Part shown: piece by piece, positions 1 through 64,000 of the stretch
Layout: every line of letters starts with the position of its first letter
Numbering within the stretch: the first letter of the stretch is position 1
Assembly (NCBI RefSeq): GCF_019649055.1
Contig: NW_026570478.1
Span: 1 to 64,000, forward strand
Direction of reading: 5' to 3'
Length of the DNA: 64,000 nucleotides
Origin: Paramacrobiotus metropolitanus
Taxonomy: Eukaryota; Tardigrada; Eutardigrada; Parachela; Macrobiotidae
Position numbers and translations under genes: made by a program
The notes under the pieces: model-generated
What the model was told of the DNA's origin: nothing
Seen by the model: only the letters and a program-made list of their open reading frames with translations
Databases searched by the model: none

Positions 1-1050
1 TAAAGCGCATTTAGCGCATCTAGGGTTAGTCTACCAATGGAATACAATAGATATTCAACAAATCTGCCAATCGGCATCACTTATAATCTTGTAAATTTGA
101 CACTCAAATGTCTTTTATTGCTGCTGGGAAAAGAATCTGCCGTACTCGTAGGCAATATCATAAAATTTGAAATAAATCGCGAGTAGGCAGCAGCAGCAGT
201 GACTCATTTAGATCATGCAGTATACGGCGTTTTGTCAAGATTTTATCCCCTTGATGTCAGAGGGAACGCGTGTAGGAGTCGGCTGGGTCTGGTTCAAGTG
301 TTAACTACAGCAAGCCATAAGCAGTCGTCAGCTTTAGATTAGTTGCTACGCACGTGTTTGCGTCCCACTCTGTCTCCTTATTGAGTGCTCCAAGTCACTG
401 CAATGACAGGAATGGCACTGCAATGCTGCACGAGTGTCTGACTGTATGCCGTAGTGCATCGTACAGTAATTCTGGCAAAATAAGAGTAAGTACTAAGTAC
501 TTCTGGCTCTATAATTGTGATGCTCGTAGTGACTACGCCGTAGTCTCCTCCATTTGCATATGCGCAGTTGTGATTTCGGAATGGTTCTCTGTTAAAGATC
601 GCACGTTATAAACTTTGCTTTCCTTATTAAATACACAATGAGTTTGTAAAGATGGTCTTTTTATGATATTCTGATATGATATGATATGATTTTAATATAT
701 ATTTATGATATATTGTGGAAATTGCTCCCGCCAGACCATATCTTTGAAAATGTGTATTCTGTATTTGCTTGATTCCGTTATGGAATAATTTGTTTCTGCA
801 CATTATTTCCTCGTGATACTTCCAAAAGTGTCGTAGCACATAAATCTTAGCGGGTTAAGATGGTTCCTCCATCCTGACGCCAGAAAATACCAAATTTTAA
901 GACTTATTCCTAATTAAGCAGTAAGTACGTACTACGTAGTACATACGAGTATTATATATCTACAAGTATCGGTCGCGCTAGCGCGCGACCAGTTGTGTTC
1001 GAGGTATGGAAGAATGAAAGAAATACAAAATGTACTTGGTAGTGACATCG
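1..1050. other. Gene-free AT-rich stretch
   Basis: I see no convincing coding exon, RNA gene or element end here. Short ORFs near 354-611 and 627-839 lack protein-like composition. A short palindrome-like GC motif (GGTCGCGCTAGCGCGC) near 970-988 recurs near 12884-12900 and seems to belong to the long repeat that follows. Confidence 0.5.
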
Positions 1051-1054
1051 TACA

Positions 1055-2470
1055 GCAATAAAAAAATTTTGAAAAATATTCCAAGTATAAAACCCCAGCG
1101 AGGCCAGCTACGAAATTATTTTAAACATGTGGAAATGCGGACAGTTTTCAAGCTTTCCGGTTACACGCGACCAGTTTCATAAAAACTGTGAAAGCTTCCG
1201 TAATTTTTCTTTTTGTTTGCTTTTTCACGGTTCTTTTTCACGTTTTTAATGTAACTTTATGTTGCCGAACTAAAGAACTGAAAACTTGAATTTTTTGGTA
1301 CGACAGATAATGTTTAAACGGTAATGAAATGGATGGAGTGGGATCTTTTACACGACGCCCATAAAAAACCATTCAGCCGATATGTCAGCGCAGAATTAAT
1401 GGAAAGTTGTGGGAAACAATTAACAGTTGCGGTTGCCCCAGGTGACCTCGCAGGCTGCATCGTTAGCTACTTACTAATAATTGTAAGATTTTCAGCCGTT
1501 CAGTCGAGCTATTCAGCATTAATCAAAATAAAATAAATACTGTACATATTAATTTTGTTAGATTTCAAGGTTAGTGAATACCCAAGCTACCGCCAGTATT
1601 ATAGAGCAACGTACGTTAGTAAGTACCCAAGCTACCACCAGCTCGTATCACAGAGCCGCTACCGGAGGGAATACGGTAAACGGGCCACGGGCCGGCTTTT
1701 AGATATTTAGAAATTACATATAAATTAGACAATTTAGACCGTGAGCTAGATATTGAGGTACTCAGATTTCTAGATATTTTAAAATTTCGAAACTCTGGAG
1801 GCTCAAAAAATTAGAGGTAACGGCCCCCTGCGCGGGGCCGAGTCGAAATATTTAGAAATATTTAGAAATTCTGGAAATGTTAAAGCTTTGGAGCCGACTT
1901 TGGAAAAATTTATAGTTATTTTGAGGTATTCGAACAGATTTAGAAACATCTTAAAGGTTTCAAGAATTTTTTTAACAAATTATGTTCGATGGAATTGACA
2001 ATTTTAAACAACTATAATTTAGGTTGCTAAGTTGCGAAACTTGTATATTTGCTCATTCGAGACGTTTCCAGAATTTACTGGAAATTTCTATGAACTTTAA
2101 ACGCTAAGTACTGGAAGTTTGAAAGGTTTTTTGAAAACGTTCCGGAAACCAAAATTTTTTTTCCAAGCTGCAGGTAGGAAGCTTTGGAAGATGCTGGATT
2201 TTTTAAAACTATCAAAAGCCTCACACACGGAATCACGAATTAGGAGATATTTTCCAAAACTAACAACCCTTAAGTACTGAAAACCTTTAAGTACTAAAGC
2301 TTTAAAAATTTTTTTCAGACCTTCTCCTAAACTTAAGATTTTTTTAAAGATAAAGGTAGGAACGTTTTTGCGATGCTCTATTTTATAAAATTATCAACTT
2401 ATTGAGCAAATCAATCTTGGTTTAGGAGATAATTTCCAAAAAATAAGGACGTAAGGATATATGAATCTAT
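1055..2470 (+). repeat. Dispersed 1.4-kb AT-rich repeat, copy A
   Basis: This stretch is recognisably similar along its length, in the same orientation, to 11545-12870. Shared landmarks in the same order are CCCAGCGAGGCCAGC, AAATGCGGACAG, a locally duplicated block containing GAATACCCAAGCTACC, GGCCCC(C)TGCGCGGGGCC, and a 3' end ATAAGGACGTAAGGATATATG. No long ORF is maintained, so this looks like a non-coding repeat family or a fully decayed element rather than a gene. The two copies flank the F-box locus. Confidence 0.75.
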
Positions 2471-2760
2471 TGATATCTATATATCAATCCGAAAAGCGCA
2501 ACTTCAGCTCTTCACTGCTTTAAAATGGTTCAAATAAGGACTGATGGCATATAAATCACATACAGAGTACGAGTAGTCAGTAAAAATAGTAGATTTTTAA
2601 TGAACGCGATAATCATTATTCTTGTAATAATTTACTCAATACAGCAGCCAGGGATCCATTTGACATGATAATAAAATTAATATTATAGCAGTACTATAGC
2701 GATGTTGTACGTACCTTACAGCTTTACGTCACCTCTATTAAAGCAAAAATAATTTAATTC

Positions 2761-2858
2761 TAGTGGACTTCATAAAGGTAGTAACGCGTGTCCACCCGGG
2801 CCACCCGTACGCATGGCGCTATCGACTGTGAATGCTGTCACCTTTATGCAGTCTACTC
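2761..2858. repeat. Possible small hairpin MITE
   Basis: About 18-25 bases at each end form an imperfect inverted repeat (left AGTGGACTTCATAAAGGT, right complement AGTAGACTGCATAAAGGT) around a GC-richer core. I see no clear target duplication, so the transposon identity is tentative. Confidence 0.35.
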
Positions 2859-3183
2859 CGACTCCACTGTAATGCCAGTCGTCATTTTCCCTACATCTAG
2901 CAGTACGATAGTGCAGTTTAGTGCTTGAGAATTAAGCTTATGAGAGTTCAAAGTGATCCAACCGATCAGACGCGGCGAACCGCATCGCGCGGTTGATTAG
3001 GACAATGGTTAACCCTCTAGTAATTCACATGTACATTCATTTTAATATAACGCTTGGCGTTAAAAATGTTTCAAAATTACATACACCGTAATTCCATACC
3101 CAATCATGGAAAGGCGTTTACTTCAAATGTGTACCAGGCAGCCATGTTAACAATTTCAGAAATACACAGTTTCTTAGGTAATT

Positions 3184-6100
3184 ATGGATTCCTCGTGGGG
3201 AGCGATGCCGCGGTATCGGTCGCTGTTAGTGGATGGCAACCAGATCAGCTACCAGAACACAGTCGCCGTCCGCAACGCAGACGCAACGTGGTGGCTGGGA
3301 TATATTCAGGACATGGACGGCGATCACGCTCTCATCCACTTCGATTCCAGAAAGGTCACAGCGCGGTGGATACACACGGGAAAAATCTGGCCGCTGCCGT
3401 TCTATTATGAGGATAATGTGCATTCAGGTTGCGACAACGTTCCGGCGTACGTTGCACTGCGTGATGAAGAGGAGGGCCCGTGGCGTTTCCGACCTACCAT
3501 CTTGTTGAAAAGGCTCAGCGGATGTGGAACTTGTGAAATATTTCACATCAGACCCTATTCGTCCCACGTCAGTGTGCAGGCAGCCGCCGCTCCGGCTGAA
3601 CTGGTGGAAAGGGGTCAAGTTGCCGCTCAGTTGCCGCCCAGCGGTCCGCCGTTACTGAAACGCCGCAGTGACTGGACCTTCAAGAAATACCCGTTGGTGG
3701 AGCGCCGCGGTGGCTTGACCTACACCAAACACTTTATGCCATTTGCCGGGGCGCAGGGTCTCCTGCGCGATGCCTCCGATAAATTCCGCGTCATCAAGCA
3801 CTTTCGCGACGCTTTTGATCACCTACAGGAACCGTCTGTTCTGTGGGATGACTGCCGCTTTCATCTGCGCATCGAACGGGATGGCTGCATGTTCATTATT
3901 ATAAACCCTGACCCCAGCGCGGAAACAGCGCAGTTGGCGGCGACATTGTGGGCGCAAGTGCTGGATACACATCTGGCCAACCGGGTTAATCTACCGCCTA
4001 TCGGGTGCGGACGATTTCGTGCAAGCGAAACGATTCCCTGCAAAGCCGGTGAGTGGACATTGGTATTGTAATTAATTCCTCGTCGAGTTTTGTTTTGATG
4101 GTACACCTGCAACAGCAAGACAAATTGGACGGTATATTTTAGTAAAAAAATAGTTATTTAAAAACTTTGAACATTTCAGCATTTATTTATCTTTGTGCAG
4201 ATCGGGACAGTGATTTTAGCGATACACCAGCACGCATCCGTCAGCTGACGCCTGGGCTCTTGAGCGAAGTTTTGGCCCATCTCGATCTGTTCTCACAAAC
4301 GAGGACCAAACGGTAAAAACGGTTCACGCATGCTCTTCATTTGGTTTAGAGTGTCTGTTTCTGCTGATTCAAAGTGTACAGAGGGTTATTCAGCCAAGTG
4401 TGGACACTTTTTGGAAAATTTCTCCTTAGCCGTCGCAGGCTCATTTTACTCTTTTAAAAATTTTGTCAGGTAGCCATAACATCCAATCATACTTTAAAAT
4501 CAATCGAGTCACGATTTCTTCATCCTGTAGCTCAGGAAAAAATTAAGTTTGTCCCCCCCATGTTGGCAACAGTTGACCAGTTCAGCTATAGGAAATGGAT
4601 TCCCTTCATTCAAAATTTATCTAAAATTTGGATTTTCGCCATAACACGTTGAAAACCTGTCGGGGGTTTCGAACAATCCTTTTTCTGAAGGAATTACTAG
4701 TATTTCTTGATTGGGAAGCTGCATCCTTGTTTGCTCAGCAGTGCTCCCGGGAGCACGTCTCGGGTTCTGGATGACTTCTTCTTCCCTGCCAGGCTTGATC
4801 CGTGTAGCGTCTTTCTCGACCAATGAACATTGTAAACGGTAGAGAAAGACTTTTCGCGCAGTAGAGTTCGCGCAATGGGTATGGCTCCTGCGGGTCTCTT
4901 CCTGTTTTCGCGTTTTTTCCAACCGTCCTACCGCAAGAACGCGCAAGAATATGAAATCGTGTTTGCTATAAAAAATATTCGGATCGTCGTTTTTCACAAC
5001 TAAAACCGCTCAGATTGGAAAAACTGACGATCCTTTTAAGGCCAGGTGATCGAAAGCCAAATTTTGACTGGTCAAGGGTTAGTAGTCGGAGTCTTTTGGT
5101 TAACAGACAATATCGCAAGCATTTTACGCTGGATTTTCACCAAAATTTGCAAAAAGCATTCAGATTAGTTAGTCGTTGTATTGAGATGCTTATGGCATCA
5201 TTTCTCTTAAAATGAAATTTCTAAGGAATTTTTTTTTTCGAAGTGTCCACACTTGGCTGAATAACCCTCTGTACTTGTACCGGTACGAACGGTACGACAC
5301 TAATAATTGTTCTCGTTATTCTTAGCTTCATAATCCTAGCAACTTTCTGTTTCCTTGATCCTTCTACCCACAATTCTTTACTTCTCAGTTCTACTTGGCT
5401 GCATACGAACAAAGGTCCCAATTCAAACGCACCCGGACATTTGGGAGTGTGACAATTCGCCGCAATTAAATTCGACGCACGACTTTTCGCCGCGAAGAAA
5501 TTTTGCCGCGGGACATTTTGACGCTGGGACAGTTCGGTTAGGGACACTTAGCATTGAGACATTTTGACTTTGCGACATTTTGACGCAAGACGTCTGGTCG
5601 CGGACACTTCGCCGCAAATTTTGCGGCGAAGTGTCCGCGACCAGACGTTTTGCGCCGGGCGCAAAAGCATTCGACACGCTTAATTTTTGCAGGTTTTCCG
5701 GTTTTCTTGGGAGGGTTTCTTAGGTCTTTTGGGCTTCTTAAGTTGTTCTAAGGCTATTCTAGGTTAGTCTTGAGTTATTCTTAGGCTATTCTTAGGTTAT
5801 TCTTAGGTTTCTTAGGTTATTCGTAGATTATTCTTAGGTTTCTTAGGTTAATCTTAGGTTTCTTAGGTCATTTTTAGGTTTTTTTAGGTTTTTTTTAGGT
5901 TATTCTTAGGTCATTCTTAGGTTTCTTAGGTTATTCTTAGGTTTCTTAGGGTTTTCTTAGGTTTCTTAAGGTTTTCTTATGGTTCTTAGCCTTCGTAATT
6001 TAAAAGTTTTCCTGCTAAATTGGACTTTTCGTCAAAACAGCCCCGCGGCGAAATGTCTCGGCGTCGAAACGGCCAGACGATTAAATGTCTCGCGGCGTAA

Positions 6101-9100
6101 TGTCCTGCCGGTTAAATGTCCGGCGCCGAAGCGTCGCAGGGCGAAATGACCTTGCGGCGAAATGTCTGCGGCCAAAAGTCCTGCGACGAGTTGTCGGCGG
6201 CGAAATGTCGCGGTGCCCAATTCAAATACTAGGAAAATGCACCGATTGGTTCATTGGCAGACCCTAGCGCAGCTTTTGCTTTTTCCGGTGGCTTGGCAGC
6301 GCGCCTCAGTTTTGGCTTGTTACATACATTTTTGCCTTTTTTGTTTGCTTAAAAAATAAGGTGTAGAACAAAATGGATTGCGTTTTTGAATCGCTTTAAA
6401 TAGCAGGCTGGCTTTTATAGTATTTTTGAAATTTCTGAAATACGACACATAAAATAGTAACTACGGTAAATGGACGGAAGCCAAACAGCCACAGCTTTTG
6501 GCACACAACAAAAGCTAGCCAGGCCAAATTTTTCAAACGCATACATGCAAAACGGTTTTTATATCACTGTAATATTACGCATTTTTATCAGCAAAATGTT
6601 ATAAGCGATATTAGAAATAACTTTTTGCGCGGGAAAGTCCGACAAATCCAGGCACACAAAATGACTACCCTGAAACGGCAAATATCGTTCTGATAGAAAA
6701 ACGTTCGATTTGTACGTGTTTGCTTACTATTGTTGCAACCGGCACCGAACGACGTAGCCGTCAAAAAGAGTTTTATGCATTTTATGGTGCATTTTGTGCG
6801 CGTAAATACGGTCGTGTTACATTTGGGCACACGCAATCATTTCGGTTAACCTTCACGTCGACTGATGCTCATTTCAGCTAGCTCTCATTTCAGGGACTGC
6901 TCATTTGTATGACAAATTTTCTTGGCTTATCTTTTCTGGTGTTTTCTGATGTTTGTACGCTTGTCTACGCTTTATTTTTGCATAAACTGTTTTCGAAAAA
7001 GCTTAGGTCTCCGCCGAAAACTTCAGTCGAAATCAGCACAGCCTAAATGTAAGCGGCCAAATAGTAATTGGTAAGCGTTGGGGTGCCGAATTAAATAGCA
7101 CGTACGTACCGTAATTACCGAATTCGAGGCACTCCCTCGATAAGGTCACCCCCTTAAAGAGCACCTGCATTTCTGCACCAGGGCGTTCGACCTACTTGCC
7201 GCCCAGTGCCACAAGTTCGATGATTACGGCATTCGCTACACGCTAGTACACTGCGCTGATTTCCGCAAATTCTGATATGCGGACATTGCGCTAGCCGTGG
7301 ACATTGTCAGTTTCTCAGCACGGATTCAAATAAGGCACGCGTGCGGTAGTCCATGGTAGAGCCCTGCACGAGCAGCAAAACTGCTGCTCGGCTCACTCGT
7401 TTCAACTTTTTGAAACTTTCTGCTCGCTCAGCTCGCTCGCGCCCAAACCACCGCTCGCTCGGCTCGCTCGTTTTAGAATTTCCTATTGCTTCCGCTCGCT
7501 CAACTCGCTCGTAATTTTAGTTTTGCAAATCGGCTCGCTCGTGAGATCGGCAAAAATTTTAAGTATCAATTTTTTTGCACGAATAAGTAATATCAAAATT
7601 TTCGCACTCACAAAATACAGTAATTGTAATACGGTGTTCAGAGACTCCATACTGGTAGTCCATTTCTTAACAATTTCATTTTTTTCGCTAATACCTTTCT
7701 ATAATTTTCAACTGGATGTGCTTTTCTTGATTTATGTAGCCTGAAGTAATTAAAATAGAATGTTTGAAAATTGAAATGTATCTGTTTTTACGAATCAGGT
7801 AACTGTTTAATAAAACCCGTCAAATACTGCTTTTGTTGGCTACGGAATACTATCAAGTACTTAGTCTCGAGTGCCAACAGATCAAAGAAAATGTTAGTAG
7901 AGTTTCAATAGTTAGTAATTCATTAACTTAACTTATCTCATTTTTGGTTTATAAACAGTTTCCCTTCGCGCGAAGCGCGAAGGTGACGGTGGTTTATGAC
8001 CGTTTTCTGGTCCGTCAATGTAATTTTGTACTGCAAAAACTCCTTCAGTTCGCACAACGTCAGCCTGTAGGCTCGCGTCATTCTTGAATGGCCACGACCA
8101 ATGCGCCTGTCCCAATGTTCCTGTTTAGTACATGTTCCAGTGTGGTTAGTTTAGAAAGGCGTTGAGTGTTTCATATTAGTTTTAGTTACCCCGAGCTGCG
8201 GATTCAATAGTTTTTTTAGTTACGCCACAAGAGCTATTGTGAGTCAATGGGGCTCTGTTTTCTTCATTATTGTAGCCGCCTAACGAATACGCACTACAGT
8301 CAAGTCCCACCGATGCCTGCTTTCTTTTTTCCTTCGCTCACATTAAGCTTTCCTATCCCAAACTTCTGCTAGCTCATCCATATGTAAATTATATCACATG
8401 ACGTCATTTTTTACTTCCTTATATGACGCCGTCTTACTTCCTTATATGACGTTGTTCACTTCCTTGTATGACGTTATTTACTTCCTTGTATGACGTCAGT
8501 TCTTGCTTCCGTAACCGACAGACAGACAGACACTTTTTCATTTTGGCTGAATTAGAGGACCTTCGCTGCGCTCCGGTCGAATATTCAAACTGCCTTACAT
8601 TACGACAAAGCAGTACATCAAGTGTCAAACTGAGGTCATTACTAGGCATCGCGTAGGAGAAATTCCTGTGCGTCACTTAATTGGCAGACGTAGTGTCCGG
8701 AAAGTTGCGGATATACCGATGTCAACCTGATATACAACTTTTCTAACTGGTTTATTGCAGCTTTGCCTGACCTCGTTTCTTTTCGACAGGGTGTGCGTCC
8801 TATGGGAGTTGCTGCTTAGCAGTCCGCGTATGGCGGATCACATCAGCATCAACATGGAAATCTGTTGGGAGCCGCAGGTGGACAGCAACAACTGCTACAA
8901 ACTTGCAGCGCTGCTCAGCCGCTCAGTTAACGCTACCACGAAAAGCCTCACCTTACTCAACGCCTCTCCCCCTGCACACGGGTCGTTAATAAGCGATTTG
9001 TTAGACCTGATTCAGATCAAACTGCCTTGGATAGCCTTCAAAGGCCAGAGCATCGCCAAATCCTGGAGCCTGGGGGGACAGAACGAACATCGGCTGAAGC

Positions 9101-9747
9101 ACGGGGCTTTTCGGGATTTACGGTTACATCAAGACAACTGCGAATCCATGGCTGTGTACAACTGGAAAGTAGCCGGGTTGTTTGGCCTGGCAACGTACGA
9201 AGTGTTTTACGCTCCCTTTTCCGTCGACTCCGATTATGGCGTTTGTCGGCTGCCGGCGTCCGAGCAGAACTTGATGAAACACCTCACACACGAGTCACAC
9301 GAACTGGCCATCGATAAACTGCAGAGCACTATTCCGCGGCTGCTTCTCAAATGCCGCGAAAGCGAAATGGGCATGACCAGCCGCTTCATGTGCTCCGTCA
9401 ACCAAAACTTTCCGCCGGTCACGGAGGACATGCTAGCAAAGGTGGAGGCTGTGTATGCGCGTTGGGTGCGCAGCCTGGTGTATCCGGACGAATGGCAGAC
9501 CATTCGACAGTACCTTTTAGTGTACGGGGCTTGACTAATGTTGCATTGCTGCCATGGCATGTCAGCTTGAATTGCCCGCGCTGTTCAGAGTTTTGGTTAC
9601 GTAACTTCTCTCGTGCGTTGTAGATTCAGCGGCTTTTATGCCGACGGCAGTCCGCGAATGTGGGAGAATGTGGACTTACGGCGGGTGGATGCGAGGACGC
9701 TGGGCAAACTGGCCATCTACGCAATCAACGAAGTATTCGCTGTGTGA
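3184..9747 (+). CDS. F-box protein, four exons
   Basis: I read four exons: 3184-4048, 4201-4312, 8790-9509 and 9624-9747. All junctions are GT-AG (CCG/GTGAGT, TTGTGCAG, CG/GTAAAA, TTCGACAG, ACA/GTACCT, CGTTGTAG) and codon phase is preserved at each, giving about 606 codons ending at TGA 9745-9747. Exon 1 encodes a tryptophan-rich N-terminal region that looks like a small beta-barrel (WWLGYIQDMDGDHA). Exon 2 and the start of exon 3 together make a standard F-box (LTPGLLSEVLAHLDLF followed by VCVLWELL), which in known proteins binds Skp1 in SCF ubiquitin ligases. The C-terminal half, presumably the substrate-binding part, I do not recognise. The large intron 2 is filled with transposable elements. 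No frameshift or stop is seen in the exons, so the gene looks intact. The start is the first ATG of the open frame; an upstream non-coding exon cannot be excluded. Confidence 0.85.
4379..5271. mobile_element. Non-autonomous Tc1/mariner-like element, 893 bp
   Basis: The ends are a near-perfect inverted repeat of about 31 bases beginning CAGAGGGTTATTCAGC and continuing into AAGTGTGGACACTT. The element is flanked by TA at 4377-4378 and 5272-5273, the target duplication typical of Tc1/mariner insertions. It lies inside intron 2 of the F-box gene, just after exon 2. No transposase ORF remains; the longest internal frames are short and not transposase-like. Confidence 0.85.
5428..6215. mobile_element. 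Foldback-like element with variable repeat arms
   Basis: The flanks share an 11-base direct repeat CCCAATTCAAA (5417-5427 and 6216-6226), which I read as the target duplication plus chance identity. Each arm is made of short degenerate repeats around a shared phrase (GGGACATTTTGCCGC on the left, GGCGAAATGTC on the right), so the arms are roughly inverted to each other. The centre is a TTCTTAGGTT minisatellite. A perfect 29-base palindrome (5590-5618 with 5620-5648) sits in the left arm. No coding capacity. It lies in the F-box intron, and its architecture matches the element at 22394-22793. Confidence 0.6.
5717..5990 (+). repeat. Minisatellite (TTCTTAGGTT)n
   Basis: A degenerate tandem array of 9-11-base units, mostly TTCTTAGGTT and TTCTTAGGTTA, forms the core of the foldback-like element. 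The unit contains TTAGG, which resembles the telomere repeat of many arthropods. The complementary array (CCTAAGAAA)n is found at about 22495-22690. Confidence 0.85.
6227..8397. other. Remainder of F-box intron 2, mostly unassigned
   Basis: This is intronic DNA. About 7364-7545 is a cluster of degenerate CTCGCTCGG units preceded by TAGAGCCCTGCACGAGC, a start typical of some hAT elements, but no matching right end is visible. About 7113-7330 has a protein-like plus-strand frame interrupted by two stops, a possible exon relic. The palindrome CCTTCGCGCGAAGCGCGAAGG lies near 7961. I see no intact gene. Confidence 0.45.
8398..8505 (+). repeat. Five-unit tandem array with TGACGT cores
   Basis: Five units of about 20-22 bases follow the pattern TATGACGTYRTTNACTTCCT. 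Each contains TGACGT, and the outermost units read TGACGTCA, the full palindromic CRE/ATF-type site in animals; each is next to ACTTCC, an ETS-like core. It lies about 290 bases upstream of exon 3 of the F-box gene, inside intron 2. An enhancer role is inference; a simple minisatellite is equally possible. Confidence 0.6.
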
Positions 9748-10089
9748 TGCACAGACGACCTTGCATCGCGCTGTGCTAATACTAATTTATCGACGTGTTG
9801 AAAACTATTCAGGGGAGGCGTAATTTCGAATACCACCTTCGCGAGCAATGATTTTCCGATTCTCGTTTAATTGATTTTTTAAGAATACTCGTACTTAAAG
9901 TTTCTTCATATGTATAAGGCTACCAGCAAACACTGAAGCATGTTGTTAAATTGTAGCAAAGTGCCAAAGGACATGCAAAGTGCCAAAGTCTGTGTAGCCA
10001 GTTTTCACCTGTACGTTTATTTCTCAATATGTACAAGGCGAGCTTCGCTCAAATATGATCGTATGAAGAATTAATTAACATTGTCCCAA

Positions 10090-10690
10090 TTAACAATTGA
10101 ATTTGTCCCAATTAACATGGGAAGGGACTGTGCACAATACACTCATAGCATTTCCACGCATAATCTCCAAACTTAAACGTTGAAACAGAAAACAAGTGGA
10201 GCGGCTCTCTCCCGTCCTTAAAAACAACTTCTTACCAGTCATAACAATGCCGGTCCCACACCCAGTGCCAAAAGTCTCACATGCAAAGGGGACAAAATTA
10301 CAGCGATCAGTAAGCGACTTGTATTTTCCAATCTTCTCCCGGCAAGCCAGTTCGGGGGCGGCGCCAGCACACTTTGAGGTCGCGTCGATGTATGAATCCG
10401 CCATCGTGCAAGTGACGTTGGTAACGGCCGCAGACAGCCGTTAGTAACGGCTGTCTGCGGTACCACTTCCATCGCGTGGCTCCGTCCGGGCGTTTCCGTT
10501 TTCACGCAAAAAGCCAATAAGCTCCGGATATGACTCAATGCCGGCATTACATAGCGCTCGCAATATAATACTATCGTTAATGCCGTTATGGCGTTCCTTT
10601 CTCCCGATGCATTCCTTGCACGCTAGCCAATAGTATCCGTTTTCTGCAACCTCTTTACCACATCTCGTACACGAGAGCTGCTCTAGTTTT
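10090..10690 (-). pseudogene. Retroelement pol C-terminal nuclease-like domain, broken
   Basis: Reading the minus strand, the first half encodes a cysteine/histidine cluster CTRCGKEVAENGYYW followed by CKECIGRKERHNGIND, and then, in another frame, a KRPDG-type motif. The second half encodes FVPFACETFG and FLFQRLSLEI-RGNA. This ordered set (Cys-rich knuckle, RH-x2-IND, RPDG, FVPxAxETxG, QRLS-RGNA) is a conserved tail I know from many animal retroelement polymerases, with a restriction-enzyme-like nuclease fold. At least one frame change and a 16-base perfect palindrome (10428-10443 with 10445-10460) interrupt it. No reverse transcriptase core is found upstream, so this is a fragment. Confidence 0.55.
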
Positions 10691-10699
10691 AACTTACTT

Positions 10700-11540
10700 G
10701 TTTCACAGCAAATGCTTTAGCAATTAAGTAGTCGTTGATTGCTTATTGAGCAGCCAAGCCCGTAAACGGGCACTCCCGGATATCCTTATTCACGAACGTC
10801 GAATATGCTAATCAAGTCACCACACTCCGTTTGGACACCAGTAACACGTACACTTCAGATGCAACACGTCACGAATTGTCGTAGCTTAAACGGGCTGAAG
10901 CGCGTCATGCACAACTCTCAAGGTATAAAGCCACAGAACAACAAGATCAGTATGTATCACTCTAACAATAAATCGTATTCGTATCAAAGAGTCAGGTTAC
11001 GGACCGCTTCGTACGTCCACTGGGTCCCGCACACCGCAACCGTAGAATCGCATCCAAAGTGGTGAGTTGGTCCAAGTAGGCTCCGCATCAACCACAGCCA
11101 TCGAAGAAACGTATACGCCACTCCGTACGGCCTGCGCCGGTGGTGACTAACTTCTGGATTCTCCTACGCATTTCTAAAGAAAATAAATAACTCACCGGCA
11201 ACACAAATTTTCTCCGCACCGGTTTACTTGAAAATTACTGTACAGCTAAATTGGCAGAAATATTAAAGAGACGAATAATTCCCGCATAAGGTGCGCAAAC
11301 TTAAAAAATCCAGTAAAACAATCATTGAATAAAATAATCTAGTAAAACAATCACTGTCTGCAATGCAACTGCGGATTTCCGGCCCGCCGTCATTTGTCAC
11401 CACGTTCATGACAACAAACTCTTCAAAATTAACGAGTAAAATCCTAAAGAAGAGGCCGATTTTCGATTATTTACGCAGCTTATCGAAGGAATCCAGCCAG
11501 GAAGTACTTACCGATCGCTGCGTTCACGCCTCCCACACGT
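10700..11540. other. No recognisable gene
   Basis: Short ORFs (10805-11065 and 11363-11545) have no motif I recognise and no clear splice context. I see no element end here. Confidence 0.4.
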
Positions 11541-11544
11541 TTTG

Positions 11545-12870
11545 AATAAAATAAAATAGATTTTGAGATATATTCCAAATAATTATAAAATCCCAGCGAG
11601 GCCAGCCACGAAAATATTTTAAACATGTAGAAATGCGGACAGCTTTCAAGCTATCCAGTTAAATTCAATTATTCAACCAGTTTTATAAAAGTTGTGAAAC
11701 CTCAGTAATTTTTTGTTTGTTTGTCTTTTTCACGTTTTTAATGTAACTTTATATTGCCGAGCTAGCCAGCTCTTCAACTGAAAACTTGAGTTTTTTGGTA
11801 CGACAGATAGTATTTAAACGGTGAAAAAATGGATGGAGTCGGATTATTTATAAATTACACAGTGCCCATAAAAAAAACCATTCAGCAGAAACTTATGGAA
11901 ACAATTAACAGTTGCTCTAGGTGACCTCGCAAACTGCATCTTTCTACTTATTGCAAGATTTTCAGCCATTCATTCAAGCTCTTCAGTATTTATTTAAATA
12001 GAACAAATACATATATTTATTAAATTTAGAGGTTATTGAATACCCAAGCTACCATCAGTATTACAGAGGACCGTAGGTTAGTGAATACCGAAGCTAGCAC
12101 CAGTATCACAGAGCCGCCACGTCTATCGGTCGCGCTATCGGTATATGTATAATAGACACTTTAAAACCGCGAGATATTGAGGTATTCATATTTCTAGGTA
12201 CAGAGTATTTTTATAATTTCGAAACTCTGGAGGCTCAGAAATTAGAGATAACGGCCCCGCTGCGCGGGGCCGAGTCGAAAGATTTGGAAATGTTTAGAAA
12301 TTCTGGAAATGTAAATTTAGAAATTATTTTTTATAAATATTTAGAAATTCGGGTAATCTAAAAGCTTTGGAGCCGACTTTGGAAAATTGTTTAGTTATTT
12401 TGAGGGATTTCGAATGGATTTAAAAACATCCTAAAGGTTTCAAGCATTCGAAAAAATAAAATTATGAGTTTGATGTAATTGACAATAATTTTTGAATAAC
12501 TATTCTTTAGGTTGCAAGTTACTTGTGTTTGCTCTCTCAAGACGTTTCTCGTTTTTTTATTCAAACTATCTACTATTGATACGAGTAGCTAAGAAAATTT
12601 AAGTACTACAACTTACAACTTTAGTATAGGTCCTACTACACTGCTACATTTAAGTAGTACTATCTTTAATTACTAACAACCTTTAAGTACTACAACTTCT
12701 TAAAAAATTTGTTAGACCTTCTCCAAAACTTAAGATTTTTTAAAGATAAAGGTAGGAACGTTTCTGCGAAGCTCTACTTTATAAAAATAACATCGGAAAA
12801 ATCAATGTTGATTTAAGAGATAATTTCCAAAAAATAAGGACGTAAGGATATATGAATCTATTGATATAGG
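11545..12870 (+). repeat. Dispersed 1.3-kb AT-rich repeat, copy B
   Basis: This is the second copy of the repeat at 1055-2470, same orientation, with the same ordered landmarks (CCCAGCGAGGCCAGCC, AATACCCAAGCTACC doublet, GGCCCCGCTGCGCGGGGCC, ATAAGGACGTAAGG). Here the GGTCGCGCTAGCGCGC motif follows the body (12884-12900), whereas in copy A it precedes it (about 970-988). The copies therefore look like different phases of a tandem unit. A more degraded third piece may continue to about 13135. Confidence 0.75.
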
Positions 12871-13137
12871 ATTGCAAGAGTTGGTCGCGCTAGCGCGCGC
12901 CCAGTTGAATTTTAGGTACGAGTATGGAATTATGGTTTACAAAATTAGGAATGTGAAATACAGTTGTATGGAGCTTATTTAGTGGAAATATTTTCTTTAA
13001 TAATATTTGAAAACGTAGAAATGTTAAATTGCAGAGGTATTGGCCCACTGGGCGTGGCCGGCTTTTGAAACTGAAATGTCCGAAATTTTAGGAAGTTGAA
13101 GAATTTTAAAAAGGTTTAGGAGATTTTAGGAAACGTG

Positions 13138-13297
13138 GATAAGGCCGGGAAGGACAAAGGGCGCTTCGTCTCAATGCACTGCAGCAGATCAGTGAAATCG
13201 AGGTTATTCAGCACGGTCTCAGCGCCAGGGTGCTCCACCTTTTCCATCCCTTTCAGCATCTTCTCCAGCTTCTCCAAGCGCGAGTACGCCGAGTTGT
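13138..13297 (-). pseudogene. Isolated host-like exon
   Basis: On the minus strand a 3' splice site (TTTCATTTCTGTGTAG) is followed at 13297 by an open, protein-like frame of about 53 codons rich in Lys, Glu and Leu (LEKLEKMLKGMEKVE, then NNLDFTDLLQCIE). The frame runs into repeat sequence near 13138 without an obvious donor. I do not recognise the protein. It could be the last exon of a gene continuing upstream on the minus strand, or a fragment cut by the neighbouring repeat. Confidence 0.35.
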
Positions 13298-13299
13298 CT

Positions 13300-14285
13300 A
13301 CACAGAAATGAAACGCAGTGATGTTAGCGTCATTGCAACGTAAAACGGGCTCGGTAAAACACGGAGAACACAGCTTTTTTACGGAAAGCAGTAGCGAGAA
13401 ACTTGCGCTTGCAAAGGAAATATTGTAGCGGGAAAAATCGAGAGCTGATTAACCCGTTGACGGGCACTGGTGTCTGGAGGTGACAAGGTGTTTGGGATTT
13501 TGTTCCCAGCGATCGGTAATAAGTATTCGATATCCCTTAATGTGATAAACATCAAGAGACTGGCACCTGCGGTCACACCCAAGAAAATGGTGAGCGCGGA
13601 CAATGCTGGCAGTAGAAAAACTCCAGTACTGTAATGTTAAACTTCCGAAATAATGCTTCGTGCATTCTCAACTGAGAGCATAACGAAAGTTTTGGAAAGC
13701 GACATCGTTTGCAGCGTCCATTTTCAGTAATCCATCTGCAGTACTCGTAGTGGTCAAAATAAATGGAAACGCGATTTGGCAGTTTTTAATTTTTTGCTGA
13801 CCGGTGGTTAATTTATTGTCCACTTTTGTACTCCTGTTCTGAAGTACTTTTTTGTGCTATTTATTGAAGTAACTAGTAGTCCCCGCGCAAATTGCGCGGA
13901 ATAATTAATGCGATAGACAAATCGTAACCCAGTGCAAAAATCAAAACTCCTGACTGTATGTAGGTTGTATTATGGGTACTGGGTAGTATAGATTTTATGG
14001 ACGAAGCGTAAAATTCTCTGATATACCGTATACGGTATCCCAAAGCCCACAGTTGACGATAATATCAACTGAAAAATAATTAATCAGCTGCGTAATCAAC
14101 TGTAGCCGCAAAGCCGGTTTATGTCTGAAACGGCTGAAATCAAGAACCACGTGTGCGCCCACACACGGTAAAGATGCAGTAGGGAAAGTGGTATAATTTT
14201 CTAAAGCGAAGGGAAAGAGTTGCCGCTTGCCTCGTACTATTTTTTACAACGGGGTAAGTATTATCATTGTAACAGAGAAGTGTGA
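13300..14285. other. No recognisable gene
   Basis: A minus-strand frame at 13379-13603 begins with a hydrophobic stretch (MSALTIFLGVTAGASLL), but I cannot link it to exons. The palindrome CCGCGCAAATTGCGCGG lies near 13879. Nothing else is supported. Confidence 0.4.
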
Positions 14286-14289
14286 GGAC

Positions 14290-14730
14290 TCACAGATGTC
14301 TTTATTGACAAATAAAGGCTGACAATACTGCGTAATAGCAGGAAGAAAGAACAATGCCAATGTCTGGCTAATCAAGCAAGTGGTCGCTAAAAGGGTTCTT
14401 GAGCGTCTGCCAAGGCGTCAAAGAATGCTGGCGGCAAGCACGTGTGTGATGCGGTCCAGACATATCAGCTGTGTGATGCGCAGACTGGACTCTATCCAAC
14501 GCGAGCGTATGAACGCTGATTAGTGCTGCGAGAAAGGGACGAGAGAGCAGTGCTACTCAGCGTATGCGCTGCTTATATCCGCTTCAGCGGATGAGTGAGT
14601 GCAGTGCAGCAGCACACGTACGTACAGAGAGAGAGGCGATGCGGCATGCAAGTGAGTGCAAGTACGCCCTGTGTGGGCGGGGCACCACGCGCAGGCTCAT
14701 ACGCCTGATATGCCTCTGGTCGGGAATCCG
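14290..14730 (-). repeat. LTR-like block, copy L
   Basis: This block is similar, in inverse orientation, to 61015-61440. On the minus strand it has a palindrome ATCCGCTTCAGCGGAT merging with GGATATAAG (TATA-like, near 14577), a conserved GTTCATACGCTCGCGTTGG stretch, and near its end TTTATTTGTCAATAAAG (polyadenylation-like). That promoter-then-poly(A) order is what an LTR would show. It lies at the 3' side of the degraded giant element and is its best 3' LTR candidate. Exact ends are not determined. Confidence 0.55.
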
Positions 14731-15622
14731 AGCTCAAGCGAAGGATGCTCCGACTCGATACCGCACCAGTATCGCACAACTCTCCGGTTGGACCCATGTG
14801 GGGTCGCCGGTAACGGTCCTCATGCAGCGGGAGTCCGGTGTCTGGTTGACCGTCCCATAGTTCACTTCCGAACCCGTGAGAGGCAAGCAGCTCACGGCCG
14901 GGAAGTCCGGAAGTCGCTCGGGCGTTTCGTTGGACCGGTGATGCATCTGTTGGCTGGCTTCTTGCTTCTGTTGGCAGTCATGCGACCTGTGTGGTCGTCA
15001 AGTACAGCAATTCCGTTCAAAATTCATCGGTTAAAACCGTTCAATCTGCTACTACGAGCCTGGTTATGGAGTTATCCAATACGAACTGGCTCGAAGGTCT
15101 GGTCGGAAATCTTGAGTTTCTTCGATGGAAATGTCCAGTCGACTTCCATCCAATGCATTCCGTTGTTATCCGACCTGTAGTCGGTTGCAATGTTATCCGA
15201 CTCGAGATCGGTCATTCCATCCGTCGATGGTCGACCCGGTGTAACTTGTGCTGTCGTGCCCATGTTGGCCTAAACAAGTCCCTTCAGGTCGGATTTGTCC
15301 GTTGCAGGATAGTTATCCGTCTTCTTCCATCATGTTGACCAAGTTAGTCGACCATGTGTTGGTCGGCTAACATATCCGATTAGTGGTCGGTCGCCCGTGT
15401 TGTGGTTCCAAGGTCGGCTATGGTCGACTTCCCGTGGTCGGGTAAAGTATATTTCCATCCGTCCAAAAGCTGAAATCTTCCATTAGGAAGTCAACGTCCG
15501 ACTTCTGGTTACTTTGCCGACTTGTTGTCGCGTGTTTCCGACCTCCGTTTGGTCGTGTGATCCAGCCGACTAATAGTCGGTCATACGTTCTTCTTTATGG
15601 TCGACCAAAGTGACTTATACCG

Positions 15623-16291
15623 TTACGCCCATGTGGGGCTGATCGGCAATCGTAAAGCCGACTCCGTCCTGATATGAACTCTGGGTCGGATTCGAGCTCC
15701 TGTCGATCGGTTAATCCGGTTATCCAAGTGACGTGCCTCTGGGCGGCCGAGTCCCGCGCAGTTGAGGTTCCGTGTCGCTATTGCTTCTGCTAGCCGAGTA
15801 ACTAGTACTCTATCATGCAATTGTGCTCGCTCGTGGCAACAAGGGGCTTCTGTAGTCCCACTCCACAGAACGGGTTTGGTTGAAACCGGCGTACAGGTCT
15901 CGCGCCTCGGCAGCGTCGTGCCTTCCGGCGCTTTCTGATTAACGTAAGACATACGAAGGTTGAATTCACGCCGATGTTGTTCCGGTATGAATCCCGGTAC
16001 GGTATATCGAACGGGCAGCTCGCGTTCCGCGTTAGTCGTCTGGAGGGTGTACTCGTCGACCATGGACGCAACGGGATCGCTGATGATTAGACTATTAATA
16101 ACATCGTCCATATTTGCTTTACCGTCCATGTACATCACGTTATACACGCGGGCGATCTGAAGTAGCGTCGATCCGCGAGGGTTCCTGATGTATCTAATGC
16201 ACCGTACACTTTTCGTCGGTATATCGTTTGAGTTCTTACCGGAGGTGCTTTTAAGCGCCTTAATAACGTCTGGTGGAAGCAGCTCAGCCAT
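15623..16291 (-). CDS. LPxRYT-motif protein, giant-element accessory ORF
   Basis: A 222-codon frame. Its middle aligns by eye with the plus element around 36190-36440: PRGSTLLQI against PLGSTCHRI, a DGK, TTNAERELPVRYT against TTNAHKGLPIRYT, then GFIPEQ against GLIPPE and a shared MS. I do not know the family. The C-terminal third has skewed composition and may be out of frame relative to the ancestral protein. In both elements this domain follows an acidic ORF. The role is unknown; its position far downstream of integrase suggests an accessory, env-position gene. Confidence 0.5.
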   Translation of the reverse strand: MAELLPPDVIKALKSTSGKNSNDIPTKSVRCIRYIRNPRGSTLLQIARVYNVMYMDGKANMDDVINSLIISDPVASMVDEYTLQTTNAERELPVRYTVPGFIPEQHRREFNLRMSYVNQKAPEGTTLPRRETCTPVSTKPVLWSGTTEAPCCHERAQLHDRVLVTRLAEAIATRNLNCAGLGRPEARHLDNRINRSTGARIRPRVHIRTESALRLPISPTWA

Positions 16292-16300
16292 CCGTCCCCA

Positions 16301-16618
16301 TTATCGGTGGACAGCTACTGCTAATCCGAAATCCAGAGTCCATGCCACGATTGCCATCATAAGTTGATGCGTCAACCATGATCCGGTTTGACCTCCAACT
16401 TGGATGTTAGTCGGCAGGTCTCGCACAAAGGACTGGTAGATGTCCGTGCCGTTTTCTTTGGCATTCCTGATGCGTACTACTTCAACGTGTACTCGGACGG
16501 TGCGGATTACTATGGTCGGATCGTCTTCCTGTTCGTCTGGAAATCGTTGACGTGTATCATCTGGGGCTGGCCACTGTAACTCGTCAGTGTCCGCTCCATG
16601 ATTGAAGGTTTCCTTCAT
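16301..16618 (-). CDS. Upstream part of the LPxRYT protein
   Basis: A 105-codon frame ending just before 16291. It carries acidic DDPTIVIRTVRVHVEVV and then IYQSFVRDLPTNIQVGG, which resembles in position and pattern the helical stretch before the LPIRYT motif in the plus element (about 35860-36090). It is probably one gene with the following ORF, separated by a frame change. Function unknown. Confidence 0.4.
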   Translation of the reverse strand: MKETFNHGADTDELQWPAPDDTRQRFPDEQEDDPTIVIRTVRVHVEVVRIRNAKENGTDIYQSFVRDLPTNIQVGGQTGSWLTHQLMMAIVAWTLDFGLAVAVHR

Positions 16619-17529
16619 ATTACCTTTGAATCCTTCATATGGATCATCTTATCCATGGTCGGAGATCGAATCCTTTGCCTCAATGTCCGAAATCTGGTCG
16701 GATTCCTCATCGAACTGTTGTTTCGATGTCAAGGGCTCGAGATTTTTGGCTGACGTCGGCGGCTTAGACGACTTCTGTGGTGAGCTTTGTTCGGCTGTGT
16801 GCCGGCCCGTTCCATCACTTCATGGAATCGCCGCTCCGCCGCTTCATGGTCGTACTCTTCCCGACCTCCTCCTTCTGCTCGGTCCTTTGTGGGCCGGCGT
16901 CAGAGGTGTCAAGATCGTCGGACGATTTATGCCGCTTGGCCGGGTTTGGCTTCGGCGTCTTCACCGTAGAATTCGACTTCGGTTTGGTCGACTGCTTGGT
17001 GTCCGACTTCAGTTGCTTCTTTTCAGTTTCCTTCTGTTGCAGTTTAGCGATCTGTTCGCCGCTTCCTTTTTGACTTTCCGTTTATCTTTCCGTGACAGTT
17101 TCGTTGAGTTAGCCGAGTTATGACTCTTGAGTCTAGAGCAGAGTCGTCTTCAATCTGCACGGATGGTTGTCTGGTAGGCTGAGAAACTTTCATCTTAACG
17201 ACTGGTTGCGATGTCGTTTTGGTTGTCGACTTGGGATCCGGGGCCGTAATTTTATGTCGGACCTAGGTTGCCGCTTGTAGTGCTTTCGGTCGACTCTTTT
17301 CTGCCCGATAGTTTTCTCCCATTTGCTTCATTACTTCAGCCATCCTTTCGGTAAGTCGGTCATGTTCACGACCGACTTCGCTGGCACGGCGGATTCTCAG
17401 CATATGCCACTGCTCCCTGTCCTCTGGGAATGCCATGTCGACACAGACATCCTTTTCCGACCTTGTTAGGTCTTTGACGTGCTGGAATGCAGGGTCATCA
17501 TGGAATTCTCGCGATGAGTCCTGAGGTGG

Positions 17530-18156
17530 TTACTCCTTTGCTTTACTCCGTTTGGTCGACTCTCTTGTCGACTCGTTTATCCGAGATTCATCTATTGTTA
17601 GACGTGGAGCGGGGTGTACCGAAGTCGGTTCGTCCCTTTGTGGTGACGTTTCGACTGGTAATCCGACTCTCGCTTCCGAGGGAGACGTTGTGTCCATCTC
17701 CTCTTGGCCCTTCTTCGGTTTAGTCGGAGTATTCCGAGGCGTGAACCTGCATGGTTGTTCCATCGTAGGTTGACTTGGCAGCTTGGTCGGTTGGGATGCT
17801 GCTCGATTCGGCGAAATCTGTTTCGCCGGCGATCTGCTGCGTCTTGGCGTCGATGGGTTCGGTTGTGTCGAATTGTCTTCATCTTCGTCTTCATCCGACA
17901 TTGTTATCGGAATCTTCTCGGTTACCTCTTGTCCAGGCCGAGGTTCAATCTCTAGTGTATAGGCTGCCGGGTTAATGGCGGTGGCGGAGAAGCTGGATCG
18001 CTTTATGATGTTCGAATCCAGCGTAACTCGTAACGTAAGTTGTCGTAACTCCTGCTTTCCGCGCCTCAAGGCCATCAGCCGGCTCAAGGCTTTATCCCTA
18101 TCCTGGATGGTAGCGTGGATTCGTTGGGCTAGTTGAGTTTGCTCGTCATCGGACAT
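17530..18156 (-). CDS. Acidic Pro/Ser-rich accessory ORF
   Basis: A 208-codon frame. The N-terminal half (DRDKALSRLMALRRGK, then PAAYTLEIEP) matches the pattern of the plus element near 34800-34990 (AHKNTMISMMRHRAEM, then TAHLEINPA). Both are followed by an acidic run (here SDEDEDEDNS) and a Lys/Pro/Ser-rich disordered tail. This supports conserved gene order between the two copies. The start is the ATG at 18156. No catalytic motif is visible. Between this ORF and 16618 the frame is broken. Confidence 0.5.
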   Translation of the reverse strand: MSDDEQTQLAQRIHATIQDRDKALSRLMALRRGKQELRQLTLRVTLDSNIIKRSSFSATAINPAAYTLEIEPRPGQEVTEKIPITMSDEDEDEDNSTQPNPSTPRRSRSPAKQISPNRAASQPTKLPSQPTMEQPCRFTPRNTPTKPKKGQEEMDTTSPSEARVGLPVETSPQRDEPTSVHPAPRLTIDESRINESTRESTKRSKAKE

Positions 18157-18263
18157 GTTCCGATTTCAGATACCTCCTTGAAGTTGTGCTCCCTAGAGTA
18201 TCCGTTGTAGGTCCAATGTTCTAACCTGGCTGACGAACTTCTTATGGACCCCGGGGGTAAATA

Positions 18264-18408
18264 CTGTAATGAAACAGGTTTAAGGAACGTAGGGGAGGCG
18301 TGGTCAGCGCACCCGGACCGTCGGTCTCTTTGATCTTGAAACGGGCCGACGACTCGTGTGCGCTGCCGCCCGGCCCCTGGAGCGTTCCTTAAACCTGTAT
18401 CATTACAG
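18264..18408. mobile_element. TA-flanked MITE, about 145 bp
   Basis: Terminal inverted repeats of about 26 bases with small mismatches (CTGTAATGAAACAGG on the left; the right end reads CCTGTATCATTACAG) followed by AAGGAACG on each arm. TA dinucleotides flank it. No coding capacity. It separates two ORFs of the decayed giant element. Confidence 0.8.
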
Positions 18409-18450
18409 TAAAGCTTTTGCTCCAGTCACAGTCCGTGACTGATTCGCTTT

Positions 18451-19059
18451 TTATTCTCCAGGAGGTAAAGTGGGAGCCACTTTGATCAGCTCCAAGAGTT
18501 GTTCCTTGGTTCTGACCGGTGGGGGCGACTTCGACGGAAAGAGAAGTCTTCGTGGACCGTGCTCTTCGATGTTGTCGGTCGTCTTCGGCTTCCTCACAAA
18601 TTTAGGCGATCCAGATCCGCCTGGTTGGAGGATGAGTCGATCATCTGGTGTTCGTTCACTCGACTGAGGTTCTCCTTGTGAGAGCCCGGGTGAAATCGTT
18701 GGTCGTTCAAGTGGTTTAGGTCGGCTATTTTGTGTCATACTGACTTCTTCCGACGTATCCATAGGCTCGACTTCGTCTTCGAGCGGTGGTACTGATAGAT
18801 CGTCCATCGGCTCGTCTTGGTGAACGGTCGGTTGGACTGCTTCCATCGGTTTGACAGGCTGGATTATAGGCTTCTTAGCGGAAGTCGGCTTCTTCAGCCT
18901 ACGTTGCTGTTCTTCTTCCTTCCGTCTGTAGAAGTCGTCCATAAAAGTCTCAATCTTCGCCATCAGTATCTGAAGTCGTTTGCGATTCTTCGCCGACTGT
19001 GCTGTTGTTGCTCGTAAAATGAACGGGATCTCCTTCGTGTTGCTCTCCAAGTATCCCAA
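18451..19059 (-). CDS. Giant-element accessory ORF, helical then disordered
   Basis: A 202-codon frame. The N-terminus is Lys/Arg/Glu-rich and helical (ETFMDDFYRRKEEEQQRRLK), followed by an acidic Pro-rich stretch (VEPMDTSEE) and a basic C-terminus (RKPKTTDNIEEHGPRR). I do not recognise it. It lies between the Pro/Gly-rich ORF and the acidic ORF. Likely part of the same broken polyprotein as its neighbours. Confidence 0.4.
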   Translation of the reverse strand: MGYLESNTKEIPFILRATTAQSAKNRKRLQILMAKIETFMDDFYRRKEEEQQRRLKKPTSAKKPIIQPVKPMEAVQPTVHQDEPMDDLSVPPLEDEVEPMDTSEEVSMTQNSRPKPLERPTISPGLSQGEPQSSERTPDDRLILQPGGSGSPKFVRKPKTTDNIEEHGPRRLLFPSKSPPPVRTKEQLLELIKVAPTLPPGE

Positions 19060-19102
19060 GTCCCAAGACAGTATCGAGGACTTTGCTGGTCGGTTTCTTC
19101 CA

Positions 19103-19549
19103 TCATTCGCCGGAGTTTAGCGATGACCAGATCAACTTCTGGTAGTTTGGCATGGATTCTCCCAATCCATTCTGGGTCGAAATTCGCCACTGGTTGAGTC
19201 GGTTGTGCAGGGCGAGCTGGGGTGAAAGTCGGACAGAGTCGAAGGTTGGTTCCCGTGTCGACTGGATCTGTGTTATCCTCAACGACCGACCAGTAGCCAT
19301 GGCCTCTGTTGCCTGGCTGGTCGACGCCTTCTGGTTATTCCTGTCCTTTTCTTCTTCGTAGTCGTTAACCCTCGTTTCCAACCATGAAGTGGTTCGGATA
19401 AGGTGTTGTCGTGTCCTGGCCGTCTGTGGGGCGTCCGGGTGACATAGTCGTCGTATAAACCGAGCGCTATTTCCCCATGCCAAGATGTCCCGATCGAGGT
19501 CATGTGCCAACTGACTATTGTCCTCGCAAAAGTTCCGGCGGGCTCTCAT
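19103..19549 (-). CDS. Giant-element accessory ORF fragment
   Basis: A 148-codon frame, basic and helical, beginning MRARRNFCEDNSQLAHDL. No recognised domain. Frames at 19515-19838 and 18963-19190 overlap it on the same strand, indicating indels in one longer ancestral frame. Confidence 0.35.
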   Translation of the reverse strand: MRARRNFCEDNSQLAHDLDRDILAWGNSARFIRRLCHPDAPQTARTRQHLIRTTSWLETRVNDYEEEKDRNNQKASTSQATEAMATGRSLRITQIQSTREPTFDSVRLSPQLALHNRLNQWRISTQNGLGESMPNYQKLIWSSLNSGE

Positions 19550-19840
19550 CTCTGTGATGAGTTCCGCGACTTTGGCTAACAGTTAAACCACATGTAGCGC
19601 GACCGTACTCGGCAGTTCGTCCGTGTCCGGTATAGCTGCCATGATCCGTGCCTTTGTGGCCGGAGACATGGCTCGGTCGACTGTTTCCACTGGTTTCCGT
19701 TGAACCAAGCCTGCTGCCGAGGTCGGCTGTGATTGAGTCGGAGCTGATATCGAAGTCGGCTGACTCGAACTGGTCGGCTGTTGCGGTGCCGTCTGCCATT
19801 GTGCTTGTATGGCGCGAAGGGCTTGAAGTCCCTGCCAACG

Positions 19841-20306
19841 TTATGTATCGATTTCTGCCTCCAAGTCGTGGATGTGCATTTGAGAGGTCCAGAGTTGATC
19901 CTCTATCGCCTGTCTTATGTTACGGATGGTCCGATCTGTTCCTTCCATATCCGCAATTTGGCGTTTAAGGCCGGCTGCGATCTGTTCTGCACGGACTAAC
20001 TTCTGATCGAGGGTTTTCCTATATTCCCCCGGTGAAAGGTTCACTTGGCTGTTCCGCGGGGGTCGGCTGTGGTGGTGCCGACTTCGGCTAGACCCTTTGT
20101 GGGTTCGCCTCCAGAATTTTCCATAAGCCTTCGACTCGCCTGGAGCAGATGTTATACTGCTGGTCCAAGGCGTCACGCATTCGCTTCTCTAAGATGTCAT
20201 TAGAGTCGAAATCCCGAAGTTGTTTACCGAGTTTCTCCATGACGTCGACCACTTCGCGGTATTGGTCTTCGGCTTTCCTAAGGTCAACTTCTTGTTGGTC
20301 GGCCAT
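19841..20306 (-). CDS. Giant-element coiled-coil region, two overlapping frames
   Basis: The frames 20306-20088 and 20176-19841 each encode coiled-coil-like segments (EDQYREVVDVMEKLGKQL; EYRKTLDQKLVRAEQIAAGL). They overlap on the same strand, so one indel probably split a single helical domain. Function unknown. Confidence 0.35.
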
Positions 20307-20366
20307 GTCGTCCGCAAAAGGGAGTTCTACATCGAGCGCTGGTGACGGAATCGGGGACGGTTCCGC

Positions 20367-20693
20367 CTAACGTGGCGCTCCCGATTTGTTCGGGTTCGTC
20401 AAGTACTGTAGGACTTGATCAGTTATCGCCTGCAGGGCCTCCACAAGTCGGTCTTGATTTGGGCCGGGTGGAGGAATTCCCCATGAGCCGAGTGTTCCCC
20501 GAGAGCCGAGTGAGCCGAGTTCGGTCCAATTCAACTCCGTTTGCAGAGTTCGATCAGCTTTCGCGAGGTCTGTTGCCTCCGGCTCTTGCAAGGTTCCACT
20601 AAGTCGGTGGTCGATAATTTCGGCCAAATCTTGTCCGGATTGACAGATTACCTCCATATTGCCGAGCAGGTTCTCTATCGAAGTAGTGCTCAC
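20367..20693 (-). CDS. Giant-element helical fragment
   Basis: A frame containing VICQSGQDLAEIIDHRL and ending PNKSGAPR. Its true upstream part lies beyond the MITE at 20694-21258: the frame is cut at the 8-base duplication GTGCTCAC and continues past it at 21267. Function unknown. Confidence 0.4.
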   Translation of the reverse strand: MSTTSIENLLGNMEVICQSGQDLAEIIDHRLSGTLQEPEATDLAKADRTLQTELNWTELGSLGSRGTLGSWGIPPPGPNQDRLVEALQAITDQVLQYLTNPNKSGAPR

Positions 20694-21258
20694 TAGAGTT
20701 CGTAAGTCGTCAAAATGACGAAGCGCAACGATAGTTAACGAAGCGGTTCGTCAAGTTTCGCGCAGGTTTTAAGGGCAAATGGACACCGCTTCGCTTAGCT
20801 TCGTTATTTCAATTTAACCTTTCGTTTCGTCTACGTATTACTTCTTTTTTCGTTCGCTAAAAATTTCGCTACTTATTTCGGTTTTTTCGGAAATTTCTGG
20901 CAAATTTTAAAGAAATCTGCCCGTCAGCTTCGCGCTGCGCGCGAAATTATGATGTTTTCTTTGATTTTTTTCAAAATTTACTGCCTTCAACAGTTTTTGC
21001 TTGGTTTCAAGTGTATAGGAGCAAAATTTAGGCTCAGTTTGAATAAGTAATCTTTCTTTCAAAATATTTCGCTCAGTTTCGTTCTTTAGTACATGAAATA
21101 TGTTCCGTTATCGCCAAGATTCGTTAAATGGTTTAGTAAAATCGCTAAGTTTCGTTATTATTTTTCTAAATTTGCGTACAGTTAGGTTTCGTCAAGTTTT
21201 TCCAAAAGGCTGAAAATTTCCGTTGCGCTGCTTAAATCTTGACGAATTACGAACTCTA
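20694..21258. mobile_element. hAT-like MITE, 565 bp
   Basis: The ends are inverted repeats starting TAGAGTTCGTAA with GTCGTCAA/TTCGTCAA following. The exact 8-base direct repeat GTGCTCAC flanks it (20686-20693 and 21259-21266). TAGAG-type ends with an 8-bp duplication are diagnostic of hAT insertions. Subterminal sequence is full of CGTTAACGAAGC/TTTCGTTA-like repeats, as expected for transposase sites. No transposase ORF. Confidence 0.88.
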
Positions 21259-21500
21259 GTGCTCACCAAGGTCATCACCGCTGTTTTAGTCGGTGTCGGT
21301 CGGCGAGGTGCTGACGGCGTTTTAATCCGAATGTACTCGGGCCGGCGTTTTAATCCAGCGTTTTAATCCGAATCCGCATCGAGGATCTCTGTGATCCGTT
21401 CGATTGCCGACCTGAGTTGTCGTTCGTCGATATCGATCGGCTCGTCTTTGCGGATAAGGTCGTCTGCCTTCCTTAAGTAGGCCGTCAAGTTATCCATCTT

Positions 21501-22324
21501 CTACCGTGCCGCTTTAATGCTTTCGCCATCTACTGGTGTTACACTTATATATGATCTCTGGAGGTCTTCCAGTAGATCCCATCCTTCGTGTATTACGGCT
21601 GATACCCTTTCCGGGCGGTCCTTTCGCATTTTCGTGTGCATTTCCGCCTCAGATGAAGTCGACGGTACAGTGACCGGTGATATCCTTTCGTCCCCCATAA
21701 CAGTTGACGTTATGACCTGTGCAGTCGGTAACGGTGGCGTTGATATCGGTGGAGTTCTGACAGCTCCCGGTAATAACGTAATCGGTTGAACGTTACCCGT
21801 AAATCCTCCTGTTTGTGAGGTCGGAAATTTGTCTGCCAGGTTGACCGTCTTCACTCGATTCATAGCTACCCGAAGTCGGTGTCTGTCCACCTCTGTTGTA
21901 GGCAGACCAAACCTCGTTAGTTCTTCCGCTAGCACTACGTCGACTGATCGTTGATTTTCTTCACCGGATCCAATGCATTGAAGCCATAGGTTCCGCGAGC
22001 AACGCGCTCGTGAATGTTCTGGATGGTCTGTTTGCCATCGAGGATCGTTCTCCAGGCTTCTGTCGCCTGGCCGTCCTCTCCGATCTGGAGTGCCATGGCA
22101 TGGTATCTTAACTGAGGGACTTGTTGTTCGGCCCCTCGTTGGTCACTTTGGATTATCTGCTGGATCCGTCGGACATGCTGATTTAGTCGGATAGCCTCGT
22201 CGTTCGTGGCTGGGTGGCCAGGTGTCATTATTCGCTGGGCCATTCGAATACTCCGACCGAAGTCGTTAGCTCTATGCGCCGCATTGTTAAGGGCTACACG
22301 ATCCTCAAATTGCGTCATCCTCAA
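21501..22324 (-). CDS. C-terminal part of the Pro/Gly-rich accessory ORF
   Basis: Two abutting frames (22324-21935, then 21935-21501). The first is helical (QHVRRIQQIIQSDQRGAEQQ) and resembles the plus element near 58020-58230 (IQDFNRMCRDLYRIHMRVE). The second continues with a Pro/Thr-rich linker (PPISTPPLPTAQ). The frame change between them is one indel. Matching the plus element, this is the continuation of the Pro/Gly/Thr-rich ORF at 22802-24075. Confidence 0.5.
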
Positions 22325-22393
22325 TCTGTCTTTCTCTACTGTCGAGAATGGGTTGCACCTGTACTAGTGTGAGTATCGGCATATCTGGGCCCA

Positions 22394-22793
22394 CGCTCAA
22401 GCTCTGATTCTGACTCTGACTCTGACCGCTCAAGCTCTGACTCTGACCGCTCAAACTCTGACTCTGACCGCTCAAAGTCTGACTCTGACTGTCCAAACCT
22501 AAGAAAATCCTAAGAAACCCAAGAGACATAAGGAAAATCTAAGAAACCTAAGAAACCTAAGAAACCTAAAAAACCTAAGAAACCTAAGAAACCTAAGAAA
22601 ACCTAAGAAACCTAAGAATCCTAAGAAACCTAAGAAACCTAAGAAAACCTAGGAGAACCCCTAAGAAAAACCCTAAGAAACCTAAGAAAATTTCAGAATC
22701 AGGGTCAGACTTTTAGTAGTCAGAGTCAGACTTTGAGCGGTCAGAGTCAGACTTTGAGTAGTCAGAATCAGAGTCAGAGTCAGAGTTTGAGTC
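22394..22793. mobile_element. Foldback element with telomere-like minisatellite core
   Basis: Flanked by the 8-base direct repeat TGGGCCCA (22386-22393 and 22794-22801), which is itself a palindrome. Arms of about 100 bases are inverted tandem arrays of GCTCAAACTCTGACTCTGAC units. The core (about 22495-22690) is a (CCTAAGAAA)n minisatellite. Conceptual removal with one TGGGCCCA restores continuity of the host element frame (VENGP into GPDMPIL), supporting a clean insertion. No coding capacity. Confidence 0.75.
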
Positions 22794-22801
22794 TGGGCCC
22801 A

Positions 22802-24075
22802 TTTTCCACTCTTGTCCGGAATCTTATTAGCAACGTCGGTTGCGTCGGAATGTCGGTCTGCAAAAATGGTCGTAGCCATTTCGTGCACTTTTTAATAGCC
22901 TCTCGGTCGTTGTCGAGGCTTCCCGACTCATTGGTTCCCGTTGGTGTATCATCCAGTGTCGTATCGATCCGTCCGATGACTATGGCGGTCATCCGTAGAA
23001 ATTGGTTCAGCTCCTGTACTGTTGGGAGCGGTTCCACTGGTAATCCTTGAGGGACGTGCTGGATCGGATTCGGCTGTAGAGCGGGAACTGTTACTGGTGG
23101 ATTCAAATTTTGCACGACCATGGGTGAGAACTGTGCTGTCGGGACGACTGCTGATGGAGTCGTTGGTTGTTTCGCAGCTCGGATTTCGTTATCCTTGCTC
23201 ATCACATAGTCGTGATTCCGTCGTAGTTGATCCATGATGCTTTCCCGCTGTTGCTGGTAATCTTGTTGATTAGGCGAGAGTTCGTCCAACAATTGCATCA
23301 GTCGGCTTGAATTGGTTATCGCACCGTTGCGGTCTTCTAGCATGAGGTCAGTATCCTCTTGGTGGCGCAGTTCGGCGTCAGATCTCCCGTTACTCGTCCT
23401 CGGTAGAGGCATTGACGCAGCGACTTGTGTAGTCGCCGTCGAAACAGTTCCTTGTTGGCCCTGTCCTCCGACCTGGTTCCTATGCTGGTTTAGTCGATCC
23501 AGCAAGTATGTGGTCGCACTCGGATTGGTCCACAGATTCTGTTGTCCCGGGTGTCCGAGCTGAGTAGGCGAGATTGGTGGAGTGATCGGTCCGAGTGGAT
23601 CTGACACTAATACTGGCCTTGGTGGCGAGATTGTGTTGTTCGGGCCGACCACGCTGATTGTTGCCAATCTCGTTGGAGATACCATTCCGGGCGTCGGCGG
23701 AACTGGTACAAATCGAATTGGGGGTCCATTATATACCATGCTACTTGGCGCCCTTGTGGGCGTCGTGTAGATTGGTCCGGCTATGTTAGCCATCCCTGGC
23801 ACCATTGTGGGTGCCAGGAAAACTGATCCAGTCATCATTGTTGATGCTGGGCTGATCGGTCCGACTATTGTAGTCGGCACCGACCAGTGATAAGGCGGCA
23901 CTTGACCATATGGGTGTGCCGTTACTGGAGTCGTCTGATTCGTTGCTGCGCCGTAATTTACCAAAAGTCCTGTTGTATCGACTCCGGTGTTCGGTGGCAC
24001 AATTTGTGGCGGGATTGGTCGATATGCTGGTCGATACGTTCCATGTTGGGGCCTGACCGTAAGACCTGCTAACAA
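22802..24075 (-). CDS. Pro/Gly/Thr-rich structural-like accessory ORF
   Basis: A frame of about 425 codons before the foldback insertion. The first 200 residues are rich in Pro, Gly, Thr and Val (PTTIVGPISPASTMMTGS; FVPVPPTPGMVSP). The rest is helical and Gln/Asn-rich (LLDELSPNQQDYQQQRES). The same design, with local similarity around MMTGS/MMGSA, is seen in the plus element at 57210-58448. Position directly after integrase is where env genes lie in retrovirus-like elements, but I see no signal peptide, transmembrane segment or furin-like site, so this is not a recognisable envelope. Confidence 0.55.
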
Positions 24076-24609
24076 ATTAGCTGTTACGTTAACGTTAGGA
24101 TTTTCTACCTGCGGTAGGGGCGTTTGTGCTGCCGACCGCGAATTATCCGAACGCGACGACGAGCGTGGGTGTTGATACGGGTGCGGACGACCCGACCCTG
24201 ATCCGCTACGTCCGCTGTTAGATCCGCTGGAAGGTGGGTCGTTTCGGTGACGACATGACGTTGCTGTTTGCTGTCAAGGTGAGGAAATACGGCGCGTTAG
24301 AATTCTTCTAAATCCCGTGCATTCAACTTAAGAGAGATTCCATTTCGACACCAAAGGTCCATCTATGCCTAGCTACTGTTAAGCTACCTAAAACTTATTC
24401 TAAATTTTATGCTTATGGCCCTATAACTCAGTCGATTCTGTTATGACTGCTGTTTTAACTGGTGTTTCCGAGTCCGCCCGTCCTTCCGAGATTCTTTCGA
24501 GGATTTCCTTATGGGCTTCGTCTTTAGCGACTTCAGTCTCCTCTAGCATCTGTGGTGCCGTCAGCTTTGGTTTCTTAGCCGTTCCGTACTTCCGTTTGGA
24601 CTTAGTCGG

Positions 24610-25232
24610 TTAGACTGCCGAGTCTGCTACGACGACCTCTGTGGTCGGTGCCGATGAGTCGGTTTTCTTGACCGTCCTCTTCTTTTGAGCTGGCTTAGTT
24701 ACCGACTTCTTCAATTCTTCCGTGAGTTGGTCAGCTGGTTGGACCGGTGTTTCCGACTTATCTTCCGACTCCTTTGGCTTCTCCGTGGTCGGTTGAGCTT
24801 CGTTTTCAGCTACTTCTTCCGTAGTCGGTGCTGGTTCAGCGGTTATCACATCTTGCTTCTGCAGTTCCTGCAGTGCTGGTGTCTCGAAGTCAGTCGGCGG
24901 TTTCTTCCGAGGTCGACCTCGTTTCTTCTTCACCGTCGGTTCCGTTTTATCCGCGTCGTTGGTCGGATCCGAAGATTTTTCGGCGGTTACTTCAAACTTC
25001 TTCTTCGGTTCCGAGTAGACTTCCCTTCGGTCGGGTCGACTACCGGGCCAAATGACCGAGTTGCTGGTCGACTCGTTTCGACCGGGCAATGTTTGACTCG
25101 GTCGACGGCTACCGTATCTTCACGTCCGTCTTCGCATCGAAGGAGCAAGTTATTCGGCCCAAAGTAGTTGATAACCGTCCAAACTCCGTCGTAGCGTTCC
25201 ATTGTGGCTGGGTCGTTGTTCGGAAATTCCAC
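24610..25232 (-). CDS. Integrase C-terminal tail
   Basis: Overlapping frames 25232-24987 and 25089-24610. The first has an SH3-like stretch (VWTVINYFGPNNLLLRCEDG, then VAVDRVKHCPVE) like the C-terminal domain of gypsy integrases. The second is a Lys/Glu/Pro-rich tail with an AT-hook-like KKRGRPRKKPP. The plus element has a charged tail in the same place (KKRERPRKE). The AT-hook-like motif could tether integrase to AT-rich DNA; that is inference. Confidence 0.55.
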
Positions 25233-25369
25233 CGTTACCTTGTCCCTCGGTTTGAAGGTCTGCGAGGACTTCTACTTCTTGTAATGTTCGGCTTTTCGCT
25301 CGAATGCCTCATCAATGTTGATGCGTGCAATCTCATGCGACCGTTGAAGTCGCTCCTTGATCCGCCGGA

Positions 25370-26110
25370 TTAGTGTTCCTTATCCGTGAAGGTCTCCGGT
25401 GTGCTCGTTCCGGCCACTATGTCGTGTGGCATGGTCATTTCTCGACCATACAGCATGTAAAATGGTAAGAATTTCGTCGCAGCGTGGACTGCTCGGTTAA
25501 TTCCACAGACGACATAGTCTAAGGCTCTGTGCCAACGGTGTCCGTCTCTTACGTCGCAGAACTTCCGTATTCCGTCCCATATCGTCTGCATCTGCCGTTC
25601 GACTTGTCCTTGTCCTACTGGATGGTGGGCAGTTCCAAGCGTGTGTTGGATGCCGAAAATCCGTGCGACCTTGGCGAACGTCTTCGCCGTGAAGTGTCTC
25701 CCTCTGTTCGAGTGGATCAAGGTCGGCATTCCATACTTCAGTAGGACGTCTTTTACGAAGAACCTTTCGAAATCTCTCGCGGTGTTAGTTTCCGCTGCCC
25801 GGGCTATGGTGAACTTCGTGAAGCTGGTCGGTTACCGCTGCGATATATTGGTATCCCTTCGTCTCCGTCCGAGGTAGGGGACCTTTAAAGTCCGCGTAAA
25901 TGCGATACCATGCTTCAACAACCTCCGTCTTTTAGAGTTTACCCGGTGGTGGACATCGGAGCTTATTTGTCATGATGCATTGTCGGCATTTCTCAATGTA
26001 TGAGATAGTGTCGCTATTCATCCTTGTCCAATAGTGACGCAACTTCAGTGCTTCGATCGTCTTCTCCCGTCCGGTGGTTTCCGGCTTTTCCGTCATGGAG
26101 CGATCGAATA
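25370..26110 (-). pseudogene. Ty3/gypsy integrase, catalytically damaged
   Basis: Read leftwards: an HHCC-type zinc region (LKLRHYWTRM, KCRQCIMT), an in-frame TAA near 25934, the first catalytic Asp in RIYADFKGP, and then the core frame 25729-25370 with RGRHFTAKTFAKV and HHPVGQGQVERQMQ, where the catalytic Glu is present. The second catalytic position reads HSNRGRHF where the plus-strand copy has HTDRGRHF, so the active-site Asp is replaced by Asn. A frame break lies between the two halves. It cannot be a working integrase. Confidence 0.7.
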
Positions 26111-26237
26111 ATCTGATTTCGCATGAAGAGCGGTACGACGAAGCATCGTTTAAACTTTGTGTTGATCGTCTTCAGTCGGTATAAACTCCTTGGGCCATCT
26201 GGAAGTGTTCCAGATGTTTCGACTTATGGTCGAGTTT

Positions 26238-26549
26238 TTATGGATTTTCCAGTTCGTCAATTATTCTGCATAGTTGCGGGTCTCGCAGCTGCGCTTCCCG
26301 AAGTTTCGCGTTCGGTTCAGGCGGTGATGGAAGTGTTTCTTCATCTTCCAACTCGTCCGACTCCTCCGCCGTGTTTACGGTCCGAACAGTCGGTTTCAGT
26401 GTTTCCGGTGCTGGTATGTTAATGACTCGTACCTCTGTGGTACTTAGGTCTTGCCAGTCGGATGTGACGTTACATCCAGGAAGGACCGGAGGAAGTGGGA
26501 TTTTTTTGGTGTTTCCTTTTTTTCCTTTTCCTTTTTCTTCTTCTTCCAC
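26238..26549 (-). CDS. Pre-integrase linker of pol
   Basis: A 103-codon frame with DWQDLSTTEVRVINI and RDPQLCRIIDELENP, matching the plus element at 55110-55270 (DWNELSTATVRIVNL; KDPHLAMMIDELEHLP). This is the linker between RNase H and the integrase zinc domain in gypsy pol. The frame ends at a stop after DELENP. This is the 5'-most piece of the minus-strand giant copy that I can recognise. Confidence 0.6.
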   Translation of the reverse strand: MEEEEKGKGKKGNTKKIPLPPVLPGCNVTSDWQDLSTTEVRVINIPAPETLKPTVRTVNTAEESDELEDEETLPSPPEPNAKLREAQLRDPQLCRIIDELENP

Positions 26550-26743
26550 TCGTTGTCCTTTAGACGTCGAAGAGTCCGTACTGCATTGACAACTTCTAAG
26601 CTGTCCCTAGTGGAGTGGGTTACACACCCGTACCACGATCGGAAGTTCTGGTGGTGTTAACGAATTACTTTAAGATCGCTTATGTAATTAACTCTTAACG
26701 AAAGCCGGCAATGGAACACATTGTCAACGCGTACGCACACATT

Positions 26744-26749
26744 TTTATT
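26744..26749 (-). terminator. Polyadenylation signal AATAAA
   Basis: A canonical AATAAA on the minus strand, about 420 bases after the stop codon at 27168. It marks the likely 3' end of the minus-strand gene that begins near 28833. Confidence 0.5.
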
Positions 26750-27167
26750 CAGCTGAAAACATTGGAGAAGGGCAAGGGCAAGGGCAAGAGCAAGAATGAT
26801 TTTAGATCAGTTAGACATTTCCCAAACCAGTGTAGAAATTCATGATAAAAGTGAACATTCGTACAAGTACACATTCAGATGTTTTCCGCTTCAACTAGCA
26901 CCAATGAAATCTTCATCATCATTACAGTAACACTGCCGATCTTATTTGTACGGCTACATCCCGCACGGTAGCAGTAAGCTATGTCTTATCAAGAGAGATC
27001 CGGTAAAAATCAGGAATGGAAATTAAAGAAGAAAAGTAACACAGATATTTTGAGCAAATAACAATGAGAGTTGCTGTAAGAACGTTACTGATCGTGGTGA
27101 ATCCGGATGGCGGGTTGCTGCTCCCACGTGTTGCTGTGTTGCTCTCTTCGGTTTCCGGTCAGGCGAT

Positions 27168-28833
27168 TCAACGGCGTGGCTGGTACTGGCGACGCTGCTG
27201 TTCTCCATTCTGACGCGGGTGCTGCTGTCCATTCTGGCGCGGGTGCTGCTGTCCATTCTGGCGCGGCGGCTGCTCCGGCTGCTGCTGTCCGGGGTGTTGC
27301 GGGTATGGTTGGTATTGTCCCTGCTGTTGCTGCTGGTTACCTTGGCGCGGGTGTCCGAGTTGCTCTTCAAGCTGGCGAATTTTGGCATTCAACTGCGCAA
27401 TGGTTACTTTATCGTCCCGCACGGTGGACTGATGACCTCGCTCGTCCGGTGCATATCCACGAATGCCGGTTTTTGCTATAATCTTGCCCAAATCAAGTTG
27501 CTGATACTCTCCAGCCCACATGTCTGCCATTTCGACGAAAGGATACTGTATATCTTTGTCATTATTGGTACCCTTCACTGTTTTATACTCGTCAATTTCA
27601 ACCATGTAATTACTGATTCGCGTACGTGTCTCTTCCGTGTATGATCCATCCCAGGCAATTTCACCTGGCCAAAACGGCATGTTGATCGGGAAATAGCGGT
27701 ACGGATTGAAATATCGCGGATACTGCTCCACCATTTCGAAACCTTGACGGTGTGAGTTACTGATGTATCCAGGGCCGTAGCGAGGTCCGTGGGATGGGGT
27801 AGGCGCAATTTGGCTGCGCCATTTGCGCCCGCTTCGAAGGTCAGTCTGCGCCCACTGCGCCCATAAATTTCGAAGCCTGCGCCCGTTGCGCCCGTATAAA
27901 CAGGCCGCGCTTTACTACTTTAATTAATATAAAAATAATAAAACATAGTTTAATTATTATAGTTCTTGATCGCCGTACCTCAGACCAAGGCACATCGGCC
28001 AAAGTCCACTCTGCGCCACGGGCGCATAGCCAGTGGCGCCCGCTGCGCCTTTGGAAAAATCCAGAAATTTTGCGCCCGTGCGCCTGTGCGCCAGTTTCGG
28101 GCGAAAATATTAGTCAAAAATTGGCCGAGGAGGGGTAGGCGCGCGCCAGTGCGCCTATACCCTCGCTACGGCCCTGGATGTAGCGATACACAAAACCAGA
28201 ACGGTGTTCATATCGCCAGGTCCCGTCTTCTGCTGCATACTTTATCCAGGCTCTGGTGGCAAAACGTTCGAAACGCCAGGACTGCTGGTAGAAGTGGCCA
28301 AGAGACGTAGCGAGTGGTTCCGGGAACGTCACGAATTTGTTACTGTTAGTTTGTTTACTCTGCCGCTCCAAAAACGAGAACATACTCTTCAGCTGTTCAA
28401 TCTCGTACTCTATCCCCAGTGCGTCGTAGTTATTCGGCAGGGTGCTGCGTTGCTCCTGAAGGCGGTCTATCGCGGTACCGATATTGTTCATGTGGCGCTG
28501 TATGTCCTCAGTGGTGACGGCCCAGCTGCGGCTAATAAACGGGTTGAACGGCAAGTCGTTAACAGGGAGTGCTGTCTGACGGGAAGTTGCGGTGACATAA
28601 CGGATGCGCTCAGCGCGTGGCTGTCCCTGCTGGCGCTGGTTGATATTCTCGTGGCCGTTCTGCGGAGTATTGTTACTTTGCTGTTCGGTGCGCTGGCCGG
28701 GTTGCTGATTGGTACTGTCGGAAGCGGCCGGTGCGGGTGGAGGTGCATGTGTGCGGCTGTTCTGGCGTGTCACTGGATGGAATGGCTCGTTGTTGAAGCT
28801 GCCATCATCATATCCAATTGTCTGGATGTCCAT
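27168..28833 (-). pseudogene. Gag-like or unknown Gln-rich protein gene, split by a MITE
   Basis: A minus-strand reading frame starts at ATG 28833 (MDIQTIGYDDGS), runs to the MITE at 28177, and resumes in phase at 27769, ending at 27168; about 416 codons without the insertion. The N-terminus is Pro/Gln/Asn-rich. The middle is aromatic and globular (FERFATRAWIKYAAEDG; FNPYRYFPINMPFWPGE). Near the C-terminus is a coiled coil (IAQLNAKIRQLEEQLG) and a triple QNGQQHPR repeat. A TATA box (29005-29014) and AATAAA (26744-26749) bracket it, so it looks like a compact intronless gene. A capsid-like protein is possible, but no zinc knuckle is seen. I do not recognise it. Confidence 0.5.
27770..28176. 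mobile_element. hAT-like MITE, 407 bp
   Basis: Inverted ends CAGGGCCGTAGCGAGG (right end complementary, with CGAGGGTATAGG) and a flanking 8-base duplication GATGTATC (27762-27769) / GATGTAGC (28177-28184), one mismatch. CAGGG ends with an 8-bp duplication fit hAT. The interior is packed with GGCGCA/TGCGCC units. It splits the coding frame at 27168-28833; the frame is restored when the insertion and one duplication are disregarded. Confidence 0.87.
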
Positions 28834-29004
28834 AGCGTCAGGCCGACTCAGGCGGTACGGTGGCGCTGGGTGTTGCTTGTGGTGTGTCTGCCGGTGCCGA
28901 GCTGCTTGTCGCCGTGTTACTGTCTCCGTTAGCGGGAGCCTCGTGGGTGTCCATTTCCATGACTGCAAACGCTCACATAATATTGTTATTATTTACTGTT
29001 CTGG

Positions 29005-29014
29005 GTATATATAC
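29005..29014 (-). promoter_or_regulatory. TATA box GTATATATAC
   Basis: A palindromic TATA element about 170 bases upstream of the ATG at 28833. Being palindromic it has no intrinsic strand; I assign the minus strand from the downstream gene. Confidence 0.4.
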
Positions 29015-29130
29015 TTATCAGTGCTGCCGTGTAATACATCTACAGTGCACTGTGCTAATATATAGTGCCGGGATAGGCGGCTGTACACTTTTTTACGTAT
29101 TGCATAGTGCATTATTTTTATACTTTGCAC

Positions 29131-30817
29131 CAGACCTGGGCAGTTATGGAAAATGGACCAATAGTTAGAGTTAAGAGTTAGTCGGGGCGCGCGAGTTACG
29201 TCACGAGTTACGCTATTCCCAAAAACTTGAGTTACGAGTTATATCTCGAGTTACGCTACAGTAAAAAAAATTTGATTTGCGCTCTTAATCAGTTTAAGTT
29301 AGGACTAATTACTTACTTTAGGTTTTAAGCACACACCGATGTATTTTTCGAAATAAATAACTGATTCTCTAATTCCAAAAAAACAGTAGTGGAACATATC
29401 AGCTCTACATGTTTGCACAAGTACTGTACCTGTATTACAAAATACGCTAGAACTGCCGGACCGGCGCTAACCGTAAGCGTTTTGAAGTCTATTTCACGAG
29501 CCGTAAACTTGAGGATTTACCAGGAAAAGCGCATTTCACCGATTTTGAAGACCGCTTTTTACCGCTAGTAGTGCCGTTGTTAGGGGGTTAAAAAAGGAAA
29601 CGCTACAGCTGAGCAGAGCATTTTACCTTTTTATCTTTATTGGTAGCTACCTATTAGACGGTCTTTGCGTCTCCCTTGGCCTTTCAATCTGAATTAATTA
29701 AAAATTACTTTCACAATACGATTTTTAAGTCTAAGAAAATAATAGTAGCCGTTTCCTTTAAATACCTTATGCCTGCCGGATAAAGGGCATAAAACCGATG
29801 CCGTACTGTAGCCGCCCGCACAACTTAGACCACAGAGTCGGTATACCGGAAAAAAGCGCACCAAATATACCTACTCTAACCGGGCAAAATGCACGGTTTT
29901 GTAAATTCGTTCTCAGACGTTCTATTAATTTTTAAATTCATAATTTTACTGAAGATACTGTTTTTATGAGCATCTTAAGTTAAAAGAAGCAAAAAAACTT
30001 AGGACTCGGATTATCTGATGGGTAAACCTGGTTTGTTGTGGTTTTTGGGGTGCCCCTGGCGGGTGGGGGTAGCGATTCAGCCTTTGCACTTTGCAGTATT
30101 CTGTACGGTGATGATTCTTGTGAGATAAACGTGAGAACGGAATAGTTCCGGGAAATCATAAAACGGAGAAGATGTGACTTTTAATTAATTAATCATTCAG
30201 TTGCTGAAGGAAAAGTAATATTATTGACAATCAATATTGCTTCGTACGACAGCCGTGCAATTTGCCCGGTTAGAGTAGGTATATTTGGTGCGCTTTTTTT
30301 CGGTATACCGACTCTGTGGTCTAACTTGTGCGGGCGGCTACAGTAATCCCTTTTCAAGAAGCCAAGCTGATTCGCTTTCTGTTACTTAAAAGTACGGTCT
30401 AGCTTAAAAGTACTTGTGCAGGCGGCGTGAGCACTTGCTGCGGTTTACGAGCACGTACAGATATACGGCATAATAGAATCCCATACTCACAATCAGCCAT
30501 ATGGCCAGTGGGCTCAGTTCCTAGGGCGGTTGTGGTGTACACCAGATCAAGCGATGTTCATTAATTTACTGTTTCGCGAATTTTCGGAAAGTAATGTGGC
30601 CTGAGTCAAACTTTCTTTTGTGTTTGTGTTCAATATGTTTACAGATAACTCGAAACCGCAAAGTTACGCTACAGTTACGCTGCGCTATTTTACTTTCGAG
30701 TTACGTTAGAGTTAAGTTTTCTTCGTCGCGAGTTACGCTTCAGAGTTACGTTATAACTCGATAACTCGGAAATAACTCGCGTTAAGTTATGAGTTAAGTT
30801 ATAACTGCCCAGGTCTG
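29131..30817. mobile_element. hAT-like element with nested insertion
   Basis: Inverted ends CAGACCTGGGCAGTTAT, a hAT-type terminus. Flanks are CTTTGCAC (29123-29130) and CTTGCACT (30818-30825), an 8-bp duplication with a one-base slip. Subterminal regions are filled with (A)CGAGTTA / GAGTTACG repeats in both orientations, typical of hAT transposase sites. No transposase is recognisable, so it is non-autonomous. It interrupts the pol frame of the minus-strand gypsy element between RNase H and integrase, and itself contains the element at 29806-30343. Confidence 0.8.
29806..30343. mobile_element. Nested TA-flanked element with long inverted repeats
   Basis: Inverted repeats of about 80 bases with few mismatches start CTGTAGCCGCCCGCACAA and run through GTCGGTATACCG and CTACTCTAACCGGGC. 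TA flanks both ends (29804-29805, 30344-30345). It sits within the hAT element at 29131-30817. Its outermost bases resemble those of the small MITE at 32599-32763. Confidence 0.85.
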
Positions 30818-30999
30818 CTTGCACTGCTTTTACTGTGACAGTGTTATTCCTGCTGTTAATAATATCCTTAATGTTGCTAATGAAATTATCAGATTCTTGT
30901 TCGTCAACGAATTTCTGCGTAGTCGGTAGTAAACACGGGTCAATACTCGTACTATATACAGGAATATCACAATTGTCTGTTATCAGCCGGCTCGAGTGG

Positions 31000-31640
31000 A
31001 TTGCGACTTAATAAGTCGGCGTCCTGATGTAAACGACCTTTTCGGTAAATTACTTTGAAGTCGTACTCTTGTAGTAACAGTGCCCATCGGTTAAGTCTGC
31101 ACTGAGGCCCTGAAGTTCAACAGAAATTGTAAAGCGGCATGATCAGTTATTTCTACAAAATGTTTGCCAATTAAATAATGTTTGAACTTTTTGATACCGA
31201 AAACGATGGCAAAAAGTTCTTTTTCAGACGTCGGATAGTTCATCTGGTGCTTGTCTAGCATTTTAGACGCATAGGCGGCGACAACATGCCACCCGTCGGC
31301 ATGTTGTTGCTCCAGTATGGCGCCCACTCCGATGCCGGAAGCGTAGGTTTTTAGTTGTGAAGGTAATGCCGGGTCGAACGGCCTCCATAGCGGCGCTGTT
31401 GTCAATGCTACTCTTAATTCTTCGAAAGCTGCTTGTTGGTTCTCGCCCCAGATAAACGGTGCGTCTTTCTTTGTCAGCTCGATAAGCGGTTTACTCAGCC
31501 CGAGAAATTTTGAATGAATTGCCTGTAGTACGATAATGCGCCTATAAAGGATTTTACTAGTTTGGATGTCTGGGGGCGCGGGAAGGCAGATATTGCAGCT
31601 ATTTTAGAGGGGTCAGGGCTAAGACCGTGTTTATTTATAA
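31000..31640 (-). pseudogene. Gypsy RNase H and connection region
   Basis: The frame at 31405-31091 encodes RNase H motifs (TYASGIGVGAILEQQ, AYASKMLDKHQ, EKELFAIVFGIKKFKHYL, ITDHAALQFL) and continues upstream toward the RT thumb (LGHIINKHG near 31620). Downstream it runs into the pre-integrase region to about 30830, where the hAT element interrupts. An acidic first catalytic position before TYASG is not evident. Belongs to the minus-strand gypsy element split by the giant insertion. Confidence 0.7.
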
Positions 31641-31699
31641 TATGACCCAAAAATTCAATTTTTTGGGTCATATTATTTTCAAAAATTTATAATATGACC

Positions 31700-32339
31700 C
31701 AAAAGGCATTCTCAAAAATTCATACTGTCCGTTGGGCGTAATTAAACTTGTCTTTGGTATATCGCTTTCTTTCATCCGGATTTGCCAAAATCCAGAGTTA
31801 AAATCAAGCGATGAAAAATTCACTGAGCCACTAAAGCTAGAAATCGCGTCATCTACGCGCGGCAGTGGCCACATCGGCCGGTGCGTAACGTTATTTACTC
31901 CGCGTAGGTCTACACAAAAACGTAATGCTGAATGCGGGTCGTTTTTCTTTACTAATACTACTGGAGCGGCCCAGGGAGACGTAGATTTTCTAATTACTCC
32001 TTTATTTAGCATTTCATTCACTTGTTTCTGTATCTCAATACGATGCGCAAAGGACGTGCGCCACGGCATCCGTTTTATCGGTTTGTTATCACCTGTGTCG
32101 ATTTCGTGTGTGACTTCGGAGCACAAGCCAAGCGGGTGGGACTTGGAGGGGAATACTTTTTCATATTTAACGAAAAGGTGTACTAACTGGTTTCGCTGTT
32201 CGGTAGTTAAGTTGAGGTTAAGGTTTAGATTTTTTACATGCTCGTTTAATTCATCTCGGCTAATACTCGTACCAGGTTGGAGATTGTTGCATTCGGCCAG
32301 TTCCTCTGCAGCTAGTGTTTCTACATAACCAATTAACAA
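31700..32339 (-). pseudogene. Gypsy reverse transcriptase, palm deleted
   Basis: The frame carries the gypsy pol N-terminal motif (VTHEIDTGDNKPIKRMPWR), finger motifs (FCVDLRGVNNVTH), the first catalytic Asp region (FSSLDFNSGFWQI) and LRMPFG. After MPFG about 100 codons, including the YxDD catalytic box, are missing and replaced by a short palindromic scar (31634-31705). The enzyme would be inactive. Confidence 0.8.
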
Positions 32340-33846
32340 CCCTTTTTTAATGTTACTGGTTTGTCACTGAAGTTGGCAATTACTGTACTTCCTATTCCAT
32401 TTTCAATAGATACTATGGTGTTCGCTACACCAACCAAGTGTTGTAACAAGATATTCTTTTGCCAGATGACAATCGCGTCTCCGTTATAGCTGTCAGGTAC
32501 AGTAAACTGCACGACTACACCGGTTTTCTTAGGGATTTTCATCTTTTTGCCGAGTTTAATGTGAGACTGCGACCAAGATACATCGGAATGTACAGGAACT
32601 GTAGCGGCTCTACCAAGTTATACCACAGAGTTTGTGTACGGGAAAACTGCACCCACGCAGCGTGTGCATGCCCGTGCATTCGCCTGCACAGTGAATGCAC
32701 ACACTCTGGGTACCGTTTTTCCGTGCACAAACTCTGTGGTATAACTTGGTGGAGCCGCTACAGTACTTTTGCTGAGTCACACTGATCTACAATATCAGGC
32801 GAGATGTTGAAAACAGAAGGTGTGTCGTCGTTAACGAATTCAGTAGTAGTATCGGTAGTTACTGTAACAGTATGATCAAGACTATTATTTGGCACAGTAA
32901 CGGTGACTGGTGGTGCTGGTTCTACTGAAGCTCGTAGAACCGCTTTGTGGTCATCGTTATTCGCGGTGCTATAGTTCGTGACCGTTGCTGTAGATCCGTC
33001 AGACGCGGAATCACTACAATTCGTACTCGTATTTGTAGGGAAAACATCAATACTCGTATCAGGTGCATTAATCGCTACTTGTGGTGCTGGTACTTCAGGT
33101 ACTACGACTTCTGGTATTTCAGGTATTCCTAGTAAGATACCCTTTGTACGGAGTAGTGTAAGAGTGAGGCCAATTTCGGTTATTACTTTGTAATGATTGA
33201 ACGCAGTTTGTGGGTAGTAGTTGTAATTTCTAGCCATACGATCTTGAATATCTTTTGGTAAAAACGACTTCTTTACTCTGTCTGGCTTTTCAAACATAAT
33301 TTGTTCGCGGTATAAATTAATACTGATTCTATGTTCTTTTAAAAAGTCAGCACCAAGGATTATAAATTCATTAGGGAGGCCGCAAACGATAAAGAATTTG
33401 TGTACGGTGTCTATTACTCCTACTTTTACAGTCGTACTAGTTGTGTATGTCTCCGGGCATTTAAATCGATCCGAAATAGTTGTGAAATGTAAATCAGATG
33501 CGCCTTTTGTTAAAATGAAAGAATTTAAGATTAATTTTTCTTGCTAAACTCTCGCTAATAATGCTGCAGCCTGCACCGGTATCGAAAAGTGTTCTGACCT
33601 CGTGGCCCTTTACTATGGTCGGTGCATAAGTAGGTGTGCACGTAATAGGCATATCGTAGCTTGCATACGGAGACGCTTTAATTTTTTCTATATCGATGCT
33701 GTATACATAGGTTACTGTTTGTTATCCGGGTCGTGCTTTTACTGCAAAATATTCTGACAGAGTCGTACTTTTGGTCGCATCTGCTATGGTATGTGGAGGT
33801 GGTAATACACCGTCTGTACCTCCTTTCCAGAACGGCATCATGCGTT
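32333..33846 (-). pseudogene. Gypsy protease and pol N-terminus
   Basis: Read leftwards from 33846, a frame opens right where gag ends (a TGATG-type overlap) and shows an in-frame TAA near 33719. It then shows an aspartic protease active site (TLFDTGAGCSII near 33580), the frame 33297-32758 with a Thr/Val-rich linker, the MITE at 32599-32763, and the frame 32542-32333. Gag-pol continuity is broken at 33846 by the giant element; the gag half is at 58449-60350. Confidence 0.7.
32599..32763. mobile_element. Small MITE, 165 bp
   Basis: Inverted repeats of about 45 bases (CTGTAGCGGCTC(T/C)ACCAAG, TTATACCACAGAGTTTGTG) with a near-palindromic centre around GTGTGCATGCCCGTGCA. Right flank TA, left flank AA. 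It interrupts the gypsy pol frame between 32542 and 32758. Ends resemble the element at 29806-30343. Confidence 0.8.
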
Positions 33847-33850
33847 TTCC

Positions 33851-34390
33851 TTAGGTGTTGTCCAGAAGGTTTCGCCCATTTCATCTGAACGAACACAAAG
33901 GTCACGAGCCAGTTCGACTGCAGGATCAGTACCCGGACGTACTAGCTCGGTTACAGAACCGTCCAGCGGAACTACAAAAAGTGGAAAAAGAGTAAGGTCA
34001 CCGACAAACAGCCCATCAGAAGCTGAGAAGAAAGGACAGCGGACCCAAAAGGTCACGACGAGTAAAGCACCACGGGCAAAACCACAGACACCGATTCCAG
34101 TGGGTAGTCAGAGTGTGCCACCCACGCCGTCGAACGCAGGACCAAAAGCGCTTCGATTTCCGAAATGCAGAAGTTTTACGGTCAAATATACCGGGACGGA
34201 CCATAAGGAACGGAAGGTCACGGCCAGGATAGTCGAGAAAGCAACAAATAAGGAAATCGATTCATACAATCCTTTAGCGGACAAATCAGTCAAAACCGAG
34301 ATCGGGGAAAAGGCGAAGACAGAAGTCAATGAGGCGTTACAGTTCATCCCCCGGAAGAACGTCATAACCCAAGAGTTCTCATTCAGATGA
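33851..34390 (+). CDS. Second half of the accessory ORF cut by insertion
   Basis: The frame is open from the left edge of the element without an ATG until far inside. It encodes a Ser/Thr/Pro/Lys-rich disordered part (SGKRVRSPTNSPSEAEKK), then a beta-rich segment (FPKCRSFTVKYTGTDHKERK) and ends IPRKNVITQEFSFR. The stop overlaps the next start (ATGA at 34387-34390). The matching 5' half is at 57210-58448. With a 4-bp target duplication the two halves join in the same frame. Function unknown. Confidence 0.6.
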   Translation, partial: LGVVQKVSPISSERTQRSRASSTAGSVPGRTSSVTEPSSGTTKSGKRVRSPTNSPSEAEKKGQRTQKVTTSKAPRAKPQTPIPVGSQSVPPTPSNAGPKALRFPKCRSFTVKYTGTDHKERKVTARIVEKATNKEIDSYNPLADKSVKTEIGEKAKTEVNEALQFIPRKNVITQEFSFR

Positions 34391-37050
34391 TGAAACACGT
34401 AGTGTCAAAGGTAGCGACCGAAGAAGATGCATGGATTCGAATTAAAGTGGGAACAAATGATGACCACTTGGCATATACATATACAGTGGACGGAAGGCTC
34501 CTGACAGCAGAAAGAATCCGCCCAAAATCGACGGCAGATCCTGACCCGAAAAAGCGAACAGCAGATGACTATGAGTCGATTTTGAAATATAATGATGCGA
34601 CGTGCAGGAAAACGACGTTTAAATTGGAATACGACGCCGATCCAGCGGAGATCATAACCGCGGTGATAGTTGATCAGATAACGGGAGACCCAATTCCTTT
34701 TGCACCATGGGATGCATCAGATGAAAGCGCTCGTAATGCTGACCAAAAAGCTCGCGACGAATTGTGGAACCTCATACCACCAAGCGATCGTCAAGATCCT
34801 AAAGCTCATAAGAACACAATGATCAGTATGATGCGTCATCGAGCGGAAATGGATGGAGCTCATCTCCGAATAACAAAAAATATGAGTGATGGATCATACA
34901 AAACAGGGTTTTATGATGAGAAACTCAATCACCTATGGGAGATAGTGACACAACCACCAAAGGTGCCGACAGCTCATCTGGAAATAAACCCGGCACAAGA
35001 AAGTGGAGCCGGAGAGATGGCAGAGGCCTCCGTAGCCGAAGCGGCAGGAACGGAGAGTACCCAGCGACCATCGAAACAAGATGATCCAGAAGAAGAAGAA
35101 GGTGAAGGGGATTCGACGGAAGAATCGACCGACGAAGATGAAGACGACGACATAGCCGAGGACGACAACGTTTCTCCAAAAGTTGTTGTTAAACCAAGTA
35201 AAGCGCCCAAACTGGAACAAGCCATGAAGCGTGAAAAAGTTAACACAGGTGACTTCCTGAAGAAACGAAAGGAAGAAGAAGAAAAAAGGAAAAAGAGCGG
35301 CGATGACAGCGAGGATCCAAGCACCGGGAAAAAGAAAGCGGAGAAAAAGAAAAAGGATAAACCGTCTTCTCCCGATGTCGAAATCCTGAACGAGTCTGTT
35401 GCCGAAGTTGCAGAAAGGTCATCGACACCTACAACTTCAAAGAAATATGTGATTGAATCGGCTACATCAAAATCAAAGGTCACCGTGCCCGAGTCGCTTC
35501 CACAAAAGGGAAAGAACATAGCTGTGAAACAGCTTGTCCCAGTTGTAATCTCGGCATCCACTATAAAGGAGCGCAAGGAGAAAGGAAAGCGTGACAAGGC
35601 AAAACGAGAGACGTCTCGTGAATCGGAAGCGTCGGAAGTGAGCCTACCAAGCACTTCAACGGTTAGCACAAGGTCATAACCGGAACATAAAACGGCCCGC
35701 TCAAGAAGCCTAGCGGAGGCTTTTTATAAAGGGAAGAAAGCAAAGAGTGAACCGGCAAAATCGAAAAAGAAAGGGAAGGAGGCCACTAAAATAGATGCAC
35801 TGGCAATGGCTACTTACACCGCACCAGACGGTGAGAGCGAGCTCGATTTCTCGGGAGACGAAGAGAAATTCGATGACCCTGATAATGACAACATGACCAC
35901 AATAGATGAAATCGTTGATGCGTACGACGGTGCTGAGAAAAATTTTACGCGGACAAGAACGGCACCGGTAACAGCGAAATTTAGAACGGGCCTGAAGAAG
36001 TATTTGAAAGAGAAACGCCGCAGTTTCACCAAACAGAAATTTGACGTAGTATTGGAATATGCGCGGAACGCGGGAAAACTCATTCAGAGACATCCGAACT
36101 TCGCTTATAGGGCCAAGCTCTTCAGACCAGCAAGTTCAGATAAGGCGCTGACAACTCCAAACGAGGACACCCAAATGCGAGTCGAAAGAGCAATCGCGGG
36201 GATGACAAGCCCGCTGGGATCTACGTGCCATAGGATCAGCCAATACATCAACGCTGTTTGGAATGACGGAAAAGGAGTGATAAAGGAACTTGACACGGCT
36301 ACCGAACGCGTATTACCGCGGATGATAAAACAGAATATCATTTCAACAACGAACGCACACAAAGGACTACCGATCCGATATACGCGAGTTGGTCTAATAC
36401 CGCCAGAAAGGCAGACCTACTGTTATATGTCCGACAGCCAGGACATGGAAAAAGTTGTTGTTACGTTAAGTGGAGACCCCTCGACTTCTATACTGAATCA
36501 AATCGCACAGAAGACGGCCGAAGAGGAAGCCGCTCGGAAAAAGGCACAGACTTCGAGAAGGTCGAAAGTGAAAGGACCAATGGATGAGGAATCAGAAGAA
36601 AGTGATGACGATACTATGACACAGACGCCCCTTGAACCGGCGAAGGATGACCAGCCTAAAGGTCAAGGAACAGCCGGAACTCAAACGAAAGGTCACGAGA
36701 CTCCGCGAAAAGGGACGAAAGAAAAGGTCATGCTCCCAATGGGGAAAGCGGCGGCGGAAGCAGCAGCAGCTTCCGCGCGTCAGGTGTTTCAGAGGTCATT
36801 GTTCGTCCCATTAAAGGACGTTTTCGAGAAGGAACGATCAAAGTCGGCGGGCGAACTGGGAGGTCATGTGACTCTACCGCAGGAAGAGAAAACAGTTGAA
36901 CCGAAATCGGCTCAATCATCATCCGGGTCAGTAGGAAAGTTGACAATTGATGAGAAACGGACCCAAGAAACGGACCCAACGGACTCGGCAAAACCCCCCC
37001 AGAAAACGGAACCAAAGAGACGACAGATTATTCACTCGGAGCACCGTTAG
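34387..37050 (+). CDS. Large acidic/basic accessory protein with LPIRYT motif, one in-frame stop
   Basis: Two frames, 34387-35679 and 35806-37050, are in the same phase and separated by a single TAA at 35677-35679, one transition from a Gln codon. The first part is globular (EDAWIRIKVGTNDDHLAYTY; PIPFAPWDASDESARNAD), then acidic (DEDEDDDIAEDDN), then a Lys/Glu coiled region. The second part has helices (FDVVLEYARNAGKLIQRHP) and the TTNAHKGLPIRYTRVG motif shared with the minus-strand relative, then a disordered Lys/Glu/Pro tail. Length about 888 codons. The ATG overlaps the previous stop, suggesting coupled translation or a frameshift relic. No enzyme motif found. Confidence 0.6.
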
Positions 37051-37052
37051 AT

Positions 37053-37559
37053 GTGAATAATCGGACATGGAACGAAGTCCAAACTGCGCTACAGATTATT
37101 CGAGAAAAAGAAATGCTCGGTACGGATCTGAAAAGACAAGTCGCAGTAAACTCGAACGGAAGATCGTCACTAAACATGACTGAACGAGTCTTGAAACGGG
37201 CATATAAGGAAGAACGATTGGGATGTAAATATAACAAAGATAACAACAAGGTTATTTACTACCTCCCGAAACAGGGCCAGGAACGCACGCCCAGACTGAA
37301 AATGGAACTGGAGGCCTGGAAGATGGCCATTACAGATGTGGCTCTGGACGCCATTGGTGGTACCAACGGAGCGTCATGGGGCGACCTTTCAAATTTCATG
37401 GCTGTCCATTATGAATTGGGAGAATTGAATATTGAAAACGATAAAGAATGGATCAAGAATGCCGTAGAAGCATTGATTGCAGATGAAGTGCTCCATATCA
37501 AACAGGACGGCCGAGTTGACTTCAAACCATATCAACCGCCGGCAAAGGAGTCTGAATGA
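37053..37559 (+). CDS. Linker-histone-like winged-helix protein or domain
   Basis: The frame, open upstream of 37053 with no stop back to the C7 run at 36994-37000, encodes two winged-helix-like units. The second (GASWGDLSNFMAVHYELGEL, then KNAVEALIADEVLHIKQDGR) has the length and helix-helix-helix-wing pattern of the globular domain of linker histone H1/H5. The first (VQTALQIIREKEMLGTDLKR, then LKRAYKEERLGCKYNK) may be another. It lies one frame away from the preceding ORF; a single-base change at the C7 run, or programmed slippage, would fuse them. DNA binding or nucleosome-like packaging is inference. Confidence 0.5.
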   Translation: MNNRTWNEVQTALQIIREKEMLGTDLKRQVAVNSNGRSSLNMTERVLKRAYKEERLGCKYNKDNNKVIYYLPKQGQERTPRLKMELEAWKMAITDVALDAIGGTNGASWGDLSNFMAVHYELGELNIENDKEWIKNAVEALIADEVLHIKQDGRVDFKPYQPPAKESE

Positions 37560-37917
37560 ATGGGACGCGTGTAATATGCAGCAAGTAATGAACCCTGCAT
37601 ATTACAGAAAAAGCATAAAATAGTTAAAAACGAAAGAGAAAAGTTTTACGGAAAATTAAGAGTGAAAAGGTCAACTCCAGAAGTAGCGACGATAAGACTA
37701 GCAGAAAAGGTCACAATAGTCAGATAGTGCTGATAACGTGAGAAAGGTCACCACGTTACAGTGATAGAATGGGCAAAAGGAGCTAGGAAAGTCTCAGCTC
37801 AGTAACGGAATAGGCGTAAAAATGATAGAAAGCCTTGAAAGTCGATAGGAACGGAAAGGATTTACGCGGAAAGGTTATTATGTTGGATTGTTTTAATTGC
37901 AGATTCGAAACGAAAAA
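37560..37917 (+). promoter_or_regulatory. Intergenic segment ending in a 3' splice site
   Basis: No ORF. It contains GAAAAGGTCA-type words at about 37667, 37702 and 37744. It ends with a pyrimidine-rich tract and acceptor GTTTTAATTGCAG (AG at 37901-37902), 15 bases before the ATG at 37918. This suggests that the zinc/RS ORF is translated from a spliced subgenomic RNA. Confidence 0.55.
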
Positions 37918-38823
37918 ATGGCACAAAAAGGTCAAGCCACTCCTAAAGGCTCAAGAACGGCATCAGAAATAGACAGATCTACGGGCTATAACCCAAAGTG
38001 TCCGGACTGTCTACGGAACAACAGAAAGGTCGACAAGAAATTCCCTTGCTACACATGCCTTCACAAGTTAGGTGATCCACATATCGTCTCACTTGTTTGG
38101 ATCACGGAAGCCAAACGCGGGAACTTGGACGTTTTTCGAAACCTCATCAGTGCGAGGAATTATGGCAGCATCCCAGTAGATGAGCGAATGCTACTCGAGG
38201 ATCGTTACCGGGAAGCGATCCAGAACAAAGAAAGCGGCTGGGATGAGACTTTGGAGCCGTTGAAAGGCCCCCAGACAGACGCATATCGAAAGAAGTTCGA
38301 GGCTGATCAGGAGAAGATGCGACTCCAGAAATTAGAAGATGAACTCCGTGCGAAGATTTATGCGGAGAACAAAAGAGCAAGCGAACAGGCCGCACGAGAG
38401 ACGCTGTCCAGTTCGTCGAGTTCAGCTGTACCTACAGCCAGCCTTAATGAAGACGAAGTGCAGCTGATACGTCAGTCTCTCATCATTCAAATCGACACGT
38501 TAACGAATGACCCGGCCGCTATGCCACAGGACTTATTCGACGCGCTGTTACGGGAAAAGCTAAGATTACAGAAAGGTTTTGCACCAGCGCCATACATAAA
38601 AAAGGCAGTCGAAGAACGTATGGAAGAGTTGCGCAAATCCCGTCAAACCGAAAGTAATGTCCTACAAGCGCTCAGAAGTTTTAAACGGGATGAAGGCTCT
38701 ATACGACCTCGATCGCCTCCGCATAGAGAAAGGTCACGCGGACATTCACGTGAACATGAGCGGACCTCTGAAAGACGAAGCGAAAGGTCACGCGAATACT
38801 CTCGTGAACGGACACGGGATTAG
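37918..38823 (+). CDS. Zinc-binding RS-repeat protein
   Basis: The ATG at 37918 follows a splice acceptor. The N-terminus carries a four-cysteine cluster (CPDCLRNNRKVDKKFPCYTC, then LHKLGDPH). The middle is helical (KMRLQKLEDELRAKIYAENK). The C-terminus is an Arg/Ser/Glu-repeat (RERSRGHSREHERTSERRSE, continuing to RERTRD), like RS domains of splicing factors. In the DNA the RS region is built of repeated AAAGGTCACGCG units. A role in regulating splicing or nuclear retention of the element RNA is plausible for a spliced retroelement but unproven. Later frames (38981-39709) continue with similar composition after frame changes, so the protein may once have been longer. Confidence 0.55.
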   Translation: MAQKGQATPKGSRTASEIDRSTGYNPKCPDCLRNNRKVDKKFPCYTCLHKLGDPHIVSLVWITEAKRGNLDVFRNLISARNYGSIPVDERMLLEDRYREAIQNKESGWDETLEPLKGPQTDAYRKKFEADQEKMRLQKLEDELRAKIYAENKRASEQAARETLSSSSSSAVPTASLNEDEVQLIRQSLIIQIDTLTNDPAAMPQDLFDALLREKLRLQKGFAPAPYIKKAVEERMEELRKSRQTESNVLQALRSFKRDEGSIRPRSPPHRERSRGHSREHERTSERRSERSREYSRERTRD

Positions 38824-40621
38824 CGTAGCGAAAGGTCACGCGAGCGTTCCCGCGACAGAGATTACCGTGGCGGAAGAGGATGGGTACGTCATGGAAATGA
38901 AATAACGGAGACTAGCATTCAACGGAAAATTGATACAGCAAGGATTTTGACTGCAACAACAGGACGGGAAAAGCAACGGCGTGCGGAGGCATTCCGCACA
39001 GAGCCTGAAAAGGAAGGTCATCAGGTGCCGTTGGGAGTCCCATTCCGTAACCGCAATGTTCGAATGTCAACACCTGAAAGGTCATGGGACAAGAGACGCG
39101 AACGTACGCGGAACCGAACGCCAGACCCACAGGATAAAAGATGGCAGGAGAGCTAAGTACTATGCTAGCTTCGAATCCGGCGCAAGCAAAAGGTCATCGA
39201 GCGCGGAACGGGAAGATTCACCCCCAAAGCACCAGCGAATGGAGTCAACGGTCCATGTGGTGGATCCCATCATAAGTGCCGCTCAGACCAGTTCAGTTGT
39301 CGAAGCGTCTCAAGAAAATGTGACTCATCGACGAAATGTAATTCTCGACAGCGACCCTCAACCGGCTTCATCGGCGAGTAATGAACCGCCGCAGCGGGAA
39401 CTTGAGGAACGACGCGAACAAGAAGTTCAGCGTGAAGCGGACAGCCGTCGCGTCAATGAACGACGAACGATTTCCCGATTTAATAACCGACACCCCGACA
39501 TAATTGATATGGAATATAATATGAACGATATCGACGAACAAACGGTGGAAATTTGTCGATACTTCGGCATCGAGAATGATTCGGTCGAAGCTAATAAAAT
39601 TGGCACAAATTTGAATCAGCTGCACCAATTTTTACTCGATTCTGGGTACGCGAGAGAGATTAAGAGGGGAGTGGAAGAAGGAACTTTCCGTCGGTTACAT
39701 TCCTCGTGACTCTGCGCGAGATTGTTATCTCCCCATCCGACGAAATGGTTTACACAGTTTGGTGGACTTGAGCTTATTAGACGTGCCATTGGACACGACT
39801 GACCCTGTCGGGATGACACAATTCTATCACACAGACTATGATGAACGACAGGAATATGTGGCTCAGTTCGTTTTACGGCATGTGAATCCGGCCTTCTAGT
39901 TGCTTGCAGAGCATCGATCGGATTACAGGTGGATCCGAAAGACTATGCCGCAAAAAGGATGGGGCAAAAGGTCTTTGCTGCGAGACTGGCGCATTATAAG
40001 ACACAGAACCAGTTGGTGTCTAATACAATGAAGGACGATATCCCGCCATTTTTCCGACCTCATGTCATTAAGTTGGGAGAGCCTATGGAACATGTTGGAA
40101 TAGCCCACACGGCTTGGAAGGCGTTAAAGAAGTGTGGGACACGAATGGAAAAGGGTAACCTTACACGGCGCCATGCCTCCCAAGTGGAAGAGCGAATTAA
40201 CCGGATTAAAGATACCATGGGAAGCGACTATGTGGAACCAGTGGACGGAGTAGACGTCTACGTTAACGAATTTCTGGTCAACAAAGGCGACCGACGCCCA
40301 GAACGCGCTCCTAACCAAATAGGACGACGCGGCTTGCGAAACCAGCAGCTTCGCGAAAATCTCGCCGATGTACAGCGTCGGTAAGCGGATGACCCTAATA
40401 ACCGAAGACTGCGGTTGGAAGAAAATGACGCACGCCATCGAGTCGAGGCGGTTAGACGCAGTCGCCAAGGGAAAGGTCGTGGTCAGCGTGCAGTTGACCC
40501 AGAAAAGGTCATGGCAGTTGATTCAACGGAACCAGTTGACCGTACGTCCGACCGTAATCAACCGGAAAGTACCAAGAAGCGCCCGCCGAAAGACGGCGAG
40601 GAGGATTCAAATGAAATGGAA
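38824..40621 (+). pseudogene. Broken continuation of the RS-type ORF
   Basis: Frames 38981-39709 and 39929-40384 plus the open stretch between them (about 39690-39897) give protein-like text in alternating frames: a Ser/Arg/Glu-rich part, then a helical domain (FGIENDSVEANKIGTNLNQL), then TDYDERQEYVAQFVLRHVNP, then a basic C-terminus (RRGLRNQQLRENLADVQRR). One stop near 39897 and frame changes near 39700 and 39925 separate them. I read one degenerate gene of unknown function. Confidence 0.45.
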
Positions 40622-40740
40622 TAGTGTTGATCGTTAGGATCACACTATTAAAAGGACGTCTACGGCATTTGTCGGTGCGTCACAAAAATGAAACATGGTG
40701 TTGTATATGAGGGCGACATGACATATTATTATAAACTGTA

Positions 40741-40767
40741 TTCGTGTATTTGTTGTTTTCAGCGTTT
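40741..40767 (+). promoter_or_regulatory. 3' splice site before the structured tail
   Basis: TATTTGTTGTTTTCAG (AG at 40761-40762) is a strong acceptor. The next ATG (40768) opens only a seven-codon frame beginning MAQ, like the zinc/RS ORF. It would define a third spliced RNA that carries mainly the hairpin repeats. Confidence 0.45.
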
Positions 40768-40810
40768 ATGGCACAGAACCGCAAAGGATAAAGAAATCAT
40801 GTGGAGTAGC

Positions 40811-41280
40811 GATGGGGGTTAAAATTGATTCGGTCTACAAAGCCGGCCCCAAGGGAGTAGTTACGGCAGTTAGCCGGCTCTCCTCTTTAAGCGACTCAAT
40901 GTTACAAATCGGCAAGAGAGACTACGGTTATCAAGCCGGATCTCTTGAAGACGAAAGGGGGCCACAAGCGGCGAAAAAGAGAAAGACAACAGGTGGAAAT
41001 ATTAATGGGGTTGAATTTGATTCGGTCTATTAGCCGGCCCCATCGGAGATGCTACGGTAAACTATGCCGGCCATCTCTCTATACGATTCAGTGTCAAAAC
41101 TTAACGAGAGAACTAACGGTAATCAAGCCGGATCTCTCGTACGGAAGCTGGGCCACAAGCGGCGAACAAGAGTAAAAGATTTCATGTGGAAGCGTCATGG
41201 GGTAAATTTAATGCGGTAGTTAGCCGGCCCCATCAGAGATGTTACGGTAAACTCTGCCGGCACTCTGGCCGCTCGAGGCA
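40811..41280 (+). repeat. Tandem 190-base structured module, about 2.4 copies
   Basis: Copies start near 40811, 41007 and 41198 with TGGGGTTRAATTTGATTCGG. The first two end with GGGCCACAAGCGGCGAA. Each copy contains one or two hairpins of the type stem-(C)UACGG-loop-GCCGG-stem: 40854-40883, 40914-40946, 41046-41077, 41105-41139 and 41234-41267. The outer stems differ in sequence between copies but stay paired. No ORF. A related hairpin stands at 43116-43149 in the Gag leader. Confidence 0.75.
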
Positions 41281-42889
41281 TATTGAAGTTGGATGTGCGA
41301 CGGAAAGGTCAACTTGAAAGTTTTACCAGGGAGGCAAGCAAAGTGCTTGAAAGTCGGCAAAAATCGGCTAAGTTCCTCCATGACCTATAATGGAAATTTG
41401 AAGTGAAGATGGATGACCTTTGGAATCACTATTACCCAACAGAGTCATTGTATTGAACTTCAAGTCGCATGACCTTTTAGGACCATTAACCCAAAACGAG
41501 CCGCACATCTCAACGGATCATCTCAATAAAGGATGACCTTTACCAGGGTGGAAGCGAACTACGCTTGTCTTCATTGACGTCCCTCCATGACCTTTATGGA
41601 TCTCATTTTTAAGTCGTACAATTGATACGCACCTTATTCCAAAGAATGAAGCAGTATTCTTAAGTCGTATTCGATACGCACCTGATTCTCAAGCGGATTG
41701 TGATGAAAGTCGCATTACGGATGCGCGAAATTGCTCAACGGAGCGGAATGGGCCAATGTGCGGAAAACGGTGGACAAAACCTGTGACCTTTACGAGTCAG
41801 AAATGGAGGATCCTTGTCTACATTTTGATTAATACTTTTGTTGATCTGTTTAACTGTTGATTTGATAATATTTTTATAATTGGATCTCTTTATTCACATC
41901 GTATTAAATGGAATTGTGCCTTATGGAATTGATGTGATATGATAAATGGAATAAGAGGATTTGATGTTTTTGAGCACGCACAGACACCGGCGACCGTCGT
42001 CTTTTCGTGGATTCGGGAGTGTGTTGAGCCTCACAGGAGCTCGGCATCCCCCCAGAGGCATGTGAGACGAGGGCTCACTAGCGTTCACGCCTGTGGCGCT
42101 AGGCGCTACGCCATGGATTACGGTCTGTGTTGTGTCTCGCTTCTGATTGGTTGACGGCTATAGCCGTTCATTGTGGTCTGTTTTGTGGGCGCGGCATAGC
42201 ACGTGCTGCACAGTGTGGAATTGGCTCCACGTTTTACGATCGAGCTGCGCCGATCACTTGTTGATTTTCTGTGCTCCAGACTTTCAATATTATTAAAAGT
42301 CAGCTATGCGCGGTGCGACGTTTTGTGTTTCCGCATAGTTCGCTACACTTATCGCGTAGCTCACTCCACAGGATAGATCCCGTTTTCTGTCTCTGTCTCT
42401 GGATCCATTCTGGATCTAGCATTAGAGTCCGAAACGAAATCGATTCACTCAACTCATTAACGGCTATATGTGCCGGGTGTTCTACGGATCGTTTTATCGG
42501 ACCGGATAAAGTACAGGTGATGTGAAAATGGATGTGATCTGCTGGTGTGCAGTTTTCCTTGTGAATCTTCCATTACAGAGAATAAGATGTTTTGAGCTGA
42601 TATTTGAAGTGAGATTCTTCTTTGCCTTATTTTTGTTTTCCTTTCATAAGTACTTGCAGGGCGGATTTTTGTGTTTGATATGCCTTGCATTCTGTGATAA
42701 TTAAGAAACTTCAATGATTATTTTTGAATTTTCCACGCCACTAGTGTTTGTGGTTTTATAAGACTGAATAAAATGCAAAAGCTGTTGTCCTTTTCACCGA
42801 AGACGTTTTCATAACATATGTTGTTACGCACACCACAAGCGGTACAACTCCATCGGAACGCGGATTTTCAGCTTTGGTTTTCGGTACAG
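41281..42889 (+). other. Non-coding region, candidate internal LTR
   Basis: No ORF of protein-like composition. The word TGACCTTT appears repeatedly on this strand (about 41370-41800). AATAAAGG at 41525-41532 and AATAAAA at 42765-42771 are possible polyadenylation signals; TATTAAAAG near 42291 and CTGATTGGTTG near 42143 could be promoter elements. When the element is viewed as a circle this segment lies between the last gene and the Gag leader, where a single LTR would be expected. No repeat partner exists in this copy, so LTR limits cannot be set. Confidence 0.4.
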
Positions 42890-43200
42890 TGTCTTCAGCG
42901 AAGACCTGTGCTGTTTCCTCAGCTGTGCAAGAGTACAAGAGTTCAGTCGTCAGTGTTCCTCGGTGTAGAGTCTTCAGCGAAGACCTACACTGGTGTCATT
43001 GATACTCGGCAAGGCTTCAGCGAAGCCTAAGCCGTGGGCCACAAGCGGCGAAGCGCCAAAAGGGGCGCACGAAACAAGACCAGATCAGACTCCTCCAAAC
43101 TGGAGTAGAGCACTACTACTGTTGCTACGGCAGTCAGCCGGCACAGTAGCAGACCAAAAGCGTGCGGCACAACCGCTACGGAAAAGCGGCAACGCGGGAG
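42890..43200 (+). ncRNA. Leader hairpins with CUUC-AGC-GAAG apex and one UACGG hairpin
   Basis: Three hairpins share the apex CTTCAGCGAAG but have different paired stems: 42891-42905 (GTCTTC/GAAGAC, extended by ACAG/CTGT), 42970-42984 (extended by GTGTAG/CTACAC) and 43007-43034 (AGGCTTC/GAAGCCT, extended by CGGC/GCCG). The T-A to G-C change with matching partner is a compensatory change. A UACGG-GCCGG hairpin at 43116-43149 follows, stem CTACTGT/ACAGTAG. The position upstream of Gag suggests a packaging, dimerisation or translation element; that is inference. Confidence 0.65.
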
Positions 43201-43390
43201 CGGATAGTGGAGAAGAAATTGGATCATTTGGATCACTTCCTCGTGGGACGGACGGTCAACAGGTAGAAAACTGTTATTAATTACGGGATTGGCTAGTTGG
43301 TAAAAATGGTAATTTCCATTGGTCCGTTCTGAGCTGAGCACAGACATAGGCGAAGTTTTGCGCACGGCACGCATGTCTGGCCGTTGACCG

Positions 43391-43400
43391 TGACGTCAGG
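43391..43400 (+). promoter_or_regulatory. TATA-like element GATATAAAAT
   Basis: TGACGTCAGGCTGATATAAAATC contains a CRE-like palindrome just upstream of a TATA-like motif, about 900 bases before the Gag ATG. Inverted CCAAT boxes (ATTGGTC) follow near 43432 and 43457. It may be a Gag promoter, but the hairpins upstream argue that transcription could start earlier. Confidence 0.35.
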
Positions 43401-43574
43401 CTGATATAAAATCTAAGTGGACTAACGCTATTGGTCAGTTATCTGAGTTGTGATTGGTCGAAAGTTGAACAGAGTAATTTGAATAAGCGGACCAATAGGA
43501 ACGAAGTAAACAACATAAATGAGGATTTTCCGTTGAACTTGAGCTGTAATGGGACATTTGAATTGAAACGAGAT

Positions 43575-44230
43575 ATTTGAGAAGGAAAGTGACCTTTTGA
43601 GTTAGAACAAAGGAAAAGTGACCTTTGATTGAACTGAGCTGGAAAGTGACCTCTTAACAGAAATTGAGCTGGAAAGTGACCTTTAAGTCGAAATTGAGCT
43701 GGAAAGTGACCTTTAAGTTGAAATTGAGCTGGAAAGTGACCTTTTAACAGCAATTGAGTTCGAAAGTGACCTTTTAACATCAATTGATTTCGAAAGTGAC
43801 CTTTAAATAGAAACTGAGCTGGAAACTGACCTTTTGAGCAGAGTTGAGTTTGAAAGTGACCTTTAAGACCAAAACGTGACCTTTGACTTCAGAAAGTGAC
43901 CTTTACCAAAAAGTTGGAAGTGAACAGTTTGACTGTTCTGAGTGACCTTTAAGATCTAAAAGTGACCAACAGTGACCTTTAACGAAGCGAAATTGACTTG
44001 CGTAAAAGCACAGCGATATCAGCAGCTGTAGGAATTTGTCGTAAACGTGTTCCAAATTGTAAAAACGGTTTCGAAGTTTTGTCTGGAAAGTGACCTTTAG
44101 GGCAAATCTCTCGAACTTTTTATCGGAAAAGTGACCTTTAAACGGGACTTAGTCAAATTTTTTCAACCAAAAAGTGACCTTTAACAAGGACTTAGAAAGA
44201 ATTTCGAAGTACGAAGTGACCTTTAAAACA
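43575..44230 (+). repeat. Tandem array of GAAAGTGACCTTT units in the Gag leader
   Basis: About 18-20 copies of GAAAGTGACCTTT, in the first 300 bases arranged in units of about 29-31 bases (CTGGAAAGTGACCTTTAAG, then TTGAAATTGAG), later irregularly spaced to within 70 bases of the Gag ATG. The unit contains TGACCTTT, the complement of the AAAGGTCA word spread through the coding part. A shadow minus-strand ORF here is just the array. Confidence 0.85.
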
Positions 44231-44298
44231 CTGAATAAACCATACAATAACCTGTGTGTGAGAACAATTGGCAGGAGCGTCCAAGTTATCCGATCAAC

Positions 44299-45681
44299 AT
44301 GGACAAAGACAAAGAGCAACCCACATCTACCGGCAGCCAGGGAAGCACAAGCTCCCGTAGCTCACAGCAAGGTGCACCAAACCCGTACAAAAAAGACTTG
44401 CACACGTACTCACGTCCAGTCGGACATGAGCGGAACACTCGAGCGCCCAAGGCATTCGAGAAAAAGGATTCACGAGGCTCTGATAGTACTTATCAGAAGG
44501 CGCTTGAGGCGGTCGCCAACCAGGAAAGTTCCAGTGACGACCAGAAGCACACTCCCGCGTCTGCGGCGGGAAGTGAACCGATGAACCAGACAAAGGTCAC
44601 TGGGGAGGATGGAACCACAAAAAAGGAAGCGGAAACAGTCGGGACATCGCAGTTGGATGTTACCGCTGTCAGAATCGATGAGCAGGATAAGGATGCGAAC
44701 CTGGCTCAGACAGAAGTTGGAAAGACAAAGGTCACTGAAGAGGAACTGGCTGAACTCGGATTGGATGACCTTTCACTGAACGACAAAACGGCAGATGATG
44801 ATCTTTGGGCAACTCCAATGGTCTCAGATGAATCGAACGAATCGTATTTCACGGATGACGAGACGACAATGCACACGTCTTTCCAAACCGCAGTGCGAAA
44901 AGCCGATCGTGCTGAAGGGATTACACCCTTCAAGGAGATACCTGAGCACCTCATTGAACGGACACGAACTGGAAAAGTTATCAACGTGCGATCGCCGTCA
45001 CCGAATAGTCCCACAGCGACTCTGAAGATCCGCGTCAAGGACCTAGAGACCGAACTTGACGCCAAGGAACGTCAGGCGATTAAGAAGAAACAAGAATATC
45101 ATGATAGATTGATGACACTTGAAAACCGATTGTACGAATTGGAGCAACAACAGGGCAACCTTGAGAGCGCTGCGGATGAATGGAAAATCAAGTATGAACG
45201 ACAAAAAGAAATCGCGGATGAGTACCTGAAGATTGCAGACGACAGAGAAATGGAAGGTCATCTCGCAGTCAGTGACCTCAACGAGAGTATGTCAGAAGAA
45301 TCAGCGGAAAGGTCACGGCATTTAGCCGAATTGAAGGACGAATGCGAGTCATTGAAGCTAAAGGTCACCGAAGTGGAAGCTAAAAGAGATGAATACGCGA
45401 CCAAACTCGCCGAAGCTACCCAGCGACTGTTGACAAACACCAATGAGGTGTTTAAGCTCAGAAACGAACTGAAGCAGCGGGAAGAAAATATTGGAACCCT
45501 TCAGAAGGAATCACAGGATCATCAGAAAAGAGCCGACGACGCCACCAAAGTAGCTAAGGACCTGCGGGACCTTACAGCCACCGAGGGCGCACAATTGAGT
45601 AACGAGATAAAAGAGGTGATGGAAGAGAATAAAAAGTTGAAAGGAGAAAACAAAAAGGTTACGACGAGTTCAAAGAGTTGA
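44299..45681 (+). CDS. Gag N-terminal coiled-coil protein
   Basis: The ATG at 44299 is the first in a frame of about 460 codons. Residues 1-180 are Ser/Thr/Glu-rich and disordered, with acidic LGLDDLSLND. From about residue 230 a long coiled coil begins (LKIRVKDLETELDAKERQA; YELEQQQGNLESAADEWK) and runs to the end. The next frame (45678-46655) continues the coiled coil, so one frameshift near 45655-45675, in an A-rich run (CAAAAAGG), separates two halves of one protein. Unusually long coiled coil for a gypsy Gag, which normally has only a short N-terminal region. Confidence 0.7.
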   Translation: MDKDKEQPTSTGSQGSTSSRSSQQGAPNPYKKDLHTYSRPVGHERNTRAPKAFEKKDSRGSDSTYQKALEAVANQESSSDDQKHTPASAAGSEPMNQTKVTGEDGTTKKEAETVGTSQLDVTAVRIDEQDKDANLAQTEVGKTKVTEEELAELGLDDLSLNDKTADDDLWATPMVSDESNESYFTDDETTMHTSFQTAVRKADRAEGITPFKEIPEHLIERTRTGKVINVRSPSPNSPTATLKIRVKDLETELDAKERQAIKKKQEYHDRLMTLENRLYELEQQQGNLESAADEWKIKYERQKEIADEYLKIADDREMEGHLAVSDLNESMSEESAERSRHLAELKDECESLKLKVTEVEAKRDEYATKLAEATQRLLTNTNEVFKLRNELKQREENIGTLQKESQDHQKRADDATKVAKDLRDLTATEGAQLSNEIKEVMEENKKLKGENKKVTTSSKS

Positions 45682-47885
45682 AAGGAGGCACCAAGGCAAT
45701 CACCGAACAAGGCATAAGGTGGGAGCACGAGGCACGCCTTCTAGACACAAAGGTCACCGCACTCGAATTGAGAGATAAAGAGTGGCATCAAATAGTTCAT
45801 CAGAAGACACAAGAGATCATCAAACTCAACACGGAGTTGATAGATATGACTCAAACAGTAATGACGGGAGAAGATGAGGTCACCCAGACAAAGAACCAGC
45901 TGAAAGCGGCAGCTGAGGAATATACAAAATTGGAACGAGAAGTGACCCAGTTGGCAGAACACATCAGAAAGGTGGAGAACAATACGGAAAAGACGATTCA
46001 GGAGAAGACTTTTCAACTTAACCAGCATATGCTCAGAGTCAATCAAGAGAACCAGGACTTGAAGGCTGAGAAGGAAAAATCCGAGTTGAAAATCAGACAC
46101 CTCGAAGACGAGAATAAAGCGCTTAATATGTCGAATAAGCACAAAGATGAACAGCTCCTACAATACGGAGTTAAAACGACAACGGTGGAATCGCCCCCGC
46201 CCAGTTACAGCAAAGCACAAAAAACGGGCACGGGCAAAAGCTTCCATTTTGAAATGCCACTACGCACCGGCACCGGCAGAGGAAGTACCAAAGCGGAACG
46301 AGACGGTGAAAAGGGGAAAGACGACGAGGAACCACCATCAGGTTATTCACAACCAGGCCGGGGCGACCCTTCACAGTTTCCCCCACATATTGAAATAAAC
46401 GCGTTCATCGACGAAGGGCGACAGGACAGACCTCCCAGTCGGCAGGAACGCCCAAGGAAGTCCCGCTACGCAAAGCCGAGGCGGAATACAAACGATGACG
46501 AAGGTAGCGAAGAAGAAGAAGACCCGAGAGGAGGTTTTGCATTAGCGAAAGCACTCAACTCTATGGCCCGGAAAACGCCACTCGTGACCTTTGACGGCAG
46601 CCGTGACACTGTGAATGGTTGGACAAGACTGGTGCAAGAAACACAGGATACCTAGCAGCTCACTGACAAGCAAATAATGATCGAAATAGCCAGCGCAGTG
46701 AAGGGTCCGGCCAAAGGCTGGTTTGAAGGAGAAAAGGATATATCAGCAGAGGACGGAATCGAGTACACGGTGAAAGAATGGATGGATAAATTCAAAGACG
46801 AATATGGTGACCGAGATGAAGAAGTCTTGGGCTTACGTGAGGCCTATGCAAGGAAATTCGAACTTGGAAAGGAATCGCTCGACCAGTATTATCAGGCAAT
46901 GATGCGGTTCAAAGCAAAACGGATCATTACAAAAAAGCAAGCAGTGGGCTTCTTAATTGAAGGATGCAGAGTGGATAACGAACTCTACAAAGCATTGCGT
47001 ACACAAAAGTGCAGAACGCCAACTGATGTGGAGGACTTCTTCAGACATTGGGCTACTGGCGAAGACAAATATAAGGCGCCGAAAGGTCAACGTAACCAGG
47101 ATTATGCGACCATCCGCCAGGGCCAAGTTGAAGACATGCCACAACAGGGAATGGCAGCGGCACCGGTCCAACAGCCACCGGAAAATCGCAGAGCAAACCC
47201 GGCTCAAGAAGTAACAAGGGAGGTCACTCTCGCTGAAGCATTGGTGGCAGCCATACAAGCGGCGGCAGTACAGATGGCGGCTCAAGCGAGACCAGCACCC
47301 CAGAATGTAGCCCCACCGAATATGGGAACACCACAACAGCCAGTTAACTTCGGCGGAAACGGAAATGGAAATTGGAATGGAGGTCAAGGGAACTTCCAGA
47401 ATGAAGGACAAGGTCAAGGTCAAGGCAGCTTTCAGCCAAATAGAGGAAACCAGAACTTCCAGCAGAATCAAAGGTCACGAACGGAGTTCAAGTTTCAGAT
47501 GATTGATGGATGGGTGGCGAACAATGTGCAGATGTGCCAGTACTGTATGTATGGCAACCACCAGACGCAAGGATGCAAGTTCGCGAACACACCACCAGAA
47601 CAGAACCCAAACCTGTTTGCCTTCAGTGAATGGCAACGCCTGCGCGGCCTGGGCGGCTGGCGCCAAGCGGTGGCAAACGGATACGACCTGATTGCGCAAT
47701 GGTATCAAGCGAAGGCTAACTTCCAGAATCAACAAGGAAACGCAGGTGGCCAAGGAAATGCCGGCGGCCAAGGTGGCGGTTTCGGCCGTGGTGGCTACGG
47801 CCGCGGCGGCTTCAGAGGAAGAGGCAGAGGCTTTGGCCGCGTAAACTACGGTAATAATCAAGGCGGCGGCAACGGAGGCGGCTAA
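45678..47885 (+). CDS. Gag capsid and CCHC nucleocapsid, one in-frame TAG
   Basis: Frame 45678-46655 (coiled coil, then a Pro/Ser/basic hinge and FDGSRDTVNGWTRLVQE, the start of a gypsy capsid) is in phase with 46677-47885; only TAG 46653-46655 separates them. The second part has capsid motifs (ASAVKGPAKGWFEG; KEWMDKFKDEYGD; LDQYYQAMMRFKAKR), a Gln/Asn/Gly-rich stretch, a CX2CX4HX4C zinc knuckle at 47535-47576 (CQYCMYGNHQTQGC) and an RGG box (GRGGYGRGGFRGRGRG). A further in-phase Gly/Gln-rich stretch follows the TAA at 47883-47885 to TAG 48058-48060. Known role: virion assembly and RNA binding. Confidence 0.85.
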
Positions 47886-48119
47886 GGGAACTACCAACAG
47901 GGTGGTGGCCAAAATATTGGTGGCGGCCAGAACATGGGAAATGGACAGAATCCTAATCCGGCAAATAATATCGGTCAACAACAAGGAAATGTGCAAGGAA
48001 ATGTGCAGGGGGCGCAACAAGGTGGTACGCCGGTTCAGGGAAACGGGCAAGGTCAGTAGACGCCGGTGAGCCTACTGATCGCCCCGACCCTAAACCACCG
48101 GATAAAAGGGGAATGGAAA

Positions 48120-48510
48120 GGTCACCACTGTAGAATGGTACTGCAGTGAATGTGACCAATGCAACGGCTATAAGGATGCCGTCAGCACACAAAGAAAGCA
48201 AAATCAGACGGCTATATGGATGTCGTCATTGCAAAAGGAAATTGAAACAGCTATAAGGATGCCGTCACAGCAGCAGAAGCAAAGGTCACCGCAGAACGGT
48301 ACTGCGAACGAAAACGCGCAACGGGACCAAATGTCACCGCAGAATGGTACTGCGAGTGGAAATTGTCGTGACGGTAGCGCGACACTGCGAACAGCGCAGC
48401 AAAATGAAAGGTCACCGTATTGCAGCGAAGAAGTGTTAGCGCAACGACGCGCACAACGAAATGCAAAGATTTGCCAGGCGCTGCTGAATCAAAGGTCACC
48501 ACCGCAGAAT
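48120..48510 (+). repeat. Repeated hairpin units between gag and protease
   Basis: Four units combine (AAAG)GTCACC with a short palindrome CGCAGAATGGTACTGCG or variants (48121, 48285, 48331, 48495). In the variant at 48121 both arms change (CTGTAG..CTGCAG type), partly keeping pairing. Three copies of CAGCTATAAGGATGCCGTCA-like text lie among them (48168, 48207, 48250). They lie between the Gag stop and the protease frame. Confidence 0.6.
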
Positions 48511-48864
48511 GATACTGCGAGTGGAAATGGATGTCAAAAAACAAGATGTAACTGCGCACCAGAAGAAGTGGATGAAGAGGACCACTCGAAATTCCGAAAA
48601 TATATTGAAGAGAATTATGAGACGATAATGGAGCAACGGGCACAGCGTAAAGCGGCGCACAATAATACCGCAGAAGAAAATGAAAAGTCACCTTCCGTTG
48701 GAAAAGTCCGAGTGAAGGGTCAAGGAGCAAGTCTGAACGCAAAAGGTCACGGCGACAGCGTCGTGCTAAAAGGTCGAGAAACAGACTTGACACTGCGAAC
48801 AGCGCAACAAAAGCATAGCGAACTGGCACAACAGACTCCGACGACTCACTTGTGGATGCAGTAA
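48220..48864 (+). CDS. Gln/Asn-rich linker ORF before protease
   Basis: A 214-codon frame starting at ATG 48220, composed largely of repeated PQNGTASGN, QRSP and RTAQQ segments that come from the repeated hairpin units, then a charged helix (KFRKYIEENYETIMEQRA). It overlaps the protease frame by 13 bases in another phase. It may be the Gag-Pol linker reached by frameshifting or a relic; I do not recognise a domain. Confidence 0.4.
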   Translation: MSSLQKEIETAIRMPSQQQKQRSPQNGTANENAQRDQMSPQNGTASGNCRDGSATLRTAQQNERSPYCSEEVLAQRRAQRNAKICQALLNQRSPPQNDTASGNGCQKTRCNCAPEEVDEEDHSKFRKYIEENYETIMEQRAQRKAAHNNTAEENEKSPSVGKVRVKGQGASLNAKGHGDSVVLKGRETDLTLRTAQQKHSELAQQTPTTHLWMQ

Positions 48865-51422
48865 CACTGCAACGGAAGGAAATATGGCAAAAAGTGGCCT
48901 ATAGACCAAATGGGAATCACAGGATGTGGATTCCCGTAACGCCGAAAGCGAAACAGAAAGCTGGAATGTCACAAGAAGACTACTGGGACATGCAGGAATT
49001 GCGATCGCAACATGAGAGAAAACGACTGGAAGAATTGGTTACAGGGAAACCAGTTAAAAGGTCGAACTCTGTCCCAATATTCAACGCAACCGAATACAAG
49101 AATGCACAAGCTGACCTGAATAACCCGCGAAATGCACCGCCGGGAGATAAACCGTTAAATTACGGAGAAAAAGTTCCCATACAAAAGTTGTCCAGCGGCG
49201 GATTTGTCATGAAGCACAACGAAAGGTCACAGGACTTAGCGCAGAAGGAACAAAAAGGACGGTCAAATGAAATGGCGCAAACGCAACAGAGTAGCGCGAC
49301 AGAAAGGTCACGGGACTTATCACAAGCATTACAGAGAGATGCCAATAATAAGTCACCAACTAGAACGGACGGGATGTCTTCGCAAATTGATCCGACGAAA
49401 ACGAATAACGAAGTATCAGCGAAGGTGATTGAATGGATGACTCAAAAAGGATATGATATGGTTACATACGAAAGGTCACCAGATGAGATGGGAGACAGTG
49501 AAGAAGATGAATTGAAACGGGCTGACCAGATAACAAGCGAAGTCATTGAGAAGTTGCGGGATAAACGAAATGATGACCGTAAAGAAGAACTGATCCATCA
49601 GACGATAAGCGAAATGACTAAAAGCCATGTGACCAGCACAAAAGCGAAGAAGCAAGTGCTGCAAGAGCCACAGAAATTTTACGATGTCCGAACAAACGTG
49701 CCACACAGGATTTATAAATTGAGTGAAATACAGAAAGGTCACAGCACTCAGATGAAAGGGCAAGTGCTTCCCGACACGGATCCTGGACCAGTATCGCTCA
49801 TTCCTGTGAAATGTAAGATTCACACACTGAAGATTCAGAATGGAAAACTACCCAAACAAATTGAAGTGTACACTCACGAAGTGAAGGTGGGAGATATAAA
49901 GGTCAACGCGATGTTGGATACCGGCGCTGAGACGTCGTTGATCAGCAAACCATTCTGTGAGAAAAATGGACTTCATATGCTCCCATTGCCACCAGACAGA
50001 CTGGTGAAGATAAATGGAATTAGCGGAACGTCAGGATTCTTGGTGACACATTACTGTGTAGCACCAGTGACCTTAAGAGAAAAGACTAGCGAACATTCAT
50101 TCTACGTCCGACCGAAGTGTGACGACGTACATGTGCTGCTGGGATTTGACTTCTTAGAGAAGAAATTCGTATTGATGGATAATGAAGGGGAAGAGGAGAC
50201 AGAAGATGACCCGAAACCAGTCGCCAAAGTTCAAGTCGGAAAGGTCACCGAACTTGCTCAAACGGCTAATAAAACGCTAATCCCAGTACCAAAGGCACAG
50301 GGAAAAGAAAAGAAAAAGACGACGCAAAAAGAATTGTCAACATTGGAGCAGTTGAAAGTGATCCAACAGGAGATTGAGAATACATTAAATCGGACACTGC
50401 TGACACAAAAGGGGAGAGAAAAGGTCATCCCAGTACCAGAGGCACCGGGAATGACAAAAGTGCAGCGGAATGTGAAAGCGCAGCAGCAAGAAATTATCCC
50501 AGTACCAGAGGCACTGGAAAAGAAAAACGAAAATGAAAATGTTGAAAAAATTATCCCAGTACCAGAGGCACTGGGCAAAGGAAACGAAAGGTCACCAGTG
50601 ACAAATACTGCAAACTTAGTACCAGAGCCAGATCCGAAAAACGCCAATACGACCTTTTTCGAACCACGCCCTCCCACGGTAAATAAAAATGGAAATAAAG
50701 AGAGAGTTATCCGTATACCTGAGGCACTGGGAAAAGAAATTCAAAGGTCACCAGTACCAGAGCGTACTTCGAATCTTTTCGAACCACGATCTGCTACCGA
50801 AAATGAAAAGCTACAAGCTAAAGCCAAAGAAGAAGTAACAGAACGTGACTCTCAAAAGGAACCCTTTTTCCAACAACACTCTGCTATTATTGACGAAAGG
50901 TCACCAACGTTTGAAGAGATAGCTGCCACACAGAAAGAAGCATTAGCTGCAGCGAAACAATCGCTCGTGCCTGACTTGGAGTGGGCAAAGCCTATCCCAG
51001 TACCAGAGGCACTGGGAATAAAGACGGCTAAAGTGTGGAAGGACAAAAAGTGCGAAAGGCTACGAGTACTGAAACGAATAGCCGAAGAGGAACAGATGTT
51101 TACGAGTGAAATCCGCAACAAGGCGATAGAACAATTGAAAGGTCACCAAGTGAAAAAAGAACCAGAGGTCATTGAATTATCCTCTGACGAAGCAAGCGTG
51201 ACCCAAGTTGAGCGTGAGCACGGTGCCACAGTACAAGAAAGCAAAGATGTTAATCCACAAACGGTTAAAAGGGTACTAACGTTGGAAGAACGGATAGGGA
51301 GTTGTCACCACGGTTACTACGAGGATCCGTGCAGAGTACAGCCTCAATGGGAATGTGCTGAATGTCGTGACAATGCCTCTCAAGATGACCTCCGGAATGG
51401 CCGAAATGCAACGCTGCCATAG
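48852..51422 (+). CDS. Gypsy aspartic protease polyprotein segment
   Basis: The frame opens at 48852 on a GTG; the first ATG is 48924. The retropepsin core follows KVNAML with DTGAETSLISKP (catalytic Asp at 49917-49919), then LPLPPDRLVKINGISG and a second glycine-rich strand VHVLLGFDFLEKKFVLMD. The N-terminal 300 residues are a charged linker with repeated ERS/KGH motifs. After the protease come six to eight IPVPEALG-like repeats (50281-51020) and LFEPR/FFEPR motifs, then a Cys/His cluster (CHHGYYEDPC, WECAEC). The next ORF is in the -1 phase, open from 51383, so ribosomal frameshifting or an indel links them. Known role: cleavage of Gag-Pol. Confidence 0.82.
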   Translation: MDAVTLQRKEIWQKVAYRPNGNHRMWIPVTPKAKQKAGMSQEDYWDMQELRSQHERKRLEELVTGKPVKRSNSVPIFNATEYKNAQADLNNPRNAPPGDKPLNYGEKVPIQKLSSGGFVMKHNERSQDLAQKEQKGRSNEMAQTQQSSATERSRDLSQALQRDANNKSPTRTDGMSSQIDPTKTNNEVSAKVIEWMTQKGYDMVTYERSPDEMGDSEEDELKRADQITSEVIEKLRDKRNDDRKEELIHQTISEMTKSHVTSTKAKKQVLQEPQKFYDVRTNVPHRIYKLSEIQKGHSTQMKGQVLPDTDPGPVSLIPVKCKIHTLKIQNGKLPKQIEVYTHEVKVGDIKVNAMLDTGAETSLISKPFCEKNGLHMLPLPPDRLVKINGISGTSGFLVTHYCVAPVTLREKTSEHSFYVRPKCDDVHVLLGFDFLEKKFVLMDNEGEEETEDDPKPVAKVQVGKVTELAQTANKTLIPVPKAQGKEKKKTTQKELSTLEQLKVIQQEIENTLNRTLLTQKGREKVIPVPEAPGMTKVQRNVKAQQQEIIPVPEALEKKNENENVEKIIPVPEALGKGNERSPVTNTANLVPEPDPKNANTTFFEPRPPTVNKNGNKERVIRIPEALGKEIQRSPVPERTSNLFEPRSATENEKLQAKAKEEVTERDSQKEPFFQQHSAIIDERSPTFEEIAATQKEALAAAKQSLVPDLEWAKPIPVPEALGIKTAKVWKDKKCERLRVLKRIAEEEQMFTSEIRNKAIEQLKGHQVKKEPEVIELSSDEASVTQVEREHGATVQESKDVNPQTVKRVLTLEERIGSCHHGYYEDPCRVQPQWECAECRDNASQDDLRNGRNATLP

Positions 51423-51478
51423 CAGATCTTAAAGGTCATGTCCAAAAAGAACTGAAAAGCATAATACGAACAAACGTA

Positions 51479-54400
51479 ATGTGGAAACCACACATTGAAC
51501 GATATCATTGGAATAGATATCGGGCATGGTTATCAAGCGTAAAGAACTTCATAATGGGGAGAGGAAAATGGTTAAACCATTGGCAACAACGTGCGGATAA
51601 TGGATACCAAGATCCCCTTGACCCAGTAAAAACGGAACGGAAACTTGAAAGGGAAATGGAAGAAATGAATGAAGAAGTGCAGTTATGGGAAGAAGCAAGG
51701 ATAGAACTGTTCTGGGACTTTCGCATAAATCATATGTATAAAGGTCAAGGAAGAACAGTCATATTCCCGACAGGACTTCGTACACCGGTATACGAGTACG
51801 TTGTGATGTTCTGCAAAGCACTAAAAGAAGACAACTGGGACATATTTGACAAATATTGGACGAAATTTGAAGCGGACATCCCTATATTTGATACAAAAGA
51901 GATGCAAGAATTACAAGTAACCCGGAAAAGAAGGTTACCGGGATCACTGGAAAAGAAAAAGGTGACATTTGCACCCGATCCAGATGGAGTTGATTATCCT
52001 GAACGGGGAGGAGATACGTGGTGCATGTACGAAACAATTCCAAGTGATGATTGGGTCACCGAAGAACTGATGGCAAATTGCGTCTTTGTTGGTCCCAAAC
52101 GACCTAAAGGGTATGAAACGGCCCAACAGGACGAAGACGATAAAGTGACTGTAAAAGAAGCAGAGAGAAAGGAAACGGCTAAAGAAACAGTCGAAGGAGG
52201 ATCGAATGAAACGGAGGAATCGTTTACGTCAGCTCTTAACATTGCAAAGATGCTAACGGACAGAGGTGAAATGTGGAGGAAATTCAAAGAGGAGGTGAAA
52301 AGGATATCAAATGAACAGCAAAACCCAGTAACTGAGGCAAAAAACGGGAAAAGGTCACTCGATAACGGTGAGGAATGTCCGCCGGTCGAGTCGACCGAAG
52401 AGCCATTAATGAGCCTTGAAGAAATTGACGAACTGGAAAAGTCAAATCAAGAGGAACAAAGGTCAAACTCTGATCAGTCAGAAAGGTCATCAACGAGAAT
52501 ACGAGTAGCAAGGAGTCATCCCAGGATCGCTGCACGAAATGGAAGAAAAGCAAAAGAAGCAGACAAACCTCTACTCAAAAATCCAAAAGCGAAAAAACTT
52601 AGCGATCTACGGGAAAACGAAAGTGACCTTTCATCAGAAGACGAAGGAGTTGACGAGCGCCCGCTTGAAGAAGCTAACAAAGGTCAAGCAACTGCACAAG
52701 AATATGAGAGCAGTAACTCAGACTCGGAGTGGACGAGTTCAAGTGATAATTCAGCGACTTCAGAAGATTCAGGTGTAAGTGACCTTTCGGAACAAGAAGA
52801 CTTACTGGACTTGGACGAAGATGACGAAGTGGACGAAGAAAAAGAAAAAGAAATAAAAGTCAGAAGATTGAAAGTGGAAAAAGCTAGACTGTCGAAAGAT
52901 GTGATTAAAGTCTACAGCGACCAACGAATTAAATTGAAACCGTCAAACTGCACACGTGTAAAGGTCAAGATGGGAAAATATGCGCCGGCTCAAAACAAGT
53001 TGATGTTCACACCGGTCCCACAAATCGAAACTGACGTGCAGCCGTTAGCAGGAGTGACGGACCACAGAGGAAAATATTTCGAAATCGTCATTGCGAATCA
53101 CAGTAGCAAATACCAAATCGTAAAGAAAAATCAGCTTCTCGGCTACGTTGAACCGTATGAACATATGGAAAATGTAAAGGTCAACGCTGGGACAGTAAAG
53201 AATGTACTCGAAGATCCCGAGGTGGATGACACGACTAAAGCGGAATTGACAAAGATAATTGGAAATTTGAAGCTAGGACCTGACCTAACTGAGGAACAGA
53301 AGAATGACGTGTATAACGCCTTCTGGGAATTCTGGAAAGTCCTACCGACATCGAAGAAACCGTATGGGGACGTGAAAGGGGTCACTCACGTAATTGACAC
53401 GGGAGATGCGAAACCAGTCAAATGTAATCCGGCCAGAACGAGTTGGACAGGCCGTGAGTTCATAATAAAGCACATAGAAGAGATGTTAGCACAAGATGTA
53501 ATCGAACCGTCAGACGCCGAGTGGAGCTTTCCAGTTGTGTTGGCAGTTAAGAAAAACGGCGACGGGACAATGGGAACGAGATTTTGTGTCAATTACATCA
53601 TGCTGAATAAGCTAACGAGAAAGAATAATTACCCGCTACCGAATCCAGATGAGTTGCTCGACGCGTGCGCAGGCAACAAATATTATGGAAAAATGGACTT
53701 GCAAAGTGGATTCTGGCAGATCCCAATGGATCCAGCGTCAATCAACAAGACGACCTTTGTAACACAAGACGGAATGTACCGATTTAAGAGAATGCCATTT
53801 GGAGTTTGCAACGGGCCAGCAACATTTCAATTGTGCATGGACAAAGTATTGTCCAAAGCGAAAAGAAAGGGTTGTGTTTTCGGTTACATTGATGACGTTA
53901 TCTTCGCCGGAAAAACTTGGGCGATATTCATGCAGAATTTTAGAAACGTCTTAATGAGTCTAGTTGAAGCGGGATTCACAATAAAGCCAACTAAGTGCGA
54001 GTTCGGAATGAGACAAATGGGATTCCTCGGTCACATACTCAGTGAAGACGGAATCAGAATGGATCCGGAAAAGGACACCGCGGTCTCAGAATTCAAACGG
54101 CCTCAAACAGAACGACAGTTAAGGTCATTCCTCGGATTGGCGAATTATTATCGAAAGTTCATAATGGGATATGCACAGAGAAAGTGTCATCTGTATGAGT
54201 TGCTGAGACAAGACAAGCAAGTGAAAAAGGACTGGACAAAGATACATGAAGACGAATTCAACAGTCTGAAACAATTGTTATGCGAAGGCCCGGTATTGGC
54301 AAAATTTGACCCGACAAAACCGACTGTAATTGAATGCGACGCGAGCAAAGAGGGAATCGGAGCGGTCCTATCACAAGAAGGTCATCCGATTGCGTACGCT

Positions 54401-54766
54401 AGTCGCGTCTTACATGGAGCAGAAAGAAATTACGGCGTAATGGAATGGGAATGTCTGGCAGTGGTATTCGCTGTCAGAAAATTCAAGCAATTTATTGACT
54501 ATGCGGAATTCACCGTACGAACGGATCACCAGGCACTGACCAACTTGTTAAGGTCAGAAACGAATAAAGTTTTAATGAACCCGCGCCTGACAAGATGGGC
54601 GATGGCATTGCAAGGTCACCAGTTTAAAATTGAATATAAACCGGGAAAGTACTGTGACAATGCAGATGCGCTATCAAGAGCACCAATTGAAGGTCCAACT
54701 TGTCAAGAGGAGGAATTCGACGAGATTCCGAATTTTGAGGATTATAAGAAGGAATTCGACACGTAA
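51479..54766 (+). CDS. Gypsy reverse transcriptase and RNase H
   Basis: A 1095-codon frame. The first about 550 residues are an acidic linker (DLDEDDEVDEEKEKEIK). RT begins near residue 600: HVIDTGDAKPVK, FPVVLAVKKNGDG, FCVNYIMLNKLT, YYGKMDLQSGFWQIPM (first catalytic Asp), MPFGVCNGPATFQ and the YIDD box at 53885-53896 with the other two Asp. Then GFLGHILSEDGI, LGLANYYRKFI and an RNase H domain with IECDASKEGIGAVLSQ, WECLAVVFAVRKFK and RTDHQALTNL, which contain the acidic residues. All catalytic residues I can check are present. It copies element RNA to DNA. The following linker stays in phase after TAA 54764-54766. Confidence 0.92.
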   Translation: MWKPHIERYHWNRYRAWLSSVKNFIMGRGKWLNHWQQRADNGYQDPLDPVKTERKLEREMEEMNEEVQLWEEARIELFWDFRINHMYKGQGRTVIFPTGLRTPVYEYVVMFCKALKEDNWDIFDKYWTKFEADIPIFDTKEMQELQVTRKRRLPGSLEKKKVTFAPDPDGVDYPERGGDTWCMYETIPSDDWVTEELMANCVFVGPKRPKGYETAQQDEDDKVTVKEAERKETAKETVEGGSNETEESFTSALNIAKMLTDRGEMWRKFKEEVKRISNEQQNPVTEAKNGKRSLDNGEECPPVESTEEPLMSLEEIDELEKSNQEEQRSNSDQSERSSTRIRVARSHPRIAARNGRKAKEADKPLLKNPKAKKLSDLRENESDLSSEDEGVDERPLEEANKGQATAQEYESSNSDSEWTSSSDNSATSEDSGVSDLSEQEDLLDLDEDDEVDEEKEKEIKVRRLKVEKARLSKDVIKVYSDQRIKLKPSNCTRVKVKMGKYAPAQNKLMFTPVPQIETDVQPLAGVTDHRGKYFEIVIANHSSKYQIVKKNQLLGYVEPYEHMENVKVNAGTVKNVLEDPEVDDTTKAELTKIIGNLKLGPDLTEEQKNDVYNAFWEFWKVLPTSKKPYGDVKGVTHVIDTGDAKPVKCNPARTSWTGREFIIKHIEEMLAQDVIEPSDAEWSFPVVLAVKKNGDGTMGTRFCVNYIMLNKLTRKNNYPLPNPDELLDACAGNKYYGKMDLQSGFWQIPMDPASINKTTFVTQDGMYRFKRMPFGVCNGPATFQLCMDKVLSKAKRKGCVFGYIDDVIFAGKTWAIFMQNFRNVLMSLVEAGFTIKPTKCEFGMRQMGFLGHILSEDGIRMDPEKDTAVSEFKRPQTERQLRSFLGLANYYRKFIMGYAQRKCHLYELLRQDKQVKKDWTKIHEDEFNSLKQLLCEGPVLAKFDPTKPTVIECDASKEGIGAVLSQEGHPIAYASRVLHGAERNYGVMEWECLAVVFAVRKFKQFIDYAEFTVRTDHQALTNLLRSETNKVLMNPRLTRWAMALQGHQFKIEYKPGKYCDNADALSRAPIEGPTCQEEEFDEIPNFEDYKKEFDT

Positions 54767-55387
54767 GAACCAGCAGCTGAAATTGAACAGTTGTTCTTAC
54801 AGATGGTGGAACAACGAGAAAAACGTTTAAAGGTCACCTCAGCTACGGCGAATGAGTCGGCTGAATCAGAAGTGAAAGTGAACCGTGTAAAAAGCTGGTT
54901 GCCAAAGGTTAGTGACTTAAAGGTCACCGGACTTAAACGGGATCGGAAGCTCAAAATGGAAAGGTCACCGGACTCAATGAAGCATTGAAACAGAGATGAC
55001 CTTTGGGAAACGGACAAAGTAGCACAAGCATTGAACGAGTGCCCTATAAAGCTGTTGCGATTCCCGAAACAGATGAAAAAGAGGTATAAACCGCTACCAC
55101 GCTGTAAGGTCATTAAAGATTGGAACGAACTCAGTACGGCGACAGTTCGCATCGTCAACCTACAAGGAGATGAGGAAGAGGAAGACGACTCGAACTTGCA
55201 GTTGCGAAATAAACAGTTGAAAGATCCCCATTTGGCAATGATGATAGACGAATTGGAACATCTACCAGATGCTGAGACAAGATCGAAATTTGAAGTGCAC
55301 TATCAGTTATGGAATGGCATATTATACCGAGTAAAGGATAAAAATGGGAAACTTGAAAGGTCATATGTAGTACCGTTGTCAATATGA
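54767..55387 (+). pseudogene. Pol linker between RNase H and integrase
   Basis: Same phase as RT. Stops TAA (54764-54766), TGA (54986-54988) and TGA (55385-55387) interrupt otherwise continuous protein-like text: a basic segment rich in KVT repeats from AAAGGTCAC words, then DWNELSTATVRIVNL and LAMMIDELEHLPDAE shared with the minus-strand relative. Each stop is one transition from a sense codon such as Gln or Arg. Confidence 0.65.
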
Positions 55388-56352
55388 AGAGCGTTCATCC
55401 ACGCATTGCACGACGAGAAAGCAGCAGGCCATTTGGGATTCGAAAAGACACTGACAGCAATCCGACTTCGATATTACTGGGACAGGATGAGTACAGATGT
55501 GAAGAATTACATACTCGCCTGCCAAGGATGTCAGTTTCGAAAGACACCGAGAAAATGCCCACCCGGAAAACTGCAAGAGATAAAAGTTGGACATCCATTC
55601 TTCCGAGTCTACGCGGACTTGAAAGGACCGCTTTTGCCAACGAAGAAACGCGGATATAAGTACATAGCAGTATTCATCGATCAACTGACCAAATATGTGA
55701 TATCAGTACCGATGAAGACGGCAACGGCTAAAGAGTTCGCGAAGTGTTCGTAAAGCACGTGATATTGGTACACGGAGCACCGCACATTCTACATACTGAT
55801 CGCGGACGACACTTCACCGCCGAAGTATTGGCAAAGGTCACCAATGTGTTCAAGATTAAACACACGTTTGGAACGGCGTATCACCCAGAAGGTCAAGGCC
55901 AAGTTGAAAGACAGATGCAAACTATTGCGGATGGCTTAGCACAATATCTGAAAGCGGGAAATGAAAGGAAGTTCAACAAATATCTCCCATATGTTATTTC
56001 AGCAATGAACCGAGTCGTACACGCTACAACCGGATACTCAGCATATTATATGTTGCACGGCAGAGAAATGACAATGCCGGAAGATGTGGTCACAAAGACG
56101 AATATCCCAGACGATTATGGGACTCCCGATGAATGGGTAGAGACCATGAAGAAGAACTTGACCTTTGCAGAAGAAGTGGCCAAATGCAATATAAAAGATG
56201 CTTATGAAAAGAATGCGGAGATATACAATAAGAGGAAGTCGGAACCGAACTTTAAAGTGGGCGACTTTGTATTGATACGACTACCAAAGGACACGAAACA
56301 AGGAAAGAAAGAAAACCAGTCGGACTTTAAGTCAAAATGCGATAAAGTGTGA
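55388..56352 (+). CDS. Gypsy integrase, one frameshift
   Basis: In phase with RT to about 55740: HHCC zinc motif (ALHDEKAAGHLGFEKT; ACQGCQF), then the first catalytic Asp in RVYADLKGPL. A one-base phase change near 55741-55750 leads to frame 55744-56352: HTDRGRHFTAEVLAKV with the second Asp, YHPEGQGQVERQMQT with the catalytic Glu, and YMLHGREMTMP. The D,D(35)E set is complete, unlike in the minus-strand copy. TGA at 56350-56352 separates the C-terminal domain. Known role: inserting element DNA with a short target duplication. Confidence 0.85.
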
Positions 56353-57084
56353 AAGATTCTCAGTTTCGCGCGAGCAAACGAAGCGGAGGTCATCGAGCAG
56401 AACCCGAAGAAAGAAGCGGACTTGAAAGTGGTCTCGATTGATCGTCTGAAACCATGGCACCCTCCGTTGCCGGATGAGGAAAAAGGAACAGTAGAAAGAG
56501 TAACAGAGCGTACTCAAAAAGATTTGGATAAATCTTTTTTCGAACCACCTCTGCTGCCCGAAATGGAAAAAGTAAATGAAAACGAAACCGAAGAAGTCGA
56601 GCATGCTTCGAAAAATAGCATTAGTCAATTTTTCGAACCACGCTCACTGCTACCTGATATAAGCGGAGACAAACCAAAAAAGAAGAGAGAGAGACCAAGA
56701 AAAGAGGATAAAGACTTCGAAACTGCAGTAACACAAAAGTTGAACGCAGAAGCTGGAAATCTGGTAGAAAGGTCATTGGAAAAAGATATGGAAGTACCAG
56801 AGCGTAATTCCAAAAAGGACTTACAACAATCCTTTTTCGAACCACGCACTGCTAGCGATAATGAGAGGGACCTCATACAAAAGAGAAAGGAGGAAATAGA
56901 GGCGGTCAAATCAAAAGCTGAACAGTTGGGCCGCGACATAGCGAAAGCAATCGATGAGAGAAAGGTCAAACAGAAGAAAAAGAAACTAACTCCTACAGAA
57001 TTGTTGACCCAGAAAGGTGAAGTTGAAGATGCTGCCGACAAAGAACTCCTTGATCGGATAACTAAAAAACGCAAAAACAGATAA
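56353..57084 (+). CDS. Integrase C-terminal domain and charged tail
   Basis: In phase with the integrase core across TGA 56350-56352. KVVSIDRLKPWHPPLP is the typical end of gypsy integrase C-terminal domains. The tail has three FFEPP/FFEPR motifs (near 56540, 56630, 56837), like those after the protease, and a basic KKKRERPRKE stretch in the position of the AT-hook-like motif of the minus-strand copy. Ends at TAA 57082-57084. The FFEPR repeats look like short linear binding motifs; partner unknown. Confidence 0.65.
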   Translation, partial: KILSFARANEAEVIEQNPKKEADLKVVSIDRLKPWHPPLPDEEKGTVERVTERTQKDLDKSFFEPPLLPEMEKVNENETEEVEHASKNSISQFFEPRSLLPDISGDKPKKKRERPRKEDKDFETAVTQKLNAEAGNLVERSLEKDMEVPERNSKKDLQQSFFEPRTASDNERDLIQKRKEEIEAVKSKAEQLGRDIAKAIDERKVKQKKKKLTPTELLTQKGEVEDAADKELLDRITKKRKNR

Positions 57085-57209
57085 CCCACATAGATATGAA
57101 TAAGGGGTTCACTTCACTAAAGATAGGAGTTGGGAAGGTGTAAAAAGGTCATCACCGTTATAAAAGCTAACCAATATCGTTTCATTGTTACAGAAGGTAA
57201 GCACACTTA
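57085..57209 (+). promoter_or_regulatory. 3' splice site before the post-integrase ORF
   Basis: A branch-point-like GCTAACC is followed by TATCGTTTCATTGTTACAG (AG at 57193-57194), about 16 bases before the ATG of the next ORF. This is the arrangement of a spliced env-position message. The segment carries one AAAAAGGTCATC word. Confidence 0.6.
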
Positions 57210-58448
57210 ATGGACAGATTGGACCGACAAAACTCAGATAATTCTGACTCGGAAATTATTGAAAATCCGTTAAAAGCATCCACCCCTAAAAGAATGGAAG
57301 GCGAATATGGCTATGACATCTCATATGGTGAGGGGTCGACGTCGTCAGTAGGAACGGCGCAGAACGAACCCGGAACGGTACAAGGAGGACCTTATGGTGG
57401 CCCAGGGTATTACGGGTATCCTGGACAGCCGACAAGTTATCAAGATACAGTTAACTGGGTGCACCACGGCTCGACTGCCGGAACCCAGTACACAGAACAA
57501 GCGATGTACAATGCCCCTTATCAGCCGTATCCAGGAGCGTACACCCCACCAATGGGACCATCGCAGGTGATGATGGGATCGGCAACAATGTTGATGCCGC
57601 CACCGCAACAGACCACACCGAGCAGATTCATGGGACATAGCGGATTTAGCGGAATGGTGTCAACTCCAGTACAGTCTCAAAGAGCATCCCCGATATTGCC
57701 ACCCTTTCCAGCAACGGGAGGTCTGTCATTGTCGGACATTGGATCACCTCGCTTGAGATCACCGCAACAATTAGGAGCGCAACGGCCTCACCGAAACTCG
57801 CCACAAAAAGAAGAGAGGCGAGGAGGCAACAGATTTGATTCACCACGACCGCGAGGTATGTTGCCATCACTGGGCCCCAATTTAGAGGAGATCGGACCAG
57901 ATGGACTACGGGCAACGCCTCCAGGCGAACCGTCAGTGCATGAGTACGCGCCAAAACTCTCTTTGCATCTCAGAGAAGATGACGCGCGTTTGAATGTGAT
58001 CGTGGACAAAGAGGAAAAATTGACGGAAACGGATAGAGGGGCAATCCAGGATTTTAATAGGATGTGCCGTGACCTTTACAGAATTCACATGAGAGTTGAA
58101 GATGAACATGGATGGTATGGGAAGTTGATTAGCCTGGAGGCAGTCATCAAACCATGCCATATTGCATCGAATGGGAAAACGAAGCTAATCGAAGCAAAGC
58201 GCAAAGAATTAGCGATAAAGATCGCATCTATGTGGCAGTATCACCCGACAGTAAAGGGCAGGCAATGGCCATGGATTATTGAGAAGGTCCTGAGATACCT
58301 TAAGGTGTTCCCGGAGGAGAAAATGATCCCAGCAACCAGCAGTGCGGGACCATCCGGATCGTTAGCCGAAAAAGCAGCCTCAGTAGATGAGATGTCTGAC
58401 AGTGACCTTTTAGAAGCAAAAATAAAAGTCGATGCTGAATTGACTGAA
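57210..58448 (+). CDS. First half of the post-integrase accessory ORF
   Basis: About 413 element codons from the ATG near 57210; the open frame beyond 58448 (to 58598) belongs to the interrupted gypsy gag on the other strand. Residues 1-170 are Gly/Pro/Tyr/Gln-rich (YGGPGYYGYPGQPTSYQD; PPMGPSQVMMGSATML), then a basic Pro/Arg/Ser region, then a helical domain (DRGAIQDFNRMCRDLYRIHM; GKTKLIEAKRKELAIKIASM). The same layout occurs in the minus-strand relative at 24075-21501. No membrane segment, so not a recognisable envelope; low-complexity prion-like N-terminus is notable. The 3' half is at 33851-34390. Confidence 0.6.
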
Positions 58449-60350
58449 GTTTTCTTTAATGTACTTATTGTACTGTCGTTCTACTTTGAGGATAATGTCA
58501 GCTGGACACGTTTGTTGTATGTACTGTACATCATTCGGTGTGACTCTCGTGCACTCAGAGAAACCAAGCCTGAAATCTCTACAGAATGGGCAGAATAGCT
58601 TGCCGTTCAGCAGCTTGTAGCTATCGAAATGTATCACTTTCTCAGGTATTCTACTCTTCCAGTCTTCCTTGCGGCGGTCACGTGACTCGGAGCGCTCTCG
58701 TGAGAACTTACGTCTTCCTGTACTGTCAGGTTGTGGTTTGCGCCCGTCAGTACGATCACGTGAGTAACTATTACTACTTACGTCTCTACCATCTCGGTTG
58801 TTACGATTGTGGCTGAAGTCCCTGCTGCGGTCTCGCTCTCTGCTGAAGCAACGTGGCTGATACTGTGCGTGGCGGTCACTGTTACGATTATACTGATTAA
58901 AACGCGAACGGTCGAAAGGTCTATTCGTACCTTCTAGTCTGCCGTATGGGCTGGGTGACCGTCGACGCCAATTACTGTCGTACGAGCTGCGGTCCCGATA
59001 ATGTTGCCTGTTACGGCTGTCGCTACGGTTATGATACTCGTATTCTTGGTTATTGCGCGCTGCCGGTGTTGGCGGGCTGGCATGACACATTTACTGTTGT
59101 TTCGGTTGAATCTACTGTAGCGAGTTTTCCCAAAATGTTACGAATCTCATTAACAGAATTTACGTTGGCTGCGATTAATATTTTACGATATTCTGGAATG
59201 CCGGAGACAGCACGTTTAATTTCGGAGACTTTGTACTCTTCAGGCATACGACTATCTATCTCCTGGAATAATACTAGCATTTCGTCAAAAAATTGTTGTA
59301 CGTCATCACCAGGCTTCAGGCTCTTACGGGAAAGCTCTAAGCGTTTCTTATCAGCATAGTCTTCAGGGAGATACCGAGTTATTAGTTTATTGCGCCAGGC
59401 ATCGTAATTTAACTCTTTATTAGTTGACCATTCAGCTTCGAAAAATCTGCGCGGCGCCTCTCCTAAGTAGTTCGGTAACATGATTACTCGCCGTTCATTA
59501 TCCCAGTCTAATGTAATAGCTACTCTCTCAAACTGTTGAAAGAAATTACTGATCGTATATTCAGGCTTGTTGTTGAAAATCTCAATTTGAAATCTTTGGG
59601 TAAAGTTTACTATGATCTAGTTTAACAGCTGCAAGCGCATTCACGATACCTGCAAATTATTATTGGAGCTGGTACTTGTAGTATTATGTGCAACTGGAGC
59701 AGGTAATACTGTACTCTTATTATCCGCAGTTATGGTATGCTTTACATCAGGTGTACTGGCAGTACACTGTACATGGGCGTGATGCGGTAGAAATATAACT
59801 GTATTCTCCCTCTCACGCTCTTTACGTGCAAGCAGCAGCGCTCTTCTTCAAGCAGCTGTAGCTGCAGTGCGGCAATCTCTTCAGCATGCCGCGCTCCATG
59901 TAGCTGTTCAACAAAGTTATATGACTGCTTATGCGATTCCATCAGTAGCTGGTCTAAATATGCTCTGCCCTGCGCATCTGGCATGTACTGTGTGAGCGTA
60001 CTGTGTAATCTATTCGCTTCCTGTAAAGCATTCTGCAACTCAGGAGTACTGTTTACCAGGTGCTCACTGTCAGGCTCCACACTGTTTAGAGTGCTAGGCT
60101 GTTGTGGAGAGAGAGCGTCCCCTCTGTCCTTTGACAGCTGCGCAACCGAGCCAGCGGTCGCGTTGGTCTGATTGCTCTTAACTGGTGTGGTGTTGGCCTG
60201 CGATGACGCGTTGTTGTTGCTTTTCTCCCTGCGCAGTATCTTCTTCAGATCGTCTACGGTCAGATTCTGAGCACACATGTAATGTGCAATTGCTGTCTGT
60301 AGTTTACCGAAGTGGCTATTTTGCCGCAGTGTTTGCGGCGAAATAGCCAT
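58449..60350 (-). pseudogene. Gypsy gag, split from its pol by the giant element
   Basis: Three minus-strand frames: 60350-59742 (Gln/Asn-rich, helical LEKEANRLHSTL-type text, start may be displaced by the hairpin cluster), 59481-59050 (typical capsid: RRFFEAEWSTNKELNYDAW, then KPGDDVQQFFDEMLVLFQ) and 59090-58449 (Arg/Ser-rich, RERDRSRDFSHNRNNRDG, then CPFCRDFRLGFSEC). The last frame ends at the insertion point; its true final codons and stop lie at 33841-33849, where pol begins. Frame changes near 59060 and 59490-59740 show decay. Confidence 0.7.
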
Positions 60351-60485
60351 TAGCTATTTTACCGCACTATGGTCGGTAAAATAGCCTTTTGCTATTTTGC
60401 CGCACACTGCGTTACAATAGTCGTTAGCTATTTTGCCGCAGCATGGATGGCAAAATAGCCTTTTACTATTTTGCCGCAGTTTCCG
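60305..60485. repeat. Cluster of GCTATTTTGCCGCA hairpins
   Basis: Repeated units (TAGCTATTTTGCCGCA and complement) form at least three consecutive hairpins with differing loops: around 60312-60350, 60351-60390 and 60426-60470. The repeated phrase with TTTTGCCGC resembles the arms of the foldback element at 5428-6215 (ATTTTGCCGCGG). It may be a third foldback-type insertion, here upstream of the gypsy gag. Confidence 0.55.
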
Positions 60486-60625
60486 GTTAACGTAGAACAA
60501 TTTAAGAAGCTATTGATAATTATCTGTCTACGGAAAGATCGGAAGCGTAGTGCGGGCACGGCAATGCTCTGGATCCCATTTACGGGTGCAACCATCCATA
60601 AGTTCCAGACGTCCGCGGGACAATA

Positions 60626-61045
60626 AAGTTCATAAACCGTCCAGTAAGTTGCGGGCTTCCAAAGCGTTCAGCGTACATTTTACCCACGCAGTGCTTTTAG
60701 CGTTTTCCATCGAGAATTCCCCGGTTTCCTTCGAAAATCGTATCCGAACGTTTTGGTCTGTGCGTACAATCACCACACATTTAGCCTTCGGAGAATAGCC
60801 GGTGTACTTCGGCCTGGCCACAGCAGAATACTGTCCGATCGGTGCCTGAAATATCGGATTAGTCGGGTCAAGTTGTCTTTCATCTGCCTTAAAAATCGAT
60901 TGCGCGCTTCCGTCAACCGGCGACACTGGAGCAACCCCGGCTCGAACAGTGCCGAGCGGTGACGGTTTTGTCGGGTTGTCTGTCAGAAGGTCGACCGAGC
61001 TACCCGTTGGGCTCTGCCGGGTGAGTCTGTGATACGCATACGAGC
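60626..61045 (-). CDS. Unknown minus-strand ORF
   Basis: An open frame of about 135 codons runs from near 61045 to a stop near 60628 (ATG at 60926). The composition is protein-like (KAKCVVIVRTDQNVRIRFSK; CTLNALEARNLLDGL), suggesting a beta-rich fold. It overlaps the edge of the LTR-like block. I do not recognise it. It could be an exon or the end of a lost gene. Confidence 0.35.
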
Positions 61046-61440
61046 CTGCGTGGTACCTACGCTATACTTGGCGTATGCGTACGCACGCACACACCATGTA
61101 TTTGTCTCTCTTTTGTACGTGTGTGTGATGCTGCACTGCACTCTCCGCTTAAGCGGATATACCGCGTGCACACACACTGAGCATACTTGCTCTCTCGTTC
61201 CACTATCGCAGTACGACTCAACGTTCATACGCTCGTGTTGGATAGAGCCCAGTCCGCTCATCGCATCACGCACACTGTCTGGCTAGCACGACGTTGCCGC
61301 CAGCAGTCTATCACGCTTTGACAGACACTCAAGAACTTTATAGCGTACACATCGATATTAGGCCAGACGGGCTTCTATGTTCTCTTCCCGCATATCACGG
61401 GGTATTTGTATCGGCTTTATTTGTCAATGAAGACTTGCTG
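61015..61440 (+). repeat. LTR-like block, copy R
   Basis: Similar, in inverse orientation, to 14290-14730. On the plus strand it has CCGCTTAAGCGGATATA (palindrome merged with a TATA-like motif, 61146-61162), CGTTCATACGCTCGTGTTGG (61220-61240) and TTTATTTGTCAATGAAGAC near the end, where the other copy has AATAAAG. It is possibly a solo LTR or a fragment, since neither side shows a matching internal region. Confidence 0.5.
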
Positions 61441-62005
61441 TGATTTCCTTGCGCTTGCCTGCTTTATGGTCAGCAGATCGTGTGGTTTTCTTTCCACGAA
61501 TCTCTAAGGAGACGGTGAAGGCATCCTTTGGAGAACCCGGAGGAACCCAAGGTAGTCGTTCAGAGTTGACTGCAAACGCAGCCTCTGCTTCGACCGTTCT
61601 TCGACCTGATTTTACTGTCGTATAACTGTGGAAACACGGGTTGACCGCAAAAGCGATCCCTGCCACAGTTAGTGAGCCACAGTTCTTCGTCTCTTCCACA
61701 CAAGAAGAGCAGCCAGACAGAGCAGTTTCCCGCACGCACGGTAATGTTCCCATCTCAACAGACGGACCAGACTCGCCACGAGAGCCTCCAGCGCGATTGG
61801 ATTACTCCTTCACACGGGGACCTTCGCTCTGAATAGCGACCCGCAACTTTAACGGCGGACTATGACCGACAAACGTCGGATAAACGACCTCCAAAAAGCG
61901 GATCCCCGACCTCCACGGTGTGAGCAGCCACACAGCCCCATGTGAGCTTTTTCCCCCCACCGTACGTCTTGGTTTGGAGGGCCAAACCCTTTAAGAAGGG
62001 AGGAA
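61441..62005. other. Unassigned; duplicated 23-base motif and a purine tract
   Basis: The text AGCCACACAGCCCCATGTGAGC occurs at 61927 and again at 62013. AAGAAGGGAGGAA (61993-62005) just before the second TGTGACC looks like a polypurine tract preceding an LTR. A plus-strand frame with one stop (61440-61832) and a minus-strand frame (62265-61849) are open, but I cannot assign either. Confidence 0.35.
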
Positions 62006-62758
62006 TGTGACCAGCCACACAGCCCCATGTGAGCTATATTAAGATACAGCCTGGCGTAAACAAGATCATTAGCCACAAAGAGAACTGAGAGAATTTCATT
62101 TAGTTCTATATTTGGGCATAAGTTGATAAGGCTTGAATTGACAGATTTCCAGTCTTCTCTGTATCTCTTGTTATGTCGTTTTAATGTTGTTATTGAGTTA
62201 TCTAAGGCTTTGAAAGTTTCCTGAAGTTTCTTAACCCGGTCGACACCATGCATGCCATTTGGCACAGTGAAGGACCGAATTTATGTAGCTAGTTCTAACG
62301 CTTCTACCGTGTGTTTGTTGGTTTTAATTTAAAGGAGAAGAGCAAAAGTATAGTTAAAAACGTGAAATTCCACAGTCCAGCATTACCACAGAACTCTGGG
62401 AATGACCAAATGTGGACAAAAATGACCAGAATAGGCTCGCGGAGGTCTCGGCTACCTGCCCAAAACCTTCCGCATGTAACGGGGGATTCCTGTCTCATAT
62501 ATTAGTATGTACGAGTATGTGCTTGGTTGTCCCGCCTCTTGTATTACCTGTTCCTGTACGAGCGGTTCAGTATATATAGCGATGTATTTCCTGCGGTATC
62601 TTCAGTCGTTGGGTTAGCAATATTTCGAGCAGTATCAGGCGGTTCCGTTGCCCGTTATACTTGGAGTCGCATACCGAGAACGAAAATTTTTTCAAGTCGA
62701 CAGTTTCAGTGCCCTTTAGCCTTTACCACCGCTACCCCTCCGCCTCTCTGTTTCGACA
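62006..62758 (+). repeat. Candidate 5' LTR of the third gypsy element
   Basis: It begins TGTGACC after a purine tract and could end at TTTCGACA. It contains TATATATAGCG (about 62571-62580) followed about 25 bases later by TCTTCAGTCG, an initiator-like sequence common in gypsy elements. CAG/GTAAGTCC at 62757-62766 is a consensus splice donor just downstream. The gag of the third element starts 200 bases later. No second LTR is in the window, so limits are provisional. Confidence 0.4.
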
Positions 62759-62957
62759 GGTAAGTCCTTATGTATTACGTCCAATTTTTTTTCCCAAAAA
62801 AGAACAATGTTAACTGTTACCGATCCTAATACTATTTTCGAATTCCGTAACGCGCCATTTTTCAAGTAATTTAAGTAACGATCGTATAGTCAACTTTCCG
62901 CATTTAGCAGGCTGTTTGCAATAATTAATAAGTACTAATTACCAGCAAGTCAATATC

Positions 62958-64000
62958 ATGGCTCTAGACCCGCAAACACTGCAGAATATTCTTAACACCG
63001 TTAATGCCGCTCAGCAGAATGCAACTTTACAGCAAAGCCTGCAGAACAACGCTACTGCACATCAGAATTTATTAAATTTTTTGAACAACCAAAATGCCGC
63101 TGCAGTTACCCGTATAACATCTCTCGAATTGGGTGATTTGCCGAAGTTTGGTGGTTTTTCTTGCGAAGACGCTCAGGACTTTTAAACACAGTTTGAGACG
63201 ATGGCCGTTGCTAATAACTTCACACCAGCTAACAGAATCCAACATTTTGCGCTCTGTTCGAGGAACAACGCTCTTCGTTGGTATACCGCAGAACCAGCAG
63301 GTATCACATGGCCAGACCTTCGATCTCATTTTTTAACAGCTTTCGGAAAAACTCGTTTCGAACTTGATCTTATGAATGAAGGTTGTCGTACATTAGCATT
63401 TACAGATCTTCGTACTTTTGTCCATCGTGTCCTTGATTACGTGGAAGCCAGCAATCCCGCATCTACTGAAGCAGAAAAAACAGTTCGTCTCTTCGAAGCC
63501 TTGCCCCTTGAATTTAAACCAGCATTTGTGACTAACAGCCCCAGAACCGTAGCCGATTTTTTCAATCGTTTACGTGATGTGTCCGTCAAGCAACAATACA
63601 AGCTCGCGATGCAGAATCAAAATTCGTCATACTAGGCGTCCGATAATGTTGCAGATCAGTCAAATCTCTTGCCGCTATACAGCCAACCGAAAGCGCCCAG
63701 CTCGAATCAGATAGAGATTGTTGCTCATAACCTGATGAAAGGTTTGGATGAAAGACTGAAGCATCTTGCTGAACAAATAAAGTGTTTACAGGAGAATAAC
63801 GAATCAGAGGGCAGTTACGATCTTTCTCAGAATTACTAAACGGGTAATGCAAACCGGTCAACCCTTCGACTCACAAATGCGCCAAGCCAAGACAATGGAT
63901 GCTCTAATTGCGGTCACCTTTCGTATGCTTGCCCGTTTGGAGCTGGCCACTCTTTGCAGGCAGAATACGACGTTCAAGCAGAGCAAGTTTCTTAAGATCG
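62958..64000 (+). pseudogene. Gag of a third gypsy element, several in-frame stops
   Basis: From ATG 62958 one phase stays protein-like to the window end, interrupted by TAA 63183-63185, TAG 63633-63635, TAA 63837-63839 and TAA 63993-63995. It has an Asn/Gln-rich N-terminus (QQNATLQQSLQNNATAHQ), a capsid-like domain (LGDLPKFGGFSCEDAQDF; FALCSRNNALRWYT; WPDLRSHFLTAFGKTRF) and a reduced zinc knuckle (CSNCGHLSYACPF) at 63900-63938. No frameshift is seen over 1 kb, which is unusual for such a decayed gene. The element continues beyond the window. Confidence 0.7.

Follow-up and report, generated by a model that had tools for sequence, protein, structure and literature searches.

The DNA uptake words of Neisseria and Haemophilus are exact and short, occur on both strands and are spread through coding DNA, and NBREs, the monomer response elements of NR4A nuclear receptors, act in promoters and enhancers. 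Among transposable elements, the motifs of VANC21 and VANC6 are 8–9 bp long and have built up tandem arrays within the elements concerned, the VANDAL (Mutator-like) transposons of Arabidopsis, where the excerpted text of PMC5735166 locates them in noncoding DNA. Giant Ty3/Gypsy elements are described, in the part of PMC6431247 consulted, as Burro in planarians, with as much as 25 kb of internal region, and Ogre in plants (16–25 kb). Here we describe a giant LTR retrotransposon of a tardigrade that carries the word AAAGGTCA within and between its genes. A literature search returned no paper that evidently deals with the element or its word, and the strings 'transpos' and 'LTR' are absent from the accessible portion of a tardigrade paper (PMC11191345).

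Results

The element is a Ty3/Gypsy-type LTR retrotransposon of ~24.5 kb with 100+ candidate copies in Paramacrobiotus metropolitanus, one of which lies in the window, the whole stretch of 64,000 nucleotides analysed here. The domain order PR–RT–RNase H–INT is present, as for a Ty3/Gypsy LTR retrotransposon, and an LTR occurs at both same-strand ends of copies at C36:1030301-1055114 (24.8 kb), C32:880361-904877 (24.5 kb), C7:802753-827468 (24.7 kb) and C36:216568-243986 (27.4 kb), position being the sole basis for pairing the 5′ and 3′ ends of full copies. A single LTR is present in the window copy, which is permuted, as positions 58448 and ~33887 are contiguous in 9/9 loci compared; its 3′ half (33887..42426, + strand; accessory ORFs, noncoding tail and 3′ LTR) lies upstream of its 5′ half (42827..58448, + strand; leader, ORF1/2, Gag-like, PR, RT/RH, INT and further ORFs). 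The element proper begins at ~33887 rather than at 33849, where a sequence-only reading of this DNA had placed its start, and an exact count finds no word between the two positions. The LTR (42060..42426, + strand, ~367 bp) was bounded by homology with other copies, which begin TGTGAG or nearly so, and is separated from the leader by a foreign stretch of ~400 bp (42427..42826), of which 42427-42824 matches C127:30783-31196 at 93%. On the + strand of the 5′ half, the Gag-like ORF (46677..47885) shows a CCHC motif and a Gly/Arg-rich tail, recognised by eye from the translation, with no Pfam family over the cut-off, no match in a phage collection and a best E of 0.23 against the PDB. The protease ORF (48852..51422) contains 11 forward words and the reverse transcriptase/RNase H (51479..54766) 7 forward and 2 reverse words; H2C2 and rve domains mark the integrase region (54989..56352), which runs across several open frames.

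Exact counts over 33849-58448 give 87 copies of AAAGGTCA (57 forward, 30 reverse) and 115 of AGGTCA (78 forward, 37 reverse); the enrichment reported earlier is thus real and stronger than stated, its counts of 70-80 and ~100 having been underestimates. Over the same interval, AAAGGTCACC occurs 18 times forward and 0 times reverse, and AAAGGTCACG 10 times forward and 3 times reverse. For AAAGGTCA, a trinucleotide Markov model predicts 1.8 copies. The remaining 39.4 kb of the window hold one AAAGGTCA and 19 AGGTCA, in agreement with the earlier remark that the word is nearly absent there. In the sampled host DNA, which flanks other copies, the word is not enriched, with 2 occurrences in 25,950 bp, the same as a control word. 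The 24 one-mismatch neighbours of AAAGGTCA have a mean of 2.04 copies in the element, and the word is thus not surrounded by decayed forms. G follows the word in 1/87 cases in the window copy and in 0/411 conserved cases in other copies, the word being in practice AAAGGTCAH. One-base variants of this form include AAAGGTCAG.

The main rival to the reading proposed below is that the element is filled with NR4A monomer sites, with a host nuclear receptor as activator or tether. The word has the sequence of the NBRE, AAAGGTCA, the NR4A monomer site; some NR4A matrices prefer C after the site, as does the word, and 63 zf-C4 exon matches occur in the host genome, none of them on the window's contig. 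We nevertheless consider a host receptor rather unlikely, as the enrichment extends across the coding DNA of the whole element instead of forming an enhancer-like cluster, one-mismatch forms are near background although monomer receptor sites normally tolerate substitutions, sampled host DNA shows no enrichment, and the RGTCGG of a sister family (see below) is no receptor half-site.

The word had been described as spread through the whole element, but the distribution is uneven, with 0 words in the LTR (42060-42426), 0 in 42427-43589 and 17 in the leader (43590-44224). The leader array (43590..44224, − strand), in which all 17 words read TGACCTTT on the + strand, consists partly of 30-bp tandem units and was taken as noncoding, and 53/87 words lie inside ORFs. 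A further 16 forward words lie in and between the accessory ORFs (33897..39196, + strand), 2 forward and 5 reverse words in the 3′ noncoding tail (40504..41791, both strands), and 47 words (39 forward, 8 reverse) in the remainder of the 5′ half (44592..58410, both strands), the reverse ones at 44766, 46585, 52624, 52780, 54997, 56159, 58070 and 58403. The words show no helical phasing (vector 0.157 versus ~0.136 by chance, 54 pairs). The smallest spacing in the window copy is 20 bp, and outside the leader 0 spacings fall below 20 bp against 3.8 expected; a minimum-spacing rule was dropped because a diverged copy has 15–18-bp spacings. LTRs begin TG, as does the reverse-complemented word, which prompted the idea of an integrase end-recognition site; this was rejected, as the LTRs of most inspected copies begin TGTGAG and the LTR is without the word.

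Neither the encoded proteins nor codon usage accounts for the word. In the window copy, with 18 frames taken as coding, 45 forward and 8 reverse coding words were observed, against 4.0 and 0.39 in 1000 synonymous-codon shuffles that preserve protein and codon usage (shuffle maxima 10 and 3); the codon-preserving shuffle, named earlier as a refuting test, did not reproduce the counts. Forward coding words fall in phases 0/1/2 as 10/21/14, and the word is indeed present in all three reading frames, as had been claimed; reverse words fall in phases 1/2 as 2/6. The corresponding values are 48 forward and 13 reverse versus 6.87 and 0.61 in the C1:202-219k copy, and 47 and 13 versus 4.28 and 0.31 in the C4 copy. 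In these three copies the reverse-strand enrichment in coding frames equals or exceeds that of the forward strand, and this enrichment on both strands favours double-stranded DNA, where the sequence-only reading had left the choice between a DNA and an RNA word open. The same counts bear on a quite unlikely alternative, in which AAAGGUCA in the genomic RNA (UGACCUUU in the leader) would be read by Gag or by ORF e with its RS tail, so that the 24-kb unspliced RNA is packaged, exported or protected, or in which the two orientations would base-pair and fold that RNA. The division into orientation domains (most ORFs with forward words; 17/17 leader and 5/7 tail words reverse), the RS-rich tail of ORF e and the CCHC motif noted by eye in the Gag-like ORF would suit an RNA word, but the reverse coding words (8 versus 0.39, 13 versus 0.61, 13 versus 0.31) are at least as enriched as the forward ones, and reverse words are conserved (26/38). 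For the pairing variant, G–U-tolerated changes make up 18/48 single changes, no clear excess (no formal test).

Natural selection keeps the word near-exact, whatever its frame or strand. Across 33 loci, it is unchanged in 411/497 aligned cases, compared to 34392/143478 (24%) for other 8-mers, and when words were masked before alignment the values were 317/399 versus 659/3114 for the control. Per-position conservation is 0.94–1.00 within the word and 0.54–0.96 in its flanks, in coding, other noncoding and leader DNA alike, and the word stays near-exact while the remaining element sequence drifts 15–30%. The poorly kept sites are 37666 (9/19; the weakest of the accessory-ORF words, each compared in 8–19 loci), 47470 (0/5), 56961 (5/10), 58070 (4/9) and 58403 (3/9); words of the 3′ tail were compared in 0–2 loci each. 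Homologues lacking the enrichment were sought, and family members carry it: the compared part of the C4 copy has 90 words in 21.8 kb and keeps 66/74 window words unchanged, and that of the C1:202-219k copy has 85 words in 16.6 kb. The shuffles, the footprint, and the 33-locus and masked alignments bear out the earlier view that the nucleotide word, not the protein, is kept. We give virtually no credence to an absence of function, with the word a product of composition, protein repeats or a copying artefact; leader words are partly tandem duplicates, but the synonymous shuffles, neighbour counts, masked-alignment control, 33-locus conservation and sharp footprint contradict it, and a footprint this short is not what gene conversion would be expected to produce.

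The window copy resembles a circle that has re-inserted. The empty site gave 0 exact matches and 3 with one mismatch, and the pattern with ≤2 mismatches occurs at 102 places, versus 58 for the reversed pattern; none of these emerged as the site itself. Such a circle would accord with a word used when element cDNA or circles recombine, are copied or segregate (Chi-, uptake- or tether-like), or when the 24-kb cDNA is compacted, as would the exact, strand-symmetric, whole-length distribution, which resembles that of bacterial uptake words. We regard a maintenance role of this kind as improbable, given that no tie of words to breakpoints was observed and that the junctions of the re-insertion share only CTGAA.

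Insofar as selection preserves the word, a protein may recognise the whole element by it. The candidate word-binding protein is ORF e (37897..38823, + strand), which has a C-x2-C-x12-C-x2-C zinc motif, a GNLxxFR...W[DE]xT stretch and an RS-rich tail, with a median dN/dS-type ratio of 0.06 in the zinc domain. By tblastn, ORF e is found in the deeply diverged C1:202-219k copy, which still has the word, and ORFs a, b, c, d, f, g and r have no match there. The H1-like protein raised earlier as a possible binder, ORF d (37053..37559, + strand), is strongly constrained, but it is among those without a match in this word-bearing copy, and it has no Pfam match. ORF e itself has no Pfam family over the cut-off, as holds for all accessory ORFs scanned, and its PDB matches all have an E of 1.5 or worse; the confidence of its predicted structure is too low for interpretation (mean pLDDT 63, and about 45–61 in the zinc region). 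The RS-like tail suggests an RNA target as readily as DNA. Since e, f and g and most of c and d are missing from the compared part of the C4 copy (joint 36128|40547), where the words are nonetheless retained, ORF e would have to act in trans. The searches made for relatives of ORF e beyond P. metropolitanus found none.

A partial copy of a sister giant family (15939..26590, − strand) provides a control inside the same window, with 0 AAAGGTCA and a conserved GTCGG-type word; in this family AAAGGTCA occurs 0 times in 27 kb and once in ten 3-kb loci. A conserved k-mer test on these ten loci was not clean, and a longer comparison was used instead, in which CCGAC/GTCGG is the 5-mer most clearly above the conservation baseline (96/164 versus 0.31). 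RGTCGG is enriched 2.3–3.2-fold in each phase and strand, and one control word, GTCCG, is also mildly raised (0.75–0.85). The sister family carries a different, weaker word, RGTCGG. A related C4-zinc protein is found in both families, the ORF e-like stretch of the sister-family protein being matched by hhalign at E 1.6e-4 (probability 51%).

Discussion

The reading we favour, tentatively and at somewhat less than an even chance, is that AAAGGTCA is a self-recognition site, most likely for an element-encoded DNA-binding protein with a VANC-like anti-silencing role. A giant Ty3/Gypsy-type family would have spread AAAGGTCAH over its ~24.5-kb body and kept it by selection, and a sequence-specific DNA-binding protein, most likely element-encoded and with the C4-zinc ORF e as best candidate, would bind the ~90 sites of an integrated copy. 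The bound protein may prevent host silencing from closing that copy to transcription, in the way that VANC acts on VANDAL transposons, with the 17-site leader array behind the 5′ LTR as the strongest entry point. That a protein binds, which protein it is and that it counters silencing are all three what we infer. It is also possible, if doubtful, that each giant family has its own C4-zinc protein and its own selected word in every frame, a self/non-self addressing that would protect 24-kb copies, word and reader co-evolving (AAAGGTCAH versus RGTCGG). Judged by sequence, the C4-zinc protein of the giant families appears to have no counterpart in the other organisms searched.

If self-recognition is correct, an LTR retrotransposon of an animal labels its own DNA, even within its genes, with an address that is strand-symmetric, and self-recognition by transposable elements would extend from plant DNA transposons to animal retroelements. 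The family would offer a ready test of one protein acting on 24 kb, and a natural reader/word pair for co-evolution studies. Even if the reader were a host receptor, ~90 selected NR4A-type sites would represent a striking host dependence of a retroelement.

Among known systems, the likeness to Neisseria and Haemophilus lies in an exact short word on both strands, through coding DNA, but theirs belongs to a bacterial uptake system and no uptake is suggested for the tardigrade element. The NBRE is identical in its 8-bp sequence, whereas here ~90 copies, most of them in ORFs, are near-exact at every position. Burro and Ogre are likewise giant Gypsy-type elements with accessory coding DNA; in the part of PMC6431247 consulted no dispersed word is mentioned for them, and the tardigrade element differs in that its LTR is short (~367 bp) and its ORFs are numerous and separate. 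In VANC/VANDAL, as far as the excerpted source goes, a short word (8–9 bp there) has likewise accumulated in one family, with tandem arrays in noncoding DNA, related families have different words, and a candidate element-encoded binder is present here as there. Among the accessory ORFs scanned, none of which reaches a Pfam cut-off, no VANC homologue was seen. In both cases a short word is amplified in one family and differs in a related one, the sister word here being weak; unlike VANDAL, the carrier here is an animal LTR retrotransposon, and most of its words lie within ORFs, in all phases.

A retrotransposon word on both strands

The protease, RT/RNase H and integrase of the element at ~33887-58448 follow the Ty3/Gypsy order, and its RT part is 95% identical to an annotated Paramacrobiotus metropolitanus protein. 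Beyond these it has a Gag-like ORF and about a dozen others, all of them below the Pfam cut-offs. The LTR is about 367 bp, and four copies, with 5′ and 3′ LTR ends paired by position, measure 24.5, 24.7, 24.8 and 27.4 kb. First-look candidate copies numbered 118 (query 33900-36900), 101 (ORF e region) and 466 (41000-44000), with 40 scored for each query. Six 45-nt repeats around ATCCCAGTACCAGAGGCACTGG (peptide IPVPEALG) lie within the protease ORF at 50272-51030. Opposite-strand frames, protease-like (by eye) and weakly gag-like, flank the element at 32758-33543 (-) and 58449-60353 (-), and the giant copy may sit within another retroelement.

Exact counts of AAAGGTCA within 33849-58448 (57 on the + and 30 on the - strand) against a single occurrence in the remaining 39.4 kb of the window bear out the sequence-only reading that the word crowds the giant element and is nearly absent elsewhere. 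Its 24 one-mismatch neighbours average 2.04 copies, so the word has no cloud of near-misses. Genome-wide, AAAGGTCA occurs 42,562 times versus 15,522 for the reversed word. Because neither the flanks of other copies (2 words in 25,950 bp, as for the reversed-word control) nor the window outside the element (1, versus 4 for the control) exceed control, this surplus probably sits in the giant element family, whose copies were counted non-exhaustively.

Protein sequence and codon usage were ruled out as the source of the word by synonymous-codon shuffles inside each ORF of three copies. Coding words numbered 45 forward and 8 reverse in the window copy, versus 4.0 and 0.39 after 1000 rounds (shuffle maxima 10 and 3). 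With 500 shuffles each, the deeply diverged copy at C1:202-219k gave 48 and 13 versus 6.87 and 0.61, and the C4 copy, taking all open frames of 200 codons or more on the same strand as the element, 47 and 13 versus 4.28 and 0.31. The earlier proposal that the nucleotide word rather than the protein is kept holds, and other family members share the enrichment. Enrichment is at least as strong in reverse as in forward orientation, which favours recognition of double-stranded DNA, since a one-strand RNA signal would not be expected to enrich both.

Conservation of the word

Alignment with 33 loci left 411/497 word cells unchanged, compared to 34,392/143,478 other 8-mer cells; comparable sites were 86/87, many in just 1-2 loci, and cells are not independent, as some loci are fragments of a single copy and the copies have common ancestry. 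As an aligner might favour shared words, these were masked before alignment, whereupon 317/399 words were kept versus 659/3114 random 8-mers (six sets, masked alike; 32 loci). Across 20 loci, words were kept in coding DNA (forward 122/152, reverse 26/38), in other noncoding DNA (forward 31/38, reverse 7/10) and in the leader, the array at 43590-44224 (reverse 90/106). Word positions stood at 0.94-1.00 averaged over sites, and conservation fell immediately on either side in ORFs and other noncoding DNA (20 loci). The four letters 3′ of the word were also elevated in the leader, at 0.88-0.92, in keeping with the longer unit AAAGGTCACTTT repeated there. The base following conserved words in other copies was C 260, T 86, A 65 and G 0 times (window copy: C 56, T 17, A 13, G 1); G almost never follows, and the site is therefore in effect AAAGGTCAH.

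There is also turnover of sites: of 528 words in the aligned stretches of other copies, 117 have no matching word in the window copy, and window sites 47470 (0/5), 58403 (3/9), 58070 (4/9) and 37666 (9/19) are poorly kept. The deeply diverged copy holds 85 words in 16.6 kb, only 23 of them within still-alignable DNA. AAAGGTCA is confirmed as a DNA word of the giant tardigrade retrotransposon that is under strong selection and symmetric between strands; the literature searched yielded no description of word or element.

Circular permutation of the window copy

The window copy (33887-58448) is circularly permuted, because positions 58448 and ~33887, at its two outer limits, are contiguous in all nine loci compared. 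At its inner junction, the 3′ LTR (42060-42426) gives way to a foreign stretch of ~400 bp, which matches C127:30783-31196 at 93%, and then to the leader, without the 5′ LTR and the sequence adjoining it on the 3′ side. CTGAA occurs at both outer junctions. Most simply, a DNA circle that had picked up 400 bp of flanking DNA on the 3′ side would have integrated at a new location through a 5-bp microhomology; a search for the exact empty site found none, and the arrangement may instead be a misassembly.

A sister family with a probable word of its own

A sister giant family (117 pattern matches), with RT 54-64% identical to that of the giant element, has no AAAGGTCA in 27 kb, one in ten 3-kb loci, and none in its partial copy in the window at 15939-26590 (-). 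It seems to have its own GTCGG-type word: GGTCGG/CCGACC occurs 66 times versus 22.65 in synonymous shuffles, and RGTCGG is 2.3-3.2-fold enriched in each phase and on each strand, with the control word GTCCG also mildly raised. CCGAC/GTCGG is the 5-mer most clearly above the conservation baseline (96/164 versus 0.31), an earlier test on short loci having given no clear signal. This word is weaker and looser than AAAGGTCA; GGTC is common to both. Separately, short-unit repeat arrays at 5717-5962 (-) and 22497-22688 (+), the latter inside the sister-family copy, share ACCTAAGAA in opposite orientations (12 and 11 copies).

A candidate reader

The best candidate reader of the word is ORF e (37897-38823), a putative DNA-binding protein with a C-x2-C-x12-C-x2-C motif, a GNLxxFR...W[DE]xT stretch and an RS-rich tail. 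The diverged copy contains ORF e, and gave no tblastn match to ORFs a, b, c, d, f, g or r. The median nonsynonymous/synonymous ratio is 0.06 for the zinc part of ORF e (18 loci, 2 without a value), 0.08 for ORF d (37053-37559; 19 loci), 0.12-0.24 for the other computed ORFs and 0.06 for RT (one usable locus). A related sister-family stretch (L043:2102-4282 and P0135) has all four cysteines, with an hhalign E of 1.6e-4 at a probability of just 51%. All 15 database matches to ORF e were from P. metropolitanus (8000 candidates scored), no Pfam family passed the cut-off, and no PDB relative was significant; structure prediction gave a low-confidence model (mean pLDDT 63.2), and ORF e could be an RNA-binding protein.

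In the C4 copy, an internal deletion (L021:3450-3456, joint 36128|40547) takes out most of ORFs c-g. The part examined is without ORF e and still keeps 66/74 compared words, so its protein would need to work in trans. The RS-rich tail of ORF e in the diverged copy (L009:8504-8754, -) holds 11 words at 18-39-bp steps; word and protein repeat are thus partly merged there.

Possible function and comparison with known systems

The main rival is that a host NR4A-type receptor reads the word. Its monomer site is the same 8-mer as AAAGGTCA, and zf-C4 exons are present in the host genome; however, the exactness of the word, its spread through ORFs and the sister family's word weigh against a receptor, which may nonetheless be the reader. 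Our best reading, held tentatively, is a DNA address: an element-encoded protein would bind word sites over the full length of the integrated copy and, once bound, may counter its silencing. The word, its selection, strand symmetry and family specificity, and the related zinc ORF are observed, as, weakly, is the sister word; from these we infer binding, the reader's identity and anti-silencing.

In the VANC system (PMC5735166), TE-encoded proteins recognize motifs of 8-9 bp that have built up in the TEs encoding them and bring about a loss of methylation across the whole TE; related families have different motifs. The family searches made found no VANC-like protein in the giant element, and VANC motifs are noncoding, whereas the tardigrade words spread through ORFs. 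With its TE-encoded reader, short motif and family-specific words, the VANC system serves as a model for the mechanism proposed for the tardigrade element.
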